Part shown: piece after piece, positions 1 to 64,000 of the stretch
How the letters are laid out: each line of letters starts with the position of its first letter
Position numbering within the stretch: the stretch's first letter is position 1
From: Paracoccaceae bacterium
GTDB taxonomy: Bacteria > Pseudomonadota > Alphaproteobacteria > Rhodobacterales > Rhodobacteraceae
NCBI GenBank assembly: GCA_018222585.1
Contig: JAAFAB010000002.1
Coordinates: forward strand, 1 to 64,000
DNA: 64,000 nucleotides
Direction: 5' to 3'
Notes under the pieces: model-generated
Told to the model about the DNA's origin: nothing
Seen by the model: only the letters and a program-made list of their open reading frames with translations
The model's database searches: none
Translations under genes and position numbers: made by a program

Positions 1-62
1 TTAAGTCGTGGGAGAGTAAGTCGCCGCCAGACCTAGCAAAAATCCAACCCGATGTTCCAATA

Positions 63-97
63 GACGCCCGCGAAGAGTACTGCTCTTCGCGGGCGTC
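63..97. terminator. perfect 15-bp hairpin, probable terminator
   Basis: Bases 63-77 and 83-97 are exact inverted repeats (GACGCCCGCGAAGAG and its complement) around a 5-base loop. The stem is GC-rich and is followed by TTG only, so it would be a weak intrinsic terminator on either strand. It probably closes a gene that lies left of the window. Confidence 0.7.
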
Positions 98-260
98 TTG
101 CATTTCGACGAGGAAGTTCTGGCTGAAATCTCCGGGTTGCAGGTCAGGTCTGAGCTCTGCAACGGAGCGCCCGTTAACGAGTTTGCAAGACATTTGTAGA
201 GCGGGTTTAACGACCGGTTTACACCTGACTCATTCGACGAAAATTGTCCGGAGTCAGGCC

Positions 261-512
261 ATGGAGCCCTTTTCCCTGCTGTCAGTGGGTATGATCACTG
301 TTGTCGAATACGACAAACAGCTGCACTTGCTTACCGGTGCGGCGATCCACATCGCGGCGGAAGAGTTTCAACTGACCCCCCTCGAGGCCTGTCTGCTGAG
401 TTTCGGCGCCGGCCTTGCCAAGGAAGCCTGGGATAGCCGGGGCCACGGCGACGTGGAATTTGGAGATCTCGCCGCGACAGCCTTTGGTTGCCAGTTCATC
501 ATTCGATTCTGA
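261..512 (+). CDS. small hypothetical protein, YfiM/DUF2279-like
   Basis: About 83 residues if it starts at the ATG at 261; an upstream ATG at 192 would add 23 residues that look unlike coding sequence. The body begins with a DKQLH motif, continues through an alanine-rich helix and a glycine-rich stretch (SFGAGLAKE), and closes with a D-x2-A-x3-G pattern before FIIRF. This order resembles small YfiM/DUF2279-type envelope proteins, which have conserved D-K-x-x-H and G-A-x-x-K-E blocks. The match is by eye and the function is unknown. No partner gene is adjacent. The next stretch, 513-740, holds no supported gene. Confidence 0.5.
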   Translation: MEPFSLLSVGMITVVEYDKQLHLLTGAAIHIAAEEFQLTPLEACLLSFGAGLAKEAWDSRGHGDVEFGDLAATAFGCQFIIRF

Positions 513-739
513 GACGAAGGCGCTGTGGCTTTGCGATCTTTGAGATGCCCACCTGATGCCGGTGCGGCGTCACCAGAGCTTCCTTTGTCATGATTGACCG
601 CGCGAGGCCCATGGCGGCACCGCCGACGGCAACATGGCAGCGGTCGGGGGCGGTGGATTCACTGATCAGTTCTGAAGCTCTGAACAGCGGCGCCCCAAGA
701 GCGCGTGGAGTGGAAACGCCGTCTCCTCTTGGCGGACAG

Positions 740-1160
740 CTTCGGCTCATCGCCGTGACGCTCTTCCGGCGGGCGGAGGCCGCTTCCCCGGCGCCGCCGG
801 CGATCTGCGGCATCGTCTTCGCCAGCTCCTCCGTCGCGGCGGCGGCTTTGGTCACCCCGGCGTTCAGCTGGACCAAGGAGGTCGCGATGCGTTCAGGCGC
901 TTGTTGCTGCTCGGCCAGGGTCCGCGCCCGCTGACGCTTCTGGTCCACCGTTCCGCGGGGCTTGGCTCGCTTGCGGCGGAGCGGCAGGCTGCATCCTGCG
1001 CCGCTTCGCCGACCGCAGGTTTCGGCGTCTCCTGGTTCTCGATCAAGGCCATCTGGTCATTTCCCACGTGGTCACAGCTGAGGCGCCGACGAACGGCGCG
1101 GAGAGCCGGGTACAGTGGCTGTCGTTGGCGGGCCAGGACAGAGGCGTTGATTTCCTCTTG
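740..1160 (-). pseudogene. decayed methyl-accepting chemotaxis protein fragment
   Basis: The minus strand encodes pieces of a chemotaxis-receptor cytoplasmic segment in more than one frame. One piece starts near 1052 (MALIENQETPKPAVGEAAQ). After a frameshift near 970 a second frame reads RARTLAEQQQAPERIATSL and then AAAATEELAKTMPQIAGGAG, ending at about 740. Runs of this kind, with repeated Ala, Glu and Gln in heptads, are typical of receptor HAMP/signalling helices. No periplasmic domain, transmembrane helix or conserved hairpin tip is present, so this is a remnant. The reading in separate frames, rather than one clean gene, is visible in the sequence; the receptor assignment is by family resemblance. 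Confidence 0.55.
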
Positions 1161-1270
1161 CGATCCGCCCGTCTCAGGGAGACTGGGATGCGAAATCAGA
1201 GCGCGTGGCACGAAGTGTTTCGGAGCGGCGGCCAGGGGCGGGGCCCGGCCGCCGCCCGGGGGCGCAGACC

Positions 1271-2053
1271 TCAGGCGAGAGGCAGCGTACCGCCGTCGAT
1301 GACATGCTCGCTGCCGGTGATCGCCGCCGCCCGCCCGGAGCAGAGAAATCCGATCAACTCTGCTACCTCGGCGGGCCGGGCGGGGCGGCCAAGGGGGATG
1401 CCGCCAAGCGCCTGCATGATCAGCGCCTTGCCCCCCTCGCGGTCGGTGCCGGCCTCCGTCGCCAGCCGGTCGGCGAGGTCCAGTGCGGCCTCGGTCTCGA
1501 TCCAGCCGGGCGACACCCGCAGCACTCTGATTCCCTTGGGGCCGACCTCCTTCGACAGGCTCTTGGAGTAGGTCGAGAGCGCCGCCTTCGCCGCCGCGTA
1601 GGCGGTGGTCGATTCGGGCAGAGGCATCCGTCCCTGGATCGAGGTCACATGCAGGATGACCCCAGCCCCCCGGGCGATCATCCCGGGCAGGAGAAGCCGG
1701 TCGAGGCGCACCGCGGGCAGCAGGTTCAGCGACAGTTCGTGCTGCCAGTGTGCGTCGGTCAGGGCGGCGAACCCCCCGGCCGGGGCCGCCGAGCCGCCCA
1801 GCAGATCGACCAGGATGTCGAGACCGCCCAGGCGGCGGTCCACCTCCTCGGCGACATGGTCGCAGCCCTCGGGCGTGGTGATGTCGGCGGTGATGTATCC
1901 CACCCCCGGCAGGGGCACGGCGGGCAGGCTGCGCGCGGTGGTCAGCACCTGCGCACCCTCGGCAGCGAAGAAGGCCACGGTGGCGGCGCCGGTGCCCCGG
2001 GTGCCGCCGGTCACCAGCACCCGCTTGCCGTCCAGTCCCAGATCCAGCCCCAT
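1271..2053 (-). CDS. SDR family NAD(P)-dependent oxidoreductase
   Basis: A 260-residue classical short-chain dehydrogenase/reductase. The cofactor motif TGGTRGTG lies at residues 15-22, and the catalytic tetrad can be placed at Asn110, Ser138, Tyr152 and Lys156 (YAAAK). The usual NNAG structural motif is replaced by DLLGG near residue 85. Family members reduce or oxidise hydroxyl/keto groups with NAD(P)H; the substrate is unknown. The start shares one base with the stop of the upstream SnoaL-like gene (TGATG), so the two are translationally coupled. An HxlR regulator is divergent from the pair and is the obvious candidate controller. Confidence 0.9.
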
Positions 2054-2367
2054 CAGGAGATCTCCAGCCGGGCGATCCGGTCGCCGGCAAGATCGAACCG
2101 GTAGTCGAGTTCGACCGGGCTGCCCTTGAAGTCGCCGGTCAGCCGGCAGCGGACCTGCGCCCGGTCTCCGCTGTGATCGCCAGAGAGGATATCCTGGCGA
2201 TAGCGGATCTTCGCGACCTCCTCGCGCCAGCGCAGGATGGCGTCGCGGCCCTGGTGGCTGCGCCGCTCGTCGAGGGCCAGGCCGTCCTCGGTGAAGCAGT
2301 CGGCGACCTGTTCGGGAGTGGTGGCGGCGAGGTAGCGCACCACGGCAAGGGGAAGTGTCTGTGTCAT
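2053..2367 (-). CDS. SnoaL-like / NTF2-like protein
   Basis: A 104-residue single-domain protein. It has the NTF2-like pattern of an N-terminal helix pair ([20 protein letters not shown]), a GRDAILRW helix and a C-terminal curved sheet ([20 protein letters not shown]). Proteins of this fold act as small ketosteroid-isomerase-like enzymes or ligand-binding proteins; none of the classical catalytic acids can be assigned with certainty. It is the first gene of a two-gene operon with the SDR and begins after a GGAGA box. It is transcribed divergently from the HxlR regulator, with about 100 bases between the starts. Confidence 0.75.
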
Positions 2368-2472
2368 TTCTGGAAGTCTCCGGTTGCGATTGCGATGACG
2401 GTCATGTGCGACTAGTTTGGAAACGGAACAAGAACGGACGAAAAAGTAGGGTACTTACCTGGAGGTATGCGG

Positions 2473-2883
2473 ATGGACGGCACCGGGGACTACGCGGGCG
2501 AAGATATGGGGGAAGACGCTGGTGACAGCCCTGCACCGGCGCCCCACGGATATACCCGCGAAACCGCGACCCAGGGCGTCGAGACCGCGCTGCGGATGAT
2601 CGAGGGCCGCTGGAAGCTGGAGATCCTGTTCCATCTCTTCGGCGGCAGGGTGCTGCGCTTTTCCGAGCTTGAGAGGGCGATTCCCGAGATCTCTCAGAAG
2701 ATGCTGATCCAGCAGGTGCGCCAGATGGAGGCCGACGGACTGGTGTGGCGCAAGATCTACCCGGAGGTGCCGCCCAGGGTCGAATACGGGCTCACCGATT
2801 GGGGGCAGGCGCTTTGTCCGGCGCTTGACGCGCTGCTGACCTGGGCGGGGCAGAGACCCGTGGAGCCCGGGAAGGAGAGCTGA
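2473..2883 (+). CDS. HxlR family transcriptional regulator
   Basis: A winged-helix regulator of about 136 residues. The HxlR core is clear: IEGRWKLEILFHLF, then RFSELERAIPEISQKMLIQQ, then the wing ending VEYGLTDWG. There is no cysteine near the usual redox position of the core, so sensing of quinones or thiols is not evident. An in-frame ATG at 2467 touches the GGAGG box at 2461-2465; the ATG at 2473 sits about seven bases from it and is preferred. The N-terminus is a short acidic tail. It faces the SnoaL-SDR pair and probably represses that promoter, which is the usual arrangement for the family. Confidence 0.88.
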   Translation: MDGTGDYAGEDMGEDAGDSPAPAPHGYTRETATQGVETALRMIEGRWKLEILFHLFGGRVLRFSELERAIPEISQKMLIQQVRQMEADGLVWRKIYPEVPPRVEYGLTDWGQALCPALDALLTWAGQRPVEPGKES

Positions 2884-3298
2884 CGCCGACATGTCAGCGC
2901 CTCGGTCGTTCAGGAGGCGGCGAAGGCCGGTGCCGGGCTTCCGAGTGGGGGCGCGCCCCGGTGCGGGACGGGAAGCCGCCGCCCGGGCCGCGCCGGGCGC
3001 AGCGCCGGGTATGGCATTGCTGCCGGTCTGCCGGCGATATGGTGCGCGCGTCCCCACGCGCAGCCCGCATCGCACAGGCAGACCGGTGTCCGGTACGCTG
3101 CCGACGTGGCGCTCCTGAGAAGCCCTTTGTTTTTATTGCGAAAACACGGACCTCTGGGTCAGATAACTGCGCCTCCCGCGGATGCTCAAACTCTTTTACG
3201 TTTTTGTCAAAAAAAGCGCCTGCAGCCCCTTGCGCCTCCCAGTCGGTCGCGATACATCGGGGCTCCATCCGATAGAGACTTGCTCTTACGGAGATTGG
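2884..3298. other. gene-free stretch before tRNA-fMet
   Basis: About 415 bases without a supported gene. The left half is extremely GC-rich; the right half (from about 3118) becomes AT-richer with several T- and A-tracts, as expected for the promoter region of the tRNA gene. Short open frames here have skewed Arg/Pro/Gly composition and no recognisable domain. Confidence 0.5.
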
Positions 3299-3375
<77 letters not shown>

Positions 3376-3382
3376 ACCAACG

Positions 3383-3420
3383 AAACGCCCCGAGGCTTTG
3401 GCCCGGGGCGTTTGTTTTTG
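3383..3420 (+). terminator. rho-independent terminator of tRNA-fMet
   Basis: AAACGCCCCG (3383-3392) pairs with CGGGGCGTTT (3404-3413) and is followed by GTTTTTG. It lies eight bases beyond the CCA end of the tRNA. Confidence 0.9.
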
Positions 3421-3669
3421 GGGCGCCACGACGTCCGGCCAGCCCTGCCTCGCTTTCCCATGAATGCCCTGCGGCTTTCGTGCCCTTTATGCCCCAGGAT
3501 ACCCACCGGAACGCCCCAGAGCTGTCGTGTCCAGGCCGGGATGCGCTGGCGCTTTTCGGCCTGCCGTAAACTGCGCCTGAGTAATTGCCCGATCTCGGGC
3601 ATTTACCCGGGGGCCGCGAGGCGCTAGGCAGAAGGCCCGGCCCGCGCGGCCTTCAGGAGGGGGAAAGCA

Positions 3670-5133
3670 ATGTCCTGGCTTGGCATCGACATCGGCACAT
3701 CCGGCATCAAGGCGCTGCTGACCGATCCCGGCGGTCGCGTGGTGGCAGAAGAGACCGTGGCGCTCAGCCGCTCGGTCCCGCAGCCCGGCTGGTCCGAGCA
3801 GGACCCGGGCGACTGGTGGCTGGCGACGCTGGCAGCGATTGACGGTTTGCAAGCCAAGGCACCGGCGGCGCTGGCGGGGCTGCGCGGCATCGGCCTGTCC
3901 GGGCAGATGCATGGCGCGACGCTGCTGGATGCGGCTGGCGCGGTGCTGCGCCCCGCGATCCTGTGGAACGACGGACGCGCGCATGAGGAATGCGCCGCGC
4001 TGGAAGCGGCGGCGCCCGAGCTGCGCGCCATCACCGGCAATATCGCCATGCCCGGCTTCACCGCTCCGAAGCTGCTCTGGGTCGCCCGGCATGAGCCCGA
4101 GATCTTCGCCCGCGTGGCCAAGGTCCTGCTGCCGAAGGATTACCTGCGCTACCGGCTGAGTGGCGATTTCTTCTCGGACATGTCCGACGCGGCGGGGACG
4201 CTCTGGCTGGACGTGGCCGGGCGGCGCTGGTCGGAGCCTCTGCTGGAGGCCACGGGCCTCAGCCGCGATCATATGCCCGCGCTGGCCGAGGGCAGTGCCC
4301 CGGCCGGCGAACTGACCGGGACCCTGCGCGACCGCTGGGGAATCACCGGCCCGGTCATCATCGCCGGCGGGGGCGGCGACAACGCGGCCTCGGCCTGTGG
4401 CATCGGCGCGGTGACCCCGGGGCGGGGCTTTGTCTCTCTTGGCACCTCGGGGGTGCTCTTTGTCTCGAACGACGGCTTCCGGCCGAATACCGAAGGCGCG
4501 GTCCATGCCTTCTGTCACGCGGTGCCCGACACCTGGCACCAGATGGGGGTGATCCTGTCCGCCGCCGACAGCCTGACCTGGCTGTCGGGCCTGACCGGGC
4601 GCAGCGCCGCTGAACTGTCCGCCCTGGCCGAGGCCGAAACGCAGGTGCCGGGAGAGGAGATCTTCCTGCCCTATCTCTCGGGCGAGCGCACGCCGCACAA
4701 CGACGCCCGCGCCCGGGGCAGCTTCGCGGGGCTGTCGCACCTATCGGACCCGGCGCGGATGACCCGCGCGGTGATGGAGGGCGTGGCCATGGCGTTGCGG
4801 GACTGCCAGCAGGCCCTGCTGGCGGGCGGGGCCGAAATCACCGACCTGGTGGCCGTCGGCGGTGGCGCCCGCTCGCGGCTCTGGCTGGAGATCGTGGCGA
4901 CCCTGCTGGGGCAGGAGATCAGCATTCCCGAGGCCGGGGACTACGGCGGGGCCTTCGGGGCGGCGCGCCTGGCCCGTCTGGCGGTGACCGGCGAAGATCC
5001 GGCCGAGGTCTGCGCCCCGCCGCCCGTCGCGACCCGCATCAGCCCCCGGATCGACCTGGAAGACGCCTACGCGGCGCAATATCTCCGCTATCGTGCGCTT
5101 TACCCCGCGATCGAGACCGCGCGCCGCAGCTGA
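3670..5133 (+). CDS. xylB: xylulokinase
   Basis: A 487-residue FGGY-family sugar kinase. Xylulokinase phosphorylates D-xylulose to xylulose 5-phosphate with ATP for entry into the pentose phosphate pathway. The N-terminal GIDIGTSGIKALL motif (residues 5-17) binds phosphate. SGQMHG (77-82) and LWNDGR (98-103) are sugar-binding signatures specific to the XylB branch. Asp237 in GGGGDNAASACG is the expected catalytic base, and LGTSG follows at 257-261. An AGGAGG box precedes the ATG. No xylose isomerase, transporter or regulator is adjacent, so the gene stands alone between tRNA-fMet and the efflux operon. Confidence 0.95.
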   Translation: MSWLGIDIGTSGIKALLTDPGGRVVAEETVALSRSVPQPGWSEQDPGDWWLATLAAIDGLQAKAPAALAGLRGIGLSGQMHGATLLDAAGAVLRPAILWNDGRAHEECAALEAAAPELRAITGNIAMPGFTAPKLLWVARHEPEIFARVAKVLLPKDYLRYRLSGDFFSDMSDAAGTLWLDVAGRRWSEPLLEATGLSRDHMPALAEGSAPAGELTGTLRDRWGITGPVIIAGGGGDNAASACGIGAVTPGRGFVSLGTSGVLFVSNDGFRPNTEGAVHAFCHAVPDTWHQMGVILSAADSLTWLSGLTGRSAAELSALAEAETQVPGEEIFLPYLSGERTPHNDARARGSFAGLSHLSDPARMTRAVMEGVAMALRDCQQALLAGGAEITDLVAVGGGARSRLWLEIVATLLGQEISIPEAGDYGGAFGAARLARLAVTGEDPAEVCAPPPVATRISPRIDLEDAYAAQYLRYRALYPAIETARRS

Positions 5134-5174
5134 GCGCCGCCAAACCGCGCGATATCTGTCCGATGCCGACAGCA

Positions 5175-5206
5175 CGCCCCGGAAAAGCCAATGCGTTTCC
5201 GGGGCG
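5175..5206. terminator. hairpin after xylB
   Basis: CGCCCCGGAAA (5175-5185) pairs exactly with TTTCCGGGGCG (5196-5206). There is no T-run, but the position 40 bases after the xylB stop fits a transcription end. Confidence 0.65.
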
Positions 5207-5356
5207 CTCGTGTCGTCCTGAAACGGATTTCCCCACCGGGGGCCTGAAATAACTCTACAGGCAGCGACGGAAACATGCTTCTTACACGTATAGATGCAGA
5301 CGACCGAAGCCCCGCGCCACGGATGCCTTCCCGGCCGGGCCCCTACCGGAGACCCC

Positions 5357-6538
5357 ATGCCCAGACCGCCCGCCGCAATCCGGCCGCTGCGCCGACTCAT
5401 GTTCCTTCTGCCTCTGCTGCTTCTGCCCGCCGCTCCGGTCCTTGCGCAATTCGCCGGCGCCGGGCGCGGCGGCCCGAGCGAGGTCGGGGTGGTTTCCCTC
5501 GAGCAGGCGGATGCCCCCTATCTCGTCACCCTGCCCGGTCGGGCCGTGGCCCATGACCAGACCGAGATCCGCCCCAGGGTCGAGGGTATCGTCGAGGAGA
5601 TCCTGTTTCCCGCCGGCGGGCGCGTCGCGGCCGGGGAACTGCTGTTCCGGCTCGACAGCGAAACCTACGAAGTGGCGCTGATCGCCGCCGAGGCGTCCCT
5701 GGCCAGTGCCGAGGCGACCCGTACCGCCGCCCAGGCGACCGTGGACCGCTACACCCGGCTGAACGGCGTCGGCGTCACCCAGTCCGATCTCGACGGCGCC
5801 ACCGCCTCGTTGGCCCAGGCCGAGGCCGGGGTGAAATCCGCCGAGGCCAGCCTGCGCTCGGCCCGGCTGAACCTGGAGCGCACCGAGATCCGCAGCCCCA
5901 TCGACGGTATCGCCGACCTGGCGCAGGTCTCGGAGGGGACGCTGGTGACCGCGAACCAGTCGGCGGCGCTGACCTCGGTGACCCGGATCGACCCGATCTT
6001 TGTCGATGTGCAGGAAAGCTCGGCCCGGATGCTGAGGATCCGCAAGCGGTGGGAAGAGGGGTCGCTGACCCGCCTCGACGAGATGCAGATCGACCTGCAA
6101 CTGGAAACCGGCGATGCCTACGAGGGGCCGGGCCGCCTGGTCAGCCCGCGCGCCGAGGTGTCGACCACCACCGGGACCGTGGATTTCCGCATCGAGTTCG
6201 ACAATCCCGACCGGGTGATCCTGCCGGGCCAGTTCCTGCGGGTGACCATGAGCCTGGGGACCACCCGGGCCATCCTGGTGCCGCAACGCGCCACCTCGCG
6301 CGGGTCTGACGGGTCGCTGACCGCCTTCATCGCCCGCGACGGCAAGGCCGAGCAGGTGGTGCTGAGCGCGTCGGGAAGCTGGCGCAACGCCTGGATCGTG
6401 ACCGATGGCGTGGCGGCGGGCGATCTGCTGATCGTCGACGGCTTGCGCAGCCTGCGGGCGGGCGCCGAGGTGAAGGCGATCCCGGTGACCATCGACGAAA
6501 ACGGCCTGGTGCGGGATACCCCCGCGGCCACCGAGTAA
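5357..6538 (+). CDS. efflux RND transporter periplasmic adaptor (membrane-fusion) subunit
   Basis: About 393 residues from the ATG at 5357, which follows a GGAGA box; a farther ATG at 5294 would add an N-terminus that hides the signal peptide. The signal peptide is clear: RPLRRLMFLLPLLLLPAAP, then a cut after VLA. The lipoyl-like half (RVEGIVEEILFPAGG), alanine-rich coiled-coil hairpin, barrel domain and membrane-proximal domain follow in the AcrA order. It bridges the inner-membrane pump to an outer-membrane channel. The RND pump gene starts six bases after its stop, and no TolC-type channel gene is in the window. There is no lipobox cysteine, so membrane attachment is not by lipid. Confidence 0.92.
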   Translation: MPRPPAAIRPLRRLMFLLPLLLLPAAPVLAQFAGAGRGGPSEVGVVSLEQADAPYLVTLPGRAVAHDQTEIRPRVEGIVEEILFPAGGRVAAGELLFRLDSETYEVALIAAEASLASAEATRTAAQATVDRYTRLNGVGVTQSDLDGATASLAQAEAGVKSAEASLRSARLNLERTEIRSPIDGIADLAQVSEGTLVTANQSAALTSVTRIDPIFVDVQESSARMLRIRKRWEEGSLTRLDEMQIDLQLETGDAYEGPGRLVSPRAEVSTTTGTVDFRIEFDNPDRVILPGQFLRVTMSLGTTRAILVPQRATSRGSDGSLTAFIARDGKAEQVVLSASGSWRNAWIVTDGVAAGDLLIVDGLRSLRAGAEVKAIPVTIDENGLVRDTPAATE

Positions 6539-6544
6539 GCCCGG

Positions 6545-9500
6545 ATGGTCAATTTCTTCATTCATCGCCCCGTCTTCGCCTGGGTCCTGGCCATCGTCAC
6601 CATGCTGGCCGGCGCCTTTTCCTATACGCAGCTTCCGGTGTCGCAGTACCCCGACATCGCCCCGACCACGGTGCGGATCACCGCCAGCTACCCGGGGGCC
6701 ACCGCCGACGCGGTGCAGAACTCTGTCACCACTGTGATCGAGGATGCGCTGACCGGGCTCGACGGGATGCTCTACGTGGTTTCGACCTCGCGCCAGTGGC
6801 GGTCGACGGTCACCCTGACCTTCGACGAGAGCATCGCGCCGGTCGACGCCCAGAACGAGGTGCAATCGAAAGTCAGCCAGGTCGAAAGCCAGCTGCCCGA
6901 CCGGGTGCGCACCTCGGGGGTGCGGGTCTCGCGCTCGTCCGATTCGATCCTGCTGGTCGGGGCCCTGGTCTCGACCGACGGGCGCTATTCCACGCTGGAG
7001 CTGGGCAATATCCTGGAATCCACCGTCTCCGGGCCGGTGCAGCGGACCGAAGGCGTGGGCGGGATCAACGCCTTCGGCTCGGGCTACGCGATGCGGATCT
7101 GGCTGGATCCGCTGCGGCTGGCGCAGTACCAGCTGACGCCCTCCAACGTGACCTCGGCGGTGACCGCGCAGAACACCACCGTTTCGGTCGGTTCGCTGGG
7201 CGAGCTGCCGGTGACCACGGGCCAGCAGTTCACCGCCACGATCACCGCCCAGAGCCAGCTGACCACCGTCGAGGAATTCGAGCAGATCCTGCTGAAGACC
7301 GAGGAGGACGGCTCTGCCGTCTACCTCGGCGACGTGGCGCGGGTCGAGATCGGGCGGGAAAGCTACGGCGTCGACAGCTTCTTCAACGGCATCAATGCCT
7401 CGGGCTTCGGCGTCAACCTGGCGACGGGGGCCAATGCGGTGGACACCGCCGCCGCGGTGCGCGCCACGCTCGACGGCCTGGCCGCGGCGCTGCCCGACGG
7501 GGTCGAAGTGCGCTATGCCTACGACACCTCGCCCTTTGTCGAATCCTCGATCGAAAAGGTCTATCACACGCTGATCGAGGCGGTGCTGCTGGTGCTGCTG
7601 GTGATCCTGGTCTTCCTGCAGAAATGGCGCGCGACGCTGATCCCGATCATCGCCGTGCCGGTGGTCCTTCTGGGCACTTTCACCGTGCTGGCCGCCGCCG
7701 GCTACACCATCAACACCCTGACCATGTTCGCCATGGTGCTGGCCATCGGCCTGCTGGTCGATGACGCCATCGTCGTGGTCGAGAACGTCGAGCGGGTGAT
7801 GGAGAACGAGGGACTGTCACCGCTTGCCGCCACCGAGAAATCGATGGGCCAGATCACCGGGGCGCTGATCGGCATCGCGCTGGTGCTCTCGGCGGTCTTC
7901 CTGCCGATGGCCTTCTTCGGCGGCTCGACCGGGGTGATCTACCAGCAGTTCTCGATCACCATCATCTCGGCCATGGTGCTTTCGGCGCTGGTGGCGCTGG
8001 TGCTTTCGCCGGCGCTCTGCGCCCAGATGCTGCGCCCGGCGCGGCACGGAGAGGGCATCGCCCCCGCCCGCTGGTTCAACCGCAACTTCGACCGCGTGAC
8101 CCGTGGCTACGGCTGGAGCGTCGGCAAGCTGCTGAAGGTCCCGCTGCTGGTGCTGGCGGTGCTGGTGGCGATCCTCTTCGGCGCCTGGCAGGTCTACCAG
8201 AAGCTGCCGTCGTCCTTCCTGCCCTCCGAGGACCAGGGGGTGATGATGGTCATCGTCAACCTGACCGAGGGCTCGACCACCGCGCAGACCAAGGCGGTGG
8301 TGGACGAGATCGACACCTGGCTGCGCGAAGAGCAGGGCGAGGCGATCGAGTCGACCTTCGCCACCCTCGGCTTCGGCTTCGGCGGCTCGGGGCAGAATAC
8401 TGCCATGCTGTTCATCAAGCTGAAGGACTTCGAGCACCGCGAGGGCCCGGGCCTGTCGGCGGGCGAAGTGGTGATGGCGGGCAACATGCACTTCGGCAGC
8501 AACCGCGCCGGGCGCATCTTCTTCATCCAGCCGCCGGCGATCCAGGGGCTTGGCAATACCTCCGGGTTCTCGATGTACCTCGTCGACCAGGGCAGCACCG
8601 GCGTCGAGGCGCTGCGCGAGGCCGCCGGGGCGCTGGAGACCCTGGCCGAAGCGGACGAGCGGGTGCAGAACCTGCGCGTCCAGGGCACCGATGACGAGGC
8701 GGTGCTGCGCATCAACATCGACCAGCAGAAGGCCGAGGCTTTCGGCGTCTCGCTGACCTCGGTCAACTCGATGCTCTCGACCATCTTTTCGGGCTCGTCG
8801 GTCAACGATTTCAACATGGGCGGCAACCTGCGCCCGGTGATCGTCCAGGCCGATGCGAACTACCGGATGCAGCCCGAGGACATTGAACGCTGGTACGCGG
8901 TGAACTCCCGCGGCGAGATGGTGCCCTTCTCGGCCTTCATGGAGACCGAATGGGTCGCGGCCTCGCCCTCGCTGGCGCGCTACGGCGGCACCTCGGCGAT
9001 CTCGATTTCGGGCGCGCCGGGCGACAATGTCAGCTCGGGCGTGGCGATGGCCGCGATGGAGGAACTGACGGCGCAGGTGCCCGGCGGCTACGGCGTGGCC
9101 TGGACCGGGCTCAGCTACCAGGAACGGCAGTCGGGCAACCAGGCGCCCTATCTCTACGCGTTGTCCGTGCTGGTGGTCTTCCTGTCGCTGGCCGCGCTCT
9201 ACGAGAGCTGGTCGATTCCCTTCTCGGTCATGTTGGCGGTGCCCGTCGGCGTGCTGGGCGCGCTGGTCGCGGCCTGGGCAACGGGGGGATCGAACGATGT
9301 CTACTTCAAGGTGGGCATCCTGACGACCATCGGCCTGGCGGCGAAGAACGCGATCCTGATCGTCGAATTCGCCAAGGACCTGGAGGAGCAGGGCAAGGGG
9401 CTGATCGAGGCCACGGTCGAGGCAGCGCGGCTGCGTCTGCGCCCGATCCTGATGACCTCCTTCGCCTTCATGCTGGGCGTCGTGCCGCTGGCCGTGGCCA

Positions 9501-9649
9501 CCGGCGCGGGCGCGGCGGCCCAGAATGCCATCGGGATTGGCGTGCTGGGCGGCATGGCGGCGGCCACCTTCCTCGGGGTCTTCGTGGTGCCCAGCTTCTA
9601 CGTGGTGGTGCGCCGGCTGACCGGCCGCCGACCGATCCGCGAGGGCTAG
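6545..9649 (+). CDS. AcrB-type RND multidrug efflux permease
   Basis: A 1034-residue inner-membrane proton antiporter of the HAE1 class. It has the expected plan: TM1 after FFIHRPVFAWVLAI, a large periplasmic porter/docking loop, TM2-6 with the proton-relay motif GLLVDDAIVVVENVER, a second periplasmic loop, and TM8-12 with the relay lysine in GLAAKNAILIVEFAK. All relay residues (Asp-Asp and Lys) are present, so it should be active. The length equals the family norm. It is translationally close to its adaptor and is followed by a terminator. Likely substrates are hydrophobic or amphiphilic compounds; none can be assigned. No local regulator gene flanks the pair. Confidence 0.95.
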   Translation: MVNFFIHRPVFAWVLAIVTMLAGAFSYTQLPVSQYPDIAPTTVRITASYPGATADAVQNSVTTVIEDALTGLDGMLYVVSTSRQWRSTVTLTFDESIAPVDAQNEVQSKVSQVESQLPDRVRTSGVRVSRSSDSILLVGALVSTDGRYSTLELGNILESTVSGPVQRTEGVGGINAFGSGYAMRIWLDPLRLAQYQLTPSNVTSAVTAQNTTVSVGSLGELPVTTGQQFTATITAQSQLTTVEEFEQILLKTEEDGSAVYLGDVARVEIGRESYGVDSFFNGINASGFGVNLATGANAVDTAAAVRATLDGLAAALPDGVEVRYAYDTSPFVESSIEKVYHTLIEAVLLVLLVILVFLQKWRATLIPIIAVPVVLLGTFTVLAAAGYTINTLTMFAMVLAIGLLVDDAIVVVENVERVMENEGLSPLAATEKSMGQITGALIGIALVLSAVFLPMAFFGGSTGVIYQQFSITIISAMVLSALVALVLSPALCAQMLRPARHGEGIAPARWFNRNFDRVTRGYGWSVGKLLKVPLLVLAVLVAILFGAWQVYQKLPSSFLPSEDQGVMMVIVNLTEGSTTAQTKAVVDEIDTWLREEQGEAIESTFATLGFGFGGSGQNTAMLFIKLKDFEHREGPGLSAGEVVMAGNMHFGSNRAGRIFFIQPPAIQGLGNTSGFSMYLVDQGSTGVEALREAAGALETLAEADERVQNLRVQGTDDEAVLRINIDQQKAEAFGVSLTSVNSMLSTIFSGSSVNDFNMGGNLRPVIVQADANYRMQPEDIERWYAVNSRGEMVPFSAFMETEWVAASPSLARYGGTSAISISGAPGDNVSSGVAMAAMEELTAQVPGGYGVAWTGLSYQERQSGNQAPYLYALSVLVVFLSLAALYESWSIPFSVMLAVPVGVLGALVAAWATGGSNDVYFKVGILTTIGLAAKNAILIVEFAKDLEEQGKGLIEATVEAARLRLRPILMTSFAFMLGVVPLAVATGAGAAAQNAIGIGVLGGMAAATFLGVFVVPSFYVVVRRLTGRRPIREG

Positions 9650-9678
9650 GCCCCGTGGCGACGACGACCCTGCGATGA

Positions 9679-9714
9679 GAAGACGCCCGGGGCTTAACGG
9701 CTCCGGGCGTCTTC
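9679..9714. terminator. bidirectional terminator between convergent genes
   Basis: GAAGACGCCCGG (9679-9690) pairs with CCGGGCGTCTTC (9703-9714). It separates the RND pump from the convergent zinc-finger gene and ends in short T-rich flanks on both sides. Confidence 0.85.
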
Positions 9715-9728
9715 ATTCGGCGGGGGGA

Positions 9729-10061
9729 TCAGTCGAAGTCGAAGATCTCGCTCAGCAGCGATTTGCGTTTCTTCTTCTTGTAATACTTCTTGTCGTGGTG
9801 GCCATGATAGCCGCCCTGGTGCTGCGCGCGCGGGTCATAGCGGTGACCCTCGTCGTGCTCCTCGCGCATCGGCGCGGCGCGGGACGGGGCAGCGCGGGAC
9901 GGGGCAGGACGCGCGGGCGCGGCCGGCTCGGCGGTGCGCTCGATGATCTTGTCCAGCTCGCCGCGATCCAGCCAGACGCCCCGGCATGTCGGGCAGTAGT
10001 CGATCTCGACCCCCTGCCTGTCGGTCATCAAAAGCTCGGTCCCGTCTACCGGACATCTCAT
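9729..10061 (-). CDS. TFIIB-type zinc-ribbon protein
   Basis: A 110-residue protein. The N-terminus MRCPVDGTELL and the block DYCPTCRGVWLDRGELDKII are the signature of the bacterial zf-TFIIB family (Cys3, Cys23 and Cys26 visible, with the fourth ligand not a cysteine). After a proline/alanine hinge the C-terminus is rich in His, Tyr and Lys (HHDKKYYKKKKRK) and ends acidic. The cellular role of the family is not established. The start follows a GGGAGGT box. It is a single gene convergent with the efflux operon. Confidence 0.85.
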   Translation of the reverse strand: MRCPVDGTELLMTDRQGVEIDYCPTCRGVWLDRGELDKIIERTAEPAAPARPAPSRAAPSRAAPMREEHDEGHRYDPRAQHQGGYHGHHDKKYYKKKKRKSLLSEIFDFD

Positions 10062-10412
10062 GCGCGCACCTCCCTTTCGCGGTTCCCTTCCAGATGGGGC
10101 CGTGCCGCAAGGGCCACAAGGCGACTGACGGGATTGTTAACCAAGTCTCTGGAAAATTTGAGACTTATCCTTTTGTATAGATGACCGGCAGGGGGTTACC
10201 GGGGTATTGCTTCGGTGTCGGACGGAAACGGGACAGCAAGGGCCGCGACCCCCGACAGAGGCACCGAAGAGGGTGCGATCAACGCGCAGAGGGCGAAACG
10301 CCCGCGCACAACATCCGAGTTCGACGGTGTGGGCCGCAGACAGTCCCTCCGTCGGCGGCCGTCTCTCTCTCCACATCCCGTTGCTCTCGGCAAAGGGGAA
10401 AAGGAGATCGGG
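10062..10412. promoter_or_regulatory. intergenic region with a 7-bp inverted repeat
   Basis: This stretch of about 350 bases lies between the divergent zinc-ribbon gene and the CtrA-like regulator. It contains AAGTCTC at 10143-10149 and GAGACTT at 10160-10166, an inverted repeat with a 10-base spacer in an AT-rich patch, which could be an operator. The downstream 200 bases are open in one plus-strand frame but lack a ribosome site and recognisable protein features. Confidence 0.35.
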
Positions 10413-11111
10413 ATGCGCCTTCTGGTGACCGACACGACCTGGAATATCGCCGGCCTCGCTCATGCCATGGGCAAGCAAGGGTTCTACATCACCGAGGCCG
10501 GTTCCGGCGCCGAGGTGCTGGAATTCGCTTCTTCGGCAGAGCAGAATGCCATCCTGATCGACCCCGACCTGCCGGACATGGACGCGGGTGACCTGACCGC
10601 GAAGCTGCGGGCCACCTATCCGCGCATGGTGATCGTCGTGGTCTCGCGCCGGGTCGACGACAAGCTGCGGGCGGGCTTCATGACCCGTGGTGCGGACGAG
10701 GTGATCGAATGGCCCTGCAAGCCGGTCGAGATCGCCGCCCGGCTGCGCGCATATGTTCGCCGTGCCTGCGGCTTCAGTCATCCGGTGCTGGAAAGCAGCG
10801 CGCTCAGAGTCGACGTCGAGGCCCGGGCGGTGCACTGGGGTGACATGCCCATCCACCTGACCCGCCTGGAATACGAGCTGGTCGAGATGCTGATGCTGCG
10901 TGCCGGCGGGATGGTCAGCCGCGACCAGATCATGCTGCAGCTCTACGCCTGGCAGGACGAGCCCGACCCGAAGATCATCGACGTCTACATCTGCCGAATC
11001 CGTGCAAAGCTCTCGGCCATCGGCGCGCCGGACGATGTGCTGGTCACCTCCTTCGGGCAGGGCGTGCGGATCCCCGCGCTGACCGCGCCGGCAAAGGAAC
11101 GGGCCGCCTGA
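10413..11111 (+). CDS. CtrA-like OmpR-family response regulator
   Basis: About 232 residues from the ATG at 10413, which follows AAGGAG. The receiver domain keeps the phosphoacceptor at Asp50 (LIDPDLPDMD), Ser79 and Lys103 (PCKP). Its acidic pocket has only one acid (LLVTD) instead of the usual pair. The C-terminal winged helix, with EPDPKIIDVYICRIRAKLS, is very close to the corresponding part of CtrA, the alphaproteobacterial cell-cycle/motility regulator. It is therefore a CtrA paralogue rather than CtrA itself, probably binding related DNA sites. No cognate kinase gene is adjacent. The weakened acidic pocket suggests altered phosphorylation; this is inference. Confidence 0.82.
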   Translation: MRLLVTDTTWNIAGLAHAMGKQGFYITEAGSGAEVLEFASSAEQNAILIDPDLPDMDAGDLTAKLRATYPRMVIVVVSRRVDDKLRAGFMTRGADEVIEWPCKPVEIAARLRAYVRRACGFSHPVLESSALRVDVEARAVHWGDMPIHLTRLEYELVEMLMLRAGGMVSRDQIMLQLYAWQDEPDPKIIDVYICRIRAKLSAIGAPDDVLVTSFGQGVRIPALTAPAKERAA

Positions 11112-11160
11112 CCACGGGGGGCTCCTCCGAATTTCACCGAATGCGTCCAGCACACGCAGG

Positions 11161-11192
11161 GACGGGCGGAGGCCATCGCGGCGCCGCCCGTC
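11161..11192 (+). terminator. terminator after CtrA-like gene
   Basis: GACGGGCGG (11161-11169) pairs with CCGCCCGTC (11184-11192) and is followed by TTCCCTTT. Confidence 0.75.
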
Positions 11193-11318
11193 TTCCCTTT
11201 CCGGGGCCTCGCCATGCGTCGTGGAGGCGCGCCTGACGCGATTTGGCGTCCATTCACCTTTGTTATCAGAGCATTAACCACATTCATCGCAGGCTGGGGT
11301 ATCTTCGGAGATGTGCCC

Positions 11319-11963
11319 ATGCTGCGCTGCCTCGGCCTTGCCCTGCTGCTTCTGCTGCCCGATCCGCTGGCGGCGGGGGCCTGGCCGCGCGGCAAGGGGG
11401 CGCATTTCCTCTCGGTCACGGGGCGGATGATCGGTTCCGACAGCGGCACCTGGATGCAGTCCTATTCGTTGTTCCACGAAGTCGGGCTGAGCGACCGGCT
11501 GACCCTGTCGACCGATCTGGGCGGGGCGATCTCGGGGCTGGACAAGCTGGTCAGCTACCTGTCGATCCCGCTGGGGGAGCGGTTTGGTTTCAACATCGCG
11601 CTGGACATGGGGGCGGGGCAGGTGGCGGGGGACTGGGTGCTGCGCCCGGGCCTTTCGTTCGGGCGGGGTCTCTCGCGTCCCTCGGGCTGGATCAGCGGAG
11701 AGCTTGCGGCCGAGGTCTTCCCCGAGACCGGCGCCGTGGACTGGAAGTTCGACCTGACCGCCGGCCTCAGCCCCGGCGCGCGGGTGAAGTACTATGCCCA
11801 GATCCAGACCGGGCAGCGCATGGGCGATCCGGCCTTCGCGCGGCTGGCGGGGTCGGTCGCGGTACGGTTGCGCGAAGGCACCTTCCTGGATGTCGGCGGT
11901 TCCGTCGGGCTGAGCAACAGCGACCCCTACCGGCTCAAGCTGGGCATATGGCAGGAGTTCTGA
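11319..11963 (+). CDS. exported hypothetical protein, beta-barrel-like
   Basis: About 214 residues from the ATG at 11319, preceded by GGAG. The start is chosen because it gives a normal signal peptide (MLRCLGLALLLLLPDPLAAG); an upstream ATG at 11214 would bury it. The mature part has many alternating strands with glycines and aromatic ends (TLSTDLGGAISG, FDLTAGLSPGARVKYYAQIQ) and ends with a terminal Phe, as outer-membrane barrels often do. Function is unknown. It lies between the CtrA-like regulator and a pyridoxamine-oxidase-like gene, both on the same strand. Confidence 0.65.
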   Translation: MLRCLGLALLLLLPDPLAAGAWPRGKGAHFLSVTGRMIGSDSGTWMQSYSLFHEVGLSDRLTLSTDLGGAISGLDKLVSYLSIPLGERFGFNIALDMGAGQVAGDWVLRPGLSFGRGLSRPSGWISGELAAEVFPETGAVDWKFDLTAGLSPGARVKYYAQIQTGQRMGDPAFARLAGSVAVRLREGTFLDVGGSVGLSNSDPYRLKLGIWQEF

Positions 11964-12012
11964 GGCCCGGATTCCTGGTGACAGGCGCCCCGGGCTGGGG
12001 CACACCCGGCAC

Positions 12013-12501
12013 ATGGCCAAGACCGACCCAATCCGCCCGACAGATGACGAGGCCCGCGCGCTGGCGCGGACCTTGCTGGACAGGGCCCCGTTCGCCGCGC
12101 TTGGCGTGCTGGTCGAGGGCGCGCCGCTGGTGACGCGCATTGCCCTGTTCGCCCCTGAGGATGGCGTGCCGGTAACGCTGGTGTCGCGTCTTTCGACCCA
12201 TACCAGCGCGCTGCTGGAGGGTCAGAAGGTGTCGCTGCTGGTCGGAGAGCCGGGGGGCAAGGGCGATCCGCTGACCCATCCGCGCCTCAGCCTGCAGGCG
12301 ACGGCGGATCCGGTGCCGCGCGAGGATCCGCGCTTTGACGCCTTGTCGCGCGCCTATGTCGCCGCGCGGCCGAAATCGAAGCTCTACATAGGGTTCGCGG
12401 ATTTTCTGCTCGTCCGTTTTCTGCTCGAGGGCGCGTTGCTGAACGGTGGCTTCGGCGCTGCCTTCCGCCTGACGCCCGAAGACCTGATGCCCCGGGGCTG
12501 A
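12013..12501 (+). CDS. pyridoxamine 5'-phosphate oxidase-like / HugZ-type flavin- or heme-binding protein
   Basis: A 162-residue split-barrel protein. The start DDEARALARTLLDRAPFAALG, then TRIALFAPEDGVPVTLVSRLSTHT and the tail helix are typical of the HugZ/PNPOx-like group, whose members bind FMN or degrade heme. The pattern LST-HTSALL at about residue 60 is the usual phosphate-binding loop. The C-terminal DUF2470 domain found in true HugZ proteins is absent, so heme oxygenase activity is uncertain. It is a monocistronic gene, followed by a hairpin. Confidence 0.8.
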   Translation: MAKTDPIRPTDDEARALARTLLDRAPFAALGVLVEGAPLVTRIALFAPEDGVPVTLVSRLSTHTSALLEGQKVSLLVGEPGGKGDPLTHPRLSLQATADPVPREDPRFDALSRAYVAARPKSKLYIGFADFLLVRFLLEGALLNGGFGAAFRLTPEDLMPRG

Positions 12502-12518
12502 GCTCCCGATGCGAAAAC

Positions 12519-12538
12519 GCCTCCCCGAGGGGGGAGGC
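12519..12538. terminator. hairpin between convergent genes
   Basis: GCCTCCCC (12519-12526) pairs with GGGGAGGC (12531-12538). It sits between the HugZ-like gene and the convergent beta-helix gene. Confidence 0.65.
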
Positions 12539-12562
12539 GCTGCGCTGGCGACCTGGGAGGTC

Positions 12563-14854
12563 TCAGAGAGGATCGTCCATCCTGACCCGCACCGTGACGG
12601 TGCCCGAGACCGCCTCCTGCCAGGTCAGGGTGACCTGGTCGCGCTCGGCGCCCTCCTTGGTCTTCACGTAGGGCATGAGGTGGTGGGCGACATTGGCACC
12701 GGTGGCGATCTTGCCGTTGGCGACGACAGCCTCGACGGTCTGCGCCCAGCCCCCGAAAGGCAGCTTCGGTGCGCAGTCGATGGTCCAGACCGTCGCGGGG
12801 CTGGCCTCGTCATGCTTCAGCACCAGGGGGTTCACCGTCCCGGTATCCACCAGGTTGAACATGTTGCCGGCGAAGGTGACATTGGTCATCTTCTCGAAGT
12901 CGAGCTGGGCAAAGCTGGTGTCCACGCTCTCCACCCGGTCGATCGAGCCATGGATGCAGCGGAAGATATTGCCGGTGACATTCATCCCGTTCAGGTAATG
13001 ACCCGCGCCGTAGGGCTTGACGATCAGGAAGGTGAACCAGGGCGCCACGTCGCTGCACAGGCAGATGTTGTCGGTGACGTTGAGGCCCGAAAAGCTGAAC
13101 TCGCTGGAAAACTCTGGCGCGTCGTCGTGTTCGTTGCCCCATTCGATATAGCAGTTGTCGATGTAGTTGCCGGTGATGGTGGCCCGGGCATTGGTTCGCG
13201 ACAGCACGATGCCGGGGGTGCGGATTCCCGCGTCTGCACTGTCGCCGCCGAAGAAGTGGTTCCCCGAGATGATCGAGCCGGTGCCGGCGATCACCGCGAA
13301 GGTGCGCAGTTGCTGCACGCGGTTGTTGCGCAGCTTGATGTCGTTGGCATTGGTGTTCAGCGCGATGGAGACCCGGTTCTGGCTGAGCTCGGAGCTTTCG
13401 TCCGAGATGAACTGGCAGCGGTCGACCAGCATCCCCTGGCAGCCGGTGCCATGGCTGGTGATGCCGCGATCCTTGGGGCGGGTGATGTAACAGTCGCGGA
13501 TATGGAAGATCAGCCCGGCCGGGGCCATCAGGATGGCACTGCATTCGCCACCGCACTGGAACTCGATATCCGACATCGAGAACTTGTCGAGATAGTCGAA
13601 GCCCGAGAAATCCAGCAGGTACTTGAAGCGCTTGAAGGTGAAGGTCTGGGTCCCGGCGGCATCATGCAGCGGCAGCGACAGGGTCAGCTTCTGCTGCGCC
13701 ACGTTGACCGAGGTGACATAGACCTCGCGCCCGACGCCATTGCCCCCGACCAGAGAGCCGGGCTGGATATTGGCGATATTGGTGACACCGGTCAACTCGT
13801 CCGACTTGGCCGGATCGTAGGTGCCCTGGCTGGTGGTGATGTCGGTGTCCCAGGCCGCGCCGCCGGCGCAGTCGAACTGGCCGTTGCAGATGTGGCGCCG
13901 CTGCGCGTAGCTGGTCTTGTTGGCCAGCGCGGCCTGCATGTCGATGGGTTGGGTCACCTTGATGCGGCGCCCACCCATGTCCAGGCTCTCGTGGTCGGCA
14001 TTGTTCAGCAGCGACTGGAAGGCCTTCCTGAAGGCCAGTTCCTCATCCTTGAAGGCGTCGATATAGGCGGGCAGGTGGAAGTCCTTGGTCAGCGACAGGA
14101 TCGCGGCGGCGGGCATGGTCAGCGTGCCGTCGAACTGGGCGCGGTTGTCGAAGGTCATGCTGTCGGAAAGGTAGTAGGTGCCCTCGGGGATCTTCACCAG
14201 CCGCCCGTCGGCAGCGGCATCGGCGGCCATGAAGGCCGCGAGGTCGTCGGTGACGCCATCGCCCTTGGCGCCGAAGTCGCGCACGTCGACCCAGGCCAGC
14301 ATGTCGCGCAGGAAGACGTCGGTCACATCCTCGATGACGATATCGTCGATCCGGACGATGCCGCCATTGGCACCTGTCAGGTCCAGCCCGAAGTGGCCAT
14401 AGACCGGCGTCGTGCCCCAGGCCATGTCCACGCCGTCGCGGTCACCGCTGCCGACGATGGCGCTGACCTCGCGCACCTCGCCGTAACTTGACAGGGTGAT
14501 GGCAGGGCCGGTCTCGGTCAGCCCGGTGACATGGGCATCCGAGGTATCGCCCGCCCAGCCCGCAATGCGGACCGAGGGGAAATTGCCGCTGACCGCCTTC
14601 ACCCTGGCGCTGATGCGCAGGTAGCAGCCGGGCAGAATCGGGGTTTTGCCCATGTAGCGCAGCTTCTGGGTGGTCGAGCCCTTGAGCAGTTCAAGACAGC
14701 CCGAGAAGTCCTGATCCGCTGCGATGATCGCCGCATTGGGATTGCCCTGATAGGTGTCCGAGCCGGGGGTGCCGTCGCCGCTCGACCATTGGTCCAGACC
14801 GTTCTCGAAAGCCGGGGGCATGAAGAGAATGCCGTCCGTGATCGCCTTGTTCAT
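12563..14854 (-). CDS. right-handed parallel beta-helix protein, pectate-lyase-3 / GH28-related
   Basis: A 763-residue protein. Residues 1-190 form a jelly-roll-like, carbohydrate-binding-type region (YLRISARVKAVSGNFPSVRI). The beta-helix begins with the signature VDVRDFGAKGDGVTDDLAAF and runs through many short NXIXXXXF rungs (MNVTGNIFRC, VTFAGNMFNL) to near residue 690, followed by a small C-terminal domain. Such proteins cleave or bind polysaccharides, or act as tail-spike-like adhesins. There is no classical signal peptide, so export, if any, is by another route. Active-site acids cannot be assigned by eye. It is a single gene with a GGAAAGG ribosome site. Confidence 0.75.
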   Translation of the reverse strand: MNKAITDGILFMPPAFENGLDQWSSGDGTPGSDTYQGNPNAAIIAADQDFSGCLELLKGSTTQKLRYMGKTPILPGCYLRISARVKAVSGNFPSVRIAGWAGDTSDAHVTGLTETGPAITLSSYGEVREVSAIVGSGDRDGVDMAWGTTPVYGHFGLDLTGANGGIVRIDDIVIEDVTDVFLRDMLAWVDVRDFGAKGDGVTDDLAAFMAADAAADGRLVKIPEGTYYLSDSMTFDNRAQFDGTLTMPAAAILSLTKDFHLPAYIDAFKDEELAFRKAFQSLLNNADHESLDMGGRRIKVTQPIDMQAALANKTSYAQRRHICNGQFDCAGGAAWDTDITTSQGTYDPAKSDELTGVTNIANIQPGSLVGGNGVGREVYVTSVNVAQQKLTLSLPLHDAAGTQTFTFKRFKYLLDFSGFDYLDKFSMSDIEFQCGGECSAILMAPAGLIFHIRDCYITRPKDRGITSHGTGCQGMLVDRCQFISDESSELSQNRVSIALNTNANDIKLRNNRVQQLRTFAVIAGTGSIISGNHFFGGDSADAGIRTPGIVLSRTNARATITGNYIDNCYIEWGNEHDDAPEFSSEFSFSGLNVTDNICLCSDVAPWFTFLIVKPYGAGHYLNGMNVTGNIFRCIHGSIDRVESVDTSFAQLDFEKMTNVTFAGNMFNLVDTGTVNPLVLKHDEASPATVWTIDCAPKLPFGGWAQTVEAVVANGKIATGANVAHHLMPYVKTKEGAERDQVTLTWQEAVSGTVTVRVRMDDPL

Positions 14855-14957
14855 GCCGTAGCCCTTTCCTCTGCCGCGACGCCGCGCGGCGCCGAATGGG
14901 CGAAAGAGCTATCAACCATCCCTTAACGGAGGCTGGGAGGACCGAGCGGCGCGCGTC

Positions 14958-15010
14958 GTCGAAACGGGCGTCCTCTACACGGGCGTCCTCTACATGGGCG
15001 GGCCCTACAC
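14958..15010. repeat. short imperfect tandem repeat
   Basis: The 15-base unit CGGGCGTCCTCTACA occurs twice in a row and a third, diverged unit (TGGGCGGGCCCTACA) follows. It lies in the spacer just upstream of the beta-helix gene and at the 3' side of the DUF4864 gene. Confidence 0.6.
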
Positions 15011-15403
15011 GGCGGGTTCGGCGGTCGGCAGGCGGCGCACGGCGTCGATCTTCCAGCCCTCGGGGGTCTCTATCATCATGTACTCCAGAAGGTAGCTGCG
15101 CCCCTGCCGGTCCTCGATCAGCAGAACCTGGGCCTGCCGTTCGCCGCGCGCCTCGGCGCCCATGAAGCGGAAGAGGCGGGGGTCCAGCACCTCGGGGTAG
15201 CCCTGCCGCAACATGCGTTCGAAGTTCTCGACCGGACCGAAGACCCCCCGGATGCCGGGCGATGCCATTTCGTAGGCGCCGGGAAAATCGCCCTGCCTGA
15301 GGGCCTCCATCTGGGTGCTGATGACGCCTTTGACCGCGTCGTCCTGCGCCGTGGCCGGGCCTGCGATCAGCAGGGCCGCCAGTAGTCCGATCATGAAACG
15401 CAT
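15005..15403 (-). CDS. DUF4864 domain-containing exported protein
   Basis: A 132-residue protein with a signal peptide (MRFMIGLLAALLIAGPATA, cut before QDD). The mature domain has the DUF4864 pattern: ISTQMEALRQGDFPGAYEMA, then FERMLRQGYPEVLDP and the final strand EGWKIDAVRRLP. The fold is NTF2-like and the role is unknown; it would act in the periplasm. It starts after GGAGG and is a single gene. The next gene upstream on the same strand (DUF4336) is about 50 bases away and could share its transcript. Confidence 0.82.
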   Translation of the reverse strand: MRFMIGLLAALLIAGPATAQDDAVKGVISTQMEALRQGDFPGAYEMASPGIRGVFGPVENFERMLRQGYPEVLDPRLFRFMGAEARGERQAQVLLIEDRQGRSYLLEYMMIETPEGWKIDAVRRLPTAEPAV

Positions 15404-15454
15404 GATGTCCGTCCTCCGGGAACTCGTACAACTATGCCTTGAGCTAGCCTGCGC

Positions 15455-16186
15455 TTACCCTTGGTCAAGAAGCCGCGAGAAGGCCCGGCGCAGGCGGGGG
15501 GTGGCTTGATCCAGCCAGGGCTCGCCGTGGGACATGATCGCGCTGTCGGGTTGCCAGGACAGCATGGTCTGTACATGGCCGCGCAGGACGTCCCTGTCGA
15601 AGGTTGCGCGCATGTCGGGCGGCATCCGCCCGTCGGGGCGGACGATCCCGGCCAGCTTGGCCAGCTTTCCCATCAGCCAGGGCAGCTTGGCGGGGTCGAA
15701 GTTCTCGATGAAATCCGTCAGCACGAGGCAGCGGGAAGGGGCGTGGAAGAACACCATCTCCTGCAGCACCTTGCTGCCGGTCACCAGGTGGCCCTGCAGC
15801 ACGTTCTCCCAGTCCGCCTCCGGGCCCAGCTCTTCGGCGGGGCCGATCTCCAGCTTGCGACTGGCGGCGCGGGCGCGGACGCCGGGGGCGACCCAGGTCC
15901 GGGCGTCGGGAAAACGCCTCTGCCAGTCGGGCAGGGCGGCGTAGTGGATGGCATTGGGCGCCACCAGGTGCGCCACCGGGCCGAGCGCCTCGACGGTCTC
16001 GAACAGGCCCGGCGCGGGGCGGGTCGGCGAATGCACCCAGAGATCGCCCGAAGGCAGGCGGACAAGGGTCATGCGGGTGGAAAAGGGCAGGCCGAAGAAG
16101 CGGATATGCGGCCCGTCGACGATCCAGATATCGGGGCCGAAGGGCTTCGGGACATTCAGCGGCTCATAGCCCGTGGTGTGACGCAT
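15455..16186 (-). CDS. DUF4336 domain-containing protein (metallo-beta-lactamase-like fold)
   Basis: About 243 residues from the ATG at 16186, which follows GGGGAGG; an ATG at 16234 would add 16 residues without a ribosome site. DUF4336 proteins resemble metallo-beta-lactamase-fold hydrolases that have lost most metal ligands. Visible landmarks are the DIWIVDGPHIRFFGLPFSTR opening, APNAIHYAALPDWQ, a VLTDFIENFD strand and the terminal IMSHGEPW. Enzymatic activity is not established. The neighbours are the lysK terminator and DUF4864. Confidence 0.78.
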   Translation of the reverse strand: MRHTTGYEPLNVPKPFGPDIWIVDGPHIRFFGLPFSTRMTLVRLPSGDLWVHSPTRPAPGLFETVEALGPVAHLVAPNAIHYAALPDWQRRFPDARTWVAPGVRARAASRKLEIGPAEELGPEADWENVLQGHLVTGSKVLQEMVFFHAPSRCLVLTDFIENFDPAKLPWLMGKLAKLAGIVRPDGRMPPDMRATFDRDVLRGHVQTMLSWQPDSAIMSHGEPWLDQATPRLRRAFSRLLDQG

Positions 16187-16234
16187 GGCAGGTCCTCCCC
16201 CGTGTACCATCCTGCGCCTGCCCCCGAATGGCAA

Positions 16235-16261
16235 CAGGGCCGCCCCACGGGGGCGGCCCTG
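16235..16261. terminator. terminator of lysK
   Basis: CAGGGCCGCCCC (16235-16246) pairs with GGGGCGGCCCTG (16250-16261), a 12-bp stem 25 bases beyond the lysK stop. Confidence 0.8.
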
Positions 16262-16285
16262 CGCGGATTGCGGGACGGTGAGGGC

Positions 16286-17866
16286 TCAGCCCTCGACGAA
16301 CTCTCCGGCCAAGGCGCGGTCGATCAGCGCCACGGTTTCCTGCACGCCGTAGAGGGCGATGAAGCCGCCGAAACGCGGACCCTGCGCAGCGCCCAGAAGC
16401 ACCTCGTAGAGACACGAGAACCAGGCCTTCATCGGGTCTAACCGCTCGCGGCCGATGGTGTAGACCACTGACTGCAGCGCCTCGTCGCTTTCCTCGCCGT
16501 CATAATCCCTCAGTGCATCGCGCAGGGCTTCCAGGGCCTCGCGCTCCTGCTCGGTGGCGGCGCGGAAGACCTTACCGGGCTTCACGAAGTCGTTGTAGTA
16601 GCGCACCGCGAAACCGGCGGCCTGGTCCATCTGCGGATTGGTCTCGGGGCTGGCCTCCGGCGCATAGCGACGGATGAAGCCCCAGAGGGTCTCCTTGTCC
16701 TCGGCACCGGAAACCGACGCCAGGTTCAGCAGCATCGAGAAGGGCACCACCATGTCCGAGGCGGGCACGTCACCGGCGTGGATATGCCAGACCGGGTTGG
16801 CGGCCTGGCCCTTGGCGTCCTGCGTCGGGAAGGCCTGCAGCTGCTGGTGGTATTCATCCATCGCCTTGGGGATGACATCGAAATACAGACGCTTGGCCGT
16901 CTTCGGCTTCAGGAACATGAAGTAGCTGAGGCTCTCGGTGGAGGCATAGGTCAGCCACTCGTCGATCGAGATGCCGTTGCCCGAGGATTTCGAGATCTTC
17001 TGACCCCGGTCATCCAGGAACAGCTCGTAGGTGAAATGTTCGGGCTTCTTGCCGCCGAGGATCTCGCAGATGCGGTCATAGATCGGCGTGTTGGTGCTGT
17101 GGTCCTTGCCGTACATCTCGAAGTCGACGCCAAGCGCGGCCCAGCGGGCGCCGAAATCGGGCTTCCACTGCAGCTTCACGTTGCCGCCGGTGACGGGCAG
17201 GGTCCACTCCTTACCGTCCTCGTCATCGAAGGTGATCGTGTAATCATCCTTGTTGACCGACTTCATAGGCACATAGAGGACGCGGCCGGTCTCGGGATGG
17301 ATCGGCAGGAAGATCGAATAGGTCGCCGCGCGCTCTTCACGCAGGGACTTCAGCATCACCTTCATCACGTCATCGTACTTGTCGACGGCGCGCTTCAACA
17401 CCTCGTCGAACTGGCCCGACTTGTAGAATTCGGTGGCCGAGTAGAACTCGTACTCGAAGCCGAAGGTATCGAGGAACCGACGCAGCATGGCGTTGTTGTG
17501 ATGGCCGAAACTCTCGTGGGTCTCGAACGGGTCGTAGACCGAGGTCAGCGGCTTCTGGATGTCCTCGCGCAGGCGCTCCTGGTTCGGCACGTTGCCGGGG
17601 ATCTTGCGCATCCCGTCCATGTCATCGCTGAAGCAGATGAGCCGGGTGGGAATGTCGCTGATCACCTCGAAGGCGCGGCGGATCATCGTGGTGCGCAGCA
17701 CCTCGCCGAAGGTGCCGATATGGGGCAGGCCGGAGGGGCCATAGCCCGTCTCGAACAGCACGTAACCCTTTTCCGGCGCCTTCTTCTCGTACCGTTTGGC
17801 GAGGCGGCGGGCCTCTTCGAAAGGCCAGGCTTTCGATTCCAATGCGGCTTGGCGCAACTCGGACAT
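16286..17866 (-). CDS. lysK: class I lysine--tRNA ligase
   Basis: A 526-residue class I lysyl-tRNA synthetase, the archaeal-type enzyme used by many alphaproteobacteria instead of class II LysS. It charges tRNA-Lys in the cytoplasm. The HIGH-type motif reads [13 protein letters not shown] near residues 44-56 and the KMSKS-type motif reads KISKSSGNG near residue 290. The C-terminal helical tRNA-binding part follows. The start has AAGGAG nine bases upstream. It is a single gene between TerB and DUF4336. Confidence 0.97.
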
Positions 17867-17994
17867 GTCGGGTCTCCTTGAGGATTCGGCCCCGTGCGGG
17901 CACCGGGCTTCCTATTGTGCATGGGCCGAGGGGTCAATATTGTGACGCCTGAAGGCCCGTCAGGGCATGTCATACCCGCGTTTAAGGATAGCAG

Positions 17995-18420
17995 ATGACC
18001 ACCGATATCGAGCATACCCTCTCGGCCCAGGACTGCCTTGTCCTGCTGATGATCGCCGTCTCGGTCTCGGACGAGAACGTCCGCACCGCCGAGCTGATCA
18101 AGATCGAGAGCCAGGTGAACACCCTGCCGGTCTTCGGCACCTACGATGACAGCCGGATCAAGCAGATGTCCTCGATCGTCTTCGACCTGTTCTCGGAAGA
18201 GGACGGGCTGGACGCGCTCTTCGGCCTGATCCGCGACAACCTGCCCGAACGCCTGTTCGAAACGGCCTATGCGCTGGCCTGCGACGTGGCCGCCGCCGAC
18301 GGCACCCTGCGCGAAAGCGAGCTGCGGCTGCTGGAAGAAATCCGCTACGAGCTGAACATCGACCGGCTTCACGCCGCAGCCATCGAGCGCGGCGCAAGGG
18401 CGCGGCACGTCACAGTCTAG
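17995..18420 (+). CDS. TerB family tellurite-resistance-like protein
   Basis: A 141-residue all-helical protein. The paired helices with acidic ends (LLMIAVSVSDENVRTAELIKI and YALACDVAAADGTLRESELR) are the TerB signature, with the conserved Asp/Glu residues that can bind a metal ion. TerB-like proteins act at the cytoplasmic membrane or in stress responses; stand-alone copies like this one have no assigned role. There are no other ter genes nearby. It is divergent from lysK. Confidence 0.82.
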   Translation: MTTDIEHTLSAQDCLVLLMIAVSVSDENVRTAELIKIESQVNTLPVFGTYDDSRIKQMSSIVFDLFSEEDGLDALFGLIRDNLPERLFETAYALACDVAAADGTLRESELRLLEEIRYELNIDRLHAAAIERGARARHVTV

Positions 18421-18536
18421 GCCGGCGCGCCGGGGCTGGATCAGGAGCGGGCGGACCTTCGCGCGGCGGGGCAAGTCCGTGCGCATTCTCGTGAGCCGGG
18501 CACGAGCTGCATTGATCGGGCGTGAGTCCGCCCCAG

Positions 18537-18746
18537 ATGATCAGCATGACCTTGTTTCAGAAGAAGTTTCCCGCCACGCGCCGCCTTGCCCTGATTGTCG
18601 GCCTTGCCCTGCTGGTCCTCGCCCCGGTCGTCGGGGCGTTCCTGCAACCGGATGACCTTTCGGCCAGGCCGCTGTCGGCCGAGACCTCGCCGCTGACCGT
18701 GCCCCAGGATGATGGTCCGCAGGACGACGGTCAGCCCAGCCCGTAG
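18537..18746 (+). CDS. small single-pass membrane hypothetical protein
   Basis: About 69 residues (a GTG at 18522 would add five). It has a basic N-terminus (FQKKFPATRR), one hydrophobic segment (LALIVGLALLVLAPVVGAFL) and an acidic, proline-rich tail with a PQDDG repeat. No family is recognised. Its 3' end overlaps the 3' end of the convergent dacB gene by 16 bases. Confidence 0.4.
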   Translation: MISMTLFQKKFPATRRLALIVGLALLVLAPVVGAFLQPDDLSARPLSAETSPLTVPQDDGPQDDGQPSP

Positions 18747-20224
18747 ACCTGTCCCCAGCGGTCCAGCAGCGCCTGCTGCAGGCGTCGCGCGCGGGTCAGC
18801 CAGGGCTTTCCGCCGGGCGGGCTTTCACGCTCGGCCCGGGTCAGCGCATCGCGGCGCGGCACGTCACCCGAGAGAATGGCGAAGGCCAGGGTTTCCCCGG
18901 CCTCGGTACTGGCGTAGCCGGCCAGCCCGCTGACGAAGTTCAAGGTTCCGGTCTTGGCGACCACCGACAGCCTCGGGTCGGCCACCTTGCGGCCCCTCTC
19001 GTCCAGCAGGGGGATATCCTTCAGGATCGGTAGCAGCCGCTCGGCCGTCCCGGACCGGGACAACAGGCGCACCATGTCGCCGGTGGGGAAGCGCGAGGCA
19101 TCCCCCAACCCCGAGTGATCGACCATGCTGACCGAGCGCAGGCCCAGGCTCTGCCGTCCCCAGTCGCTCATCGCGCTGGCGGAGGCGCGGATCGAGGCCG
19201 GGCGGCCCTGGCGCTTCGCAGTGGCCGTGAGGCCCAGAAGTTCGGCGGTCAGGTTGTTGGAATAGCGCAGCATCAGCCGCGCGATCTCTTCCAGCGGCGG
19301 GCTTTCGTGGCGCGCGAGTTCGGCGGCGCCCGATGGCAGCTCGCGCAGCGGCTCGGGGGTTTTCAGGACCAGCCCGCCCGACCGGGCGAGAGAAGAGAAG
19401 ACCTCGGCGGCATAGGCGGCCGGGCGACGTACCGGCAGCCAGCGCGAGCCGCCGGTGCCGAGGGCGCCGCGCGCCACGGTCCAGACATCGCGCCCGTCAC
19501 GGTCGGCGTAGGTATAGACCGGGCTGGCGCGGTCGACGATCTGCATGGTCGCGATGGCGACCTCGGGGCGGTACTTGGCGGTGCGGGCATCCATCGTGGC
19601 ACGCCAGGCATTGCCCTGCCTGGTCCACTCGAAATGCACCCGATTGTAGTTCAGGTTCAGCCCCGAGACGCCGGGGTTGTAGCCCAGGTGATCGGGCTGG
19701 CTGGCGTCGATCAGCCGGGCTTCCGGCAGGCTGGCGCCGTAATAGTAAAAGCGCCCGGTGACCTCGCGTACGCCGGCGGCCTTCAGCCGGGCCGCCAGCC
19801 CGCCGAGGTCGGTGGTGTCGAGTCCGGGGTCGCCGCCGCCCACAAGGATCAGGTCACCCTCCAGGCGCCCGTTGCGCAGCGGGCCGGTGCCCAGGACGCG
19901 GGTGGTGAAACGATAGGTCGGGCCGAGGGTCTCCAGCGCATAGAGCGCGGTCAGGCACTTGCCGACACTGGCCGGGGGCAGGGCGCGATCGGCCTCGTGG
20001 CTTTCCAGCAGATCGGGGGCCCCGACGCGGGCCAGCGCGAAGCTGGAGCGCCCGGTGATGCCGGAGCCGGCGATCAGCTCTTCCGCGTCCGGCGCCATGG
20101 CTATGCCCAGAGCGCCGGGGCGCAGGCGCGGGCGCAGCGAGGTGGCGGGGGCTGCGGCAGAGAGGGGGCTGGCAATACCGGCCAGCAGGGCTCCGAGAAC
20201 GAAGCGGCGGGGCAATCTGGTCAT
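18731..20224 (-). CDS. dacB: D-alanyl-D-alanine carboxypeptidase/endopeptidase (PBP4 type)
   Basis: A 497-residue penicillin-binding protein of the S13 family, which trims or cleaves peptide cross-links of peptidoglycan in the periplasm. A Tat-like or Sec signal (TRLPRRFVLGALLAGIASP) precedes the mature domain. The catalytic SxxK is Ser86-Val-Gly-Lys89; SxN is in RYSNNLTAE; KTG is in VVAKTGTLNF. All three are present, so activity is expected. The start at 20224 is chosen because upstream in-frame sequence lies antisense to or out of frame with nadD. nadD lies about 100 bases upstream on the same strand. Confidence 0.93.
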   Translation of the reverse strand: MTRLPRRFVLGALLAGIASPLSAAAPATSLRPRLRPGALGIAMAPDAEELIAGSGITGRSSFALARVGAPDLLESHEADRALPPASVGKCLTALYALETLGPTYRFTTRVLGTGPLRNGRLEGDLILVGGGDPGLDTTDLGGLAARLKAAGVREVTGRFYYYGASLPEARLIDASQPDHLGYNPGVSGLNLNYNRVHFEWTRQGNAWRATMDARTAKYRPEVAIATMQIVDRASPVYTYADRDGRDVWTVARGALGTGGSRWLPVRRPAAYAAEVFSSLARSGGLVLKTPEPLRELPSGAAELARHESPPLEEIARLMLRYSNNLTAELLGLTATAKRQGRPASIRASASAMSDWGRQSLGLRSVSMVDHSGLGDASRFPTGDMVRLLSRSGTAERLLPILKDIPLLDERGRKVADPRLSVVAKTGTLNFVSGLAGYASTEAGETLAFAILSGDVPRRDALTRAERESPPGGKPWLTRARRLQQALLDRWGQVYGLG

Positions 20225-20330
20225 CGTCGGGGCGCGCGTGTCTGGAATGGTCGCCCCATCTCTAAAGGGGGGATGCGGCCCGGGGCAAGTCCCGTGGTCG
20301 GGGGAGGGCGGAGCGGGGCCCCGGGGGGGC

Positions 20331-20933
20331 TCAGCCCCACTCGCCCCTGGCGCGGATCTGCGTCGAGGAGATATCGAGCATGGGCATGTCGACGAAACAC
20401 CAGGCCGGGGCGGACCGATGGGCGAGGAGCTGGCTTTCGGCATCGCGGATCCGGGCATGGCGGGCAAAGCGGGCAGCGCGGGAGTTGCGCGCCGCCAGGC
20501 GGTCGCCGGGGCGGGCCAGCACGCCGATGGGGACATGGGCCAGGATCCAGCGCCATTCCTGCCAGCGGTCGAACTGCACCAGGTTGTCGGCGCCCATGAG
20601 CCAGGTGAAGGCGACGCCGGGGTAATGGGTCCGCAGTGCGCGCAGGCTGTCGGCGGTATAGCGCGCGCCAAGCCGGGCCTCGATATCGGTCACGTCGACC
20701 TTCGGGTGGGACATCAGCGCGCGGGCGGCGCACATCCTCTCGGCCAGCGGTGCCGGGCCGTCGGTCTTCAGCGGGTTGCCGGGGCTGACCAGCCACCAGA
20801 CGCGATCCAGCCCGAAGCGTTTCAGCGCCTCGCGGGTGATGTGCACATGGCCCGCGTGCGGCGGATCGAAGGACCCGCCCAGAAGGCCGATCCGCTGGCC
20901 GGGGCGCGCAATGGGGTTGCGGTGTAGGGGCAC
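20331..20933 (-). CDS. nadD: nicotinate-nucleotide adenylyltransferase
   Basis: A 200-residue nucleotidyltransferase that makes deamido-NAD from nicotinate mononucleotide and ATP. The (T/H)xGH-type motif is in [17 protein letters not shown] (residues 17-33), and the C-terminal ISSTQIR motif binds the ATP phosphates. WLMGADNL is also diagnostic. The length matches the family. In many relatives nadD is beside rsfS/ribosome-silencing genes; here it is beside dacB instead. Confidence 0.95.
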
Positions 20934-21036
20934 CGGCCTCTCCTGACTGTCACCCGGGCTGGCAGGGCCTGGGCCCAGGGATCACCGGCGGGTGGATGTC
21001 GGTCTGCTGCGGATTTGCGCCGGAAGCGGGGGCAAA

Positions 21037-21081
21037 GTCAAACCCCGCGCAGTCACACCCCACGCAGTCAAACTTCACGCA
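21037..21081. repeat. three tandem 15-bp repeats at the 3' end of the AI-2E gene
   Basis: The units are GTCAAACCCCGCGCA, GTCACACCCCACGCA and GTCAAACTTCACGCA, head to tail. Read on the minus strand each unit encodes Leu-Arg-(Glu/Gly)-(Val/Phe)-stop, so the gene ends in the third unit and two spare in-frame stop codons follow at 15-base intervals. Confidence 0.8.
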
Positions 21082-22237
21082 GGCTCTGCTTGCCCGAGGT
21101 GCGCGCCGGCTTGCGGCGTGGCTTGCGACCCTCAAGGAAGGATCCGAGCGGTCGCAGCACCGGAACGTTGTCGCACAGCACCTTGGTCATCACCAGCAGC
21201 GGCACCGCCAGAACGGCCCCCGCCGCCCCCCAGAGCCAGGCCCAGAAGACCACCGCGATGAAGACCGAGGCGGCGTTGAGCTGCAGGTGTCGCCCGACCA
21301 TCCAGGGGGTGATCATCTGCCCCTCGATCGAGGTCAGCACCAGGTAGACCAGCGGCACCAGCAGCGCCGTCCCGGCGCTGTCGTAGGTCACCAGCGCCAC
21401 CGCCGCCGAGACCGCCACGCCGATCATCGCGCCGAGGTAGGGAAGGTAGTTCAGCAGGAAGGCGGCGACCCCCCAGAGCAATGCATAGGGCATCCCCATC
21501 AGGTGCATCGCCACGCCGACACAGAGGCCGAGCGCGGCGTTGATCACCGTGATCGCCGCCAGGTAGCGTGACACCTGGCGCTCGACATCGCGCGAGATAC
21601 GTGCGGCGCGGCGCTTGCGCCGGAAGTCGGGGAAGGACTGCACCAGCCGGCTGCGGAAGCTGTCGCCCATGGACAGCAGGAACATCGCGAAGAGCAGGGC
21701 CACCGCCAGCACCGTCCCCGAGGTCACGAGAGAGCCGACCGCAGTCTGCAGGATGCCGGTCGCCGGGGTGACCACGACCGCGTCCTCCGCGTCATCGCCG
21801 TTACCGCCGTTGCCGGCGGCCATCTGGCTCATCTCCTCCGAGGCTTCCTGCAGGCGCTCGAAGTTGCGCAGCACCTTCCACAGCTTGCGCTGCACCTCTT
21901 CCTGGATCTCGGGTGCTTCGCTGATCACCGACTCTGCCGGAAGGCGCAGGGCGTAGAGGCCGAGGATCGACACCATGCCGATGGTTGCGATCAGGGCGAC
22001 CGCCGAAATGCCCTCGGGCACGCCCTTGCGGCCAAGCCAGCGCACGAGGGGGGTCAGGGTCAGCGCGATCAGGAAGCCCAGCACGACAGGCAGCATCACC
22101 GTTCGGGCGACGTAGAGGGACCATAGCAGGATAAGCGCCAGAAGCGCCGCCAGAAGGATCTCGATCCGCTGCAGGCTGTGGCGCAGCCGGGCGCGGCGCG
22201 CCGGATCAGGCCGGCGGGGCTCTGTGGTTTCTGGCAT
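21068..22237 (-). CDS. AI-2E family transporter
   Basis: A 389-residue polytopic membrane protein of the AI-2E/PerM family. The hydrophobic segments start with IEILLAALLALILLWSLYVA near residue 25, and a long soluble helical insert (QRKLWKVLRNFERLQEASEE) sits between the second and third groups of helices, as usual. The late GVAAFLLNYLPYLGAMIGV motif is diagnostic. Members export autoinducer-2 or act as Na+/H+-type exchangers; the substrate is not predictable. The stop codon lies inside a tandem repeat. Confidence 0.88.
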   Translation of the reverse strand: MPETTEPRRPDPARRARLRHSLQRIEILLAALLALILLWSLYVARTVMLPVVLGFLIALTLTPLVRWLGRKGVPEGISAVALIATIGMVSILGLYALRLPAESVISEAPEIQEEVQRKLWKVLRNFERLQEASEEMSQMAAGNGGNGDDAEDAVVVTPATGILQTAVGSLVTSGTVLAVALLFAMFLLSMGDSFRSRLVQSFPDFRRKRRAARISRDVERQVSRYLAAITVINAALGLCVGVAMHLMGMPYALLWGVAAFLLNYLPYLGAMIGVAVSAAVALVTYDSAGTALLVPLVYLVLTSIEGQMITPWMVGRHLQLNAASVFIAVVFWAWLWGAAGAVLAVPLLVMTKVLCDNVPVLRPLGSFLEGRKPRRKPARTSGKQSLREV

Positions 22238-22306
22238 GGGACCCTCTTGCTGACACGGCAGATCAACGCCGCTGGCGCGCGGCCAGTTCCGCCCGCTGCC
22301 GGTGGG

Positions 22307-22702
22307 TCAGTCGCAGTTGATCATCCAGGGCACGCCGAAGGGGTCGCGGCAGGTGCCGAAACCGCGCCCCCAGAAGGTTTCCCCGAAGCCCGAGGTGTCT
22401 TCTCCGTCGCGGGCCAGGGCTGCATGGGTGCGCCGGGCCTGGTCGAGGTTGTCGAATTCCAGCTCGATGGCGAATCCCGAGAGATCAGGCAACACGCCGG
22501 GTTCCAGGCTGTCCGCCACCATGATGTCCTGCCCGGGCAGGCTGATCCGCCCGTGCATGATCCGCCGGTGCAGCGAGGGCTGTTCCGGCGGCTCCGGCAT
22601 CTCGCCGTAGGTCAGCAGCTGTTCGATCGGGGTCTGAAAGATGCGGGCGTAATATTCCAGCGCGGCACGGGCCTCGCCGTCGAAGTAGAGATAAATGGCC
22701 AT
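22307..22702 (-). CDS. VOC family / PhnB-like glyoxalase protein
   Basis: About 131 residues from the ATG at 22702; farther upstream in-frame sequence lacks family features. The fold is a double beta-alpha-beta-beta-beta unit: [20 protein letters not shown] opens the first, and [20 protein letters not shown] and then [20 protein letters not shown] close the second. This is the PhnB-like (DUF1338/3-demethylubiquinone-type) branch of the vicinal oxygen chelate family. The function is unknown. It is divergent from ychF. Confidence 0.85.
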
Positions 22703-22827
22703 AACAATATCCTGCGGCTCTCCGCGTACGAAGACCGCCCCCACCGATGGGCAGGATACCACGGATCCGCTTGCGGCAAAGCCCTGTGGATTCTATGAGG
22801 CGCAGGAACCAAAGGAGATTGAGCGTT

Positions 22828-23925
22828 ATGGGCTTCAGGATGGGCATCGTGGGTCTGCCGAATGTCGGCAAGTCGACCCTCTTCAACGCGCTGACCAGGA
22901 CCGCCGCGGCCCAGGCCGCCAACTTCCCCTTCTGCACGATCGAGCCGAATGTCGGCGAGGTGAACGTGCCGGACCGCCGGCTGGACACCCTGGCCGGGAT
23001 CGCCGGAAGCAAGCAGATCATCCCGGCGCGGATGACCTTCGTCGATATCGCGGGCCTGGTGAAGGGCGCCAGCCAGGGCGAGGGCCTCGGCAACCAGTTC
23101 CTCGCCAACATCCGCGAGACCGATGCCATTGCCCACGTCCTGCGCTGCTTCGAGGATGGTGACATCACTCACGTCGAAGGCCGCGTCGACCCCGTCGCCG
23201 ATGCCGAGGTGATCGAGACCGAGCTGATGCTGGCCGACCTCGAAAGCATCGAGAAGCGCCGCGCCAACCTGGTGCGCAAGCTGAAGGGCAACGACAAGGA
23301 AGCGCAGCAGCAGGACCGCCTGCTGGCCGCCGCCCAGGCCGTGCTGGAAGACGGCAAGCCCGCGCGCACCGTCGAGGTGGATGCCGAGGACCTCAAGGCC
23401 TGGAAGATGCTGCAACTGCTGACCTCCAAGCCGGTCCTCTTCGTCTGCAACGTGAACGAGGAAGACGCCGCCAAGGGCAACGCCTTCTCTGCCGCCGTCG
23501 AAAAGATGGCCGCCGAACAGGGCGCCGGAACCGTGCTGATCTCGGCCCGGATCGAGGAAGAGATCTCCCAGCTCGAGGCCGAAGAGGCCGAGATGTTCCT
23601 CGGTGAGATGGGGCTGGACGAAGCGGGCCTGGATCGCCTGATCCGCGCCGGCTACGAACTGCTGCACCTCGAAACCTACTTCACCGTCGGCCCCAAGGAG
23701 GCCCGCGCCTGGACGATCCGGCAGGGCACCATGGCGCCCCAGGCGGCCGGCGTGATTCACGGGGACTTCGAAAAGGGCTTCATCCGCGCCGAGACCATCG
23801 CCTACGACGACTATGTCACCTGCAATGGCGAGGGCGGGGCCAAGGAAGCGGGCAAGATGCGTGCCGAGGGCAAGGCCTACCAGGTCAAGGACGGCGACGT
23901 GCTGCACTTCCTGTTCAACACCTGA
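22828..23925 (+). CDS. ychF: redox-regulated ribosome-associated ATPase YchF
   Basis: A 365-residue Obg-family P-loop protein. GLPNVGKS (residues 9-16) is the P-loop, [10 protein letters not shown] is the switch II region, and the NVNE-type G4 motif has Glu in place of Asp, which is the reason YchF prefers ATP over GTP. The coiled-coil insert and the C-terminal TGS domain ([20 protein letters not shown]) follow. It binds 70S ribosomes and is involved in stress responses. The ATG at 22828 follows AAAGGAG. A terminator hairpin follows. Confidence 0.97.
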
Positions 23926-23950
23926 CCAGCTTCGGTCCCGCATGAGAACC

Positions 23951-23972
23951 CCCGCCCCCGGACAGGGGCGGG
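23951..23972 (+). terminator. terminator of ychF
   Basis: CCCGCCCC (23951-23958) pairs with GGGGCGGG (23965-23972), followed by CGTT. It is about 25 bases beyond the ychF stop, between convergent genes. Confidence 0.75.
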
Positions 23973-24008
23973 CGTTCCGCGTTTCAGGGAGGGCGTCAAA
24001 CCCCGGGG

Positions 24009-24659
24009 TCAGCGCACCACCTGCACGATGGTGCGGTCGGTATCTACCAGCACAGGCTGGCCGTTGACGTTGATGTAGCGATAGTCGCTTTCGGGAATGG
24101 TCACCAGTTGGGCGCCCTCGGGGATGCCCGCGCCGACGATCACCTCGCCGTTCATGTAGACCGGCTCGACCGGGTTCGACTTGACGTAGGTGACGGTTTC
24201 CTCCGGCACGGCGGTGGCGCCGGCCGCGGTGCCCAGCAGGACACCCGCGGCCACGGCAGCCGGGCCTCCGACCAGCGACATGGCCAGCGCACCGCCGGTC
24301 AGACCGCCGGCGGTGGCGGCATTGGCGCGGTTGTCCTCGTTCACGTCGACGGTTTCCAGCTCAAGTCGCTGGACATTGCCCTGGACGATCACGGGTTCGG
24401 CGTCCAGCGAAGCAGTCAGGTAGGGGCTGTAGGCCCAGCCCTCGATGCCGTCGAAACTGACCTTGCACCAGTCGATTGCGGTGGCGCATTGCTCGACCTG
24501 CACGGCGGCTTCACGGGGGATGACCTCGATGATCTCGCCGTGCGGGCCGGGATTGGCACGCAGGTTCAGGTCGGTGGTTGCGGTGGCGCTGGTCGCGGCC
24601 ATTGCGCTGCTGGCGGTCAGGATGGCGGCGGCGCTGAGGCCGAGGGTCTTGGCGTACAT
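24009..24659 (-). CDS. DUF1236 and SH3 domain-containing exported protein
   Basis: A 216-residue protein. A signal peptide (MYAKTLGLSAAAILTASSAMA) precedes a bacterial SH3 domain (TTDLNLRANPGPHGEIIEVI to EGWAYSPYL, about residues 28-83). A glycine/alanine-rich hydrophobic stretch (residues 115-148) could be a membrane hairpin. The C-terminus is a DUF1236 domain (YRYINVNGQPVLVDTDRTIV). SH3 domains of this type bind cell-wall peptides, so a periplasmic role is likely. AAGGAG precedes the ATG. Confidence 0.85.
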   Translation of the reverse strand: MYAKTLGLSAAAILTASSAMAATSATATTDLNLRANPGPHGEIIEVIPREAAVQVEQCATAIDWCKVSFDGIEGWAYSPYLTASLDAEPVIVQGNVQRLELETVDVNEDNRANAATAGGLTGGALAMSLVGGPAAVAAGVLLGTAAGATAVPEETVTYVKSNPVEPVYMNGEVIVGAGIPEGAQLVTIPESDYRYINVNGQPVLVDTDRTIVQVVR

Positions 24660-24922
24660 GGGATGTCTCCTTCATTTCTTCGGCGTCGTGCTCGCGCCGT
24701 CCCGGGGCGGGGCTCTCCGCCCTTGCGTGGCCACTCAACGGGCCTCGTCGCTGCGGGTTCCGCTGACGCTCTTTCGCTGCGGCGGAACCCTGCCGGGCCG
24801 CTCACGCCACCGCCCTCGCCACGAAGGAGTAAAATCAAGTTGGACCAATGGGTTGCGCTGCATCTCCGCCCTGTAACAGTTTTTCCTTGTTTTCCCCGCC
24901 CCTGCCGCATAGACACACCGAC

Positions 24923-25012
24923 GGAGACGTGGCCGAGTGGTCGAAGGCGCTCCCCTGCTAAGGGAGTAGGCGGGAAACCGTCTCGAGGGTTCGAATCCCT
25001 TCGTCTCCGCCA
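24923..25012 (+). tRNA. tRNA-Ser(GCT)
   Basis: A 90-nt class II tRNA with a long variable arm and an encoded CCA. The acceptor GGAGACG pairs with CGTCTCC; the anticodon loop CTGCTAA gives GCT, reading AGC/AGU. The gene is intact. Its last 23 bases (24990-25012) are the attL core of the island pair to the right. Confidence 0.97.
24990..25012 (+). other. attL core (tRNA-Ser 3' end)
   Basis: The 23 bases from the T-loop to CCA recur exactly at 36632-36654, and the last 16 recur at 47709-47724. Integration at the 3' end of a tRNA regenerates the tRNA at the left end, as seen here. Confidence 0.9.
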
Positions 25013-25092
25013 TTTTGGCCGCCCTTCGGGCCGGAAATGCCATTCAATATCAAGTTGGTAGCTTGCTTTAACCCCGGGGTCGGGGTCAGCTT

Positions 25093-25113
25093 TGCTACAC
25101 AATTTGCTACACA
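25093..25113 (+). repeat. TGCTACACA arm-site pair, island 1 left
   Basis: TGCTACACA at 25093-25101 and 25105-25113, a 12-bp period, 80 bases inside the attL core. The same pair with the same spacing and orientation occurs near the other three island ends. Confidence 0.75.
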
Positions 25114-25152
25114 TTTTGGGTTTCACTCCGCTGCATTCAGTTTTAGCGGACG

Positions 25153-25182
25153 AGCCGCATCCGAAAGGGTGGCGGCTTTTTT
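25153..25182 (+). terminator. strong rho-independent terminator right of tRNA-Ser
   Basis: AGCCGCATCC, a GAAA tetraloop, then GGGT, one bulged G and GCGGCT, followed by six T. It lies inside island 1 and could stop read-through from tRNA-Ser into the island. Confidence 0.8.
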
Positions 25183-25375
25183 GCTGCTCATAGGACTGCG
25201 AGTTTCCAGCAGGTTGCCTTGAACCTCGAACCAGTGGAGGCGCTCTTCATCCTCTCAGGTCTGCGAAGCTGTGTGCAGGCCTTCTCCGGCATCACCCTGG
25301 CGCAGAGCCGTTGGTATCTCCTTCGGCTGTGGACACCGACAGACCGACGAGACCGTGCCCTTGCAGTTGATTGAA

Positions 25376-25405
25376 AAGCCCGTGCAGGTAATCCTGCACG
25401 GGCTT
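25376..25405 (-). terminator. terminator downstream of the 146-residue orphan gene
   Basis: AAGCCCGTGCAGG (25376-25388) pairs with CCTGCACGGGCTT (25393-25405), a perfect 13-bp stem with a four-base loop. It lies 85 bases beyond the stop of the minus-strand gene at 25490. Confidence 0.75.
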
Positions 25406-25489
25406 CCTTGCTGACGGCGCGCCGACATCTGTAGCAGCAGAAGGGTCGTCGACGCGCCGGGCGTGATCACTCAGTGACCACGTCTTGCA

Positions 25490-25930
25490 TCACGATGCTT
25501 TGCGCATCTCCTGCAGAACCTGCTCCGCTCGCAGCATGTCGTGCACAGCAGAAAGGTGCCCGTAGAGCTCCACGATCACCGCCAGGGCTTTTGACAGCTC
25601 ATCTGCGTCCGGCGTGCGGCGCTCACTCGTCCACGCCCTGTCCGTCGAGACGTTTTCCGGGCTGTTGTCGACGAAGGTTTCGACATAGACGCCCTTCTCG
25701 ATTTCGGTCTCCAGGGTGCCGACGAGCTCATGCAGCATCGACAGCACACCTTTGTCGAAGATCTTGCCGACGCGCAGCAGCGCGGCCAACTTGCTCGCCT
25801 CCCGCTTCGGAGCGGGAGGAATGCGATCGAGGACCTCCAGTTCGATGCCGGTGGCTGCGACACGCGCCAGGGGGAAGCACGCAGCAGCCATGCCAGTGAT
25901 TTCGGGACGGGAGTTGATAGACATTTCCAT
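25490..25930 (-). CDS. hypothetical protein of island 1
   Basis: A 146-residue, mostly helical protein without a family that I recognise. The N-terminal third is hydrophobic and alanine-rich (ITGMAAACFPLARVAATGIE). The middle is amphipathic (KLAALLRVGKIFDKGVLSML), and the C-terminus is a probable coiled coil (LYGHLSAVHDMLRAEQVLQE). The start has AAGGAA upstream. It follows the PemK-like gene on the same strand with a gap of 52 bases, so the two are likely one operon; whether it neutralises or accompanies that protein is unknown. Confidence 0.55.
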   Translation of the reverse strand: MEMSINSRPEITGMAAACFPLARVAATGIELEVLDRIPPAPKREASKLAALLRVGKIFDKGVLSMLHELVGTLETEIEKGVYVETFVDNSPENVSTDRAWTSERRTPDADELSKALAVIVELYGHLSAVHDMLRAEQVLQEMRKAS

Positions 25931-25982
25931 TGGTCAGTTCCTTTTCGTTTGGAGGGAGGAGCAGCGGCGAAGGCGCGGTTCC

Positions 25983-26471
25983 CTATCGGAAACCGCGTTC
26001 TTCGCGCGTCTGCTCTTCCCCTCGCATTCGCGTGCGGTAGCCCACGGCGATATCGGCCTCATTTCGGACGCGGGCACGGAGCGCATTCATCCGCTCCATC
26101 AGCGGCGCATCGAGCCGACCGATGACACTCGGCCCCTGGGTGCGCCCATGGAAGCCAGGGTTCTGGACATGTACGATTATGCGCCTCGCACATACGAACC
26201 GCGTGGGCTTCGCGAGGCCAGCGGCGGCGCGCGCCGATGGATGCTTCACGAGAACCTCGTGGCCAGTGTTTGCTCGGGAGCCAGCCGAGGTGCCGTAGGC
26301 AAGCTCGACGAAGCGTTCGCGCCCCCAGCTGAAGGCATCGAACACGACGCACGGGCGTCGCTTTGGAACGTCTGTCTCCATCCCCTGCTCTGCGAGGGGG
26401 AATCGGAACAGCACAACGTCTCCGCGGTCCAGTTGGTCCGCGGCGACTGGCGCTTGGTAAGGATTGTACAT
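25983..26471 (-). CDS. PemK/MazF-like protein
   Basis: About 162 residues from the ATG at 26471, which follows GGAGACC. The opening QLDRGDVVLFRFPLAEQ and the strand KRRPCVVFDAF match the beta-barrel start of PemK/MazF RNA-cleaving toxins (GDIV-x-F-P and K-x-R-P-x-VV patterns). The later part (RFVCARRIIVHVQNPGF, then a helix with LMERMNALRARV) also fits, but the protein is longer than typical MazF (about 110 residues) and no classical antitoxin gene is adjacent. It could be a toxin-like regulator rather than a toxin. Confidence 0.5.
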   Translation of the reverse strand: MYNPYQAPVAADQLDRGDVVLFRFPLAEQGMETDVPKRRPCVVFDAFSWGRERFVELAYGTSAGSRANTGHEVLVKHPSARAAAGLAKPTRFVCARRIIVHVQNPGFHGRTQGPSVIGRLDAPLMERMNALRARVRNEADIAVGYRTRMRGEEQTREERGFR

Positions 26472-27035
26472 GAGGGTCTCCGTTGGCGTGAAAGAACGAC
26501 GCCAGCGCAAACACCTTCAATTTGAGGCATTCGATCAGCTGCGCGTCACAAAACGCGCGCAGCTGATCGAAGGATGGACCGGGAGAGCGCCGAGAGGGTG
26601 TCCCTCTCGGCAAATTTTATGGGGCTATCGCCCCAGTCGCCTCCTGATCAGGTAGAAGCTAACAGCTCCTGTCCCGAAAAAATGAGCTGGGAGATGGCAC
26701 ATCGCGCAATCTAAAAGCCGTTCTTTGGACCTGGTTCACTCGGAGCTCTGGTTGTAAGCAACGCGCTGGAAGGGAAGGCTCACTGAAAGCCTCTGGAACG
26801 ACAGAAACGTACAGAATGCGGAAGCAGCCCTTCGGAACTATTTCCCATGGTCGAATGTCGCTTTCGGCAATCTCTAGGCATTGGCCAATAGCGGCAATGC
26901 TGCGCTGCGGTCCGCCAAAAACGGAAGCTTCTACACTTTACTGTAACTCGAGTTTTTCGGTATCAGGACCGACCCATAGAGCGATCGCACACGAAACTAC
27001 AAATGAATTTCGCGCAAACCTCCGTCGTTCGCCGG
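26472..27035. other. gene-free stretch with a long hairpin
   Basis: About 560 bases between the PemK-like gene and the beta-flower gene. It holds the hairpin at 26531-26570. The remaining sequence shows no ribosome site followed by a recognisable protein, and open frames here are short and of unnatural composition. Confidence 0.5.
26531..26570. repeat. 15-bp perfect inverted repeat upstream of the PemK-like gene
   Basis: TCGATCAGCTGCGCG (26531-26545) pairs with its complement at 26556-26570 around a 10-base loop. It lies 60 bases upstream of the minus-strand start at 26471, so it could be an operator or a leader hairpin of that operon. The stem has no adjacent T-run on the minus strand. Confidence 0.7.
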
Positions 27036-27344
27036 CTATGAAAGAAGCTCTTCCAAGACGTCAACGCGACCGGCTCTCGAAGCTCTGCCCGCTCGGTTTA
27101 CTCTCGCAGCCGGCGTGGCAGGGGGCGCCGGGATCGCCCGAACGGCGCGCCGAGCTGGAGTGGCCATGGTAGTGCGGCTCAAAATATAGTTCTCGTCGAC
27201 TAATTCACCCAAAAAACTCCCGTCGCGCCCCCAAGCTTTCCCGTCTTCCGTCAACCAACCCAGATAATGAGACTGCCGATCGAAAATCCATCCATTGCTG
27301 ATGAATGCACAGTATCGCCCAGTCCAAGTATATAAAGGTGTCAT
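27036..27344 (-). CDS. 4-fold beta-flower-like protein, third gene of the SIR2-HerA operon
   Basis: A 102-residue protein. Residues 1-57 show four short, similar strand-turn units (TWTGRYCAFISNGWIFD, RQSHYLGWLTEDGKAWGRDG, SFLGELVDENYIL) like the four-bladed beta-flower family. The C-terminus is GC-rich and encodes a proline/alanine/arginine tail (TPARRAVRAIPAPPATPAAR) that contrasts with the AT-rich first half. An AAAGGA box precedes the ATG. It starts 28 bases after herA, so it belongs to that operon. Its molecular role is unknown; in this context it is a candidate accessory protein of the defence system. Family assignment is by eye. Confidence 0.55.
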   Translation of the reverse strand: MTPLYTWTGRYCAFISNGWIFDRQSHYLGWLTEDGKAWGRDGSFLGELVDENYILSRTTMATPARRAVRAIPAPPATPAARVNRAGRASRAGRVDVLEELLS

Positions 27345-27372
27345 TGTAAAATCCTTTACCTAATCACAAATT

Positions 27373-29073
27373 TCACTCAACTACCTTTTGGTTTCGCCAC
27401 GCATGCAAAACAGCGGCAACATCCAAGTCGCTGGGATCTTCACTCCACTGCTTTACAAACGAAGCATCATTGCTGTTTGGTGTTGGGTTGGGCCTATCGA
27501 CCTTAATTCGTGTCGGCATGATCATTGAATCTCCGATCAGAATCGCTTCACCCCGTCGCAAGGATGAAAACATTGAAGTAATCCCGCGTACGGAGTCTGG
27601 GAGTAGATTGCGCACATAGGCTTGATCGTCTGGGTTGGATATCCTGAGGCATAGGAAACTTCCACATTGTGATAAAATGGTAGAGGACATTTCACGTGGT
27701 CTCTGACTTATCACCGTTAGGCTAATGCCGTACTTGCGGCCTTCCTTTGCAATCCTTTCTGCGGATTCTCGGGGCGCTTGATCAGCGCTGGCGTCACTCA
27801 AGTAAATATGAGCTTCGTCAGCGAATATTGAGATTGGGTAGCGCTCACCATTCACTCGGCTATACCAATATGAGAAATCGAAAAGGCATCTGAGAGTTAA
27901 CGAAATCAAGGCCCCTCTAACGTCAAAGGGGACAGGGCTGAGGTCAAGGACGATAACTTTCTTTCGATTTGAAATTTCCTCACCAAGGATTTTACGGAAT
28001 AGATCGTCCATGGATCCGCTAGTATTATAGGTCTTCGGCTTAAAGATCAGGTCATAGCGTCGGTCGTTTAGGCGCGATTCCAAACGCATCAACAATCTCG
28101 TGAATTGGCCGTGCAAAGGTCCCTTAATCGGCTTCCCCGAAGAGCCCGCCACCGTCTGAGTATCTAGGTCCCGAAAGTCCTCAATTATTTGATCAAGGTC
28201 GAAATAAACTGGGGTGTCGATTGTGATCTTCTCCAACCCTAGCGCAGCATTCTCTGGGTGACTTTCTTTGGCGGCTTGAAGAAGCTCCTTAAACTTTGCG
28301 TTTTGGTTAGGAGCGCTCGATTCCGCCCTATCAATCATGAGCCCTAAAAGTTCTTCGGCATTCATAAGCCAATACGGCATTTCAATGTCAGTTGCAGAGA
28401 TGACTTCTGCATCCTCTCCGAAGGCTCCAGAATACTCCCCGTGCAGATCCAAAAGCAAAACTGTAGATTGTGGAAATGATGAAATTTTTTGCAGGACGGA
28501 TGCAACCGTCCAAGATTTTCCGCCCCCCGTTTGCCCTAGTATGGCTGCATGGCGCCCAAGGAATGCGTCTAAGTTCATCTTGGCTTCTTGCTCGGGAAGC
28601 AGCGATAGCCGCCCTAAGGAAAAATCCCCTTCAGCGAAGCTCGTATATACTTGGTTGATTGTCTTGGGAAGAACCGCGAAAACCGGAGCGTTTACGGTTG
28701 GTAGGATATTTGTACCACGTTCAAAACTTCCATCCGCACCTAACGTCCCGACCGGGATCGTCACAAGTTGCCGCGTGACTTGTTCAATTAAAAAATCTCC
28801 GTCAACGGCGGCAGCTTTTACCTCCGATGCACCGATTGATGCTTCGCGCATACGTGTCTCTGTTACTAAGCAAAGCAAGCTACCATTCGGCAAAGAAAGT
28901 TCAACAAACGAACCAGGTTGGCCAATCAGAATGCTCTCTGGACCGTCCGGTGTCGAAACATCGACATTCATTTCTTCGGGTACGCCAGTGTTGTTTTCGC
29001 CGTCAAACTCTAAAAGTGAGGCTATGATCTGATCGCCCTTGACTTCGATTACTTTTCCGATTTGGTGCTTCAC
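27373..29073 (-). CDS. herA: HerA-like ATPase of a SIR2-HerA defence system
   Basis: About 566 residues. The preferred start is the GTG at 29073 (VKHQIGKVIEVKGDQ), which follows AAGGAAAAA and gives the usual N-terminal barrel domain; an ATG at 29118 overlaps the SIR2 gene by 34 bases. Walker A is GQTGGGKS (about residues 180-187), Walker B is IFADEAH (about 417-423), followed by the SQRP sensor. HerA hexamers translocate DNA; here they pair with a SIR2 protein to form an anti-phage complex known from established work on SIR2-HerA (Nezha) systems. GC content is visibly lower than the surrounding chromosome, pointing to transfer. Confidence 0.85.
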   Translation of the reverse strand: MKHQIGKVIEVKGDQIIASLLEFDGENNTGVPEEMNVDVSTPDGPESILIGQPGSFVELSLPNGSLLCLVTETRMREASIGASEVKAAAVDGDFLIEQVTRQLVTIPVGTLGADGSFERGTNILPTVNAPVFAVLPKTINQVYTSFAEGDFSLGRLSLLPEQEAKMNLDAFLGRHAAILGQTGGGKSWTVASVLQKISSFPQSTVLLLDLHGEYSGAFGEDAEVISATDIEMPYWLMNAEELLGLMIDRAESSAPNQNAKFKELLQAAKESHPENAALGLEKITIDTPVYFDLDQIIEDFRDLDTQTVAGSSGKPIKGPLHGQFTRLLMRLESRLNDRRYDLIFKPKTYNTSGSMDDLFRKILGEEISNRKKVIVLDLSPVPFDVRGALISLTLRCLFDFSYWYSRVNGERYPISIFADEAHIYLSDASADQAPRESAERIAKEGRKYGISLTVISQRPREMSSTILSQCGSFLCLRISNPDDQAYVRNLLPDSVRGITSMFSSLRRGEAILIGDSMIMPTRIKVDRPNPTPNSNDASFVKQWSEDPSDLDVAAVLHAWRNQKVVE

Positions 29074-29084
29074 AGATTTTTCCT

Positions 29085-30152
29085 TCAGAATAGCTTGACG
29101 AAATCGCCAAATTTCCATGTATTATGTGTCGCCTCAGTTTCACGCCCGCCATTTACTGTTTTGTCGTTGCAGAAGTGCCAAACGTTCGGGCGAGTGCGCG
29201 AGGCGCTAAGTGTCGTCGGCTCATCGTGGCAAAAGTTGAAAAATGAGATTGCGCCAGAGTCAATTTTGGGAGTAACTAAAGTCTCGTTGATGTGGCTATC
29301 GCCAAAGCTAAAGCCCGAAGAAATTAGGTGTTTACACTTGTCTCCCAGCAGTGAGCTCGATAAGCGAAAGAGGCGGTCGTATGGACTGGAAAGCGTCTCG
29401 AGCACCTTCGTCCGTCTTGGAAGCACCATGCATCGAGCCTCTGCCTCATTGATCGCACTGGGCGCCGCTTCGAAAATCCGTTCGTCCTTGCGAAACCAAG
29501 AAACAGAGCCGTGAAGTTTGACAAGGCGAACGGTCAGACCTCCTTCTTGTGAAAAGCGAGTCCCGTTAACCGTTCCTGAAACCAAAGAGAATTCTCGCTC
29601 GGAAAAGCACCGTGTTGTTGCGCCAATGAAACCATTTACTATCTTCAATCCTACTTCGGCGCAAGCATCCTCGAGCAGGAGGTCGTAGTTGGTAGTAAAT
29701 ATCCAGACATTTGTAGCGCGATCGAAAGCTCGAGCCTTTAGTTGTTCGAAAAAACTCACTTGATTGGATATGTCAGGGTGCTCCACACCCAAAATTGCAT
29801 CACGAACGAGTTCTCGAATTCGCTCTTTGAGCACCTTAAATCGATCAATCTGGCTGTTTGTATGGTGCTCAATTACCAGATCTGAAATTTCTTCAATATT
29901 TGGGCTGCCTAGGGCATCGTCATAGGGCTTGCCAAATGCATGAAGTACTTCATCCAATGAGGCGCGTTCGTCGGGCTGCAACGCACTGATGACTTCTTTG
30001 GTCAATCCGGCGACCAAAGGATAGCCGGATTCAAATGAAGTTCCGGCTCCCAATAAGAAGCCCAAGTTATCTATGCTCGTTCGCGTCTTAGGGACAAAAT
30101 CTTCGATGGGCAAGAAGCACCTTAGAATTGAAACCGAGAGAATCAAACACAT
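29085..30152 (-). CDS. SIR2-family NADase-like protein of a SIR2-HerA defence system
   Basis: 355 residues from the ATG at 30152. A TTG at 30116 that would begin at PIEDFVPKTR has AAGG just upstream and may be the true start. The NAD-binding core reads GFLLGAGTSFESGYP (GAGTS at residues 35-39), the ribose-binding motif is FTTNYDLLLE (about 152-161), and KLHGS (about 212-216) supplies the catalytic His214. These are all intact, so NAD hydrolysis on phage infection is the expected activity. herA starts 11 bases after the stop. The gene is AT-rich compared with its surroundings. Confidence 0.88.
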   Translation of the reverse strand: MCLILSVSILRCFLPIEDFVPKTRTSIDNLGFLLGAGTSFESGYPLVAGLTKEVISALQPDERASLDEVLHAFGKPYDDALGSPNIEEISDLVIEHHTNSQIDRFKVLKERIRELVRDAILGVEHPDISNQVSFFEQLKARAFDRATNVWIFTTNYDLLLEDACAEVGLKIVNGFIGATTRCFSEREFSLVSGTVNGTRFSQEGGLTVRLVKLHGSVSWFRKDERIFEAAPSAINEAEARCMVLPRRTKVLETLSSPYDRLFRLSSSLLGDKCKHLISSGFSFGDSHINETLVTPKIDSGAISFFNFCHDEPTTLSASRTRPNVWHFCNDKTVNGGRETEATHNTWKFGDFVKLF

Positions 30153-30599
30153 GCAGCGTAGCGTTTTTGTGTCGACACTGCGAGATACCGGCTAAACATG
30201 CAACGTTGCCCTTCGTGCGTTTGACGAAGGTCTGTCTGCGATAGATTTGCCCTACTGTAGCATTGCCTGCGCAACGAAGGTCGGCTTTCCGTGCTTTCGA
30301 GTCGGGGCCTGGCGTCACGCTGCATCTTGCATGAATGCCATGGAAAAGCTTGGAGCTGTCACCTGGTACGACAGGTACCAAGATCAGTTCTGGGCTGAAA
30401 ATCGCGCGCCTCCTGCTCAATGTGCGCCAGTGCTTAGCCTCGAACTGTTCAACCGCTTTGGGCAAGCAACCGGTGTTACAAGCCATAGGCGTGAGAAATC
30501 GCCGACGCACAGTTGCGGTGATGCGGCTGGCATGCCTTTTGGGAACGCGCCAAAAGGCGTTTCCATAAGGCGTGGCTTCGCGGCCTGATCCGGTGCCCA

Positions 30600-30829
30600 G
30601 GAGTGCAGGGGCGTGGTGAACGGCCCCTGCGAGCAGGCGGGGGTTCGGGGGAGGAGTGCGGAACGACGCTCCCCCGGGAGCAGGGGTTGCAAGGGGAGTG
30701 CGGAACGATGACCTTGCCGCCCTCCGCGCAGGAGTGCCCGCCGCATAGGCGCCCCCGGAGGGCGGGGTCCCGGGGCAGCGCCCCGGGCGAACGGCAGGCC
30801 GAACGCAGGCGCCGCAGGTGCCGGAGTGC
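30600..30829 (+). repeat. five GGAGTGC direct repeats (iteron- or oriT-like)
   Basis: GGAGTGC starts at 30600, 30653, 30695, 30731 and 30823. The two central copies extend to GGAGTGCGGAACGA (30653-30666 and 30695-30708), 42 bases apart. All are in one orientation upstream of the relaxase gene, a common place for initiator or relaxosome sites. Confidence 0.6.
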
Positions 30830-30915
30830 GGGCTGTTTAGTGAGTAATGCCCCCAAACATCCGTTCACCGCTGCGTCTGATCTTTTTTCTCCGGCGCGGG
30901 AAGACATCATCCCAC

Positions 30916-30945
30916 GTTCTGACCTCAACCTCTGGAGGTCAGAAC
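30916..30945 (+). promoter_or_regulatory. 11-bp inverted repeat covering the relaxase ribosome site
   Basis: GTTCTGACCTC (30916-30926) pairs with GAGGTCAGAAC (30935-30945), and the ATG follows at 30946. The Shine-Dalgarno bases GGAGG (30934-30938) lie almost entirely in the stem. As RNA it would hide the ribosome site; as DNA it is a dyad next to the relaxase gene and may be its nick or operator site. Confidence 0.75.
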
Positions 30946-32160
30946 ATGGCAAGCAAGAAGCACCCGGTGGTCCTGCGGTTCGAGGGCATGGACCCGAGCG
31001 ATATCGGTGGCTACGAGGCACACCGCTATCGCAAGGGTGGCGACCTCGGGCACATCGACCGGAACAAGGCGAAGCCCCGCCGCCTGATGGGCTCCGAGAC
31101 CTGGGCCGAAGAAGCCCGGGCCGAGATCGAACTGATGAAGGTCGAAACCTTCGCGGCTGAGCTCGCGGACCTCGATCGGCGGAACCGGCGCAAGGATCTC
31201 GAAAAGCGCCGGATCGAAGGGCCACGGGATCCCTGGCGGTCGTCCCGCCACGGGCCGATGCGCGAACTCATCCTGACCGCCAACAAGGACTGGTTCGAGC
31301 AGACCGAGAGCAGCGACGTGGAGTTCAGCACCTCCCAGGAGGAGCTGTTCGAGGAGCACGCCGTGGCGTGGCTCCGCGAAAACTTCGGCGACGACTTCAT
31401 CCATGCCCGCGCCGATCTCGACGAGCAGGCCTATCACATCCACGCGGTCATCATGCCGCGTGCGACCGTCAGGAAATACGGGACCGAGTGCCCGGTTCTC
31501 CAGCCCTCGGTTCATCCGCTCATCAAGGACTACGAGGCCGCGCAGGACAGCGTCGGCGAGTGGTTCAGTGAAATCGGTCTGGTGCGCGGGAAGCGGCGCA
31601 AGCAGGCCATCCGTGAAGCGCTGAACGACGGCCGCACGCCACCGATCAATCCGCGGCATGTCCGTCCCGCGGAATGGCGCGAGAAGGAAGAAAGACGCCT
31701 CGCCGAGAAGGCCGCTGAAGTCGAGACCCGCGAGCGCGCCGTTGTCGAGCGCGAAGACGACGCGGCATCCGTCTTGGCCTTTGCCGACGCGGTGGCGGCT
31801 GGCGAGATCGACACCGACGGGCGCCCGGCCAAGAGCGCCAAGACAAGCGGGAACCCTCAAATGCAACCTTCGGTGAAGAAGGCAACTCTTGGCTTCGCCG
31901 CCGCGCGCAAGGCCTTCCGGGCCGTTGCAAAGCGGCTCGGTGCGAGGGCCGAAGAGAAGGCACAAGAGCGCATCGCGTCCGAGGTCGCGGAGATCCGGGC
32001 GGCGGATGAAATCATACTCGAGATTGCCCGCGCGTTCCCGCAGGCCCAGCGGGAGCGGATCGCGAAGATCCGGCGCTCGCTGAGCGCGAAAATCATGGCG
32101 CTGGATCCGCGTTCCAGAGAGCGAACAATCCGGTCGCGTTCAGGTCCTGGAGAGCCATGA
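30946..32160 (+). CDS. MobV-type relaxase / plasmid mobilisation protein
   Basis: A 404-residue protein. The start at 30946 has GGAGG directly upstream; an upstream ATG at 30847 has no ribosome site. The N-terminus has RFEGMDPSDIGGYEAHRYRK. The metal-binding motif DLDEQAYHIHAVIMPR (His164 and His166) matches the MobV/Mob_Pre pattern HxDExxPHxH in layout. The C-terminal third is a long Arg/Glu/Ala-rich coiled region (AEKAAEVETRERAVVERE). Relaxases nick oriT and lead DNA transfer. With it, island 1 could be mobilised by a helper conjugation system, since no type IV secretion genes are present. Absence of the usual catalytic Tyr/His1 cannot be judged by eye. Confidence 0.8.
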   Translation: MASKKHPVVLRFEGMDPSDIGGYEAHRYRKGGDLGHIDRNKAKPRRLMGSETWAEEARAEIELMKVETFAAELADLDRRNRRKDLEKRRIEGPRDPWRSSRHGPMRELILTANKDWFEQTESSDVEFSTSQEELFEEHAVAWLRENFGDDFIHARADLDEQAYHIHAVIMPRATVRKYGTECPVLQPSVHPLIKDYEAAQDSVGEWFSEIGLVRGKRRKQAIREALNDGRTPPINPRHVRPAEWREKEERRLAEKAAEVETRERAVVEREDDAASVLAFADAVAAGEIDTDGRPAKSAKTSGNPQMQPSVKKATLGFAAARKAFRAVAKRLGARAEEKAQERIASEVAEIRAADEIILEIARAFPQAQRERIAKIRRSLSAKIMALDPRSRERTIRSRSGPGEP

Positions 32161-32386
32161 CGACGGCGGTTCTGTCGAGATTTCTGATGCAATACGCAAG
32201 ACATGCCAAAATTTTTGTTGCCATATGTCAGTATGTTGACGGTCTTTTTTGTTCAGAAGGGATTTTTCTTCCTCAACCGATTAAGCCGCGAAATTTTGCA
32301 TATCCACGTTATGCGCAAGCCGGATGCGGCGGGCGGAAATCCCAATGCTCCGGTGACATCGAAACCGCAAACTTGGAGTATTCCAC

Positions 32387-32815
32387 ATGAAGAAATCGCT
32401 GTCCCAGAAACCCGCCCGCAAGCCCCGTTCGTCGCAGTTCGAGATGACCCCCGCAATGGAGGCTCGCATGCAGAAGGCGATGGTCTCGATCGGCAACATC
32501 GCCGACAAGCAGGCCCGCAAGGACGACAAGGTTCAGCGCGAAGCCCGCATGGCCATCGCTGAGACCTTCGACGCCTGGCTCGACTGGCTGGAGGAAACCG
32601 CACCTGATCAGGTCGAAGAGGTCTTCTTCGAGCTCGGCTGCTTCGCCACCGCCACCAACCGCCGGCGGATGTTCAAGCACGCCAAGGCACCGGAGGGCGT
32701 CGCAGGACGCGCGCAGGAGCAGGTCGATCAATGGAAGGCTGAGGAAGAGGCTGCCAAAGCCGGCGCAGCCGAAGAGGTGCACGGCAAATTCAGCGATGCC
32801 GAAAGCGATGGATGA
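32387..32815 (+). CDS. hypothetical protein downstream of the relaxase
   Basis: A 142-residue, highly charged, helical protein (QKPARKPRSSQFEMTPAMEA; LDWLEETAPDQVEEVFFELG). No known family is recognised. It starts after an AT-rich leader of about 220 bases and ends in a hairpin terminator. Position suggests an accessory mobilisation or regulatory protein, but this rests on the neighbour only. Confidence 0.6.
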   Translation: MKKSLSQKPARKPRSSQFEMTPAMEARMQKAMVSIGNIADKQARKDDKVQREARMAIAETFDAWLDWLEETAPDQVEEVFFELGCFATATNRRRMFKHAKAPEGVAGRAQEQVDQWKAEEEAAKAGAAEEVHGKFSDAESDG

Positions 32816-32823
32816 CCTTATCA

Positions 32824-32848
32824 CCCCGCGCGCAGAAGGCGCGCGGGG
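32824..32848 (+). terminator. terminator after the 142-residue gene
   Basis: CCCCGCGCGC (32824-32833) pairs with GCGCGCGGGG (32839-32848) around AGAAG. It sits eight bases beyond the stop. Confidence 0.75.
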
Positions 32849-33012
32849 CCAAACCAAACCCGCGAACGCAGTGTTTCCAGATCATCGACTACCCGGACGC
32901 GACCACTTTGGCTATATCACCAGTCCGAACACAGGAGACCCGACATGTAAGCACTCAGCCCCCCGTCCCCCGAAACCAGCCGCGCTCCTGCGGTGGTGGG
33001 GTATGGAGTGCC

Positions 33013-33276
33013 ATGTCGATCAGACAAGCCGCCCGGGCCACGGCTCCCGAAACCGCCCACATCCGCCAAAACCCGACCGCATCGCTGCAAAGCAAGATCG
33101 ACAGGGTCCGCCACGCCAGGGCGCAGATCGCCCAGCAGATCACCATCGGCGAAGAGTGGATGCTACCCCTGCTGAAACGGTTCAACACCGAACTGGCCCG
33201 GCTCGAAGAGACCCAAGATCTCCTCCTCCAAGCCACCGAAATCGCCAACCACGCCGCCCCCCACCGGGCGGCGTGA
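33013..33276 (+). CDS. small hypothetical protein
   Basis: About 87 residues from the ATG at 33013, which has GGAG four bases upstream; a longer in-frame stretch from 32812 reads through unlikely sequence. It is a basic helical protein (LQSKIDRVRHARAQIAQQIT; RFNTELARLEETQDLLLQAT) that looks like a short coiled coil. The function is unknown. It converges on the orphan gene at 33291 with only 14 bases between. Confidence 0.5.
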   Translation: MSIRQAARATAPETAHIRQNPTASLQSKIDRVRHARAQIAQQITIGEEWMLPLLKRFNTELARLEETQDLLLQATEIANHAAPHRAA

Positions 33277-33290
33277 TACGATTCAGTCAA

Positions 33291-34805
33291 TCAAGCCCCG
33301 ATAGCCTTCTTAATAGCGGCGACGGCGACAGGCACACCAATTTTTGCCGCAATATCGAGAGTCCATTGCCCGGTTGACTTCAAATAGTGAATTACACCTT
33401 TCTGGTCACCGCGATCTGCTGCTTCTTTGGCGTTCTCAATTGCAGAAGCTTCCTTTTTGGCCTGCGCGCTGCCGTCAGTATTTTCGTTTAAGGCAACATA
33501 AAGCTGATCCAATTCCCTCACCAAGGCATTCATCTCATCTGAAGTTGCGCCGCCTTGATAAAGGTTTTCTGCGAAGTTCGCGGTTCCACCATCGCCAAAC
33601 TGGCCATGAGCTTCGGCATTAAATGTGTAGTTTGACATATTAACTCCATGATTTGATTGATACTTGTCGATAAAGAACATATTAAGCGCTTTATTTGTAG
33701 ACCTTTCGCCAGCCAGAACGCCTCCCGCGAACTCGAGTCTTTCCAGCTTTTCTGCGGAAAATGCGCCAGCCATTTCTACGGAATCTCGGAGGGAGTCCAT
33801 TTCGGCATCTCGCTCAAAACTCCATATTGTGTCCTTAATCCTATCAAGCTTAGATCGGTAATAGAATCTTAGGGCTCTAATACGTTGATCAGCTCGTCTT
33901 TGGTCCCTATTGAGCTCCTTGTGTAGGGCACCTCCACAAAACTCTGCCGACAAATAATTCAACGTGGAAATTTCTGAGTATATTCGAAAATACGACATCC
34001 GAAACCGCCTGACTTGAGGGGAGGATTTTCTCGTATAGTTTGCAACTACAGGAAAGGTGGAAGAAATTGGGACGCCGGCTGCGTTCGGGGTTGAAAACAT
34101 GCACGCATCAAACCGTTCAAATCCCTTCAGTTTTGATCTACTGTTTCTCACCCATCGATATTCATGTTTCCCCGGCATCAGTACAAAAGCCGACCAATTG
34201 AGAGGCCTGATGAGCCTTGATTCGAACGGCGTGGGCTTACCCGAACCATCATGGAGCTCGGATGCAACGAAGTAATTTCGCCGCAGCATTGAGGCGAGCC
34301 CTGTCATAGAGCTTTCTTTCGCAATCTTTCCTTCATTCGCAGTAGTGAATCGCGTGTGAAAACTGTGATTGCTCATTAAAGCATCTATTGCTTCGTGGAG
34401 ATTCCGTGCACTGTGCCAAAACTCCTTAGCGGCAAGGATCTCTACGCCAAGCTCAAAACGAATTGAGGCATCTCCGTCTCCAATTAGTCTAAAAAATTTG
34501 ACTCTTGCTCGCGCTTTGAATTTTGAGTTGAAGAGCCTACTGTTTAGTGGGTATGTTCGGCAGTCCACGTGCTTCGTGGCGTCGACAAAATGGCGCTCCG
34601 TAATAAGATGAGGTGAGGCAACGGAATTAGCTGAAAGCTCCTCGGAACTTACCAAGCGGCTTCGCACCTTTCCGAAGCGCCGAACAAAATCCAGAGCGCC
34701 CGGTGACGGCCAAGAGGGCTTTGTCGTTAAGTCCGGCGGGTCGAGAAAAAACCTCCTCAGGTCGCAAAAGGGAATTTGAATAATAACAAATAAGTTCTTT
34801 CCCAA
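33291..34805 (-). CDS. AT-rich orphan protein of 504 residues, candidate defence gene
   Basis: No family is recognised. The start is a TTG (34805) with GGGAGAAG just upstream. It has a short hydrophobic N-terminus (NLFVIIQIPFCDLRRFFLDP), a long basic, aromatic-rich region with many YRSKLDRI-like helices, then a glycine/asparagine-rich linker (SNYTFNAEAHGQFGDGG). The C-terminus is about 90 residues ending in an amphipathic to hydrophobic helix (GQWTLDIAAKIGVPVAVAAI). This design (unknown sensor, a G/N-rich linker, then a membrane-seeking tail) resembles effector proteins of bacterial immunity. GC content is low like the SIR2-HerA genes. It lies between mobilisation genes and the integrase. Confidence 0.55.
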   Translation of the reverse strand: MGKNLFVIIQIPFCDLRRFFLDPPDLTTKPSWPSPGALDFVRRFGKVRSRLVSSEELSANSVASPHLITERHFVDATKHVDCRTYPLNSRLFNSKFKARARVKFFRLIGDGDASIRFELGVEILAAKEFWHSARNLHEAIDALMSNHSFHTRFTTANEGKIAKESSMTGLASMLRRNYFVASELHDGSGKPTPFESRLIRPLNWSAFVLMPGKHEYRWVRNSRSKLKGFERFDACMFSTPNAAGVPISSTFPVVANYTRKSSPQVRRFRMSYFRIYSEISTLNYLSAEFCGGALHKELNRDQRRADQRIRALRFYYRSKLDRIKDTIWSFERDAEMDSLRDSVEMAGAFSAEKLERLEFAGGVLAGERSTNKALNMFFIDKYQSNHGVNMSNYTFNAEAHGQFGDGGTANFAENLYQGGATSDEMNALVRELDQLYVALNENTDGSAQAKKEASAIENAKEAADRGDQKGVIHYLKSTGQWTLDIAAKIGVPVAVAAIKKAIGA

Positions 34806-34823
34806 TCGCTTCTCCCGAAAGTT

Positions 34824-34854
34824 GCCTCCCGCAACACAAAGTCATGCGGGAGGC
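34824..34854 (-). terminator. hairpin before the orphan gene
   Basis: GCCTCCCGCA (34824-34833) pairs with TGCGGGAGGC (34845-34854) around an 11-base loop. On the minus strand it lies between the tRNA-like gene and the start of the orphan gene, so it could end the transcript from the tRNA-like side. Confidence 0.6.
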
Positions 34855-34915
34855 TCTTCGCCGAGAACTTCTTCCCAGATTCGGCTAACCAGTGAGCTAC
34901 GCCCCGTCAATACTG

Positions 34916-34993
34916 TGGTCGGGGCGGCGGGAATCGAACCCGCTCCTTTTGGCTTGTAACCAAACGCTCTACCGCCTAACTGGCAACTCCTCG
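34916..34993 (-). tRNA. degenerate tRNA-like gene, anticodon loop ACA
   Basis: On the minus strand the 3' half is textbook: anticodon stem TTTGG/CCAAA with loop TTACAAG, variable loop AGGA, T-arm GCGGG-TTCGATT-CCCGC, then CGCCCCG, A and CCA. The 5' half does not fit: the acceptor CGAGGAG pairs with only five of seven bases, and the D-arm has few pairs. The anticodon would be ACA, reading UGU (Cys), with an A at position 34 that is rare for this amino acid. It may be a decayed or island-specific tRNA rather than a functional one. Confidence 0.45.
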
Positions 34994-35111
34994 TATGCGG
35001 ACATGCACGGCACGCTTTCAGGGAGGGAACGCACCCCGCGCAAATAACATGCTCGGGTCCGTTGGTGTTTGTCAAGCAACCCGGAGAGATGTTCGCCACA
35101 TTGCGCAAATT

Positions 35112-36491
35112 TCATCTTGAACGATTCGAAGTAGGCGTCGCCCCGAGATGAATCGGCACTTTGAGCATTACCGCTTCCGCCAATGCATGCCGCTTGGACA
35201 ACACTATGGCATCACCATACACCGGCCGTTTCCTGATCTGCTTCACGCTATGCCCCATCATCTCGCCGCTGACATCCATCCGCTTCGTTTCCGCGAGGAT
35301 CCGGCTCTCCCACGTGTGCCGAACACCACCGATAGTATGATCTGGCGACGGTAGCAGCCCGTTGTTCCGCATGTATTGGTTCATCGTCGCTGAGTAGGTG
35401 CTCTTTCCTCGGTAGCGTGGAAAACCATCGGGATGGCGCTTCGCTGCAGCCAGCGCCACCCCGACCAGGGGAACCTCGCGAACAGACGACGTGTTCTTGA
35501 TCTCTCGCCGGTTCTCGCCTTCCTCGAAGCGCAGTCGCAGTCGCAGTCGCAGTCGCAGATGCGGGGTCGGGTGATCCAGCACGATCGCCTCCGGCGGCAG
35601 GTCGCAGATTTCCGACTGGCGGCATCCGGTCTCGATAGAGATCAGCAGGATGTCCCGCGCTTCGTCGTTCGTGCCATCGAATGCGCCGGGCGCGAACCAC
35701 TTCTCGGTGATCCAATCCACAGGGATCTCGAGCTTGCGGCTCTCGGCCTTGTGCCGGTCCTTCAGCGAGACGCGATGATACGGATACGGCGGATCAGGTT
35801 GCGCGATACTCTCGTAGTAGCGGCGCAGCATCCCGGCCATGTTGGCAAAATCCTTGTTCGCGCTCTCCATCGAGAGGTTCTCGGCAGCGATCTTCTTCTG
35901 CCACCAAGCCTTGTGCTTCAACGCGGCGGCGTGGTCGATCTCCGTCACCAGCACGTCTTTCCTACCGAGCGCAGCCTGCAGGTTGGCGGCCGCGCGCTTG
36001 CGTGGATTGCGCCAGAGGCGCATCTGGTTTTCGCTCTTGTAGCGGTTGTCGTGGGCCGCGATAAGCTCGACCTCTTCGACGAGGCCGGAGAGCCGCAGAG
36101 TAGGCTCCTCCACAGCGCCAAGGAGGGCCTTGGCGGTCTCTGTCGCGGGATCGGCAGAGGATGCCTCCACCCGCTCCAGTACGTCTTCCAGTGGCGCCTC
36201 CAGGAGGTCGGAAAGGGGCCTGTAGGCAAAGCCTCGGGCCTGGGCGATCTTCTGCGCCGCACGATACGCGTCGGCCTCTTCTGGGCGCTCCTTGATGATG
36301 GTCATCTGGTCGAGCTCGGCGAGTAGCTTTGCCTTCACGTCCGGCAGCAGTTCCCTCGCACGGCGTTCGCTGTCGGTCTCCAGACTGCGGTGAATCTCGT
36401 TGCGCCCGGCGACCGCGCGATACCGTTTCGGCACGCGCATCCGCAGGTGCCAGGTTGTCCCGCGCTTGATGAGTCCCGCCATTCGTGGCAC
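35112..36491 (-). CDS. tyrosine-type site-specific integrase of island 1
   Basis: A 459-residue integrase. The N-terminus (MAGLIKRGTTWHLRMRVPKR) is an arm-binding domain of the DUF6538 type. The catalytic half has Arg291 (ETGCRQSEI), Lys332 as a candidate, Arg391-His392 in GGVRHTWES, His414 (MMGHS) and Tyr425 (PVYGD); the first His of box II is replaced by Gly388. The hexanucleotide repeat at 35531-35558 expands residues 312-321 to Leu-Arg five times. It starts 140 bases left of the second att core and reads away from it. It is the only intact integrase of the three here and should serve island 1. Confidence 0.9.
   Translation of the reverse strand: MPRMAGLIKRGTTWHLRMRVPKRYRAVAGRNEIHRSLETDSERRARELLPDVKAKLLAELDQMTIIKERPEEADAYRAAQKIAQARGFAYRPLSDLLEAPLEDVLERVEASSADPATETAKALLGAVEEPTLRLSGLVEEVELIAAHDNRYKSENQMRLWRNPRKRAAANLQAALGRKDVLVTEIDHAAALKHKAWWQKKIAAENLSMESANKDFANMAGMLRRYYESIAQPDPPYPYHRVSLKDRHKAESRKLEIPVDWITEKWFAPGAFDGTNDEARDILLISIETGCRQSEICDLPPEAIVLDHPTPHLRLRLRLRLRFEEGENRREIKNTSSVREVPLVGVALAAAKRHPDGFPRYRGKSTYSATMNQYMRNNGLLPSPDHTIGGVRHTWESRILAETKRMDVSGEMMGHSVKQIRKRPVYGDAIVLSKRHALAEAVMLKVPIHLGATPTSNRSR
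35531..35558. repeat. hexanucleotide microsatellite in the integrase gene
   Basis: The six bases GCAGTC occur four times in a row, followed by GCAG. Each unit encodes Leu-Arg on the minus strand, so length changes would keep the frame. Confidence 0.85.
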
Positions 36492-36533
36492 CTGCTTTTC
36501 TTGATTGTTGTCGTCGACATAGGCTCAATGGCC

Positions 36534-36554
36534 TGCTACACAATTTGCTACACA
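36534..36554 (+). repeat. TGCTACACA arm-site pair, island 1 right
   Basis: TGCTACACA at 36534-36542 and 36546-36554, 12-bp period. It lies 43 bases upstream of the integrase start, so binding there could also control integrase expression. Confidence 0.75.
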
Positions 36555-36631
36555 TTCGGCCTCTTTAATGAATGCCGATGGTGGCAAAATCATCATAGAA
36601 ATATGGCATTTTCAGCGCGCGGATCGTCGCA

Positions 36632-36654
36632 TTCGAATCCCTTCGTCTCCGCCA
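36632..36654 (+). other. shared att core between islands 1 and 2
   Basis: An exact 23-base copy of the tRNA-Ser 3' end (24990-25012). No tRNA 5' part is present, so this is a junction, not a gene. It acts as attR for island 1 and attL for island 2. Confidence 0.9.
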
Positions 36655-36742
36655 CTTTATCACGCGCGGAAAATTACTTCCCTTGTGATGCCAAGGCGTT
36701 GTGGAGCGATCTTGCTTTGACTCGCCTTCTGGCGCCTTGTTC

Positions 36743-36763
36743 TGCTACACAATTTGCCCCACA
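36743..36763 (+). repeat. TGCTACACA arm-site pair, island 2 left
   Basis: TGCTACACA at 36743-36751; the second copy at 36755-36763 is TGCCCCACA. The 12-bp period is kept. It lies 24 bases before the start of the broken integrase. Confidence 0.7.
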
Positions 36764-36786
36764 ATTTGCTCTTTTGATGGGCTGAC

Positions 36787-37774
36787 GTGGAGGGGCTGAT
36801 GGCGGTGATGTTGCGTGGAACCACCTGGAATTTGCGCAAGCGCGTGCCTGCCCGCTATAGCAAGGTTGAGCCCCGCAAAGAGCTTTGGCTAAGCCTTCAT
36901 ACAGATTCTAAGGCCAAAGCAGAGGCCAAGGCGCCCGCGATCTGGCGTGCGCAGATTGAAGCTTGGGAAGCGCGTCTGGCAGGTGCAACGGAAGACGCCG
37001 AGAAGCGGTTTCAGGCAGCTCAGGATCTGGCCGGGAAGCGAGGTTTTTCCTGGTTGCCCCTGGCGGAGGTCACGCACTTGCCGCGCGCAGATCTGCTGAA
37101 GCGGATTGAGGCCATTCCTGCCCATAGCCAGCAGCCGAACCGCCAGGAGGCTGCTGCGATCCTCGGCGCCGTGTCTGCACCCGAGATCACGGTGTCGTGG
37201 GCAGTTGAGCACTACTGGAGTCTTGCGCGTGACCGGGTGGCCGACAAAAGCCCTGATCAGCTGCGTCGCTAGCGCAACCCTCGCATCAAGGCCGCAAGGA
37301 ACTTCATCACCCTGCTTGGCGGCAAACCCATTTCGGAGATCCCCGGGGAGGATATGCTGGCCTTTCGGGGCTGGTGGCTTGACCGCATCGACGATGAGGG
37401 GCTCACCGCAAATTCCGCCAATAAGGATCTGACCCATTTGGGAGACATCCTCAAGACCGTCAACAAGATGAAACGTCTTGGACTGGTCCTGCCACTTGGG
37501 GACCTTGCCCTGAAGGAAGGCAAGGCACGTCCGCGTCTGCCGTTTTCCTCTGACTGGATACGGGAGCGCCTGCTTGCTCCAGGAGCGCTGGATGGGCTCA
37601 ACGCCCAGGCTCGGGCGATTTTTCTGCTCATGATCAATACCGGCGCGCGCCCGAGTGAACTCGCCGCGTTGAGTGCTGGTGCGATCCACCTTCAGGCAAA
37701 TACACCCTACATCGAGATCATCGGCGAAAACCGGCAACTCAAGAGCGTGAATGCACAGCGTAAGATCCCGGTTC
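36787..37774 (+). pseudogene. broken integrase of island 2
   Basis: An integrase of the same type as that of island 1, with the N-terminus VMLRGTTWNLRKRVPARY. A TAG at 37270-37272 interrupts the frame; downstream the same frame continues with RNPRIKAARNFITLLGGKPI and the box I region FLLMINTGARPSELAALSAG. At about 37775 the sequence joins IS DNA, and the C-terminal catalytic His and Tyr are missing. Two independent lesions, a nonsense codon and a truncation, make it inactive, so island 2 depends on another integrase, possibly that of island 1. Confidence 0.88.
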
Positions 37775-37972
37775 TTCCAGTTGAAATAGGTCGCTTGGCT
37801 GATCCCCGCCTTGCGGCAGATCTCGGCCACCGGCGTGCCTTCCTCGCCTTGCCTCAGCATGTACGCCTTCTGCGCCTCCGTGAGCCTCGATGCTTTCATC
37901 GTCTTCAGCTCCTCTCCCAGCCAGCGAAGGTTAGCCGAAAACTCCAGTTTCAAACGGTCCAGTTCTCAGGGG
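37775..37972 (-). mobile_element. IS3-family orfA fragment
   Basis: The minus strand encodes MKASRLTEAQKAYMLRQGEE and VAEICRKAGISQATYFNWK, the start of an IS3-group OrfA (start at 37899). The upstream end TGAGAACTGGACCG is typical of the left end of this group. The rest of the IS is absent, so it is a scar, joined directly to the broken integrase. Confidence 0.75.
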
Positions 37973-37978
37973 GCAGAG

Positions 37979-38389
37979 CAAGGCGACCGCGCCCCGTTTT
38001 CTCGCGGCCATGCTGGTCGCCGTTCGATGGGCCTTCAGATATGTCGCGTCGATCATCACGGTCTTCTTTTCGCCGTGCTCGACGGCTAGGCCCACCATCA
38101 TCCGCGCGAAGATCCCTTTCTCGCTCCAGCGCTTCCAGCGGCTGTAGAGCGTCATGTGCGGCCATAGGCATCCGGGACATCTCGCCACCTTAACCCATTG
38201 CGATTGATGAAGGTAATCCCGCTCAAAACCCGCTTGTCATCGACCCGAGGCCGCCCATGCGACTTCGGAAAGAAGGGTTCAGGACGCACCATCTGCGCGT
38301 CGTTCAGTCAAAAAAGATCGCTCGTGTTACCGCTCCGTTTTCGGAGCCCTGAATCACGCAGCGCGGCGGAAATCAATGCATCCTGACCC
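37979..38389 (-). mobile_element. truncated IS5-family copy A
   Basis: About 411 bases that match positions 46614-47022 of copy B with roughly 20 differences. It keeps the right terminal repeat ATCCTGACCC (38380-38389), but the left end was lost at about 37978. The encoded transposase part includes IDATYLKAHRTATSMAARK. It has the same orientation as copy B. Confidence 0.85.
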
Positions 38390-38436
38390 TAATCAGGTGT
38401 CGCACCCGCGAACAATGTGCCCGCTCCGCGCTGTCC

Positions 38437-39765
38437 TTACGAGAGCGCGGCGGCGGGGGGAAGCGTGACCGTCGCCGTCAGTCCGCTTGGCTCGCGGGCG
38501 GACAGGGTCAGCGTCCCCCCGTGGCCGCGAACGACCTCATTCACGATGGAAAGCCCAAGGCCGAAGCCACTGCGCTGCGTCGGGGTGCGCGAGCCATCTG
38601 CCTTGACGAATGGGTCCAGAACTTTTGTGCGCATGTCCTCTGGCAAACCGGGGCCGTTGTCTGAAACCTCGATCCGGGTGGTCCCGTCTGCACCTGCCGC
38701 AAGGGTCACATCCACGATGGTCCCGAATTTCGTGGCATTATCAACAAGGTTGGAGACCGCGCGGGCCAGTGTTCGCGGGCGGCACGCGAGGGCCAGCCGG
38801 GCCGGGCCAGAGTATGTGACCGTAAAGCCAACGTCGGAGAAGTCGGAACAGAGTGTGCGCAGCAGGCTGGGCAAGTCGGTTTTGCGGACGGGTTCGGTCA
38901 GGTTTTCGTAGCGAAGATAGTTCAGCGTTTCGGTGATCATCTCGTTGATCGACCCTATGTCGCGCATCAGCAGGGTTGCGGTATCGGCCGGAACGGTGCG
39001 CTCGACACGAAGCTGCAAGCGCGTGAGCGGTGTGCGAAGGTCATGGCTGACCGCGCGCAACATTGCCGTCCGGTCCTCCAGCAAACCACGTATATGCAGG
39101 CGCATCTCGTTCAGCTTGCGCCCGAGCAGGCGGATTTCCTGCGGTCCGGTTTCAACAAAAACCCGATCTGTCGGATCGGTGTTGCTTTGCGCCTCTGCCG
39201 CCGCCGCCGCGATCCGGGTCAGCGGTCCGGTCACCAGACGCGCGGCATAGATCGACAGCAGGACCACCGGAAGAATGACTACGATCACCTGCAGCATGAT
39301 ATTGACGGTGAAGTCGTTGAACATGTTCGGCACGGGCACGATTGTCGGTGAAAATACCAGCAGCCTGCCACCGAGGTCGACCACGATGCCGAGATCCGCA
39401 CCCTCCTCGCCTGCAACCGTCCAGGCGGGGCGCCCATAGCTGTTCGAGAGGGCGAACAACAGGCGGTCCTGAAAGTCGGAAGTGCCTGCGCTTGGCTGGT
39501 CAAAAGGCTCCGCCCACGACACCAGCAATCCCGATTGGCGTGTGGCGGCCATCACGGCTTCCGCGAATCCAGGAGCGTCATTATTTTCGATCTGATCCGC
39601 CACGAGGTCGATCTGCGCCGCCAGAAGTTCGGCCCGCGAGAGCTGTGTATCCTCGGGAAAGAACGGCTGGGTAAACGCTGCCAGAATGCAGACAAGCAGG
39701 ATCGGTGCCACGGCGAGCGTCACGATCTGAGTGCGTATCGGGCCTTCGAGGAAGCAGCGAAGCAT
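38437..39765 (-). CDS. sensor histidine kinase
   Basis: A 442-residue membrane kinase. TM1 is about residues 15-33 and TM2 about 156-176, enclosing a small periplasmic domain. A HAMP linker is followed by the H-box SHDLRTPLTRLQLRVE with His241, then NLVDNATKFG (N-box), DNGPGLPED (G1) and GFGLGLS (G2). All motifs are intact. The start shares one base with the stop of the response-regulator gene (TGATG). It would phosphorylate that regulator in response to an envelope signal. It is the last gene of the operon that begins with mipA. Confidence 0.92.
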   Translation of the reverse strand: MLRCFLEGPIRTQIVTLAVAPILLVCILAAFTQPFFPEDTQLSRAELLAAQIDLVADQIENNDAPGFAEAVMAATRQSGLLVSWAEPFDQPSAGTSDFQDRLLFALSNSYGRPAWTVAGEEGADLGIVVDLGGRLLVFSPTIVPVPNMFNDFTVNIMLQVIVVILPVVLLSIYAARLVTGPLTRIAAAAAEAQSNTDPTDRVFVETGPQEIRLLGRKLNEMRLHIRGLLEDRTAMLRAVSHDLRTPLTRLQLRVERTVPADTATLLMRDIGSINEMITETLNYLRYENLTEPVRKTDLPSLLRTLCSDFSDVGFTVTYSGPARLALACRPRTLARAVSNLVDNATKFGTIVDVTLAAGADGTTRIEVSDNGPGLPEDMRTKVLDPFVKADGSRTPTQRSGFGLGLSIVNEVVRGHGGTLTLSAREPSGLTATVTLPPAAALS

Positions 39766-40520
39766 CAGATCTTCTCGACATGCGGTGTGAAGATATAGCC
39801 GCCCATCCGCACCGTCTTGATCAGGACCGGCTCGCGCAAGTTTGGCTCGATCTTCTGGCGCACGCGACTGACATGTACGTCCACGCTGCGCTCGACAGGG
39901 CCGGCGACACCCACGTGCGTGAGCGCCAGCAGATCGCGGCGGCTGAGGATGCGCCGGGGGTTCAGGCAGAGGGCCAGCAAGACGTCGAATTCGGCGGATG
40001 TCAGGGACACCTCCGAGCCTTCCGGGTCGAGCAGTTGCCGGGCCAGAGGGTCGATGCGCCAGCCATTGAAGGACATCGCGGTGCGTGCCGGCTGGCTGGC
40101 TTCACCAAATGCCGCACGCCGCAGAAGAGCTTTCACCCGCGCCACCAGCTCGCGCGAGTTGAAGGGCTTGGCGATGTAGTCATCCGCCCCGATCTCGAGC
40201 CCGACGATGCGATCCACATCGTCGCCGAGCGCAGTGACGAGAATGATGGGCGTCGATGAGGTAGCGCGCAGGCGTCGGCAGACACTGAGCCCATCCTCGC
40301 CCGGAAGCATGATGTCCAGCAGGATCATGTCGAAGGTCCCGCTTCGCAAAGCCTCGTCCATTGCAGCCCCCGACCCGGCAATCGTGGTGGCAAAGCCGTG
40401 TTCGACCAGAAGATCGGCGAGCATTCCGGCGATTTCGCGATCATCCTCGACCAGTAGGATTCGGGTTGTTGTATCGAGCGACATTTTCATCAGATCCGGC
40501 GCTTGGGGATGGGCGTTCAT
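39765..40520 (-). CDS. OmpR-family response regulator
   Basis: A 251-residue regulator. The receiver has ILLVEDD near residues 21-27, the phosphoacceptor Asp69 (MILLDIMLPGEDG), and YIAKPF near residue 117. The winged helix has ERSVDVHVSRVRQKIEPN. The long N-terminal tail (MNAHPQAPDLMKMS) may not be translated; an ATG at residue 13 would start closer to the domain. It lies 14 bases after the RND pump gene and overlaps the kinase. The four 10-bp repeats at 45831-45870 are the likely target. Confidence 0.93.
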   Translation of the reverse strand: MNAHPQAPDLMKMSLDTTTRILLVEDDREIAGMLADLLVEHGFATTIAGSGAAMDEALRSGTFDMILLDIMLPGEDGLSVCRRLRATSSTPIILVTALGDDVDRIVGLEIGADDYIAKPFNSRELVARVKALLRRAAFGEASQPARTAMSFNGWRIDPLARQLLDPEGSEVSLTSAEFDVLLALCLNPRRILSRRDLLALTHVGVAGPVERSVDVHVSRVRQKIEPNLREPVLIKTVRMGGYIFTPHVEKI

Positions 40521-40534
40521 GGCATGAAATCGGG

Positions 40535-43500
40535 TTATGTATTGTGTCTTTCGCCGGGACGGGCGGCTGTCACATCGCCATCGTGGCCCGTGACGAAGCG
40601 GCCAAGGACGCGGCGCAGGAAACGGCTCAGGTCATCCATATACGTGAACATCGCGGGTACGAAAACAAGGCTGAGTGCGGTCGAGGTCATCAACCCTCCG
40701 ATCACCGCGATGGCCATGGGCGCACGGAACCCGCTACCTTCGCCCAGTGCAAGAGCCGAGGGCATCATGCCGGCGGACATGGCGATTGTGGTCATCACGA
40801 TCGGCTGAGCTCGTTTCATGCCCGCGTCGATCAGGGCTTGGCGGCGCGGCGTTCCGCGCGCAATTTCCTCGATGGCAAAGTCCACAAGGAGGATTGCATT
40901 CTTGGTGGCGATGCCGATCAGCATGAGAAAACCGATCACCACCGGCAGGCTGATGGCATTTCCGGTAAGCAGCAGGGCCGCCATGGCGCCGCCGATGCTT
41001 AGAGGCAGGGACAGCAGGATTGTGACGGGCTGGAAGATATCCTCGAACAGCAGGATGAGCACGGCCAGCACCAGCATCAGCCCGGCCCCCATGGCCATCA
41101 TGAAGCCTGAGAACACCTCCTGCATCAGTTGTGCATCGCCGAATTCACTCAGACTGACGCCCTGTGGCAGGCTCTGAGCTTCTTCGAGCGCCATGACTGA
41201 CGCCAGCGCCGTACTCAGGGCCACATCGGGGGCAAGATCGGCTTCGATCAGGATCTGGCGCTCACGATTGTACCGCGCGACGTTCGACGGGCCCGTGCCC
41301 GCATGAATATCGGCCACCGCCATCAACGGGACGGCCGCCCCGCTACTGCTGCGCACCAGCAGGGTTTCGAGCGTTGCCAGATCGCGCCTTGCGCTGTCGT
41401 CCAGCCGCACGTTGATATCAATCAGGCGTTCCCCGTCGGAAAACTTTGCCAACTCCTGCGATTGATCGCCAAGCGTTGCGATCCGCAGCACCGAGGCGAT
41501 TTCCGCCGCTGACACCCCGAGCATCGCCGCATCCGCCGGTCGCGGCACGACGCGCAGCTCGGGCCGGTCCATCGCGGCATTGGATTGTACATTCCGCAAC
41601 TCCGGCACCTGCAGGCGGATGGCCGCTTCCAGCGCCTCGGCCGCACGTGCGACCGCGCCGCCGTCCGGGCCTGAGACGTTCAGGGAAAATTCGCGGCCGC
41701 CCTGACCGCTCAAGAAACTCATTTTGAGGTCCGGGATGACGGAAAGATCGGCCTGCGCCGCGCGTTCGAACCCGCGCAGATCAAGGCTGCGCTCGCCAGC
41801 GGGCACAAGTGTGATGATCACGCTGCCCTCGCGCATCTCGCGCTCATTGCCCAGGCTGGCAAAGACAGAAGCCACTGCGGGATGGGCCTGAAGCCGGTCG
41901 CTGATCCGCAACATCGTGGCTTCGGCATCACTCATCGTCACGCCCGGCGCCAACTCTACGTTCAGCACGGACCGGCTTCCGTCTTCGCCGGGCAAGAGGC
42001 CCGATGGCAGCAATGTCGCCATGAAGATTGAAATGGAGAAGATCACGACCCCGCCGGTGATCGTCAGGAAACGCCAGCGCAGCGTCCAGTCGAGCAGCCG
42101 TGAATACCACTGTAGCACAGGCCCCGCTGCGGCTTCGGCATGGCCTGCGTCCTTCATGAAATATGCGGCGATCAAGGGTGTGATCAGGCGCGCGACCAGT
42201 AGGGAGAAAGCCACCGAGACCGCCACGGTGATGCCGAATTGCAGGAAATATTGGCCGGCGATCCCACTCATGAAGCTCACCGGCAGGAAAACCGCGATGA
42301 TCGTGGCCGATGTCGCGACGACTGCCAGCCCGATCTCGCCCGCCGCATCGATCGAGGCCTGGAACGCCGACTTGCCCGTCCGCATGTGGCGTATGATGTT
42401 CTCGATCTCGACAATCGCATCGTCCACCAGCACACCGGTGACCAGCGTCACGGCCAGCAGGCTGATCGTATTCAGTGAAAACCCGAACATGCTCATCAGC
42501 CAGAACGTCGGCAGGATCGAGAGCGGGATGGCGAGCGACGATATGAGGGTGGCGCGGAAATCCTTGAGGAAGATAAGGACAACCACGATCGCCAGAATGG
42601 CACCTTCGATCAGCGTATCCATCGCGGCGGCATAGCTTGCTTCGATATCGCGAACGGATGTGTCGATCAGCTGGATCGAGATATCGTCGTTTTCCGCATC
42701 CAGCGTCTCCAGTGCGTCGGCCACTTGCTGCGCGACGACGGGCGCGGAGAAACCGGGTGCCACGAAGACGCTGAAGGCGGTGACGGGTTGCCCGTTCTGA
42801 AGCGCTATGCTGCGGACCTCGGCCTGCGCATCGGTGACCGTGGCCAGTTCGCTCAGTTGGACATTCCTGCCGCCCGGCAAGATCAGTTCGAGCGCCGCAA
42901 GGGCCGCGATATCGCCTGCGGCCCCGGTCACGCGGAGCAATTGTTCCTGCGATCCGATCTCACTGCGCCCGCCGGCCTGATCCAGTGTGGTGCGCGCCAG
43001 TTGGGCGCTGACCTCTGCGGCGGTGATGCCGAGCGCTCGCAGACGGACCGGGTCGAGGTTCACCCGGATCTCGCGCTCGGCCCCGCCTTCGCGCTGAACA
43101 CGCGCCACGCCGGTCACGCCCTGCAGAGCCCGCGCCACCGTGTTGTCGATCAGCCATGACACCGTCTCGGGCAAAAGTTGGGGGGCATGGACCGCATAGG
43201 TCGCGATGGGATCGCCTTCCGCCTCCACCCGCTGGATCACCGGTTCGTCCACGGCACCGGGCAAATCGCCGCGTATGCTGCTTACGGCATCGCGCACGTC
43301 GTCGACGGCACGGTCCACCGGCACGTCAAGCTCGAACTCCACCGATGTCACGGATTGACCGTCGGTCACGGAGGACGAGACGTTGCGCACTCCCGTAAGG
43401 CCGGACACCGCGGCTTCGACCGGCATCGTCACCTGGGTTTCCATCTCGACAGGGGCCGCGCCCGATTGGGAGACGGCGACCGCCACCAGCGGGATCTCCA

Positions 43501-43624
43501 CCTCGGGCATGCTGGTGATCGGCAGCGCCCTGAACGATACCAGACCCGCGACGACCAGCACTGAGAACAGCACCAGTGACGGCAATGGTTTGTGAATGGC
43601 CCAGGCGGAGATGTTGAAAGACAT
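40535..43624 (-). CDS. RND family efflux pump, inner-membrane subunit
   Basis: A 1029-residue HAE1-type pump with TM1 after AWAIHKPLPSLVLFSVL, the proton-relay motif TGVLVDDAIVEIENI and the late relay Lys in GIATKNAILLVDFAIE. It shares only the general plan with the AcrB-type pump at 6.5 kb; the N-terminal loop motif ITSMPEVEIPLVAVAV is of the heavy-metal/lipid-like HAE1 branch. The adaptor gene overlaps its start by one base (TGATG). It would export a compound from the periplasm or membrane. Confidence 0.93.
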   Translation of the reverse strand: MSFNISAWAIHKPLPSLVLFSVLVVAGLVSFRALPITSMPEVEIPLVAVAVSQSGAAPVEMETQVTMPVEAAVSGLTGVRNVSSSVTDGQSVTSVEFELDVPVDRAVDDVRDAVSSIRGDLPGAVDEPVIQRVEAEGDPIATYAVHAPQLLPETVSWLIDNTVARALQGVTGVARVQREGGAEREIRVNLDPVRLRALGITAAEVSAQLARTTLDQAGGRSEIGSQEQLLRVTGAAGDIAALAALELILPGGRNVQLSELATVTDAQAEVRSIALQNGQPVTAFSVFVAPGFSAPVVAQQVADALETLDAENDDISIQLIDTSVRDIEASYAAAMDTLIEGAILAIVVVLIFLKDFRATLISSLAIPLSILPTFWLMSMFGFSLNTISLLAVTLVTGVLVDDAIVEIENIIRHMRTGKSAFQASIDAAGEIGLAVVATSATIIAVFLPVSFMSGIAGQYFLQFGITVAVSVAFSLLVARLITPLIAAYFMKDAGHAEAAAGPVLQWYSRLLDWTLRWRFLTITGGVVIFSISIFMATLLPSGLLPGEDGSRSVLNVELAPGVTMSDAEATMLRISDRLQAHPAVASVFASLGNEREMREGSVIITLVPAGERSLDLRGFERAAQADLSVIPDLKMSFLSGQGGREFSLNVSGPDGGAVARAAEALEAAIRLQVPELRNVQSNAAMDRPELRVVPRPADAAMLGVSAAEIASVLRIATLGDQSQELAKFSDGERLIDINVRLDDSARRDLATLETLLVRSSSGAAVPLMAVADIHAGTGPSNVARYNRERQILIEADLAPDVALSTALASVMALEEAQSLPQGVSLSEFGDAQLMQEVFSGFMMAMGAGLMLVLAVLILLFEDIFQPVTILLSLPLSIGGAMAALLLTGNAISLPVVIGFLMLIGIATKNAILLVDFAIEEIARGTPRRQALIDAGMKRAQPIVMTTIAMSAGMMPSALALGEGSGFRAPMAIAVIGGLMTSTALSLVFVPAMFTYMDDLSRFLRRVLGRFVTGHDGDVTAARPGERHNT

Positions 43625-44868
43625 CAGAAGCTCCCATCGGGCGAGGCGGACACCAGGGGAACGGGTGAGACGATGCTGCCCGCCTGCAATAGGCCACCAG
43701 CGGCGGCGACCACGATCTCGCCCTGCTCCAGCCCGTCGACGATTTCGATACCGCTTGCGTCGGTCAGTCCCGTCACCACACGCCGCAGTACGATGACGCC
43801 GTCCCGTACCACCTGCACCGACTGACCCTCATCGTCCGACAGAACTGCTGCGCGCGGCACCACGACAGCGATGCGCCTGTCGCTTTGAAAGGTCGCCTGG
43901 GCATAGCTGCCCGTCTTCATCGCGCCGCCCGGCAGCCGGATCCAGGCGGTTCCCATCCGGGTCGCAGGATCGACCGACGGCGAAACCAGCCGGATGTCCC
44001 CCTTAAGTGTGTCGTCATAGCCGGCAATCGCGACGGCGACCGCTTGCCCCTGACGCAGCGAGTGTATCGCGGTTTCCATAACGGACGCCTCCATCTCGAT
44101 CTCACCATCCTTCAGAATTCGGAACAGGGGCTCTGCGTCCGTGCTCACTGTCTGGCCCAACCGGGCGTTGCGCTGCGCAATGATCCCCGGCTCCGGGGCG
44201 CGGACCGTCGTCCGCTCCAGTTGCCACATGAGGTCTTTTCGCACGGCCATCAGGCCACGAAGATCAGCCTCGGCGGCGGTCAGGGCGGCCCTCTGCGCAT
44301 CGACCCGCGCCTGTCCGATCTCGGCAGCCATCTTCCGCTCCTCACCGGTCTGATCGGAAATGCCGCCTCCCGACAGGAGTTCGCGCGCGCGCTGCCATTC
44401 CGCATTGGCGCCGCGTGCGGACGCCTCGGCCTCGGCCAGCAAGGCGCGGGTCTGCGCGATGACGGCTTCGGCCCGGGTCACGTCGGCAGCACTCTGCTCC
44501 AGTTGCAGTTCGATCCGCTGCGGGTCGAGGAGCGCGAGCACCTGGCCCGCCGTCACCCGGTCGCCGACATCGACAAGGTATTGCCGCAGCCTCACGCCAG
44601 AGACCTGCGCGTTGACCAGCACCTCCTCCCGGCCGACAAGGGTTCCACCAGCGACGTAACTGCGGGAGATGGCGCGCCGCTCTGCCATCACGACATGGAC
44701 GGACATGGGCAGGTCCGCCGGACTTTCGAACTGGATGTCTGCAGAGTGGCTGTCAGGGAAGAGGCTGTGGCGGAACACGTACCCGAGCCCGCCAAGCAAG
44801 ATCGTGGCAACCAGCAGCCAATGGCGCAGAGTTTCGAAGCGTCGCTTCGAGGGTGGCCGGTCAGTCAT
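43624..44868 (-). CDS. RND efflux membrane-fusion protein
   Basis: About 414 residues. An ATG at 44880 would add four residues; the one at 44868 begins TDRPPSKRRFETL. The N-terminus is a single membrane helix (RHWLLVATILLGGLGYVF) rather than a cleaved signal. Next come the lipoyl half (VNAQVSGVRLRQYLVDVGDR), a long helical hairpin, and the barrel/MP domains (RTSTLRGD-like strands, GLEQGEIVVAAAG). It links the pump to an outer-membrane partner; the MipA/OmpV-like protein encoded upstream is a possible but unproven one. Confidence 0.9.
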   Translation of the reverse strand: MTDRPPSKRRFETLRHWLLVATILLGGLGYVFRHSLFPDSHSADIQFESPADLPMSVHVVMAERRAISRSYVAGGTLVGREEVLVNAQVSGVRLRQYLVDVGDRVTAGQVLALLDPQRIELQLEQSAADVTRAEAVIAQTRALLAEAEASARGANAEWQRARELLSGGGISDQTGEERKMAAEIGQARVDAQRAALTAAEADLRGLMAVRKDLMWQLERTTVRAPEPGIIAQRNARLGQTVSTDAEPLFRILKDGEIEMEASVMETAIHSLRQGQAVAVAIAGYDDTLKGDIRLVSPSVDPATRMGTAWIRLPGGAMKTGSYAQATFQSDRRIAVVVPRAAVLSDDEGQSVQVVRDGVIVLRRVVTGLTDASGIEIVDGLEQGEIVVAAAGGLLQAGSIVSPVPLVSASPDGSF

Positions 44869-44919
44869 GTGATTCCCCATGAGAAAGCCAGGTGCCGCGC
44901 GGCACCTGGCTTGCTGCGA

Positions 44920-45771
44920 TCAGAACCGGTATCCAAGCAGGACCGATGCGGAAGATTGCATCTCTTCCCGAACGATGGGGCTATCCGCAGCATCGCCGAT
45001 GAGGCTCCCTACCTCGATCTCGCCGCGCAGAATCCAGTTTTCCCGGATCACATAGGTGGCCGATAGCCCCAGATCGACGCGCTTGAACCCGGATTCGGCC
45101 TCGTACTGCGCCAGTCCGGAAGCCGCTGACTGGGCTGCAGTCACCCCGAAATAGTTTTGCATGTGGTCTTCATCAGCCCAGTTGGCTGACAGGTTCGCGG
45201 CGAGCAGGACATTACCGACCTTGCGCGTGTACTGGGCCCCGAGCCGCCCGACCATGCCATCACTGTCACCGAGCGTTCTGTCGAAGTTCATGTACAGGTC
45301 CAATGGTCCAAGGGCATAGCCGATGCCGAGCCCGAGGGTCGCGCCGCCGTCAACATCTCCCAGACCGGCCAAATAATCGGAGTCGTCTTCCTCGCGCCCG
45401 GGGTCGTACCCGATCTGCGTGCTCAGGCTGAGAGGCCCGGTCGTCAGGAGGTCAACATTCAGACCGCCAAGGTCGAATGTTACCCGATCTCCGTAGCTGA
45501 TCGAGAAGAACGGCAGCGCGGTGGTCTCGAAATCTTCCGCGCCCTCGAACTCTGGTGCCACTCTCGCGCCAATGCCCAGGACGAACTCCCAGTTGCTTCT
45601 ACCGCCGCCACTGCCAATCACGGGGTCCTGAACCGGTGCATCGAATGTCCCGTAGCTCAGTTCGGCGTCCTGTCCGTGTGCGCGGCTTGCCGACAGCAGA
45701 AAGGGGGTAAGCAGCGCCACGAGTGCGAGGGGTGCGAGCGGTACGCGATCTGAACTTGTGTGGGTGGTCAT
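44920..45771 (-). CDS. MipA/OmpV family outer-membrane protein
   Basis: About 283 residues from the ATG at 45771, after AGGAGAG. It has a signal peptide (LAPLALVALLTPFLLSASRA, cut near AHG) and a 12-strand-type barrel with alternating patterns (WEFVLGIGARVAPEFEGAED; ASVLLGYRF at the end). MipA/OmpV proteins are outer-membrane scaffolds or porins. It is the first gene of the operon with the adaptor, pump, regulator and kinase. A terminal Phe fits outer-membrane insertion. Confidence 0.9.
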   Translation of the reverse strand: MTTHTSSDRVPLAPLALVALLTPFLLSASRAHGQDAELSYGTFDAPVQDPVIGSGGGRSNWEFVLGIGARVAPEFEGAEDFETTALPFFSISYGDRVTFDLGGLNVDLLTTGPLSLSTQIGYDPGREEDDSDYLAGLGDVDGGATLGLGIGYALGPLDLYMNFDRTLGDSDGMVGRLGAQYTRKVGNVLLAANLSANWADEDHMQNYFGVTAAQSAASGLAQYEAESGFKRVDLGLSATYVIRENWILRGEIEVGSLIGDAADSPIVREEMQSSASVLLGYRF

Positions 45772-46192
45772 GGGTGGGAGCTCTCCTGGAAGCGTTGGGT
45801 GTAACCATCCGCCGCACATTGCCTCGGGCGATGTTTCACAGGGTTTGGAAATGTTTAGAAATGTTGCGCCGCGCAGACTGGCAGGTCTCGGCAATCAGAA
45901 TTGTCTTTCTGGGTCTGTCTCGACTGCGCAGGGGCCGATGTCGGCACATTGTCGCGCCGGCGGAACGCAATGGTTGTAAACACCTTAAGTCGCTGCTCTC
46001 AGAACCTGCGGCTTCGGTTGTTTCCGGTATCAGGGGCGCAGGCGAGTGGCATGCCCGCAGGCACGGCGGTCCCAAGCCGCTTGCCTGGCGCAAAGCCTTC
46101 CGGAAATGATCAGGAAAAGCTGGGGATCTGGGCTGTCGAGATCCCCGGCAGCCATATCGGTGCATCACCTGTCCTGTCCGGACATCTGTGTA
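45772..46192. promoter_or_regulatory. promoter region of the mipA-RND operon
   Basis: About 420 bases between the mipA start and the IS5 copy. The part near mipA contains the phased repeats; the remainder (45870-46190) shows no ribosome site with a recognisable protein and probably is a remnant displaced by the insertion sequence. Confidence 0.5.
45831..45870. promoter_or_regulatory. four 10-bp phased repeats, probable OmpR-type operator
   Basis: ATGTTTCACA, GGGTTTGGAA, ATGTTTAGAA and ATGTTGCGCC follow one another without gaps. OmpR-type dimers bind direct repeats spaced by about one helical turn, so this is a good candidate site for the regulator of the same operon. It lies 60-100 bases upstream of the mipA start. 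Confidence 0.6.
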
Positions 46193-47022
46193 GGGTCAGG
46201 ATTCATAACCAATAGATGACGATAGCGGCGAGGTTGATGGCCGAGAGGAATACCTTGGGACAGCGGTCATAGTGGGTTGCCACGCGCCTCCAGCCCTTGA
46301 GCCTTCCGAGCATGATCTCGATGCGGTTGCGCCGCTTTTATCGGGGCTTGTCGTATTTGACCGGGGTCTTTCGCTGCCTTCGCTCCGGGATGCAGCCGCG
46401 TATCCCTTTGTCTTGCAACGCTTCCCTGAACCAGTCGGCGTCATAGCCGCGACCCCGAGCAACCATTTGACGTTTTGCAGGCCGCTGAGTAGAGCCCGTG
46501 CGCCAATGTAGTCGCTCACCTGTCCGGCGGTGACGAACAGGCCGATCGGTCTTCCCTGGCTGTCGCAGACGGCATGCAGCTTGGTGTTCATGCCACCCTT
46601 GGTTCGGCCGGTCAGGCGACCGCGCCCTCTTTTCTCGCGGCCATGCTGGTCGCCGTTCGATGGGCCTTCAGATATGTCGCGTCGATCATCACGGTCTTCT
46701 TTTCGCCGTGCTCGACGGCTAGGCCCACCATCATCCGCGCGAAGATCCCTTTCTCGCTCCAGCGATTCCAGCGGCTGTAGAGCGTCATGTCCGGCCATAG
46801 GCATCCGGGGCATCTCGCCACCTTAACCCATTGCGATTGATGAAGGTAATCCCGCTCACAACCCGCTTGAAATCGACCCGAGGTCGACCATGCGACTTCG
46901 GAAAGAAGGGTTTAAGACGCACCATCTGCGCGTCGTTCAGCCAGAAAAGATCGCTCGTGTTACCGCTCCGTTTTCGGAGCCCTGACTCACGCAGTGCGGC
47001 GGAAATGAATGCATCCTGACCC
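46193..47022 (-). mobile_element. IS5-family insertion sequence, copy B, with degraded transposase
   Basis: 830 bases with matched ends GGGTCAGGAT (46193-46202) and ATCCTGACCC (47013-47022), flanked by TA on both sides as a target duplication. The transposase on the minus strand reads through MNDAQMVRPEPFF, IDATYLKAHRTATSMAARK and LTGRTKGGMNTKLHAVCDSQ, then TAGQVSDYIGARALLSG. Lesions are a frame change near YGRT/HMTLY (which could be a programmed shift in this IS group), another after LLG, and a stop codon in the RYKRRNRIEIM block. It is inactive unless the shifts are natural. Confidence 0.85.
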
Positions 47023-47035
47023 TAGGTCTGACACC

Positions 47036-47264
47036 AAGGAACAATCCCAGCGGCGGCAAGGAAGGGCTGGGCACGATTACGAAGATGGGGGATCAGTACC
47101 TCCGAGAGCTTCTCGTGGTCGGTATGACTTCCCGCGCCATCCAGGTGAAGGTCCGACAGGACAAGGGGGACCTGTGGCTGAGTCAACTGCCGGAGAGAAA
47201 GCCGTTCCGACTGTCACGCATCGCCATGGTCAACAAGGCGGCCAGTATCATATGGTCGTCCTGA
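47036..47264 (+). mobile_element. IS110-family transposase C-terminal fragment
   Basis: Encodes NPSGGKEGLGTITKMGDQYL, LRELLVVGMTS and then a lysine-arginine-rich tail with NKAASIIWSS before TGA. This is the end of an IS110/IS902-type transposase. The N-terminal DEDD domain is missing. The following 47265-47510 looks like IS110-type non-coding tail, without a gene. Confidence 0.75.
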
Positions 47265-47537
47265 CACAGGGGGAGGCCTAGACGCCAAAACCTGCCTGAT
47301 GCGGCAAGCACTGCACAGAAAATAGCAAGACCGGCGAGATGATGGAGACACCCACAGCCGTCATCCCGGGAGACCCCGCCGAATGTCCGGGGCGTAATAG
47401 CCCGCAAAGCCGACAGGGATCCGGGACGCGGAAGCCATCAGGGCCAGCGGCCGAAACGCCGAGCAATCAGGCTCGACACACGACCGCTTCTGAATGGGTA
47501 TAATAAGATCTTTCCCGCTTGCTATGCAGTTCGCGAC

Positions 47538-47580
47538 GGTCCTACCTCAAACCGTCCGGGGAACGGTTTGAGGTAGGACC
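47538..47580. repeat. 18-bp perfect inverted repeat
   Basis: GGTCCTACCTCAAACCGT (47538-47555) pairs with ACGGTTTGAGGTAGGACC (47563-47580) around a seven-base loop. It lies 37 bases left of the island-2 arm sites. There is no T-run. It could be a dyad for protein binding, a transcription stop or an IS end remnant. Confidence 0.8.
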
Positions 47581-47616
47581 GGGCGGAGCCTCTATCTAGG
47601 CAAGTATGTTTGATCT

Positions 47617-47637
47617 TGCTACACATATTGCTACACA
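47617..47637 (+). repeat. TGCTACACA arm-site pair, island 2 right
   Basis: TGCTACACA at 47617-47625 and 47629-47637, 12-bp period, about 70 bases left of the last att core. Confidence 0.75.
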
Positions 47638-47708
47638 AAATGAAACACATGGACAGGACATCGCTCTGCAATATATAGGAAATATCATTTGGAGCTAGGC
47701 GCTTGGCG

Positions 47709-47724
47709 CCCTTCGTCTCCGCCA
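47709..47724 (+). other. attR core of the island pair
   Basis: The last 16 bases of the tRNA-Ser gene (CCCTTCGTCTCCGCCA) again, without the T-loop part found at 36632. It marks the right end of island 2. Confidence 0.85.
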
Positions 47725-47750
47725 TCATACATCTGTAGTGGTTTTGATTG

Positions 47751-47776
47751 GGTCGCCTTTGGCGACCTTTTTCTTT
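47751..47776 (+). terminator. rho-independent terminator, probably native to tRNA-Ser
   Basis: GGTCGCC (47751-47757), TTT, GGCGACC (47761-47767), then TTTTTCTTTT. It lies 26 bases after the last att core. Before island insertion this would have been 26 bases after the tRNA-Ser CCA end. Confidence 0.8.
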
Positions 47777-47861
47777 TCATGTCAGGCTCTTGGTGGGGTT
47801 AGGATGTTTTCTCTGGTTTCTTTCGATTTGGCCTGTGTGCTTTCGTTGGGTGCTACAAATC

Positions 47862-48370
47862 ATGGCCCTGCTGACCGGAAAGCTCACGAAGAAGCTGGTT
47901 GAGAACCCCGGCCCCGGTCGCCACGGGGATGGGAATGGCCTCTACCTTGTGGTTGATCCTTCTGGGGCACGGCGCTGGATCGTTCGAGCCACGGTGAAAG
48001 GGCAGCGGAACCGCAAGGGCGCGCCGCTCAGGCCTGACTTCGGTCTCGGGGCGCCGAGCTGGTCACGCTGCACCATGCACGCGCGCGGGCGCTGGAATAT
48101 CGCCGCATGGCCCGGCAGGGCCTGAATCTGCGTTTCAATGTGCAACGGGAGGTGCCGACCTTCGAAGAGGTGGCGCAGCAGGTTCACATTGATCGCATGC
48201 CCACCTGGAAGAATGCCAAGCACGGACAACAACGGATCAACACCTTGCGCGGCTATGACTTCCCGAAGATCGGGGGAATGCCGGTCGACAGTATGGGCCG
48301 GCCCGAGGTCCTGATGGGCCTCTCTCCGATCTGGACCGAGACGCACGAGACGGCACGTCGCCTGTCCTGA
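47862..48370 (+). pseudogene. truncated, frameshifted P4-type integrase
   Basis: The N-terminal arm domain (DUF4102-type) starts MALLTGKLTKKLVENPGPGR and continues with GNGLYLVVDPSGARRWIVRA. Near 48030 the frame shifts, and the second frame has RALEYRRMARQGLNLRF and VPTFEEVAQQVHIDRM, then ends at a stop without the catalytic domain. It is unlike the two DUF6538-type integrases and shows that a third element once used this locus. TGCTACAAA just before the ATG is a diverged form of the arm motif. Confidence 0.85.
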
Positions 48371-48441
48371 TCTGCACCAGAGCGCCAAAGCCGAGGGGGG
48401 AGCCTCAGCAACAGGTGTCTCCCCCCCCCAAGCGCCCTGTC

Positions 48442-49548
48442 CTAGCGCTTTGGTGCCAGGGCGACCCGCATGTCGCGAGCATGGCGGGAGAGCGCGAGAT
48501 AGCGATAGAGCCCGTGGACGAACTTGCCGTAGGGCATGCTCAGGAAGAAGGTGAGCACCGCACCCAGATGCAGAGCCAGCAGGGGGCCAAGCAGGGCCGT
48601 CTCGCCCAGAACCCTCAGGGCAAGGCCGCTCGCACCGGTGATCAGCAGCATCAGGATGAAGCCGACCTCCATACCGCGGAAGCCGACGGCGCCCAGCTCC
48701 TGCATGCGGGCCCGCTTCGCGCTCAGCAACCCCAGGGGGCCGATGACAAGGCCGATGCCGCCGGCGATCCCCAGAAGCGCCGGGCCGCTGTGCCATGTGT
48801 AGGGCGCTTCCCAGCCGAAGACGTAATGGTAGACGGTCGCCAGTGAGGTCGCCCCGAGGCAGAGCAGAAAGCCATAAAAGGTGAAGTGGTGCCAGAGCCG
48901 CCGTCGGTCGGTGGGCTGATCGTCCTCGTTGAAGCACCCCATTCCGCCACCGTCGAGATAGCGCAGGCGCGCGGCATCAAGGGTTGCCTGTGTGTGATCT
49001 CTGAGCTCCGTCTGCGGGGTGCCGGTGTCGCGCCAGAAGGCCCGGGCGCCCATGAACACGGCAAGCAGCATCCACAGGAACGCAGCGCCGAAGAGGGCGA
49101 CCATCGCCTCATGCGGCAACAAGGCGTAGAATCTGGCATCGTCCAGATGCGCCGTCAGCAGCGCCCCGGGCTCGTTTGCGGCCACGAAGCCCAGGATGAA
49201 CAGCGCGGTGACCAGCGTCATGCCGATGGCAAGCGCCGTGCCGTGGCGGGCGAAGAGCGGTCTGGCAGCCTTTGGCCAGGCATAGTGGGCGTAGCTTTCG
49301 GCGCGGACCTGCGCCAGCGTGCCGGGCACGTTGACCGCGAATTCATGCGGCGGGGTGAACTGGCAGTCATGGTAGCAGGCGCCGCAGTTGTGGCACAGGT
49401 TGGCGAGGTGGTTCAGGTCGCCGTCGCTGAAGGATCGCTTCAGCTCCATCGCCGGAAAGACGGCGCAAAGGCCCTCGCAGTAGCGGCAGGAATTGCAGAC
49501 CGTCATCAGTCGGTCGGCCTCGGTCAGGGCGGGCGTGCTATGAGACAT
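48442..49548 (-). CDS. tcuB: tricarballylate utilisation 4Fe-4S protein TcuB
   Basis: A 368-residue membrane iron-sulfur protein. Two cysteine clusters of the form CxxCxxCxxxC (CNSCRYCEGLC near residues 18-28 and CHNCGACYHDC near 52-62) bind [4Fe-4S] centres; these precede six or more hydrophobic helices. In the known tricarballylate pathway TcuB re-oxidises the FADH2 of TcuA and passes electrons to the quinone pool. The gene overlaps tcuA by 11 bases. TcuC (transporter) and TcuR (LysR regulator) are not in the window. Confidence 0.93.
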   Translation of the reverse strand: MSHSTPALTEADRLMTVCNSCRYCEGLCAVFPAMELKRSFSDGDLNHLANLCHNCGACYHDCQFTPPHEFAVNVPGTLAQVRAESYAHYAWPKAARPLFARHGTALAIGMTLVTALFILGFVAANEPGALLTAHLDDARFYALLPHEAMVALFGAAFLWMLLAVFMGARAFWRDTGTPQTELRDHTQATLDAARLRYLDGGGMGCFNEDDQPTDRRRLWHHFTFYGFLLCLGATSLATVYHYVFGWEAPYTWHSGPALLGIAGGIGLVIGPLGLLSAKRARMQELGAVGFRGMEVGFILMLLITGASGLALRVLGETALLGPLLALHLGAVLTFFLSMPYGKFVHGLYRYLALSRHARDMRVALAPKR

Positions 49549-50926
49549 GGGCGGCGGCTCCTTGTCCGGCCAGACGTCCGAAGACGGCTCCGATGGTCAT
49601 GCCGATGCCGGCGGCATAGCCCTGGCCCAGCACGTTGCCGGCCATGATCTCTCCGGCGGCGAACATGTTCTCGGCCGGTTGGCCATCCTGCATCACCATG
49701 CGGGCGCGGTCATCGACGCGGACCCCGAGGTAGGTGAAGGTGATCCCGGGCCGCACCGGGTAGGCGTAGAACGGTGCGGTCTCGATGCGCTGCGCCCAGT
49801 TGCTCTTTTCGGGCGTCAGCCCTTCGGTGCGGTTGCCGTCGGGCTCGACGTGATTGAAGGGGCGGCCGCCAACGACAGAGGCATTGAAGGTCTCGACGGT
49901 CTCGACCAGTTGCGCGGGATCGAGCGAGAGCTTCTCCGCAAGCTCGGCGATGCTGCCGGCCTCGATCGGCGGAAAGAGGGAGGGCATGAATTTCTCCAGG
50001 TTGGGGGCGTCGAAGAGGATCCAGGCAATCTGGTCAGGCTGATCGGCCACCAGGCGTCCCCAGATGGCGTAGCGCTTCGGCCAGATGTCCTCGCCTTCGT
50101 CGTAGAAACGCTTGGCGTGCTTGTTGACCACGATGCCGAAGACCACGCAGTCGAGCCGGGTAATGATGCCGCCGTCGAACTGTGGTGCCCGGGCGTCGAT
50201 GGCCACGGCGTGACACTGGGTGGCGTCGCCGATCTGCCGGACACCACTGTCGATCAGCGCACGGGTCAGGCTGCCCTTGTTGTAGGGCGTACCCCGGATC
50301 AGGAAGTTTTCCGCCCGGTCCCCCCAGCCCTGTTTCAGCCAGTCGATATCCGCCTGAAAGCCCCCGCTTGCGGCGACCAGGCTGCGGGCCTCGATCCGGG
50401 TCGGGCCCGCAGGGGTCGTCACGGTCGCGGCGCGGAAGCTGGGGCCGTCGATCTCGACCTCGGTCACCTCGTGCTCGTAGCGGATTTCGACGCCCAGCCC
50501 CTCGGCGGTGCGGTAGAGCGCGTTCAGCATCGAACGCCCGCCGCCGAGGAAGAAAGAGTTGGTTCGCCCGAGGCTGAGGGTGCCGCCCAAGGAGGGCTGG
50601 AAGCGCACGCCCTGTTGCTGGATCCAGTCCAGCATCTCGTAGGACCGGTCGATCATCATGCGCGACAGGGCCTCGTCGGTATTGCCCGAGGTGACCCGCA
50701 GCAGGTCTTCCATGAACTCGTCGCCGGTATAGGGGCCGGTCAGCGTGCCCGTGGCCGTGTCATGGGCGCAGCGCATGTTGCGCGTGTGCCGGGTGTTGCC
50801 GCCGCGATAGAACTTGGGCGCCTTCTCCAGCACCAGGACGCTGCGCCCGGCGCGGCGGGCAGCGATGGCGGCGCAGAGGGCGGCGTTGCCGCCCCCGGCC
50901 ACGAGGACATCCCAGACCGCCATCAC
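49538..50926 (-). CDS. tcuA: FAD-dependent tricarballylate dehydrogenase TcuA
   Basis: A 462-residue flavoprotein of the fumarate-reductase/succinate-dehydrogenase type. The N-terminal Rossmann motif is VAGGGNAALCAAIAARRAGR, and EKAPKFYRGGNTRHTRNMRC follows. The C-terminal AGEIMAGNVLGQGYAAGIGM closes the FAD domain. TcuA oxidises tricarballylate to cis-aconitate. It starts inside the stop region of the dehydrogenase gene (ATGA) and ends overlapping tcuB. Confidence 0.93.
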   Translation of the reverse strand: MMAVWDVLVAGGGNAALCAAIAARRAGRSVLVLEKAPKFYRGGNTRHTRNMRCAHDTATGTLTGPYTGDEFMEDLLRVTSGNTDEALSRMMIDRSYEMLDWIQQQGVRFQPSLGGTLSLGRTNSFFLGGGRSMLNALYRTAEGLGVEIRYEHEVTEVEIDGPSFRAATVTTPAGPTRIEARSLVAASGGFQADIDWLKQGWGDRAENFLIRGTPYNKGSLTRALIDSGVRQIGDATQCHAVAIDARAPQFDGGIITRLDCVVFGIVVNKHAKRFYDEGEDIWPKRYAIWGRLVADQPDQIAWILFDAPNLEKFMPSLFPPIEAGSIAELAEKLSLDPAQLVETVETFNASVVGGRPFNHVEPDGNRTEGLTPEKSNWAQRIETAPFYAYPVRPGITFTYLGVRVDDRARMVMQDGQPAENMFAAGEIMAGNVLGQGYAAGIGMTIGAVFGRLAGQGAAAHVS

Positions 50927-51822
50927 GCCCGATCCATCACGCGGGCCAGGGCGGGGAAATAGGCATCGCCCAGCCCCGCGGCTTGTGCCTTCTCCATCCG
51001 TGCCCTTGCCAGTTCGGCGCCATGGGCCCGGAACCCGGTCAGGCTGGCCAGTTCAAGCGCGTAGCTGACGTCCTTCAGGGCATAGTCGGTCGGGAAGGCG
51101 CCAGACGGGAAGACATCGGGCAGCATGGCCTTCATGCCATGGTTGCGCAGGGCGAAACTGTCGGCCGAGCCCTTGGCCAGCGTGTCGAACAGCAGGGCGT
51201 CATCGACCCCCGCCGCACGCCCGAGGTTGAGCGCTTCGGACAGGGCGACCACGGTCTCGAACAGCACCATGTTGTTGAGAATCTTCACCACCTGTCCGCA
51301 TCCCACAGGCCCGCAATGGGTGATGTCGGTTGCTGCATGGGCCAGAAGCGGCTGGATGAGCGCGATGTCCTCGTCCGAGCCGCCGACCATGATCGACAGG
51401 GTGCCGTCCTCGGCTGCCTGCCGGGTGCGGGCAACCGGGGCATCGGCAAAGCGCATCCCCTTTTCCTGCAACGCATCGGAGAGGTCCCGCGACAGCCCGA
51501 CCGGCGAGGTGGACATGTCCACCACCAGAAGCCCGGCCCTGCCCGCTGGCAGGATTTCGTCGCGAACGACCTGCTCGACCTGGACGCCGCCGGGCAGCGA
51601 CAGGAACAGGATGTCCACCTCTGCTGCCATCGCGGCCAGGCTCTGCGCCGCGGTGGCACCATGCTCGACCAGGCGGGCAACCGGCGCGGGGGAGAGATCG
51701 AAGACCTGCATCGTCGCGCCGGACTTGAGCAGGATGTTGCGGCAGATCGGTTCGCCCATCACGCCAAGACCGGCAAAGCCGAGGCTCGCGGCCGGGGCGG
51801 AGGAGGTGTTGTTGGGGGTCAT
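50923..51822 (-). CDS. NAD(P)-dependent beta-hydroxyacid dehydrogenase
   Basis: A 299-residue 3-hydroxyisobutyrate-dehydrogenase-like enzyme. The cofactor motif GFAGLGVMGEPICRNIL is at the N-terminus, the substrate motif is ADAPVARTRQAAEDGTLSIM, and the catalytic Lys is in GQVVKILNNM. The family also includes tartronate-semialdehyde reductases. The ATG at 51822 follows a GGAG box and overlaps the upstream lactonase-like gene by four bases. The tail ELARARMEKAQAAGLGDAYF is typical. Substrate unknown, but the operon suggests an acid produced from or leading to a tricarboxylate. Confidence 0.88.
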   Translation of the reverse strand: MTPNNTSSAPAASLGFAGLGVMGEPICRNILLKSGATMQVFDLSPAPVARLVEHGATAAQSLAAMAAEVDILFLSLPGGVQVEQVVRDEILPAGRAGLLVVDMSTSPVGLSRDLSDALQEKGMRFADAPVARTRQAAEDGTLSIMVGGSDEDIALIQPLLAHAATDITHCGPVGCGQVVKILNNMVLFETVVALSEALNLGRAAGVDDALLFDTLAKGSADSFALRNHGMKAMLPDVFPSGAFPTDYALKDVSYALELASLTGFRAHGAELARARMEKAQAAGLGDAYFPALARVMDRA

Positions 51823-52781
51823 GCTTGCTCTCCTTGGGGAACGGGAATGGACAGGATCGAGGTGCCGCAAAGCGACCCGAGGAAGGCGCGCGTCCCGTCC
51901 TGGGAAAAGGCGATTGAGGCGATGTTGCCGAGGCGGCTCCGGCCGGTGTCGTAGAAGTGCTCCCGGCCCATGCGGCCCTCGGCCAGGGCGCTCTCGACCC
52001 GATCGACCAGCTCCGGATCGCAGTCTTCCAGAACCAGCTGCGCCCGACCGTCCGGCGCCACGCGCCACAGCCGGTTCGAGACGATGCAGGTGACCCAGAG
52101 ATGCCCGGCACTGTCGAAGCGGATCCCGTCGGGGAAGTCTCCCCGTCCGAATTGCACCATGGTGCGGCGATTGCTCAGCCCGTCGGGCCCGAGGTCGAAA
52201 CGTGTGATCCGGCGCGAGAAGGTCTCGGAGATGGCAAGCCCGGAGCCATCCGGTGTCAGTCGGCATTCGTTGGCAAAGCAGATGTCATCCGCCAGGATTC
52301 GCGCCGTGCCCTTTTCGACCAGCACGATCAGACCGTCGGCGATCTTGTCTGAATAGGCGTTGAAGCGCGGTTGCTGGATGGTGCTGACGGTGATCCACAT
52401 TCGTCCGGCGTCGTCGGTCATGACGAAGTTCGCCGCTGCGAGCGGAACGCCCTCGGCCTCCATGACTTCGCAGGTCAGGCTCTGGTCCGCTCCGAGGCGC
52501 CAGATGCCGCCGCCCTCTCCGATGTTGGCGATCAGCACGCTGCCGTCAGGCTGCGGCGCGATGCCGTTGGGCACCAGTTCGGCGCCGTTGGCCATCGCAG
52601 GCGTGGGGCCCTGCGTGTCGACCTGACCATCGGGCGAGATCCGGCTGATCCCGCGCGCCCGGTGCGAGACAACCAGGCCACCGTCGCTGGTGACGTGAAT
52701 CGATTCCGGGCGATCCAGCCCCTGGCCGATGCGCGTGACGTCATCGACCGAGAGAAGCGGCGTGCCTGCCGTGTCAGTCAT
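51819..52781 (-). CDS. SMP-30/gluconolactonase family protein
   Basis: A 320-residue six-bladed beta-propeller lactonase. The ATG at 52781 follows GGAG; an ATG at 52796 is possible but less well placed. Family motifs are RPESIHVTSDGGLVVS, NGIAPQPDGSVLIANIG, ANECRLTPDGSGLAISET and FPDGIRFDSAGHLWVT, with the metal-binding Glu, Asn and Asp in the usual places. Family members hydrolyse sugar or hydroxyacid lactones. It is first in the tcu operon. Confidence 0.85.
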   Translation of the reverse strand: MTDTAGTPLLSVDDVTRIGQGLDRPESIHVTSDGGLVVSHRARGISRISPDGQVDTQGPTPAMANGAELVPNGIAPQPDGSVLIANIGEGGGIWRLGADQSLTCEVMEAEGVPLAAANFVMTDDAGRMWITVSTIQQPRFNAYSDKIADGLIVLVEKGTARILADDICFANECRLTPDGSGLAISETFSRRITRFDLGPDGLSNRRTMVQFGRGDFPDGIRFDSAGHLWVTCIVSNRLWRVAPDGRAQLVLEDCDPELVDRVESALAEGRMGREHFYDTGRSRLGNIASIAFSQDGTRAFLGSLCGTSILSIPVPQGEQA

Positions 52782-52958
52782 GTCGGGCGGCTCCATGTAA
52801 ATGGTAGGTGTGTTCTGTTTTGTGAGGGGGTGTGTCGGCATGGGAAGACTTGATCGCCGCAATTATCCGACTTTCTGGAAGATTCATCTTGCAATCTCGA
52901 TCTGTGACTCGCTACTCAATAGACCATTAGTTCTGTTAGGCGCAACAGTGGAGCGGAC
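52782..52958. promoter_or_regulatory. divergent promoter region
   Basis: About 175 AT-richer bases between the minus-strand SMP-30 gene and the plus-strand SCP2 gene, where both operons must start. No regulator gene is adjacent, and I see no clear operator palindrome. Confidence 0.55.
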
Positions 52959-53336
52959 GTGACCAACCAAATAATCGACACGTTCATGCGTTTGCCGGTC
53001 CTTTTCACCGGGCATCCCGAGATCGCCCGGCGGGCCGATCGCGCCGGGATCGTCCTGTTGCTGGAAGCCGGGTCCGAAGCGGTGCGTCTGCAGCTTGAAA
53101 AGGGGCAAATGACCGTGCGTCCGGCCGAGGGTCCGATGCAGGGCTGGGATATCGCCCTGCGTGCCGCGCCCGAGGCCTGGGCCGATCACTGGCAGGCCGT
53201 GCCAGCGCCTGACTCCTTCGACATCCTCGGCATGGCCCGCCATGGGCGGATGCGTATCGAGGGCAACTTCGCACCGCTCATGCGGCACTTGCAGGTGGTG
53301 AAGGACATCCTTGCGCTGCCGAGGGCCACGGCATGA
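52959..53336 (+). CDS. SCP2 sterol-carrier-like protein
   Basis: A 125-residue protein, starting at a GTG with GGAGCGGAC upstream. The single domain has RAGIVLLLEAGSEAVRLQLE, then a WDIALRAAPEAWADHW edge and the end helix RHLQVVKDILAL, matching SCP2-like lipid/CoA-binding proteins. It probably binds an acyl-CoA or other hydrophobic substrate. The hydrolase gene begins four bases before its stop, so the two are coupled. Confidence 0.8.
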   Translation: MTNQIIDTFMRLPVLFTGHPEIARRADRAGIVLLLEAGSEAVRLQLEKGQMTVRPAEGPMQGWDIALRAAPEAWADHWQAVPAPDSFDILGMARHGRMRIEGNFAPLMRHLQVVKDILALPRATA

Positions 53337-54220
53337 GCCCGCGTTTCGATCCCGTCACCGGGCGCTACCTGCGCCTGGACATCGGCGGCAGGCCGCATCG
53401 TCTCTATGTCGAGGAAGCGGGGCAGGGCATCCCGCTGCTGTGCCTGCACACCGCCGGGTCCGATGGTCGGCAGTATCGCGACCTGCTGCTGGACGAGTCG
53501 GTCACTTCGCGTTTCCGCGTCATCGCCTTCGACATGCCCCGGCATGGCAAGTCCAGCCCGCCGGAAGGCTGGCAGGATGAGGAATACCGCCTGAGCACCG
53601 AGGCCTACGTGGGGATGATCCTTGATGTCTGCGCGGCGCTCGAACTTGACCGCCCGGTGGTCCTTGGATGTTCGATCGGGGGGCGTATCGTGCTGCAGCT
53701 GGCCGCCGATCATCCCGAGAGGTTCCGGGGGCTGATCGGGGCCCAGGGCGCCGCATGGCAGGATCCCTGGTACGACACCGACTGGCTGCACCGCCCCGAC
53801 GTACATGGCGGAGAGGTCTGCGCCGCACTGATTTCCGGCCTGATTGCGCCGGGTGGCCCCGCAGCGGACCGGCACGAGACGCTTTGGCACTACATGCAGG
53901 GCGGTCCGGGGGTCTTCAAGGGCGACCTCTGGTTCTACCGCGTCGACGGAGACCTGCGCGACACCATCGCGCGGATCGACACCGCACGCTGTCCGCTCTG
54001 GCTGATGGCGGGGGAATACGATTTCTCCTGCCGCCCGGAGGACATGATCGCCACCGCTGAAGCCATTCCCGGCTGCCGGGCGGTGGTGATGGAACGGCTG
54101 GGCCATTTTCCGATGAGCGAGAACTACGGGCAGTTCGCCCGCAGCCTGACCCCGATCCTGGAAGAGATATCGGGGCCGGTTCCCTTGGCGCAGGGCGCCG
54201 GGGCGAACCAAGAAACGTGA
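53333..54220 (+). CDS. alpha/beta hydrolase
   Basis: A 295-residue alpha/beta-fold hydrolase. The nucleophile elbow is LGCSIGGRI (Ser in GxSxG), the oxyanion HTAGSDGRQ is near residue 40, the acid Asp is in MAGEYDFSCRPED, and the catalytic His is in LGHFPMSENY. These give a complete Ser-Asp-His triad. It would hydrolyse an ester, lactone or C-C bond. It lies between the SCP2-like and importer genes in one operon. Confidence 0.88.
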   Translation: MSPRFDPVTGRYLRLDIGGRPHRLYVEEAGQGIPLLCLHTAGSDGRQYRDLLLDESVTSRFRVIAFDMPRHGKSSPPEGWQDEEYRLSTEAYVGMILDVCAALELDRPVVLGCSIGGRIVLQLAADHPERFRGLIGAQGAAWQDPWYDTDWLHRPDVHGGEVCAALISGLIAPGGPAADRHETLWHYMQGGPGVFKGDLWFYRVDGDLRDTIARIDTARCPLWLMAGEYDFSCRPEDMIATAEAIPGCRAVVMERLGHFPMSENYGQFARSLTPILEEISGPVPLAQGAGANQET

Positions 54221-54243
54221 AGAGAAACGGGAGGAGATTAAAC

Positions 54244-55410
54244 ATGAAACGGACAACAATTCTCGCGGCGGCTTCGGCCCTCGCGATGGTCGCGACGGGC
54301 GCCATGGCGCAGGAGACCCTGAAGATCGGGGCCCTTGTCACCATGTCCGGCGCCGGCGCGAGCTGGGGCAACGGCATGAAGCGCGCCGCCGAGCTGGCCG
54401 CCGAAGACGTCAATGCGGCCGGTGGCCTCGAGGTCGGGGGCACCAGCTACCAGGTCGAGATCATCGCCTATGACGACAGCTACAAGGCCAATGAGGCGGT
54501 GACCGCCGCCAACCGCCTCGTCTTCGAGGACAAGGTCAAGTACATCATCGGCACCGTCGGCTCGGCGCCGATCCTGGCGATCCAGCCGATCACCGAGGAA
54601 AATGGTGTCATCACCATGACGCTGGGCTTCACCGCCCAGGCGCTTGGGGCAGACAAGCAATATACCTTCCGCCCCAATCCGACCACGGCAGAGGTGGCCC
54701 AGCCGCAGATCGACTGGATCGTGCGGACCCAGGATGTGAAGACCGTCGGGGCGCTCTTCCCCAAGGATGAGACCGGCGAGGCCATCGCGAAAGACCTTGC
54801 CAGCGCCTACGAGCAGGCAGGCGCGACCCTTGCCGCAACCGAGTTCTTCGAGCGTGACCGCGTCGACTTCATCCCGCTGCTGACCCGCATCATCGCCCAG
54901 GGCGTGGATGCGATCGAGCTTGATGGCAACTCTCCGGTCACGGCCGGGCAGATCGTGCAGCAGGCCCGGGATCTGGGCTTCGAAGGCGTGATCATCCGCA
55001 CCGGCGGCCCCGCCACCCAGGAGATCGTCAACGTCGCCGGCGAGGCCGCAACCGAGGGGATGTTCGTCCACTCGGCCTTCGACCCCGGCCTGGCCAGCGC
55101 CAAGGCCTACGAAGAGCGCTACGTCGAGACCTACAACGAGCCGATGAACGGCTTCTCGCCCTTCTTCTACGACGGCACGAAGATGCTGTTCCAGGCGATG
55201 CAGGACGCCGGCACCGTCGAGGATACCGAGGCGGTGAAGACCGCCTACGAGAATATCTCGGACTACGACGGCATCCTCGGCACGATGAACTGGACGGGGG
55301 GCGAGCGCTACGGGATCGCTCACCAGCTCGACAGTCCCTTCTACATCGCCCGGGTGACCGGCGGTCAGGAAGAGATCGTTGCCCGCTGTACCTCTGCCGG
55401 CTGCGAATAA
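54244..55410 (+). CDS. LIV-type ABC transporter substrate-binding protein
   Basis: A 388-residue periplasmic binding protein. The ATG at 54244 follows GGAGGAG; an earlier in-frame ATG at 54217 overlaps the hydrolase gene. The signal peptide is KRTTILAAASALAMVATGAM. The leucine-isoleucine-valine-type fold is shown by LKIGALVTMSGAGASWGN, then GTVGSAPILAIQPITEENGV. Such proteins bind amino acids, amides or aromatic/short-chain acids. The two-cysteine end (RCTSAGC) may form a disulfide. Confidence 0.9.
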   Translation: MKRTTILAAASALAMVATGAMAQETLKIGALVTMSGAGASWGNGMKRAAELAAEDVNAAGGLEVGGTSYQVEIIAYDDSYKANEAVTAANRLVFEDKVKYIIGTVGSAPILAIQPITEENGVITMTLGFTAQALGADKQYTFRPNPTTAEVAQPQIDWIVRTQDVKTVGALFPKDETGEAIAKDLASAYEQAGATLAATEFFERDRVDFIPLLTRIIAQGVDAIELDGNSPVTAGQIVQQARDLGFEGVIIRTGGPATQEIVNVAGEAATEGMFVHSAFDPGLASAKAYEERYVETYNEPMNGFSPFFYDGTKMLFQAMQDAGTVEDTEAVKTAYENISDYDGILGTMNWTGGERYGIAHQLDSPFYIARVTGGQEEIVARCTSAGCE

Positions 55411-55471
55411 GCGCCCTGTTGCCGCGCGCCGACAAGGTGCGCGGCCCCCTCATGTACAAGGACCGGCTTCC

Positions 55472-56335
55472 GTGAGCTTCCTCATCGCCCAGTCGCTGAT
55501 CAATGGCGTGATCCTGGGAACCCTCTACCTTCTGATGGCGATCGGCTTCACGCTGGCCTTCGGCGTCATGCGCATCGTCAACTTCGCGCATGGCGAATTC
55601 TACATGATCGGCGCCTTCTGCGCGCTGATCGGCGTGACCTGGCTGGGGCTGCCCTATCCGGTGACCCTGGCGCTGACCATCGTCTTTGCCATCCTCATGG
55701 GCGCGGTGGTCGAGCGCCTGGTCTTCCGCCCCTTCCGCAATGACGAGCTGTCGGGGATGATCGCCTCGCTCGGGCTGGCGATGATCCTGCAGCATGGGGC
55801 CCTGATCCTTTTCGGACCCGATCCGCAGGCCTTCCCGGCGATGGTCTCCGGCGTGTTCAAATGGGGCGCGCTGATCGTGCCCAAGTCGCGGGCCCTCGCG
55901 CTTGGCATCGGTCTCGTGATCCTGCTGATCTTCTACCTGTTCCTGATGCACACCCGGCACGGGCGGGCGCTGCGCGCCCTGGTCCAGGATCAGGAGGTTG
56001 CCGCGGTCTTCGGGGTGCGGCTGGAAATCATGTATCCGCTGGGCCTTGGCCTGGGTATCGCGCTGGCCGCGGTGGCAGGCGGCCTGATGGCGCCGCTCTT
56101 CGGGGTGTCGCCCTTCATCGGTGCGACGCCGCTGCTGAAAGCCTTCATCGTGGTCATCCTCGGCGGTCTCGGGTCGATCCCGGGCGCGGCACTCGCGGCG
56201 ATCCTGCTGGGGCTGATCGAAAGCTTCACCTCGTCCTTCATCAGCGCCTCGGCCGCCGACATCGTGACCTTCGCGCTGGTCATCGGCGTGCTGCTGGTGC
56301 GTCCCGCCGGTCTTCTGGGGAGGGCTGAGGCATGA
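55472..56335 (+). CDS. branched-chain/organic acid ABC transporter permease (LivH type)
   Basis: About 287 residues from the GTG at 55472, with AAGGA upstream; a farther ATG at 55379 would overlap the binding-protein gene and add a non-membrane tail. Eight hydrophobic segments follow, with GVMRIVNFAHGEFYMIGAF near the start and GGLGSIPGAALAAILLGLIE, the EAA-like motif that contacts the ATPase. It forms the channel with the LivM-type subunit. Confidence 0.9.
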   Translation: MSFLIAQSLINGVILGTLYLLMAIGFTLAFGVMRIVNFAHGEFYMIGAFCALIGVTWLGLPYPVTLALTIVFAILMGAVVERLVFRPFRNDELSGMIASLGLAMILQHGALILFGPDPQAFPAMVSGVFKWGALIVPKSRALALGIGLVILLIFYLFLMHTRHGRALRALVQDQEVAAVFGVRLEIMYPLGLGLGIALAAVAGGLMAPLFGVSPFIGATPLLKAFIVVILGGLGSIPGAALAAILLGLIESFTSSFISASAADIVTFALVIGVLLVRPAGLLGRAEA

Positions 56336-57300
56336 GCTCCGCAGTCACCCACGGCGCTTCCGGCTTGCGGCCGATGGCGCTCGTCTGGGCCCTGGCCCTT
56401 GTGGCGGTCGCCCTGATCCCCTGGATCACCGGCAGTACCTTCCACTTCCACATCGCGATCATGGTCTGCATCGCGGCCATGGCGACCGGGGGCCTTGCGG
56501 TCACCGCCTGGGTCGGCCAGCTGTCGCTTGCCCATGCCGCCTTCGCCGGGATCGGGGCCTATACTTCAGTGCTGCTGGTCACCCGTCTGGACCTGCCCGT
56601 CCTGTTGGGCCTCCCGGCCGGTGCGCTGGTCGCGGGGGCCGTGGCCTTCGTGATCGGCGCCCCCTTGCTGCGCCTGCGCGGTGTCTACTTCGTGCTGATC
56701 ACCTTCGCGCTGAACGAACTGTTCCGCCTGATCATGTTGGAAGTCCCCGAATATTCGGGCGGATCGAGCGGCATCGCGGGCATTCCCAAGCTCTCGATCT
56801 TCGGTCTGACCCTGTCGAGCTACGAGGCCGTCTATCCCTTCGCCCTGGTCTGCCTCGCGCTGGTCATGGGGCTGCTCGTGCTGATCCGCAAAGGTCAGCT
56901 TGGCCGCCGCTTCGGCGCGGTGGAGGAAAACCTTGCCCTGGCCGAGGCCTCGGGCATCCCGACCGCGCGGACCCAGACCCTGGCCTTTACCATCGGCAGT
57001 GCGATCGCCGGTTTCGCGGGGGCCTTCCTGGCGCACTACGTCGGCTTCATCTCGCCCGAGACCTTCGGATTCCAGCTTTCGGTCTCCTACGTGATCATGC
57101 TGGTGACGGGCGGACGGCTGGCACTCTGGGGGCCGCTGGTCGGCGCGCTCTTCCTGACGCCGCTGCCCGAGTTTCTGCGCGGCGCGGTCGAGTACCAGCA
57201 CATCATCTACGGCGTGGTCCTGATCGCGGTGCTGAGGTTCCTGCCGCAGGGCCTGGCGGGACTGCCGGCGCAGCTTTCACGCAAGGGAGGCCGGGCATGA
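56332..57300 (+). CDS. branched-chain/organic acid ABC transporter permease (LivM type)
   Basis: A 322-residue membrane protein that overlaps the LivH gene by four bases. It has eight or nine hydrophobic segments, the QLSLAHAAFAGIGAYTSVLL motif and the EENLALAEASGIPTARTQ loop that meets the ATPases. It pairs with LivH to form the importer. Confidence 0.9.
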   Translation: MSSAVTHGASGLRPMALVWALALVAVALIPWITGSTFHFHIAIMVCIAAMATGGLAVTAWVGQLSLAHAAFAGIGAYTSVLLVTRLDLPVLLGLPAGALVAGAVAFVIGAPLLRLRGVYFVLITFALNELFRLIMLEVPEYSGGSSGIAGIPKLSIFGLTLSSYEAVYPFALVCLALVMGLLVLIRKGQLGRRFGAVEENLALAEASGIPTARTQTLAFTIGSAIAGFAGAFLAHYVGFISPETFGFQLSVSYVIMLVTGGRLALWGPLVGALFLTPLPEFLRGAVEYQHIIYGVVLIAVLRFLPQGLAGLPAQLSRKGGRA

Positions 57301-58070
57301 GCACGCTTCTGGAAATCGGTGGCCTGACCAAGCGCTTCGGCGGTCTGACGGCCCTGTCGGATGTCAGCTTCTCCGTGGCCGGGGACGCGATCACCGGTCT
57401 GATCGGGCCCAATGGGGCTGGCAAGACGACCTGTTTCAACCTGATCACCGGGACCTTCCCGGCGACCTCAGGCACCATCCGCTTCCGGGATCAGGACATT
57501 GCGGGGCTGCCGCCGCACCGCATCGTCGAGCACGGGCTGGCGCGGACCTTCCAGGCCGCCACCACCTTCCCGACCGTCAGCGTGCGCGAGAACATCCTGC
57601 GCGGGGCGCTGCTGCGTCATCCGCTCGGGCTGGGGGCGATGCTGTTTGGCGGCGCGGCCGCCCGACGGGCAGAGCAAGAGGCGCGCGACACGGTCGAGCA
57701 TGTGATGGAGGCGCTGGATCTGGCCGATCATGCCGACCGCGAGGCCGGAACGCTAGCCTACGGCCATCAGAAGCGCCTCGGCGTGGCGATCGGCCTGGCC
57801 ACGCGGCCTGGGCTGCTGTTGCTGGACGAACCGGCCGCAGGGCTCAACCCTGACGAGGTGGACCGCTTCGGCGCCATGCTCAAGGAGATCCGGGCGAGCT
57901 TCGGTGTCTCGGTGCTGATCGTCGAACACCACATGCGGCTGATCATGCGGGTCTGCGATCACCTGGTGGTTCTGGACCACGGCGAGAAGATCGCCGAGGG
58001 CGCGCCGGCTCAGGTGCGCGACGATCCGAAAGTCATCGAAGCCTACCTGGGGGTTGACCATGCGCAGTGA
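57297..58070 (+). CDS. ABC transporter ATP-binding protein (LivG type)
   Basis: A 257-residue ATPase. Walker A is GPNGAGKTT, the Q-loop is in ARTFQAATTF, the signature has drifted to AYGHQKRLGVAIGLA, Walker B is LLLLDEPAAGLN and the H-loop is VEHHMRLI. The four-base overlap with livM shows an operon. It powers import together with the LivF-type ATPase. Confidence 0.92.
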   Translation: MSTLLEIGGLTKRFGGLTALSDVSFSVAGDAITGLIGPNGAGKTTCFNLITGTFPATSGTIRFRDQDIAGLPPHRIVEHGLARTFQAATTFPTVSVRENILRGALLRHPLGLGAMLFGGAAARRAEQEARDTVEHVMEALDLADHADREAGTLAYGHQKRLGVAIGLATRPGLLLLDEPAAGLNPDEVDRFGAMLKEIRASFGVSVLIVEHHMRLIMRVCDHLVVLDHGEKIAEGAPAQVRDDPKVIEAYLGVDHAQ

Positions 58071-58773
58071 TCTTTCCGTCCGCAACCTCGTGGTGAACTA
58101 CGGACCCGTGCGGGCCCTGCACGGCGTCAGCTTCGACGTGCCCGCGGGGCAGGTGGCCGCGCTGGTCGGCTCGAACGGTGCCGGCAAGAGCACGGTGCTC
58201 AAGTCCATCTGCGGCCTGCTGAAACCCGTCGAGGGCGAGATCCGCGTCGGCGAGGAACTGCTGCAGCCCCGCCCGGGCGATCCGCTGCGCCATGGCGTTG
58301 CGCTCTCGCCCGAGGGACGGCGGCTGTTTGGCCAGCTTTCGGTCGAGGAAAATCTGATCATGGGCTCCTACGCCGTGCGCGACAAAGCCGCGCGCCGCGA
58401 GATGCTGGAACGGGTCTACGGCTACTTCCCGCGGCTGAAGGAAAGGCGGCGGCAACTGGCGGGCTCGCTTTCGGGTGGCGAGCAGCAGATGTGCGCCATA
58501 GGCCGCGCCCTGATGGCGCTGCCGCGGATCCTGCTGCTGGACGAACCCTCGCTGGGGATTGCGCCGATCATCGTCGCCGAACTTGCCGTCATCATCGAGG
58601 AGATCAGCCGCGACATGTCGATGACCGTGCTGCTGGTCGAACAGAACGCCCAGATGGCCCTGTCGATCGCCGCCACCGGTGTGGTGCTGGAAACCGGCAG
58701 CGTCGTGCTGACCGGCACGGGGCGGGAACTTTTGGAAAGCCCGGAGGTCCGGGCTGCCTATCTTGGAACTTGA
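58060..58773 (+). CDS. ABC transporter ATP-binding protein (LivF type)
   Basis: About 237 residues from the ATG at 58060, overlapping livG; two earlier residues are possible. Walker A is GSNGAGKST, the signature is LSGGEQQMCAIGRALM, Walker B is ILLLDEPSLGIAP and the H-loop is VEQNAQMAL. It is the second ATPase of the importer. Confidence 0.92.
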   Translation: MRSDLSVRNLVVNYGPVRALHGVSFDVPAGQVAALVGSNGAGKSTVLKSICGLLKPVEGEIRVGEELLQPRPGDPLRHGVALSPEGRRLFGQLSVEENLIMGSYAVRDKAARREMLERVYGYFPRLKERRRQLAGSLSGGEQQMCAIGRALMALPRILLLDEPSLGIAPIIVAELAVIIEEISRDMSMTVLLVEQNAQMALSIAATGVVLETGSVVLTGTGRELLESPEVRAAYLGT

Positions 58774-58786
58774 GAAGGAACAGAAC

Positions 58787-60262
58787 ATGTCGCTGCTCGC
58801 GAAGAAGGCCACGATTCCTCCGGCCGATCAGGTGCAGGATCTGCTGATTGCGGGGCGAGCCGTGCCCGGAGACGGGCCGCCGCTGGATGTGGTGAACCCG
58901 GCGACTGGCGCGCTTCTCGGGCGCGTCGGGACCTCGACACCGGCGCAGGTGGCCGAGGCGATCGCCGCCGGCCACGCGGCCTTGCGCCAGACCGGATGGT
59001 CCCAGTTGCCACCGCATGAGCGCGCGCGCATCCTGTCGCGCGCCGCCGACGAAATCGAGCGTCAGGCCGATCATCTCGCAGTCCTCCAGATGAGCGAGAA
59101 CGGCAAGACGCGCAAGGAAAGCCATGCCCAGGCGATGTCGGCGGCGGGGATCTTCCGCTACTACGCCGCCGTCTGCGAATGCAGCGAAGAGGCGATGCCG
59201 CCCGCCCGTGGCGACTACTACACGATGCAGGTCTACGAACCGGTGGGCGTGGTCGCCGCCCTGACCCCCTGGAACTCTCCGCTGACCATGGGCGCGCAGA
59301 AGATCGCGCCGGCCCTGGCGGCGGGCAACGCGGTGGTGCTGAAGGCGGCAGAGACCACTTCCTTCGTGACCCTGGCCCTGGGGCAATGCGTCGTGGAGGC
59401 CGGTCTGCCCGAGGGGCTGCTGTCGGTCCTCGCCGGCGGGCGCGAGACCGCCGTGGCGCTGGTCGAGGATCCGGGCATCGGCCTGATCAGCTTCACCGGT
59501 GGCACCGCCACGGGGCAGAGCATTGCCCGCGGCGCCGCGGACCGGCTGGTGCCGATGATCCTGGAACTGGGGGGTAAGTCGCCGCATATCGTCTTCGCCG
59601 ATGCCGACCTGGAGGCTGCGGCCAAATCGGTGGCCAGCGGGATCTTCGGCGGCACCGGCCAGTCCTGCGTTGCCGGCTCGCGGCTCTTCGTCGAGGCCTC
59701 GGTGGCGGATCGCTTCCGTGACCTGCTGATCGAGGCGGCCGGGGCGATGCGGCTTGGCCCGCCCAGCGATCCCTCCAGCGTGATCGGCCCGCTTTCGTCC
59801 TTCGCGCATCGCGAGCGGGTCGAGGGCTTCGTGCAGGCCGGTGTCGCGGCGGGGGGCAAGATCCTCTACGGCGGCCAGCGCCCGGAGGGCGAGGTCTTCG
59901 CGGAGGGGGCCTATTTCCAGCCGACGATCATCGGCGGGCTTGATAACTCTGCCGCCATCGCGCAGGAAGAGATCTTCGGCCCGGTGCTCTGCTTCATGAC
60001 CTTCGAGGACGAGGCGGACTTGGTGGGCGCGGCCAATGACAGCGATTTCGGCCTTGCGGCGGGGATCTGGACCGAGAGCTATCGTCGCGCCTGGCGGGTG
60101 GCCCGCGCCCTCGAGGCCGGGACGGTCTGGATCAACACCTACAAGCAGCTCTCCATCGCGGCCCCCTTCGGCGGTTTCAAGCTGTCCGGGCAGGGGCGCG
60201 AAAAGGGTCTGCAGGGGATGCGCGCCTACCAGCAGATGAAGAGCCTCTACTGGGCCGTCTGA
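58787..60262 (+). CDS. aldehyde dehydrogenase family protein
   Basis: About 491 residues from the ATG at 58787, after AAGGA, 14 bases past livF. The catalytic Cys is in GGTGQSCVAGSRLF, the general base Glu is in LELGGKSPHIVF and the cofactor motif is FTGGTATGQ. PLTPWNSPLTMGAQK-like sequence identifies the non-acylating NAD(P)+ class. It would convert an aldehyde intermediate to an acid, or a semialdehyde to a dicarboxylic acid. It ends the operon. Confidence 0.92.
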   Translation: MSLLAKKATIPPADQVQDLLIAGRAVPGDGPPLDVVNPATGALLGRVGTSTPAQVAEAIAAGHAALRQTGWSQLPPHERARILSRAADEIERQADHLAVLQMSENGKTRKESHAQAMSAAGIFRYYAAVCECSEEAMPPARGDYYTMQVYEPVGVVAALTPWNSPLTMGAQKIAPALAAGNAVVLKAAETTSFVTLALGQCVVEAGLPEGLLSVLAGGRETAVALVEDPGIGLISFTGGTATGQSIARGAADRLVPMILELGGKSPHIVFADADLEAAAKSVASGIFGGTGQSCVAGSRLFVEASVADRFRDLLIEAAGAMRLGPPSDPSSVIGPLSSFAHRERVEGFVQAGVAAGGKILYGGQRPEGEVFAEGAYFQPTIIGGLDNSAAIAQEEIFGPVLCFMTFEDEADLVGAANDSDFGLAAGIWTESYRRAWRVARALEAGTVWINTYKQLSIAAPFGGFKLSGQGREKGLQGMRAYQQMKSLYWAV

Positions 60263-60349
60263 GGGGCGGCAGTCGCGGGCGTGGCCGTCTTGGCGGCCGC
60301 GTCCCGGACATCTTCGGCAATCTGACGATTGCGCGATGGCGGAAAAGAG

Positions 60350-60382
60350 AGGGGGCGGCGCCGGATACCGGCGCCGCCCCCT
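60350..60382. terminator. bidirectional terminator
   Basis: AGGGGGCGGCGCCGG (60350-60364) pairs with CCGGCGCCGCCCCCT (60368-60382), a 15-bp stem with a three-base loop between convergent operons. Confidence 0.85.
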
Positions 60383-60403
60383 GTCCTGTTATGGTCCCTG
60401 GGA

Positions 60404-60802
60404 TCAGCAGGGGGCGAAGAAGGGCAGGGGTGGCCCCTCGGGCTGGGGCACAAACGTCACCTGCACCGCATCGCCGATCCGCAGCGCCTCTGGCTGCTCC
60501 GACAGGATGCGGGTCATCATACGCGGCCCCTCGGCCAGCTCGACAAGCGCGACGGCAAAGGGCACGTCCTCACGGAAGGCGGGGCCGGTGCGATGCACCG
60601 TGGTCAGCGCGTGGATGGTGGCCTGCCCCGAGGCATCGACCCAGGCGGGCTCCTCGGTCATGCAGGCGGGGCAGACCAGGCGCGGATAGAAGATCGCGTG
60701 ATCGCAGGCCGTGCAGCGCTGGATCTTCAGCTGCCCGGCTTCCGCGCCCTCCCAGAAGGGGGCGGTTTCGGCATCGGGGGTGGGGACGGGTCTCTGGCTC
60801 AT
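60404..60802 (-). CDS. OB-fold / zinc-ribbon DUF35 protein
   Basis: A 132-residue protein. The N-terminus has a rubredoxin-like zinc ribbon (RCTACDHAIFYPRLVCPACM, two CxxC pairs), and the rest is an OB-fold (VTFVPQPEG end). DUF35 proteins partner acyl-CoA-acting thiolases and lyases in beta-oxidation-like pathways. The start is four bases inside the thiolase stop (ATGA), so the two proteins are made together, as in known steroid and fatty-acid systems. Confidence 0.9.
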   Translation of the reverse strand: MSQRPVPTPDAETAPFWEGAEAGQLKIQRCTACDHAIFYPRLVCPACMTEEPAWVDASGQATIHALTTVHRTGPAFREDVPFAVALVELAEGPRMMTRILSEQPEALRIGDAVQVTFVPQPEGPPLPFFAPC

Positions 60803-61965
60803 CGGCGGGCCTCCTTTCCGAGGATCAGTGTGGACCCGGCCGACAGGGCGCCGCCGGTGCCATGCACGAGGGCAAGATCGGTGGCCACCTGGCGCGCCCC
60901 GGCCTCGCCGCGGATCTGGCGCACCGCCTCGACGATCAGGAAGATGCCGTACATGCCGGGATGGGTGTAGCTGAGCCCGCCGCCCTGGGTGTTCATGGCG
61001 AATTCGCCGCCGGGCGCGATGCGCCCGTCCGAAACGAAGGCGCCGCCTTCCCCCTTCCTGCAGAACCCGAGGTCCTCGAGGCTCATCAGCGCGGTGATGG
61101 TGAAGCTGTCGTAGATCATCGCCAGATCCATGTCCGCCGGGGTCACGCCCGCACTTTTCAGGGCGGCCGGGCCGGTGATCGCGGCAGGGGTGACGGTCAG
61201 GTCGGGCATGTTGGCGATGGAGGCATGGGTGTGGGTCTCGGCCGAGCCCCAGAGCCAGACCGGGGCCCTGGGCAGATCGCGGGCCCGGTCGGCCTTCGTC
61301 ACCACCACGGCGCCGCCGCCATCGGTCACCAGGCAGCAGTCGAATTTGCCAAGCGGCGTGGCGATCATCGGTGCGGAAAGCACGTCCTCGATGCTCAGGT
61401 CCTCATGCCGGGGAGCCTGGGGGTTCAGCTGCGCCCATTTGCGGGCGGCCACGGCGACCTCGGCCAGCTGTTCCCGGGTGGTGCCGTAGAGGTGCATGTG
61501 ACGGGAGGCGGCGAGGGCATAGGCGCCGGTCATCATCGGCAGGCCCCAAAGCCCCTCGAACTGGGTCGAGGCCAGCCAGGGATCGGCCCCGCCGCCAAAG
61601 CCCGCGCCCGAGCTGCGCTGCGTCGATCCGTAGGTGATCAGGCAGGTGGTGCAGAGGCCGGCGTCGATGGCGAGGGCCGCGTGCTGAACATAGGCCTCGA
61701 AGGAGCAGCCCCCGAGCGAACTCGAGTCGCTGAAGCTGGGGGTGATCCCGAGATATTCCGCCACCTGCACCGACGGCATCCGCGTGCCGCGGGATGAGCC
61801 GATGGACAGCACGCCGTCCACATCAGCCAGGGTCATTCCGGCATCGGCCAGCGCCCGGCTGGCCGCCTGGGCGTGCAGTTGCTGCTCGGTCCTGTGGGGC
61901 AGGACGCCGACCTCGCTCTCGGCGACGCCGGCGATCACCACCCCGTCCCTGAAGTTCTTTCCCAT
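60799..61965 (-). CDS. thiolase-like protein (acetyl-CoA acetyltransferase / SCP-x type)
   Basis: A 388-residue thiolase-superfamily protein of the group that associates with DUF35 proteins. It has VIAGVAESEVGVLP at the start, GGCSFEAYVQHAALAIDAG in place of the usual nucleophile block, and the late NTQGGGLSYTHPGMYGIFLI and VHGTGGALSAGSTLIL blocks. The usual catalytic Cys near residue 90 can be seen as GGCSFEA. It would cleave a 3-ketoacyl-CoA. It lies five bases downstream of the bifunctional gene. Confidence 0.87.
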   Translation of the reverse strand: MGKNFRDGVVIAGVAESEVGVLPHRTEQQLHAQAASRALADAGMTLADVDGVLSIGSSRGTRMPSVQVAEYLGITPSFSDSSSLGGCSFEAYVQHAALAIDAGLCTTCLITYGSTQRSSGAGFGGGADPWLASTQFEGLWGLPMMTGAYALAASRHMHLYGTTREQLAEVAVAARKWAQLNPQAPRHEDLSIEDVLSAPMIATPLGKFDCCLVTDGGGAVVVTKADRARDLPRAPVWLWGSAETHTHASIANMPDLTVTPAAITGPAALKSAGVTPADMDLAMIYDSFTITALMSLEDLGFCRKGEGGAFVSDGRIAPGGEFAMNTQGGGLSYTHPGMYGIFLIVEAVRQIRGEAGARQVATDLALVHGTGGALSAGSTLILGKEARR

Positions 61966-61970
61966 GGTGA

Positions 61971-64000
61971 TCAGCTCTCCTTGTTTCTGTCAGCTTGCCA
62001 CTCGGCGAAGGTCCGGTCTTCGCGGGCCAGCCGCTTCAGCAGCGGGGCCGGGCGCAGGCGGTCTTCGCCGGTCTCCTCCGCCCAGGCAGCAAGGGCGCGG
62101 GCGACGGTGCCCAGGCCCTCGCCGTCGGCCCAGTACATCAGCCCGCCGCGCCAGGCCGGGAAGCCGTAGCCATGCACATAGGTCACGTCGATGTCCGAGG
62201 GGCGCGCGGCAATCCCCTCGTCCAGGATGCGCGCCGCCTCGTTCACCATCGGGTAGAAGATGCGGGCGCGGATCTCGTCATCGGTGAAGCTGCGCGGCGT
62301 GATGCCGAGGCGATCCGAGACATCGGCAATGAGCTGATCCACCTCCGGGTCGGGCCGGGGCGTGCGCCCGTCCTCGTAGAGGTAATAGCCCTTGCCGGTC
62401 TTCTGTCCGAAGCGGCCAAGGTCGCAAAGCGCATCGGCCACCGGCAGGGCATAGCCCTGGCCTCGGCGCACCATGCGGGCGACGTCCAGCCCGGCCAGGT
62501 CGGCCATCTGGAACGGCCCCATGGCCATGCCGAAGCCAGTGATGACGCGGTCCACCGCCTCGGGGCGGGCGCCCTGCTGCAGCAGTTGTTCCGCCTGGTG
62601 GTGGCGTTGCCGCAGGATGCGGTTGCCGACGAAGCCGGGGCAGTTCCCGACGATCACCGCCTGCTTGCCCAGGACGGCGGCAAGTGCCAGCGCCGTGGCC
62701 AGGGTGTCGGCGTCCGTCCGTGCGCCGCGCACCACCTCAAGCAGGGTCATCACGTTGGCGGGCGAGAAGAAGTGCAGTCCGACCACGCGCTGCGGGCGCC
62801 CGGTCGCGGCCGCCATCTCGTCGATGTCGAGGGACGAGGTATTGGTGGCCAGCACGGCCTCGGGTGCCAACAGGCCGTCGAGATCCCGGAACAACTGCTG
62901 CTTCAGCGACATGTCCTCGAAGACGGCCTCGATCACCAGGTCGGCGTCCCGTGCGGCCTCAAGCGTCTGGGCCGGGGTGATGCGGGCCAGGCGCGCCTCG
63001 GCCTCGGAGGGGCTGAGGCGTCCGCGCTTCGCCGAGATCTCGTAGTTCTTGCGGATCCGGTCCAGGCCGGCGGCAAGGCCTTCGGCACTCTTGTCGATCA
63101 GGGTCACGGGAAGGCCCGCGTCGGCAAAGCACATGGCAATGCCGCCGCCCATGGTGCCCGCCCCGATCACCGCGGCGCGGGTGATCTTGCCGGCGGTGCC
63201 GGTCAGGCCTTCGGGCAGCCGGGCGGCGGCGCGTTCAGCGAAGAACAGATGGCGCATCGCGGCGGATTGCGGGCCTTCGCGCAGCCGCTGGAAAAGGGCC
63301 TGTTCGGCCTCTTGCGCTGCGCGCCCCTCTAGCGTGAAGGCATTGCCGATGGCCTCGACCAGCAGGTGTGGCGCCTCGGCGCCCCGGGCGCGCTTAAGCA
63401 GGCGCTCTGCGGCGGCTTCGAAGTCGGCGCGCGGACCCAGGGCCGCGCCGGTGGCGCGCCGCGGCGCGTCGAGAAGTCCACGGGCACAGGCGAGGGCGGC
63501 ACGGCGTAGGTCGGCGTGGTCCGACGCGACCTCGCTGAGCAGACCGATGTCCAGGGCCTCGGCGGCCGAGATGCGCCGGGCGCCGGCGATCAGGTCGAGC
63601 GCGGCGGCGGCGCCGATCACGGCGGGCAGGCGGAAGGTGCCGCCCGCGCCGGGGATCAGGCCCAGCTTGACCTCGGGCAGGCCCAGTTCGGTCCCGGGCG
63701 CCGCGACACGACCCGCGCAGGCCAGGGCCAGTTCGAACCCGGCGCCCAGCACCGGCCCGTGCAGTGCCGCGACCACGGGCTTTGCCATGGCCTCGATCCG
63801 CAGGAACAGCTCGGGGGAGGTCGGTTCGACCGGCGGCGCGGCAAGCTGGCGGATGTCGGCGCCGGCGCAGAAGGTCCGCCCCGTGCCCATCAGGACCACC
63901 CCGCGCAGGCTGTCATCGGCCTCGATCGCGTCCAGTCGGGCCGACAGCGCGGTTCGCACCTCATGGCCCATGGCATTCACCGGCGGATTGTCGATTGCCA
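61971..64000 (-). CDS. bifunctional enoyl-CoA hydratase / 3-hydroxyacyl-CoA dehydrogenase (partial)
   Basis: At least 669 residues; the frame is open to the window edge (IDNPPVNAMG), so the true start is outside. The N-terminal crotonase part has GTGRTFCAGADIRQLA, then ALHGPVLGAGFELALACAG with the oxyanion loop. The dehydrogenase part has AAVIGAGTMGGGIAMCFADA, then TNTSSLDIDEMAA and VGLHFFSPANVM. The C-terminus has GKGYYLYEDGRTPRPDP. It carries out two steps of beta-oxidation and is first in the operon with the thiolase and DUF35 gene. Confidence 0.95.
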   Translation of the reverse strand, partial: AIDNPPVNAMGHEVRTALSARLDAIEADDSLRGVVLMGTGRTFCAGADIRQLAAPPVEPTSPELFLRIEAMAKPVVAALHGPVLGAGFELALACAGRVAAPGTELGLPEVKLGLIPGAGGTFRLPAVIGAAAALDLIAGARRISAAEALDIGLLSEVASDHADLRRAALACARGLLDAPRRATGAALGPRADFEAAAERLLKRARGAEAPHLLVEAIGNAFTLEGRAAQEAEQALFQRLREGPQSAAMRHLFFAERAAARLPEGLTGTAGKITRAAVIGAGTMGGGIAMCFADAGLPVTLIDKSAEGLAAGLDRIRKNYEISAKRGRLSPSEAEARLARITPAQTLEAARDADLVIEAVFEDMSLKQQLFRDLDGLLAPEAVLATNTSSLDIDEMAAATGRPQRVVGLHFFSPANVMTLLEVVRGARTDADTLATALALAAVLGKQAVIVGNCPGFVGNRILRQRHHQAEQLLQQGARPEAVDRVITGFGMAMGPFQMADLAGLDVARMVRRGQGYALPVADALCDLGRFGQKTGKGYYLYEDGRTPRPDPEVDQLIADVSDRLGITPRSFTDDEIRARIFYPMVNEAARILDEGIAARPSDIDVTYVHGYGFPAWRGGLMYWADGEGLGTVARALAAWAEETGEDRLRPAPLLKRLAREDRTFAEWQADRNKES

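Follow-up and report, generated by a model that had tools for sequence, protein, structure and literature searches.

The 22.7 kb that follow a tRNA-Ser(GCT) gene in the window (the whole 64,000-nucleotide stretch analysed, from a marine bacterium) very probably consist of two integrative elements, here units A and B, that accreted in tandem by using the same tRNA-Ser 3′ end. The tRNA gene, the insertion target, is intact at 24923–25012 on the forward strand (ARAGORN; Rfam RF00005, 59.8 bits). The window holds three exact copies of its 16-base 3′ end, CCCTTCGTCTCCGCCA (at 24997, 36639 and 47709), where chance would give 0.06 matches with up to two mismatches; three copies were found in none of 100 shuffles, and the 5.15-Mb genome as a whole has just three sites that match with at most one mismatch. 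The att cores are all in direct orientation (forward strand) and lie at 24990–25012 (23 bp, the tRNA end; attL of A), 36632–36654 (23 bp; attR of A and attL of B) and 47709–47724 (16 bp; attR of B), with 23 bases common to the left and middle copies and core spacings of 11,642 bp for unit A and 11,070 bp for unit B. The middle core is what simple accretion would leave. The initial annotation had proposed these three tRNA-end copies, the whole tRNA at the left one and the division into units of 11.6 and 11.1 kb, all of which are borne out, the copies by exact matches beyond chance.

The same annotation predicted an empty site in a relative, with 26 bases between the tRNA CCA and a hairpin (at 47751 here), and such a site was found in a genome of the same genus (G016; the 26 bases were counted by eye). 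There the left flank (80.5% identity over 7.1 kb) and the right flank (82% over 84 bp) are contiguous; in the window the native downstream flank, with its 26 bases and terminator-like hairpin, occupies 47725–47792 (+). Pseudooceanicola marinus has one related 10.1-kb island at the same tRNA-Ser site, with the same ends as unit A, an IntA protein 93% identical, a relaxase region 90% identical in DNA and different cargo. In two further genomes (G022 and G284) a different unit lies between tRNA-Ser and a class-B unit. The empty site, the single island, these tandems and the fixed geometry of the ends described below uphold the proposal of serial insertion at one tRNA. Such islands are rare at this position, as an arm repeat follows this tRNA in only one of 29 loci of other genomes. 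Beyond the right core, 47861–48364 (+) retains part of a third integrase gene, of P4 type (Pfam Arm-DNA-bind_3), which is 72–75% identical in DNA to integrases beside tRNA-Ser in three genomes (G003, G008 and G026), the G008 copy being full-length. For a tRNA-like piece at 34916–34993 no parent was found, with partial matches of 22–31 bases in five of 21 other genomes searched and a coverage of at most 35% against phages.

From its sequence, unit A looks like an apparently intact integrative and mobilizable element with a DUF6538 integrase, a MobV-type relaxase and a SIR2–HerA pair. It has att sites at both ends and a corresponding empty site. Its intact tyrosine integrase, IntA (35112–36491, −), is of class A and tRNA-distal. 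IntA matched DUF6538, but no match came from Pfam Phage_integrase at E 0.01 or from the NCBIfam models; its identity as a recombinase follows from the match of the family profile to the solved Tn1549 integrase (E 8e-7) and from a tyrosine-recombinase fold detected by Foldseek (E about 1e-6 to 2e-4), with predicted N-terminal strands and a helix preceding the core domains. Residues R291, K332, R391, H414 and Y425, which we take to be catalytic, are identical in all 16 aligned integrase sequences; in IntA a Gly stands in place of the His found in the usual HxxR motif. A plasmid search with IntA gave only five records, all below 60% identity. The DUF6538 locus test comprised 31 loci, with five left out as incomplete, and these loci had already been inspected once when its test stretch was chosen.

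The relaxase gene of unit A (30946–32160, +) provides the relaxase of an integrative and mobilizable element. Its HxH motif is invariant in 10 sequences, all 10 of which match Pfam Mob_Pre at E 0.001, the window member falling just below the cut-off (25.1 of 25.5 bits); against NCBIfam MobV it scores 40 bits, well under the cut-off of 100, and a search matched a solved relaxase (E 2e-4). No T4SS family, which would mark a conjugation pore of its own, scored above cut-off in a Pfam scan of the nine larger unit-A proteins, and no excisionase gene was identified. The first cargo slot holds adjacent genes for a HerA ATPase (27373–29118, −; PADLOC HerA 552 bits, Pfam HerA) and a SIR2-domain protein (29085–30152, −; PADLOC SIR2 540 bits, start uncertain), family-level matches to the SIR2–HerA defence system; HerA also resembles TrwB, at 19.1 bits and so below the cut-off of 20.5. 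The second slot holds a 504-residue ORF with no family match (33291–34805, −). Two conserved genes form the left module, one encoding 146 residues (25490–25930, −; fam5 in related islands) and one at 25983–26510 (−), whose homologue in P. marinus shows a weak resemblance to PemK (21.3 bits against a cut-off of 23.1); 25416–26614 is 72% identical in DNA to P. marinus.

Unit B, again judged from sequence, appears to be the decayed, cis-mobilizable remains of an element: its integrase is broken, and insertion sequences bracket its RND efflux cargo. Its class-B, tRNA-proximal integrase remnant IntB (36787–37788, +) has an in-frame stop at 37270, and similarity ends at 37788, the C-terminal catalytic part being gone. 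A frameshift, suggested by the two ORFs, was rejected, as both pieces lie in one frame with an in-frame stop between them. The cargo comprises a two-component system of kinase and regulator (38437–40520, −; Pfam), an RND efflux permease with its membrane-fusion protein (40535–44880, −; Pfam, NCBIfam) and a MipA-family outer membrane protein (44920–45894, −; Pfam). On its left is a partial insertion sequence copy (37981–38391), 96% identical over 300 bp to the right copy, which is an IS5-like element (46191–47024, −; transposase ORF 55 bits, family cut-off 110). With the integrase broken and no relaxase among the 10 unit-B protein stretches scanned, the unit resembles an element that has lost its genes for integration and transfer. 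It keeps both att cores and the arm repeats at both ends and is therefore CIME-like.

A tandem TTGCTACACA repeat, which the initial annotation did not mention, lies inside each of the four unit ends, all on the forward strand: at 25092–25113 and 36533–36554 in unit A (80 and 121 bp from the core ends), and at 36742–36763 (degenerate, 17 of 20) and 47616–47649 (108 bp from the core end) in unit B. The scores are 20, 19, 17 and 20 of 20, and elsewhere in the window no pair scored at least 15 except overlapping frames of these arrays. Chance was rejected as the source of the repeats, since no score reached 16 when one strand of the window was shuffled 20 times by mononucleotide. In motif surveys of 394 and 390 genomes, drawn evenly from larger groups, there were 24 and 10 hits, both including the window's own genome, and none for the reversed-pattern control in either set. 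The spacing is close to constant: class-A left ends have 78–80 bp in nine of 10 islands (L088 is without the second copy), class-A right ends 120–121 bp in nine of 10, and class-B right ends 108 bp in three of three. The tenth class-A right end (L086) measures 121 bp by hand with the core end moved 13 bp, and 108 bp before this.

Elsewhere, 39 motif loci were read (three on viral contigs), of which three were dropped as overlapping the same array to leave 36; several listed places without a locus were left out. Of these 36 places, 29 adjoin a tRNA 3′ end, a related integrase or both: 20 lie 77–102 bp past a tRNA 3′ end (18 of them Ser), and 18 are no more than 200 bp away from a related integrase. 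The other seven have neither nearby, and two of the seven also have no core-like sequence by a criterion that is loose and without a control. A role solely as a promoter element of the integrase gene is disfavoured, because the repeats also occur at the integrase-distal end. From position and conservation we read the TTGCTACACA tandem as a putative integrase arm site.

The two integrases lie back to back at the middle core, as had been noted (IntA at 35112–36491 on the reverse strand, IntB from 36787 on the forward strand). The IntB pieces are about 34–36% identical to IntA, and the two belong to different clades: in other genomes the integrase of class-A islands is tRNA-distal and that of class-B islands tRNA-proximal. 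Since these positions are opposite elsewhere too, the arrangement needs no exchange between units. The backbone is kept among the related islands and the cargo is swapped. Only one of the 11 class-A islands read has no MobV-type relaxase (10 retain it), and defence candidates are present in nine of 11 by a cargo scan that left out a 20-kb island (G006). ORF picks in the related islands include shadow ORFs, and the counts are from named genes only.

The initial annotation had also taken the arrangement as direct evidence of recombination between the units, for which we find no support. On this idea, recombination or inversion would have divided a single original island at its att copies and left the integrases back to back; their divergence from the middle copy would fit it. 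We reject this as the cause of the back-to-back order and hold the split island to be highly improbable, given that IntA and IntB are only about 36% identical and of clades with opposite integrase positions elsewhere, that the three cores are all direct and that the right-end spacing of each unit is that of its own clade. Arrival of both units as one composite element (A–att–B) in a single insertion is less far-fetched, although still unlikely. Unit B keeps its core and arm sites, and CIME–ICE tandems have been seen transferring together, according to the part of PMC5704250 consulted; against this, the P. marinus site holds a relative of unit A and no second unit, and class-B units adjoin tRNA-Ser itself in G218 and follow unrelated units in G022 and G284.

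The small size, defence cargo and tRNA target of unit A would also suit a phage satellite (PICI-like) that is not mobilized by conjugation. Three integrase relatives (40–43% identity) are on viral contigs, and the exact arm repeat is in three viral contigs, in one of them 80 bp past a tRNA-Ser. A satellite nevertheless seems improbable to us, since the Pfam scan of nine unit-A proteins found no packaging or phage genes, by which a phage satellite would be recognised, 10 of 11 class-A islands read carry the MobV-type relaxase and one relaxase query (from Wenxinia) found no relative in viral contigs.

Under tandem accretion, unit B, a class-B DUF6538 island, would have inserted at tRNA-Ser first and then decayed, IntB gaining a stop codon and losing its C-terminal part while insertion sequence copies came to bracket the efflux cargo. 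The insertion of unit A, of class A and with a live-looking integrase, at the tRNA end would most likely have come afterwards and restored the tRNA; the opposite order, with B entering at the middle copy once A was in place, is less likely. We predict that the N-terminal DUF6538 domain of IntA binds the TTGCTACACA tandem repeats and that IntA recombines the cores. Excision of A by IntA would be expected, and possibly that of B or A+B as well, given the similar arm sites that B retains. In a wider reading, to which we give slightly less than an even chance, DUF6538 would serve a large family of tyrosine integrases as the domain that binds arm sites, and two integrase clades of the Roseobacter group, sharing only about 36% identity, would read the same arm code (tandem TTGCTACACA, period 12 bp). 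A class-A island that is intact could therefore excise decayed class-B neighbours and move them in trans, which would make tRNA-Ser ends a common dock for exchangeable defence cargo.

The core with TTGCTACACA repeats at fixed distances is a readable end signal, which delimits these islands in draft genomes and shows that they swap phage-defence candidates and keep integrase and relaxase. It also offers a direct test of the role of the uncharacterised DUF6538 and of cross-mobilization of another island's remains. The literature searched (PMC-licensed papers) yielded no description of this DUF6538 island family, the TTGCTACACA arm signal or an arm-binding role of DUF6538, and no paper pairing ‘DUF6538’ with ‘integrase’. 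No title or abstract opening among the matches listed, which include a Sulfitobacter mobile-element paper (PMC13386836), names the family. The TTGCTACACA string itself returned mostly unrelated titles among the matches listed, one being an HK022/PhiC31 att reporter paper (PMC5512741).

Tandem accretion is already known, and the two tRNA-Ser islands look like an apparently undescribed family with a shared end signal. ICESt1-type accretion was reportedly described by Pavlovic in 2004. IntA shares the tyrosine-recombinase fold of the Tn1549 and lambda integrases, with a profile match to that of Tn1549, but identity to these structures is only about 12–17% and its N-terminus is the uncharacterised Pfam DUF6538. 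The SIR2–HerA defence system (PADLOC families) has adjacent genes as here, where the pair is interchangeable cargo of an island family, known from sequence matches. The ssrA islands of Dehalococcoides are, in the part of PMC3146451 consulted, likewise tandem islands bounded by copies of an RNA-gene 3′ end, some without integration genes, but they use a serine recombinase and a tmRNA target instead of the tyrosine recombinase and tRNA-Ser found here. IME_Sag2603_tRNAlys and a decayed ICE also form a tandem of a mobilizable and a decayed element at a tRNA 3′ end with distantly related tyrosine integrases; their att sites are said to be very different in the excerpt of PMC5704250, in contrast to the shared cores and arm repeats of units A and B. 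Another close parallel in that excerpt is IME–CIME accretion: one element, inserted at a gene end, decays while retaining its attL and attR, and another, whose integrase has similar specificity, inserts in tandem. The gene-end tandem with a decayed, att-keeping element is common to both, whereas the present case differs in its Roseobacter-group host, its tRNA-Ser target, its DUF6538 integrases of two clades with one shared arm repeat and an excision that is only predicted.

The gene for tRNA-Ser(GCT) is intact at 24923-25012, and its 16-base 3′ end occurs three times in the window; the 5.15-Mb genome likewise holds three copies when up to one mismatch is allowed. The left (24990-25012) and middle (36632-36654) cores have 23 bases in common, 16 of which are common to the right core (47709-47724). 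The cores bound two units in tandem, A (11,642 bp) and B (11,070 bp). These coordinates and lengths, the retention of the whole tRNA at the left copy and the back-to-back integrases were correctly described in the initial annotation.

The two integrases belong to different clades. IntA, the unit A integrase (35112-36491, minus strand), shares 93% identity with an integrase from Pseudooceanicola marinus and 36% with that of a Roseicitreum plasmid. The pieces of IntB, the unit B integrase (36787..37788, plus strand), are 48% and 59% identical to the Roseicitreum protein, up to 66% identical to other members of its clade (67% over one 55-residue piece) and 34-36% identical to IntA. A stop codon interrupts the IntB reading frame at 37270, and similarity runs only as far as 37788, equivalent to residue 330 of 422 in a relative; the part matching R391, H414 and Y425 of IntA is missing. 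These residues, which we take to be catalytic, are identical in all 16 aligned sequences. The integrase gene lies at the tRNA-distal end in class A (the IntA clade) and at the proximal end in class B (the IntB clade), which explains the back-to-back layout without exchange between units; recombination between units, proposed in the initial annotation, is therefore not supported.

A short way in from each of the four unit ends is a set of direct repeats of about TTGCTACACA with a period of 12 bp (at 25092, 36533, 36742 and 47616; the third is degenerate), and no other place in the window scores at least 15 of 20. Ten class-A islands were read at both ends. In nine of them the left repeat begins 78-80 bp from the core end (in L088, where the second repeat copy is absent, the left distance was unscored); the right repeat begins 120-121 bp ahead of the core end, also in nine (121 by hand in the tenth, L086). 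The class-B right distance is 108 bp in 3/3 units. This arm repeat was found with up to two mismatches in 24/394 genomes of the family and in its exact form in 10/390 of the order, the window's genome being counted in both; reversed-pattern controls gave none in either survey. Among the 36 arm places read outside the window, three of them in viral contigs, 20 have a tRNA 3′ end 77-102 bp before the repeat (18 Ser, with anticodons GCT, TGA, CGA or GGA, one Arg and one Phe), 18 have a relative of IntA or IntB within 200 bp, and 29 have at least one of these two neighbours. A core-like sequence lies 101-111 bp downstream in five of the remaining seven (a loose criterion, applied without a control), leaving two with no recognised tRNA, integrase or core-like sequence. 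The left end of one class-A island (L085) is at no recognised tRNA, though its right end is of the usual kind; the island may occupy a secondary insertion site. In Kandeliimicrobium roseum the arrangement is unusual, with a partial class-A integrase near tRNA-Ser followed by the arm repeat.

IntA scores 42.7 bits against DUF6538 (cut-off 27) and matches neither Pfam Phage_integrase nor any NCBIfam model; its profile matches the solved Tn1549 integrase (E 8e-7). In the predicted structure (mean pLDDT 77, pTM 0.46), residues 5-68 form three strands, with a short helix among them, and then a long helix; the domains that follow match the Tn1549 and lambda integrases. DUF6538 loci were taken from a class-wide draw (30) and the window's genome (one), and 26 were used after five truncated ones were dropped. 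Within the 130 bp before DUF6538, a stretch picked after a first look at the loci, a 12-13-bp tandem repeat (at least 10 of 12 matches) is present in 10/26 loci, compared with 17/468 control stretches taken from those loci (Fisher p 1e-7); 16/26 fall below the threshold. These counts suggest that arm arrays ahead of the integrase gene may be common across the family, with DUF6538 as their putative binder.

Relatives provide both an empty and a singly occupied site. In G016, of the same genus as the window's host, the left flank is 80.5% identical to the window over 7.1 kb, ending at the tRNA end, and the sequence directly 3′ of the tRNA is that right of the third core (82% over 84 bp). The empty site foreseen in the initial annotation, with 26 bases between the CCA and a hairpin, is present there (bases counted by eye). 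In P. marinus a single 10.1-kb island occupies the site at this tRNA, and the right flank agrees with that of the window (75.6% over 160 bp). The island has the left module in common with unit A (72%), and the relaxase and integrase regions are 89-91% identical in DNA, while the cargo between is different. Among the 29 other-genome loci first fetched at this tRNA, only P. marinus has the exact arm repeat 3′ of it; most have unrelated sequence there, as expected of a hot spot.

The backbone order of unit A is left module, slot 1, MobV-type relaxase, slot 2 and integrase. The relaxase HxH motif is invariant in 10 sequences, all of which match Mob_Pre at E 0.001; the window member scores 25.1 bits (cut-off 25.5) and, against MobV, 40 bits (cut-off 100). 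The relaxase also matches the solved plasmid recombination enzyme (E 2e-4). Nine of the 11 class-A islands read carry a defence candidate, based on domain matches: a SIR2-HerA pair in slot 1 of unit A (PADLOC 540 and 552 bits), GmrSD_N/NsnA-like (P. marinus), an N6-methyltransferase (G030), LRR-TIR (L088), NACHT (L089, Pfam only, no PADLOC match), DRT3a/b (Wenxinia), AriA/AriB-like with a TIR protein in slot 2 (Limimaricola), AIPR/AbiU-like (L086) and helicase-DUF2290 (L085). The other two are L094 (5.6 kb, slot-2 ORF unmatched) and G006, whose cargo lay outside the scan and for which no relaxase relative was found. The Limimaricola integrase may be broken, since its range holds a stop codon. 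Beside the SIR2-HerA pair, slot 2 of unit A holds a 504-residue ORF (33291-34805, minus strand) for which Pfam, PADLOC and NCBIfam gave no match; related islands likewise have several slot-2 proteins without matches. A tRNA-like piece (34870-34993, minus strand; ARAGORN tRNA-Cys, anticodon ACA; Rfam 30.1 bits, cut-off 29) has its halves in permuted order, as a 3′ half ending in CCA precedes, by about 9 bases, the 5′-half-like GGGGCGTAGCTC; the acceptor strand of this second part would pair with the first. It is probably a decayed tRNA, for which no parent was found.

Unit B has a broken integrase yet keeps both cores and arm repeats, which fits a cis-mobilizable remnant (CIME). Two IS5-like copies, one partial and one fuller (96% over 300 bp, same orientation; transposase ORF 55 bits, family cut-off 110), bracket genes for a two-component system, an RND permease and fusion protein and a MipA protein (37981-47024) in the manner of a composite transposon. 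Near the right end is a perfect 19-bp inverted repeat with a 7-base loop (47537-47581).

Stacking recurs elsewhere. In G284, a 17.4-kb unit lies between tRNA-Ser(CGA) and a 9.4-kb class-B unit that has both ends. In G022, a unit of a different kind (11.6 kb) separates tRNA-Ser(GCT) from a class-B left end and its integrase; the matching right end did not appear within the sequence read. The 11.6-kb unit opens with a tandem repeat of its own, GTTCCCACACTTGTTCCCACG, which may be the arm code of a different integrase family. G100 and G401, followed upstream, showed no tRNA in the stretch read. On the right side of the third core, the window holds the 5′ portion of a P4-type integrase gene. It is 72-75% identical in DNA to integrases adjoining tRNA-Ser in three relatives, with a full copy in G008, and is probably the remnant of a third, older island.

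Among the matches listed in the PMC literature searched for both subjects, there was no description of the island family or of the arm repeat. Defence systems are carried by many phage satellites (PMC11389934). The tandem arrangement itself is already known from other systems: PMC5704250 describes accretion of integrative and mobilizable elements and CIMEs in the same steps as seen in the window, and PMC3146451 describes stacked ssrA islands.
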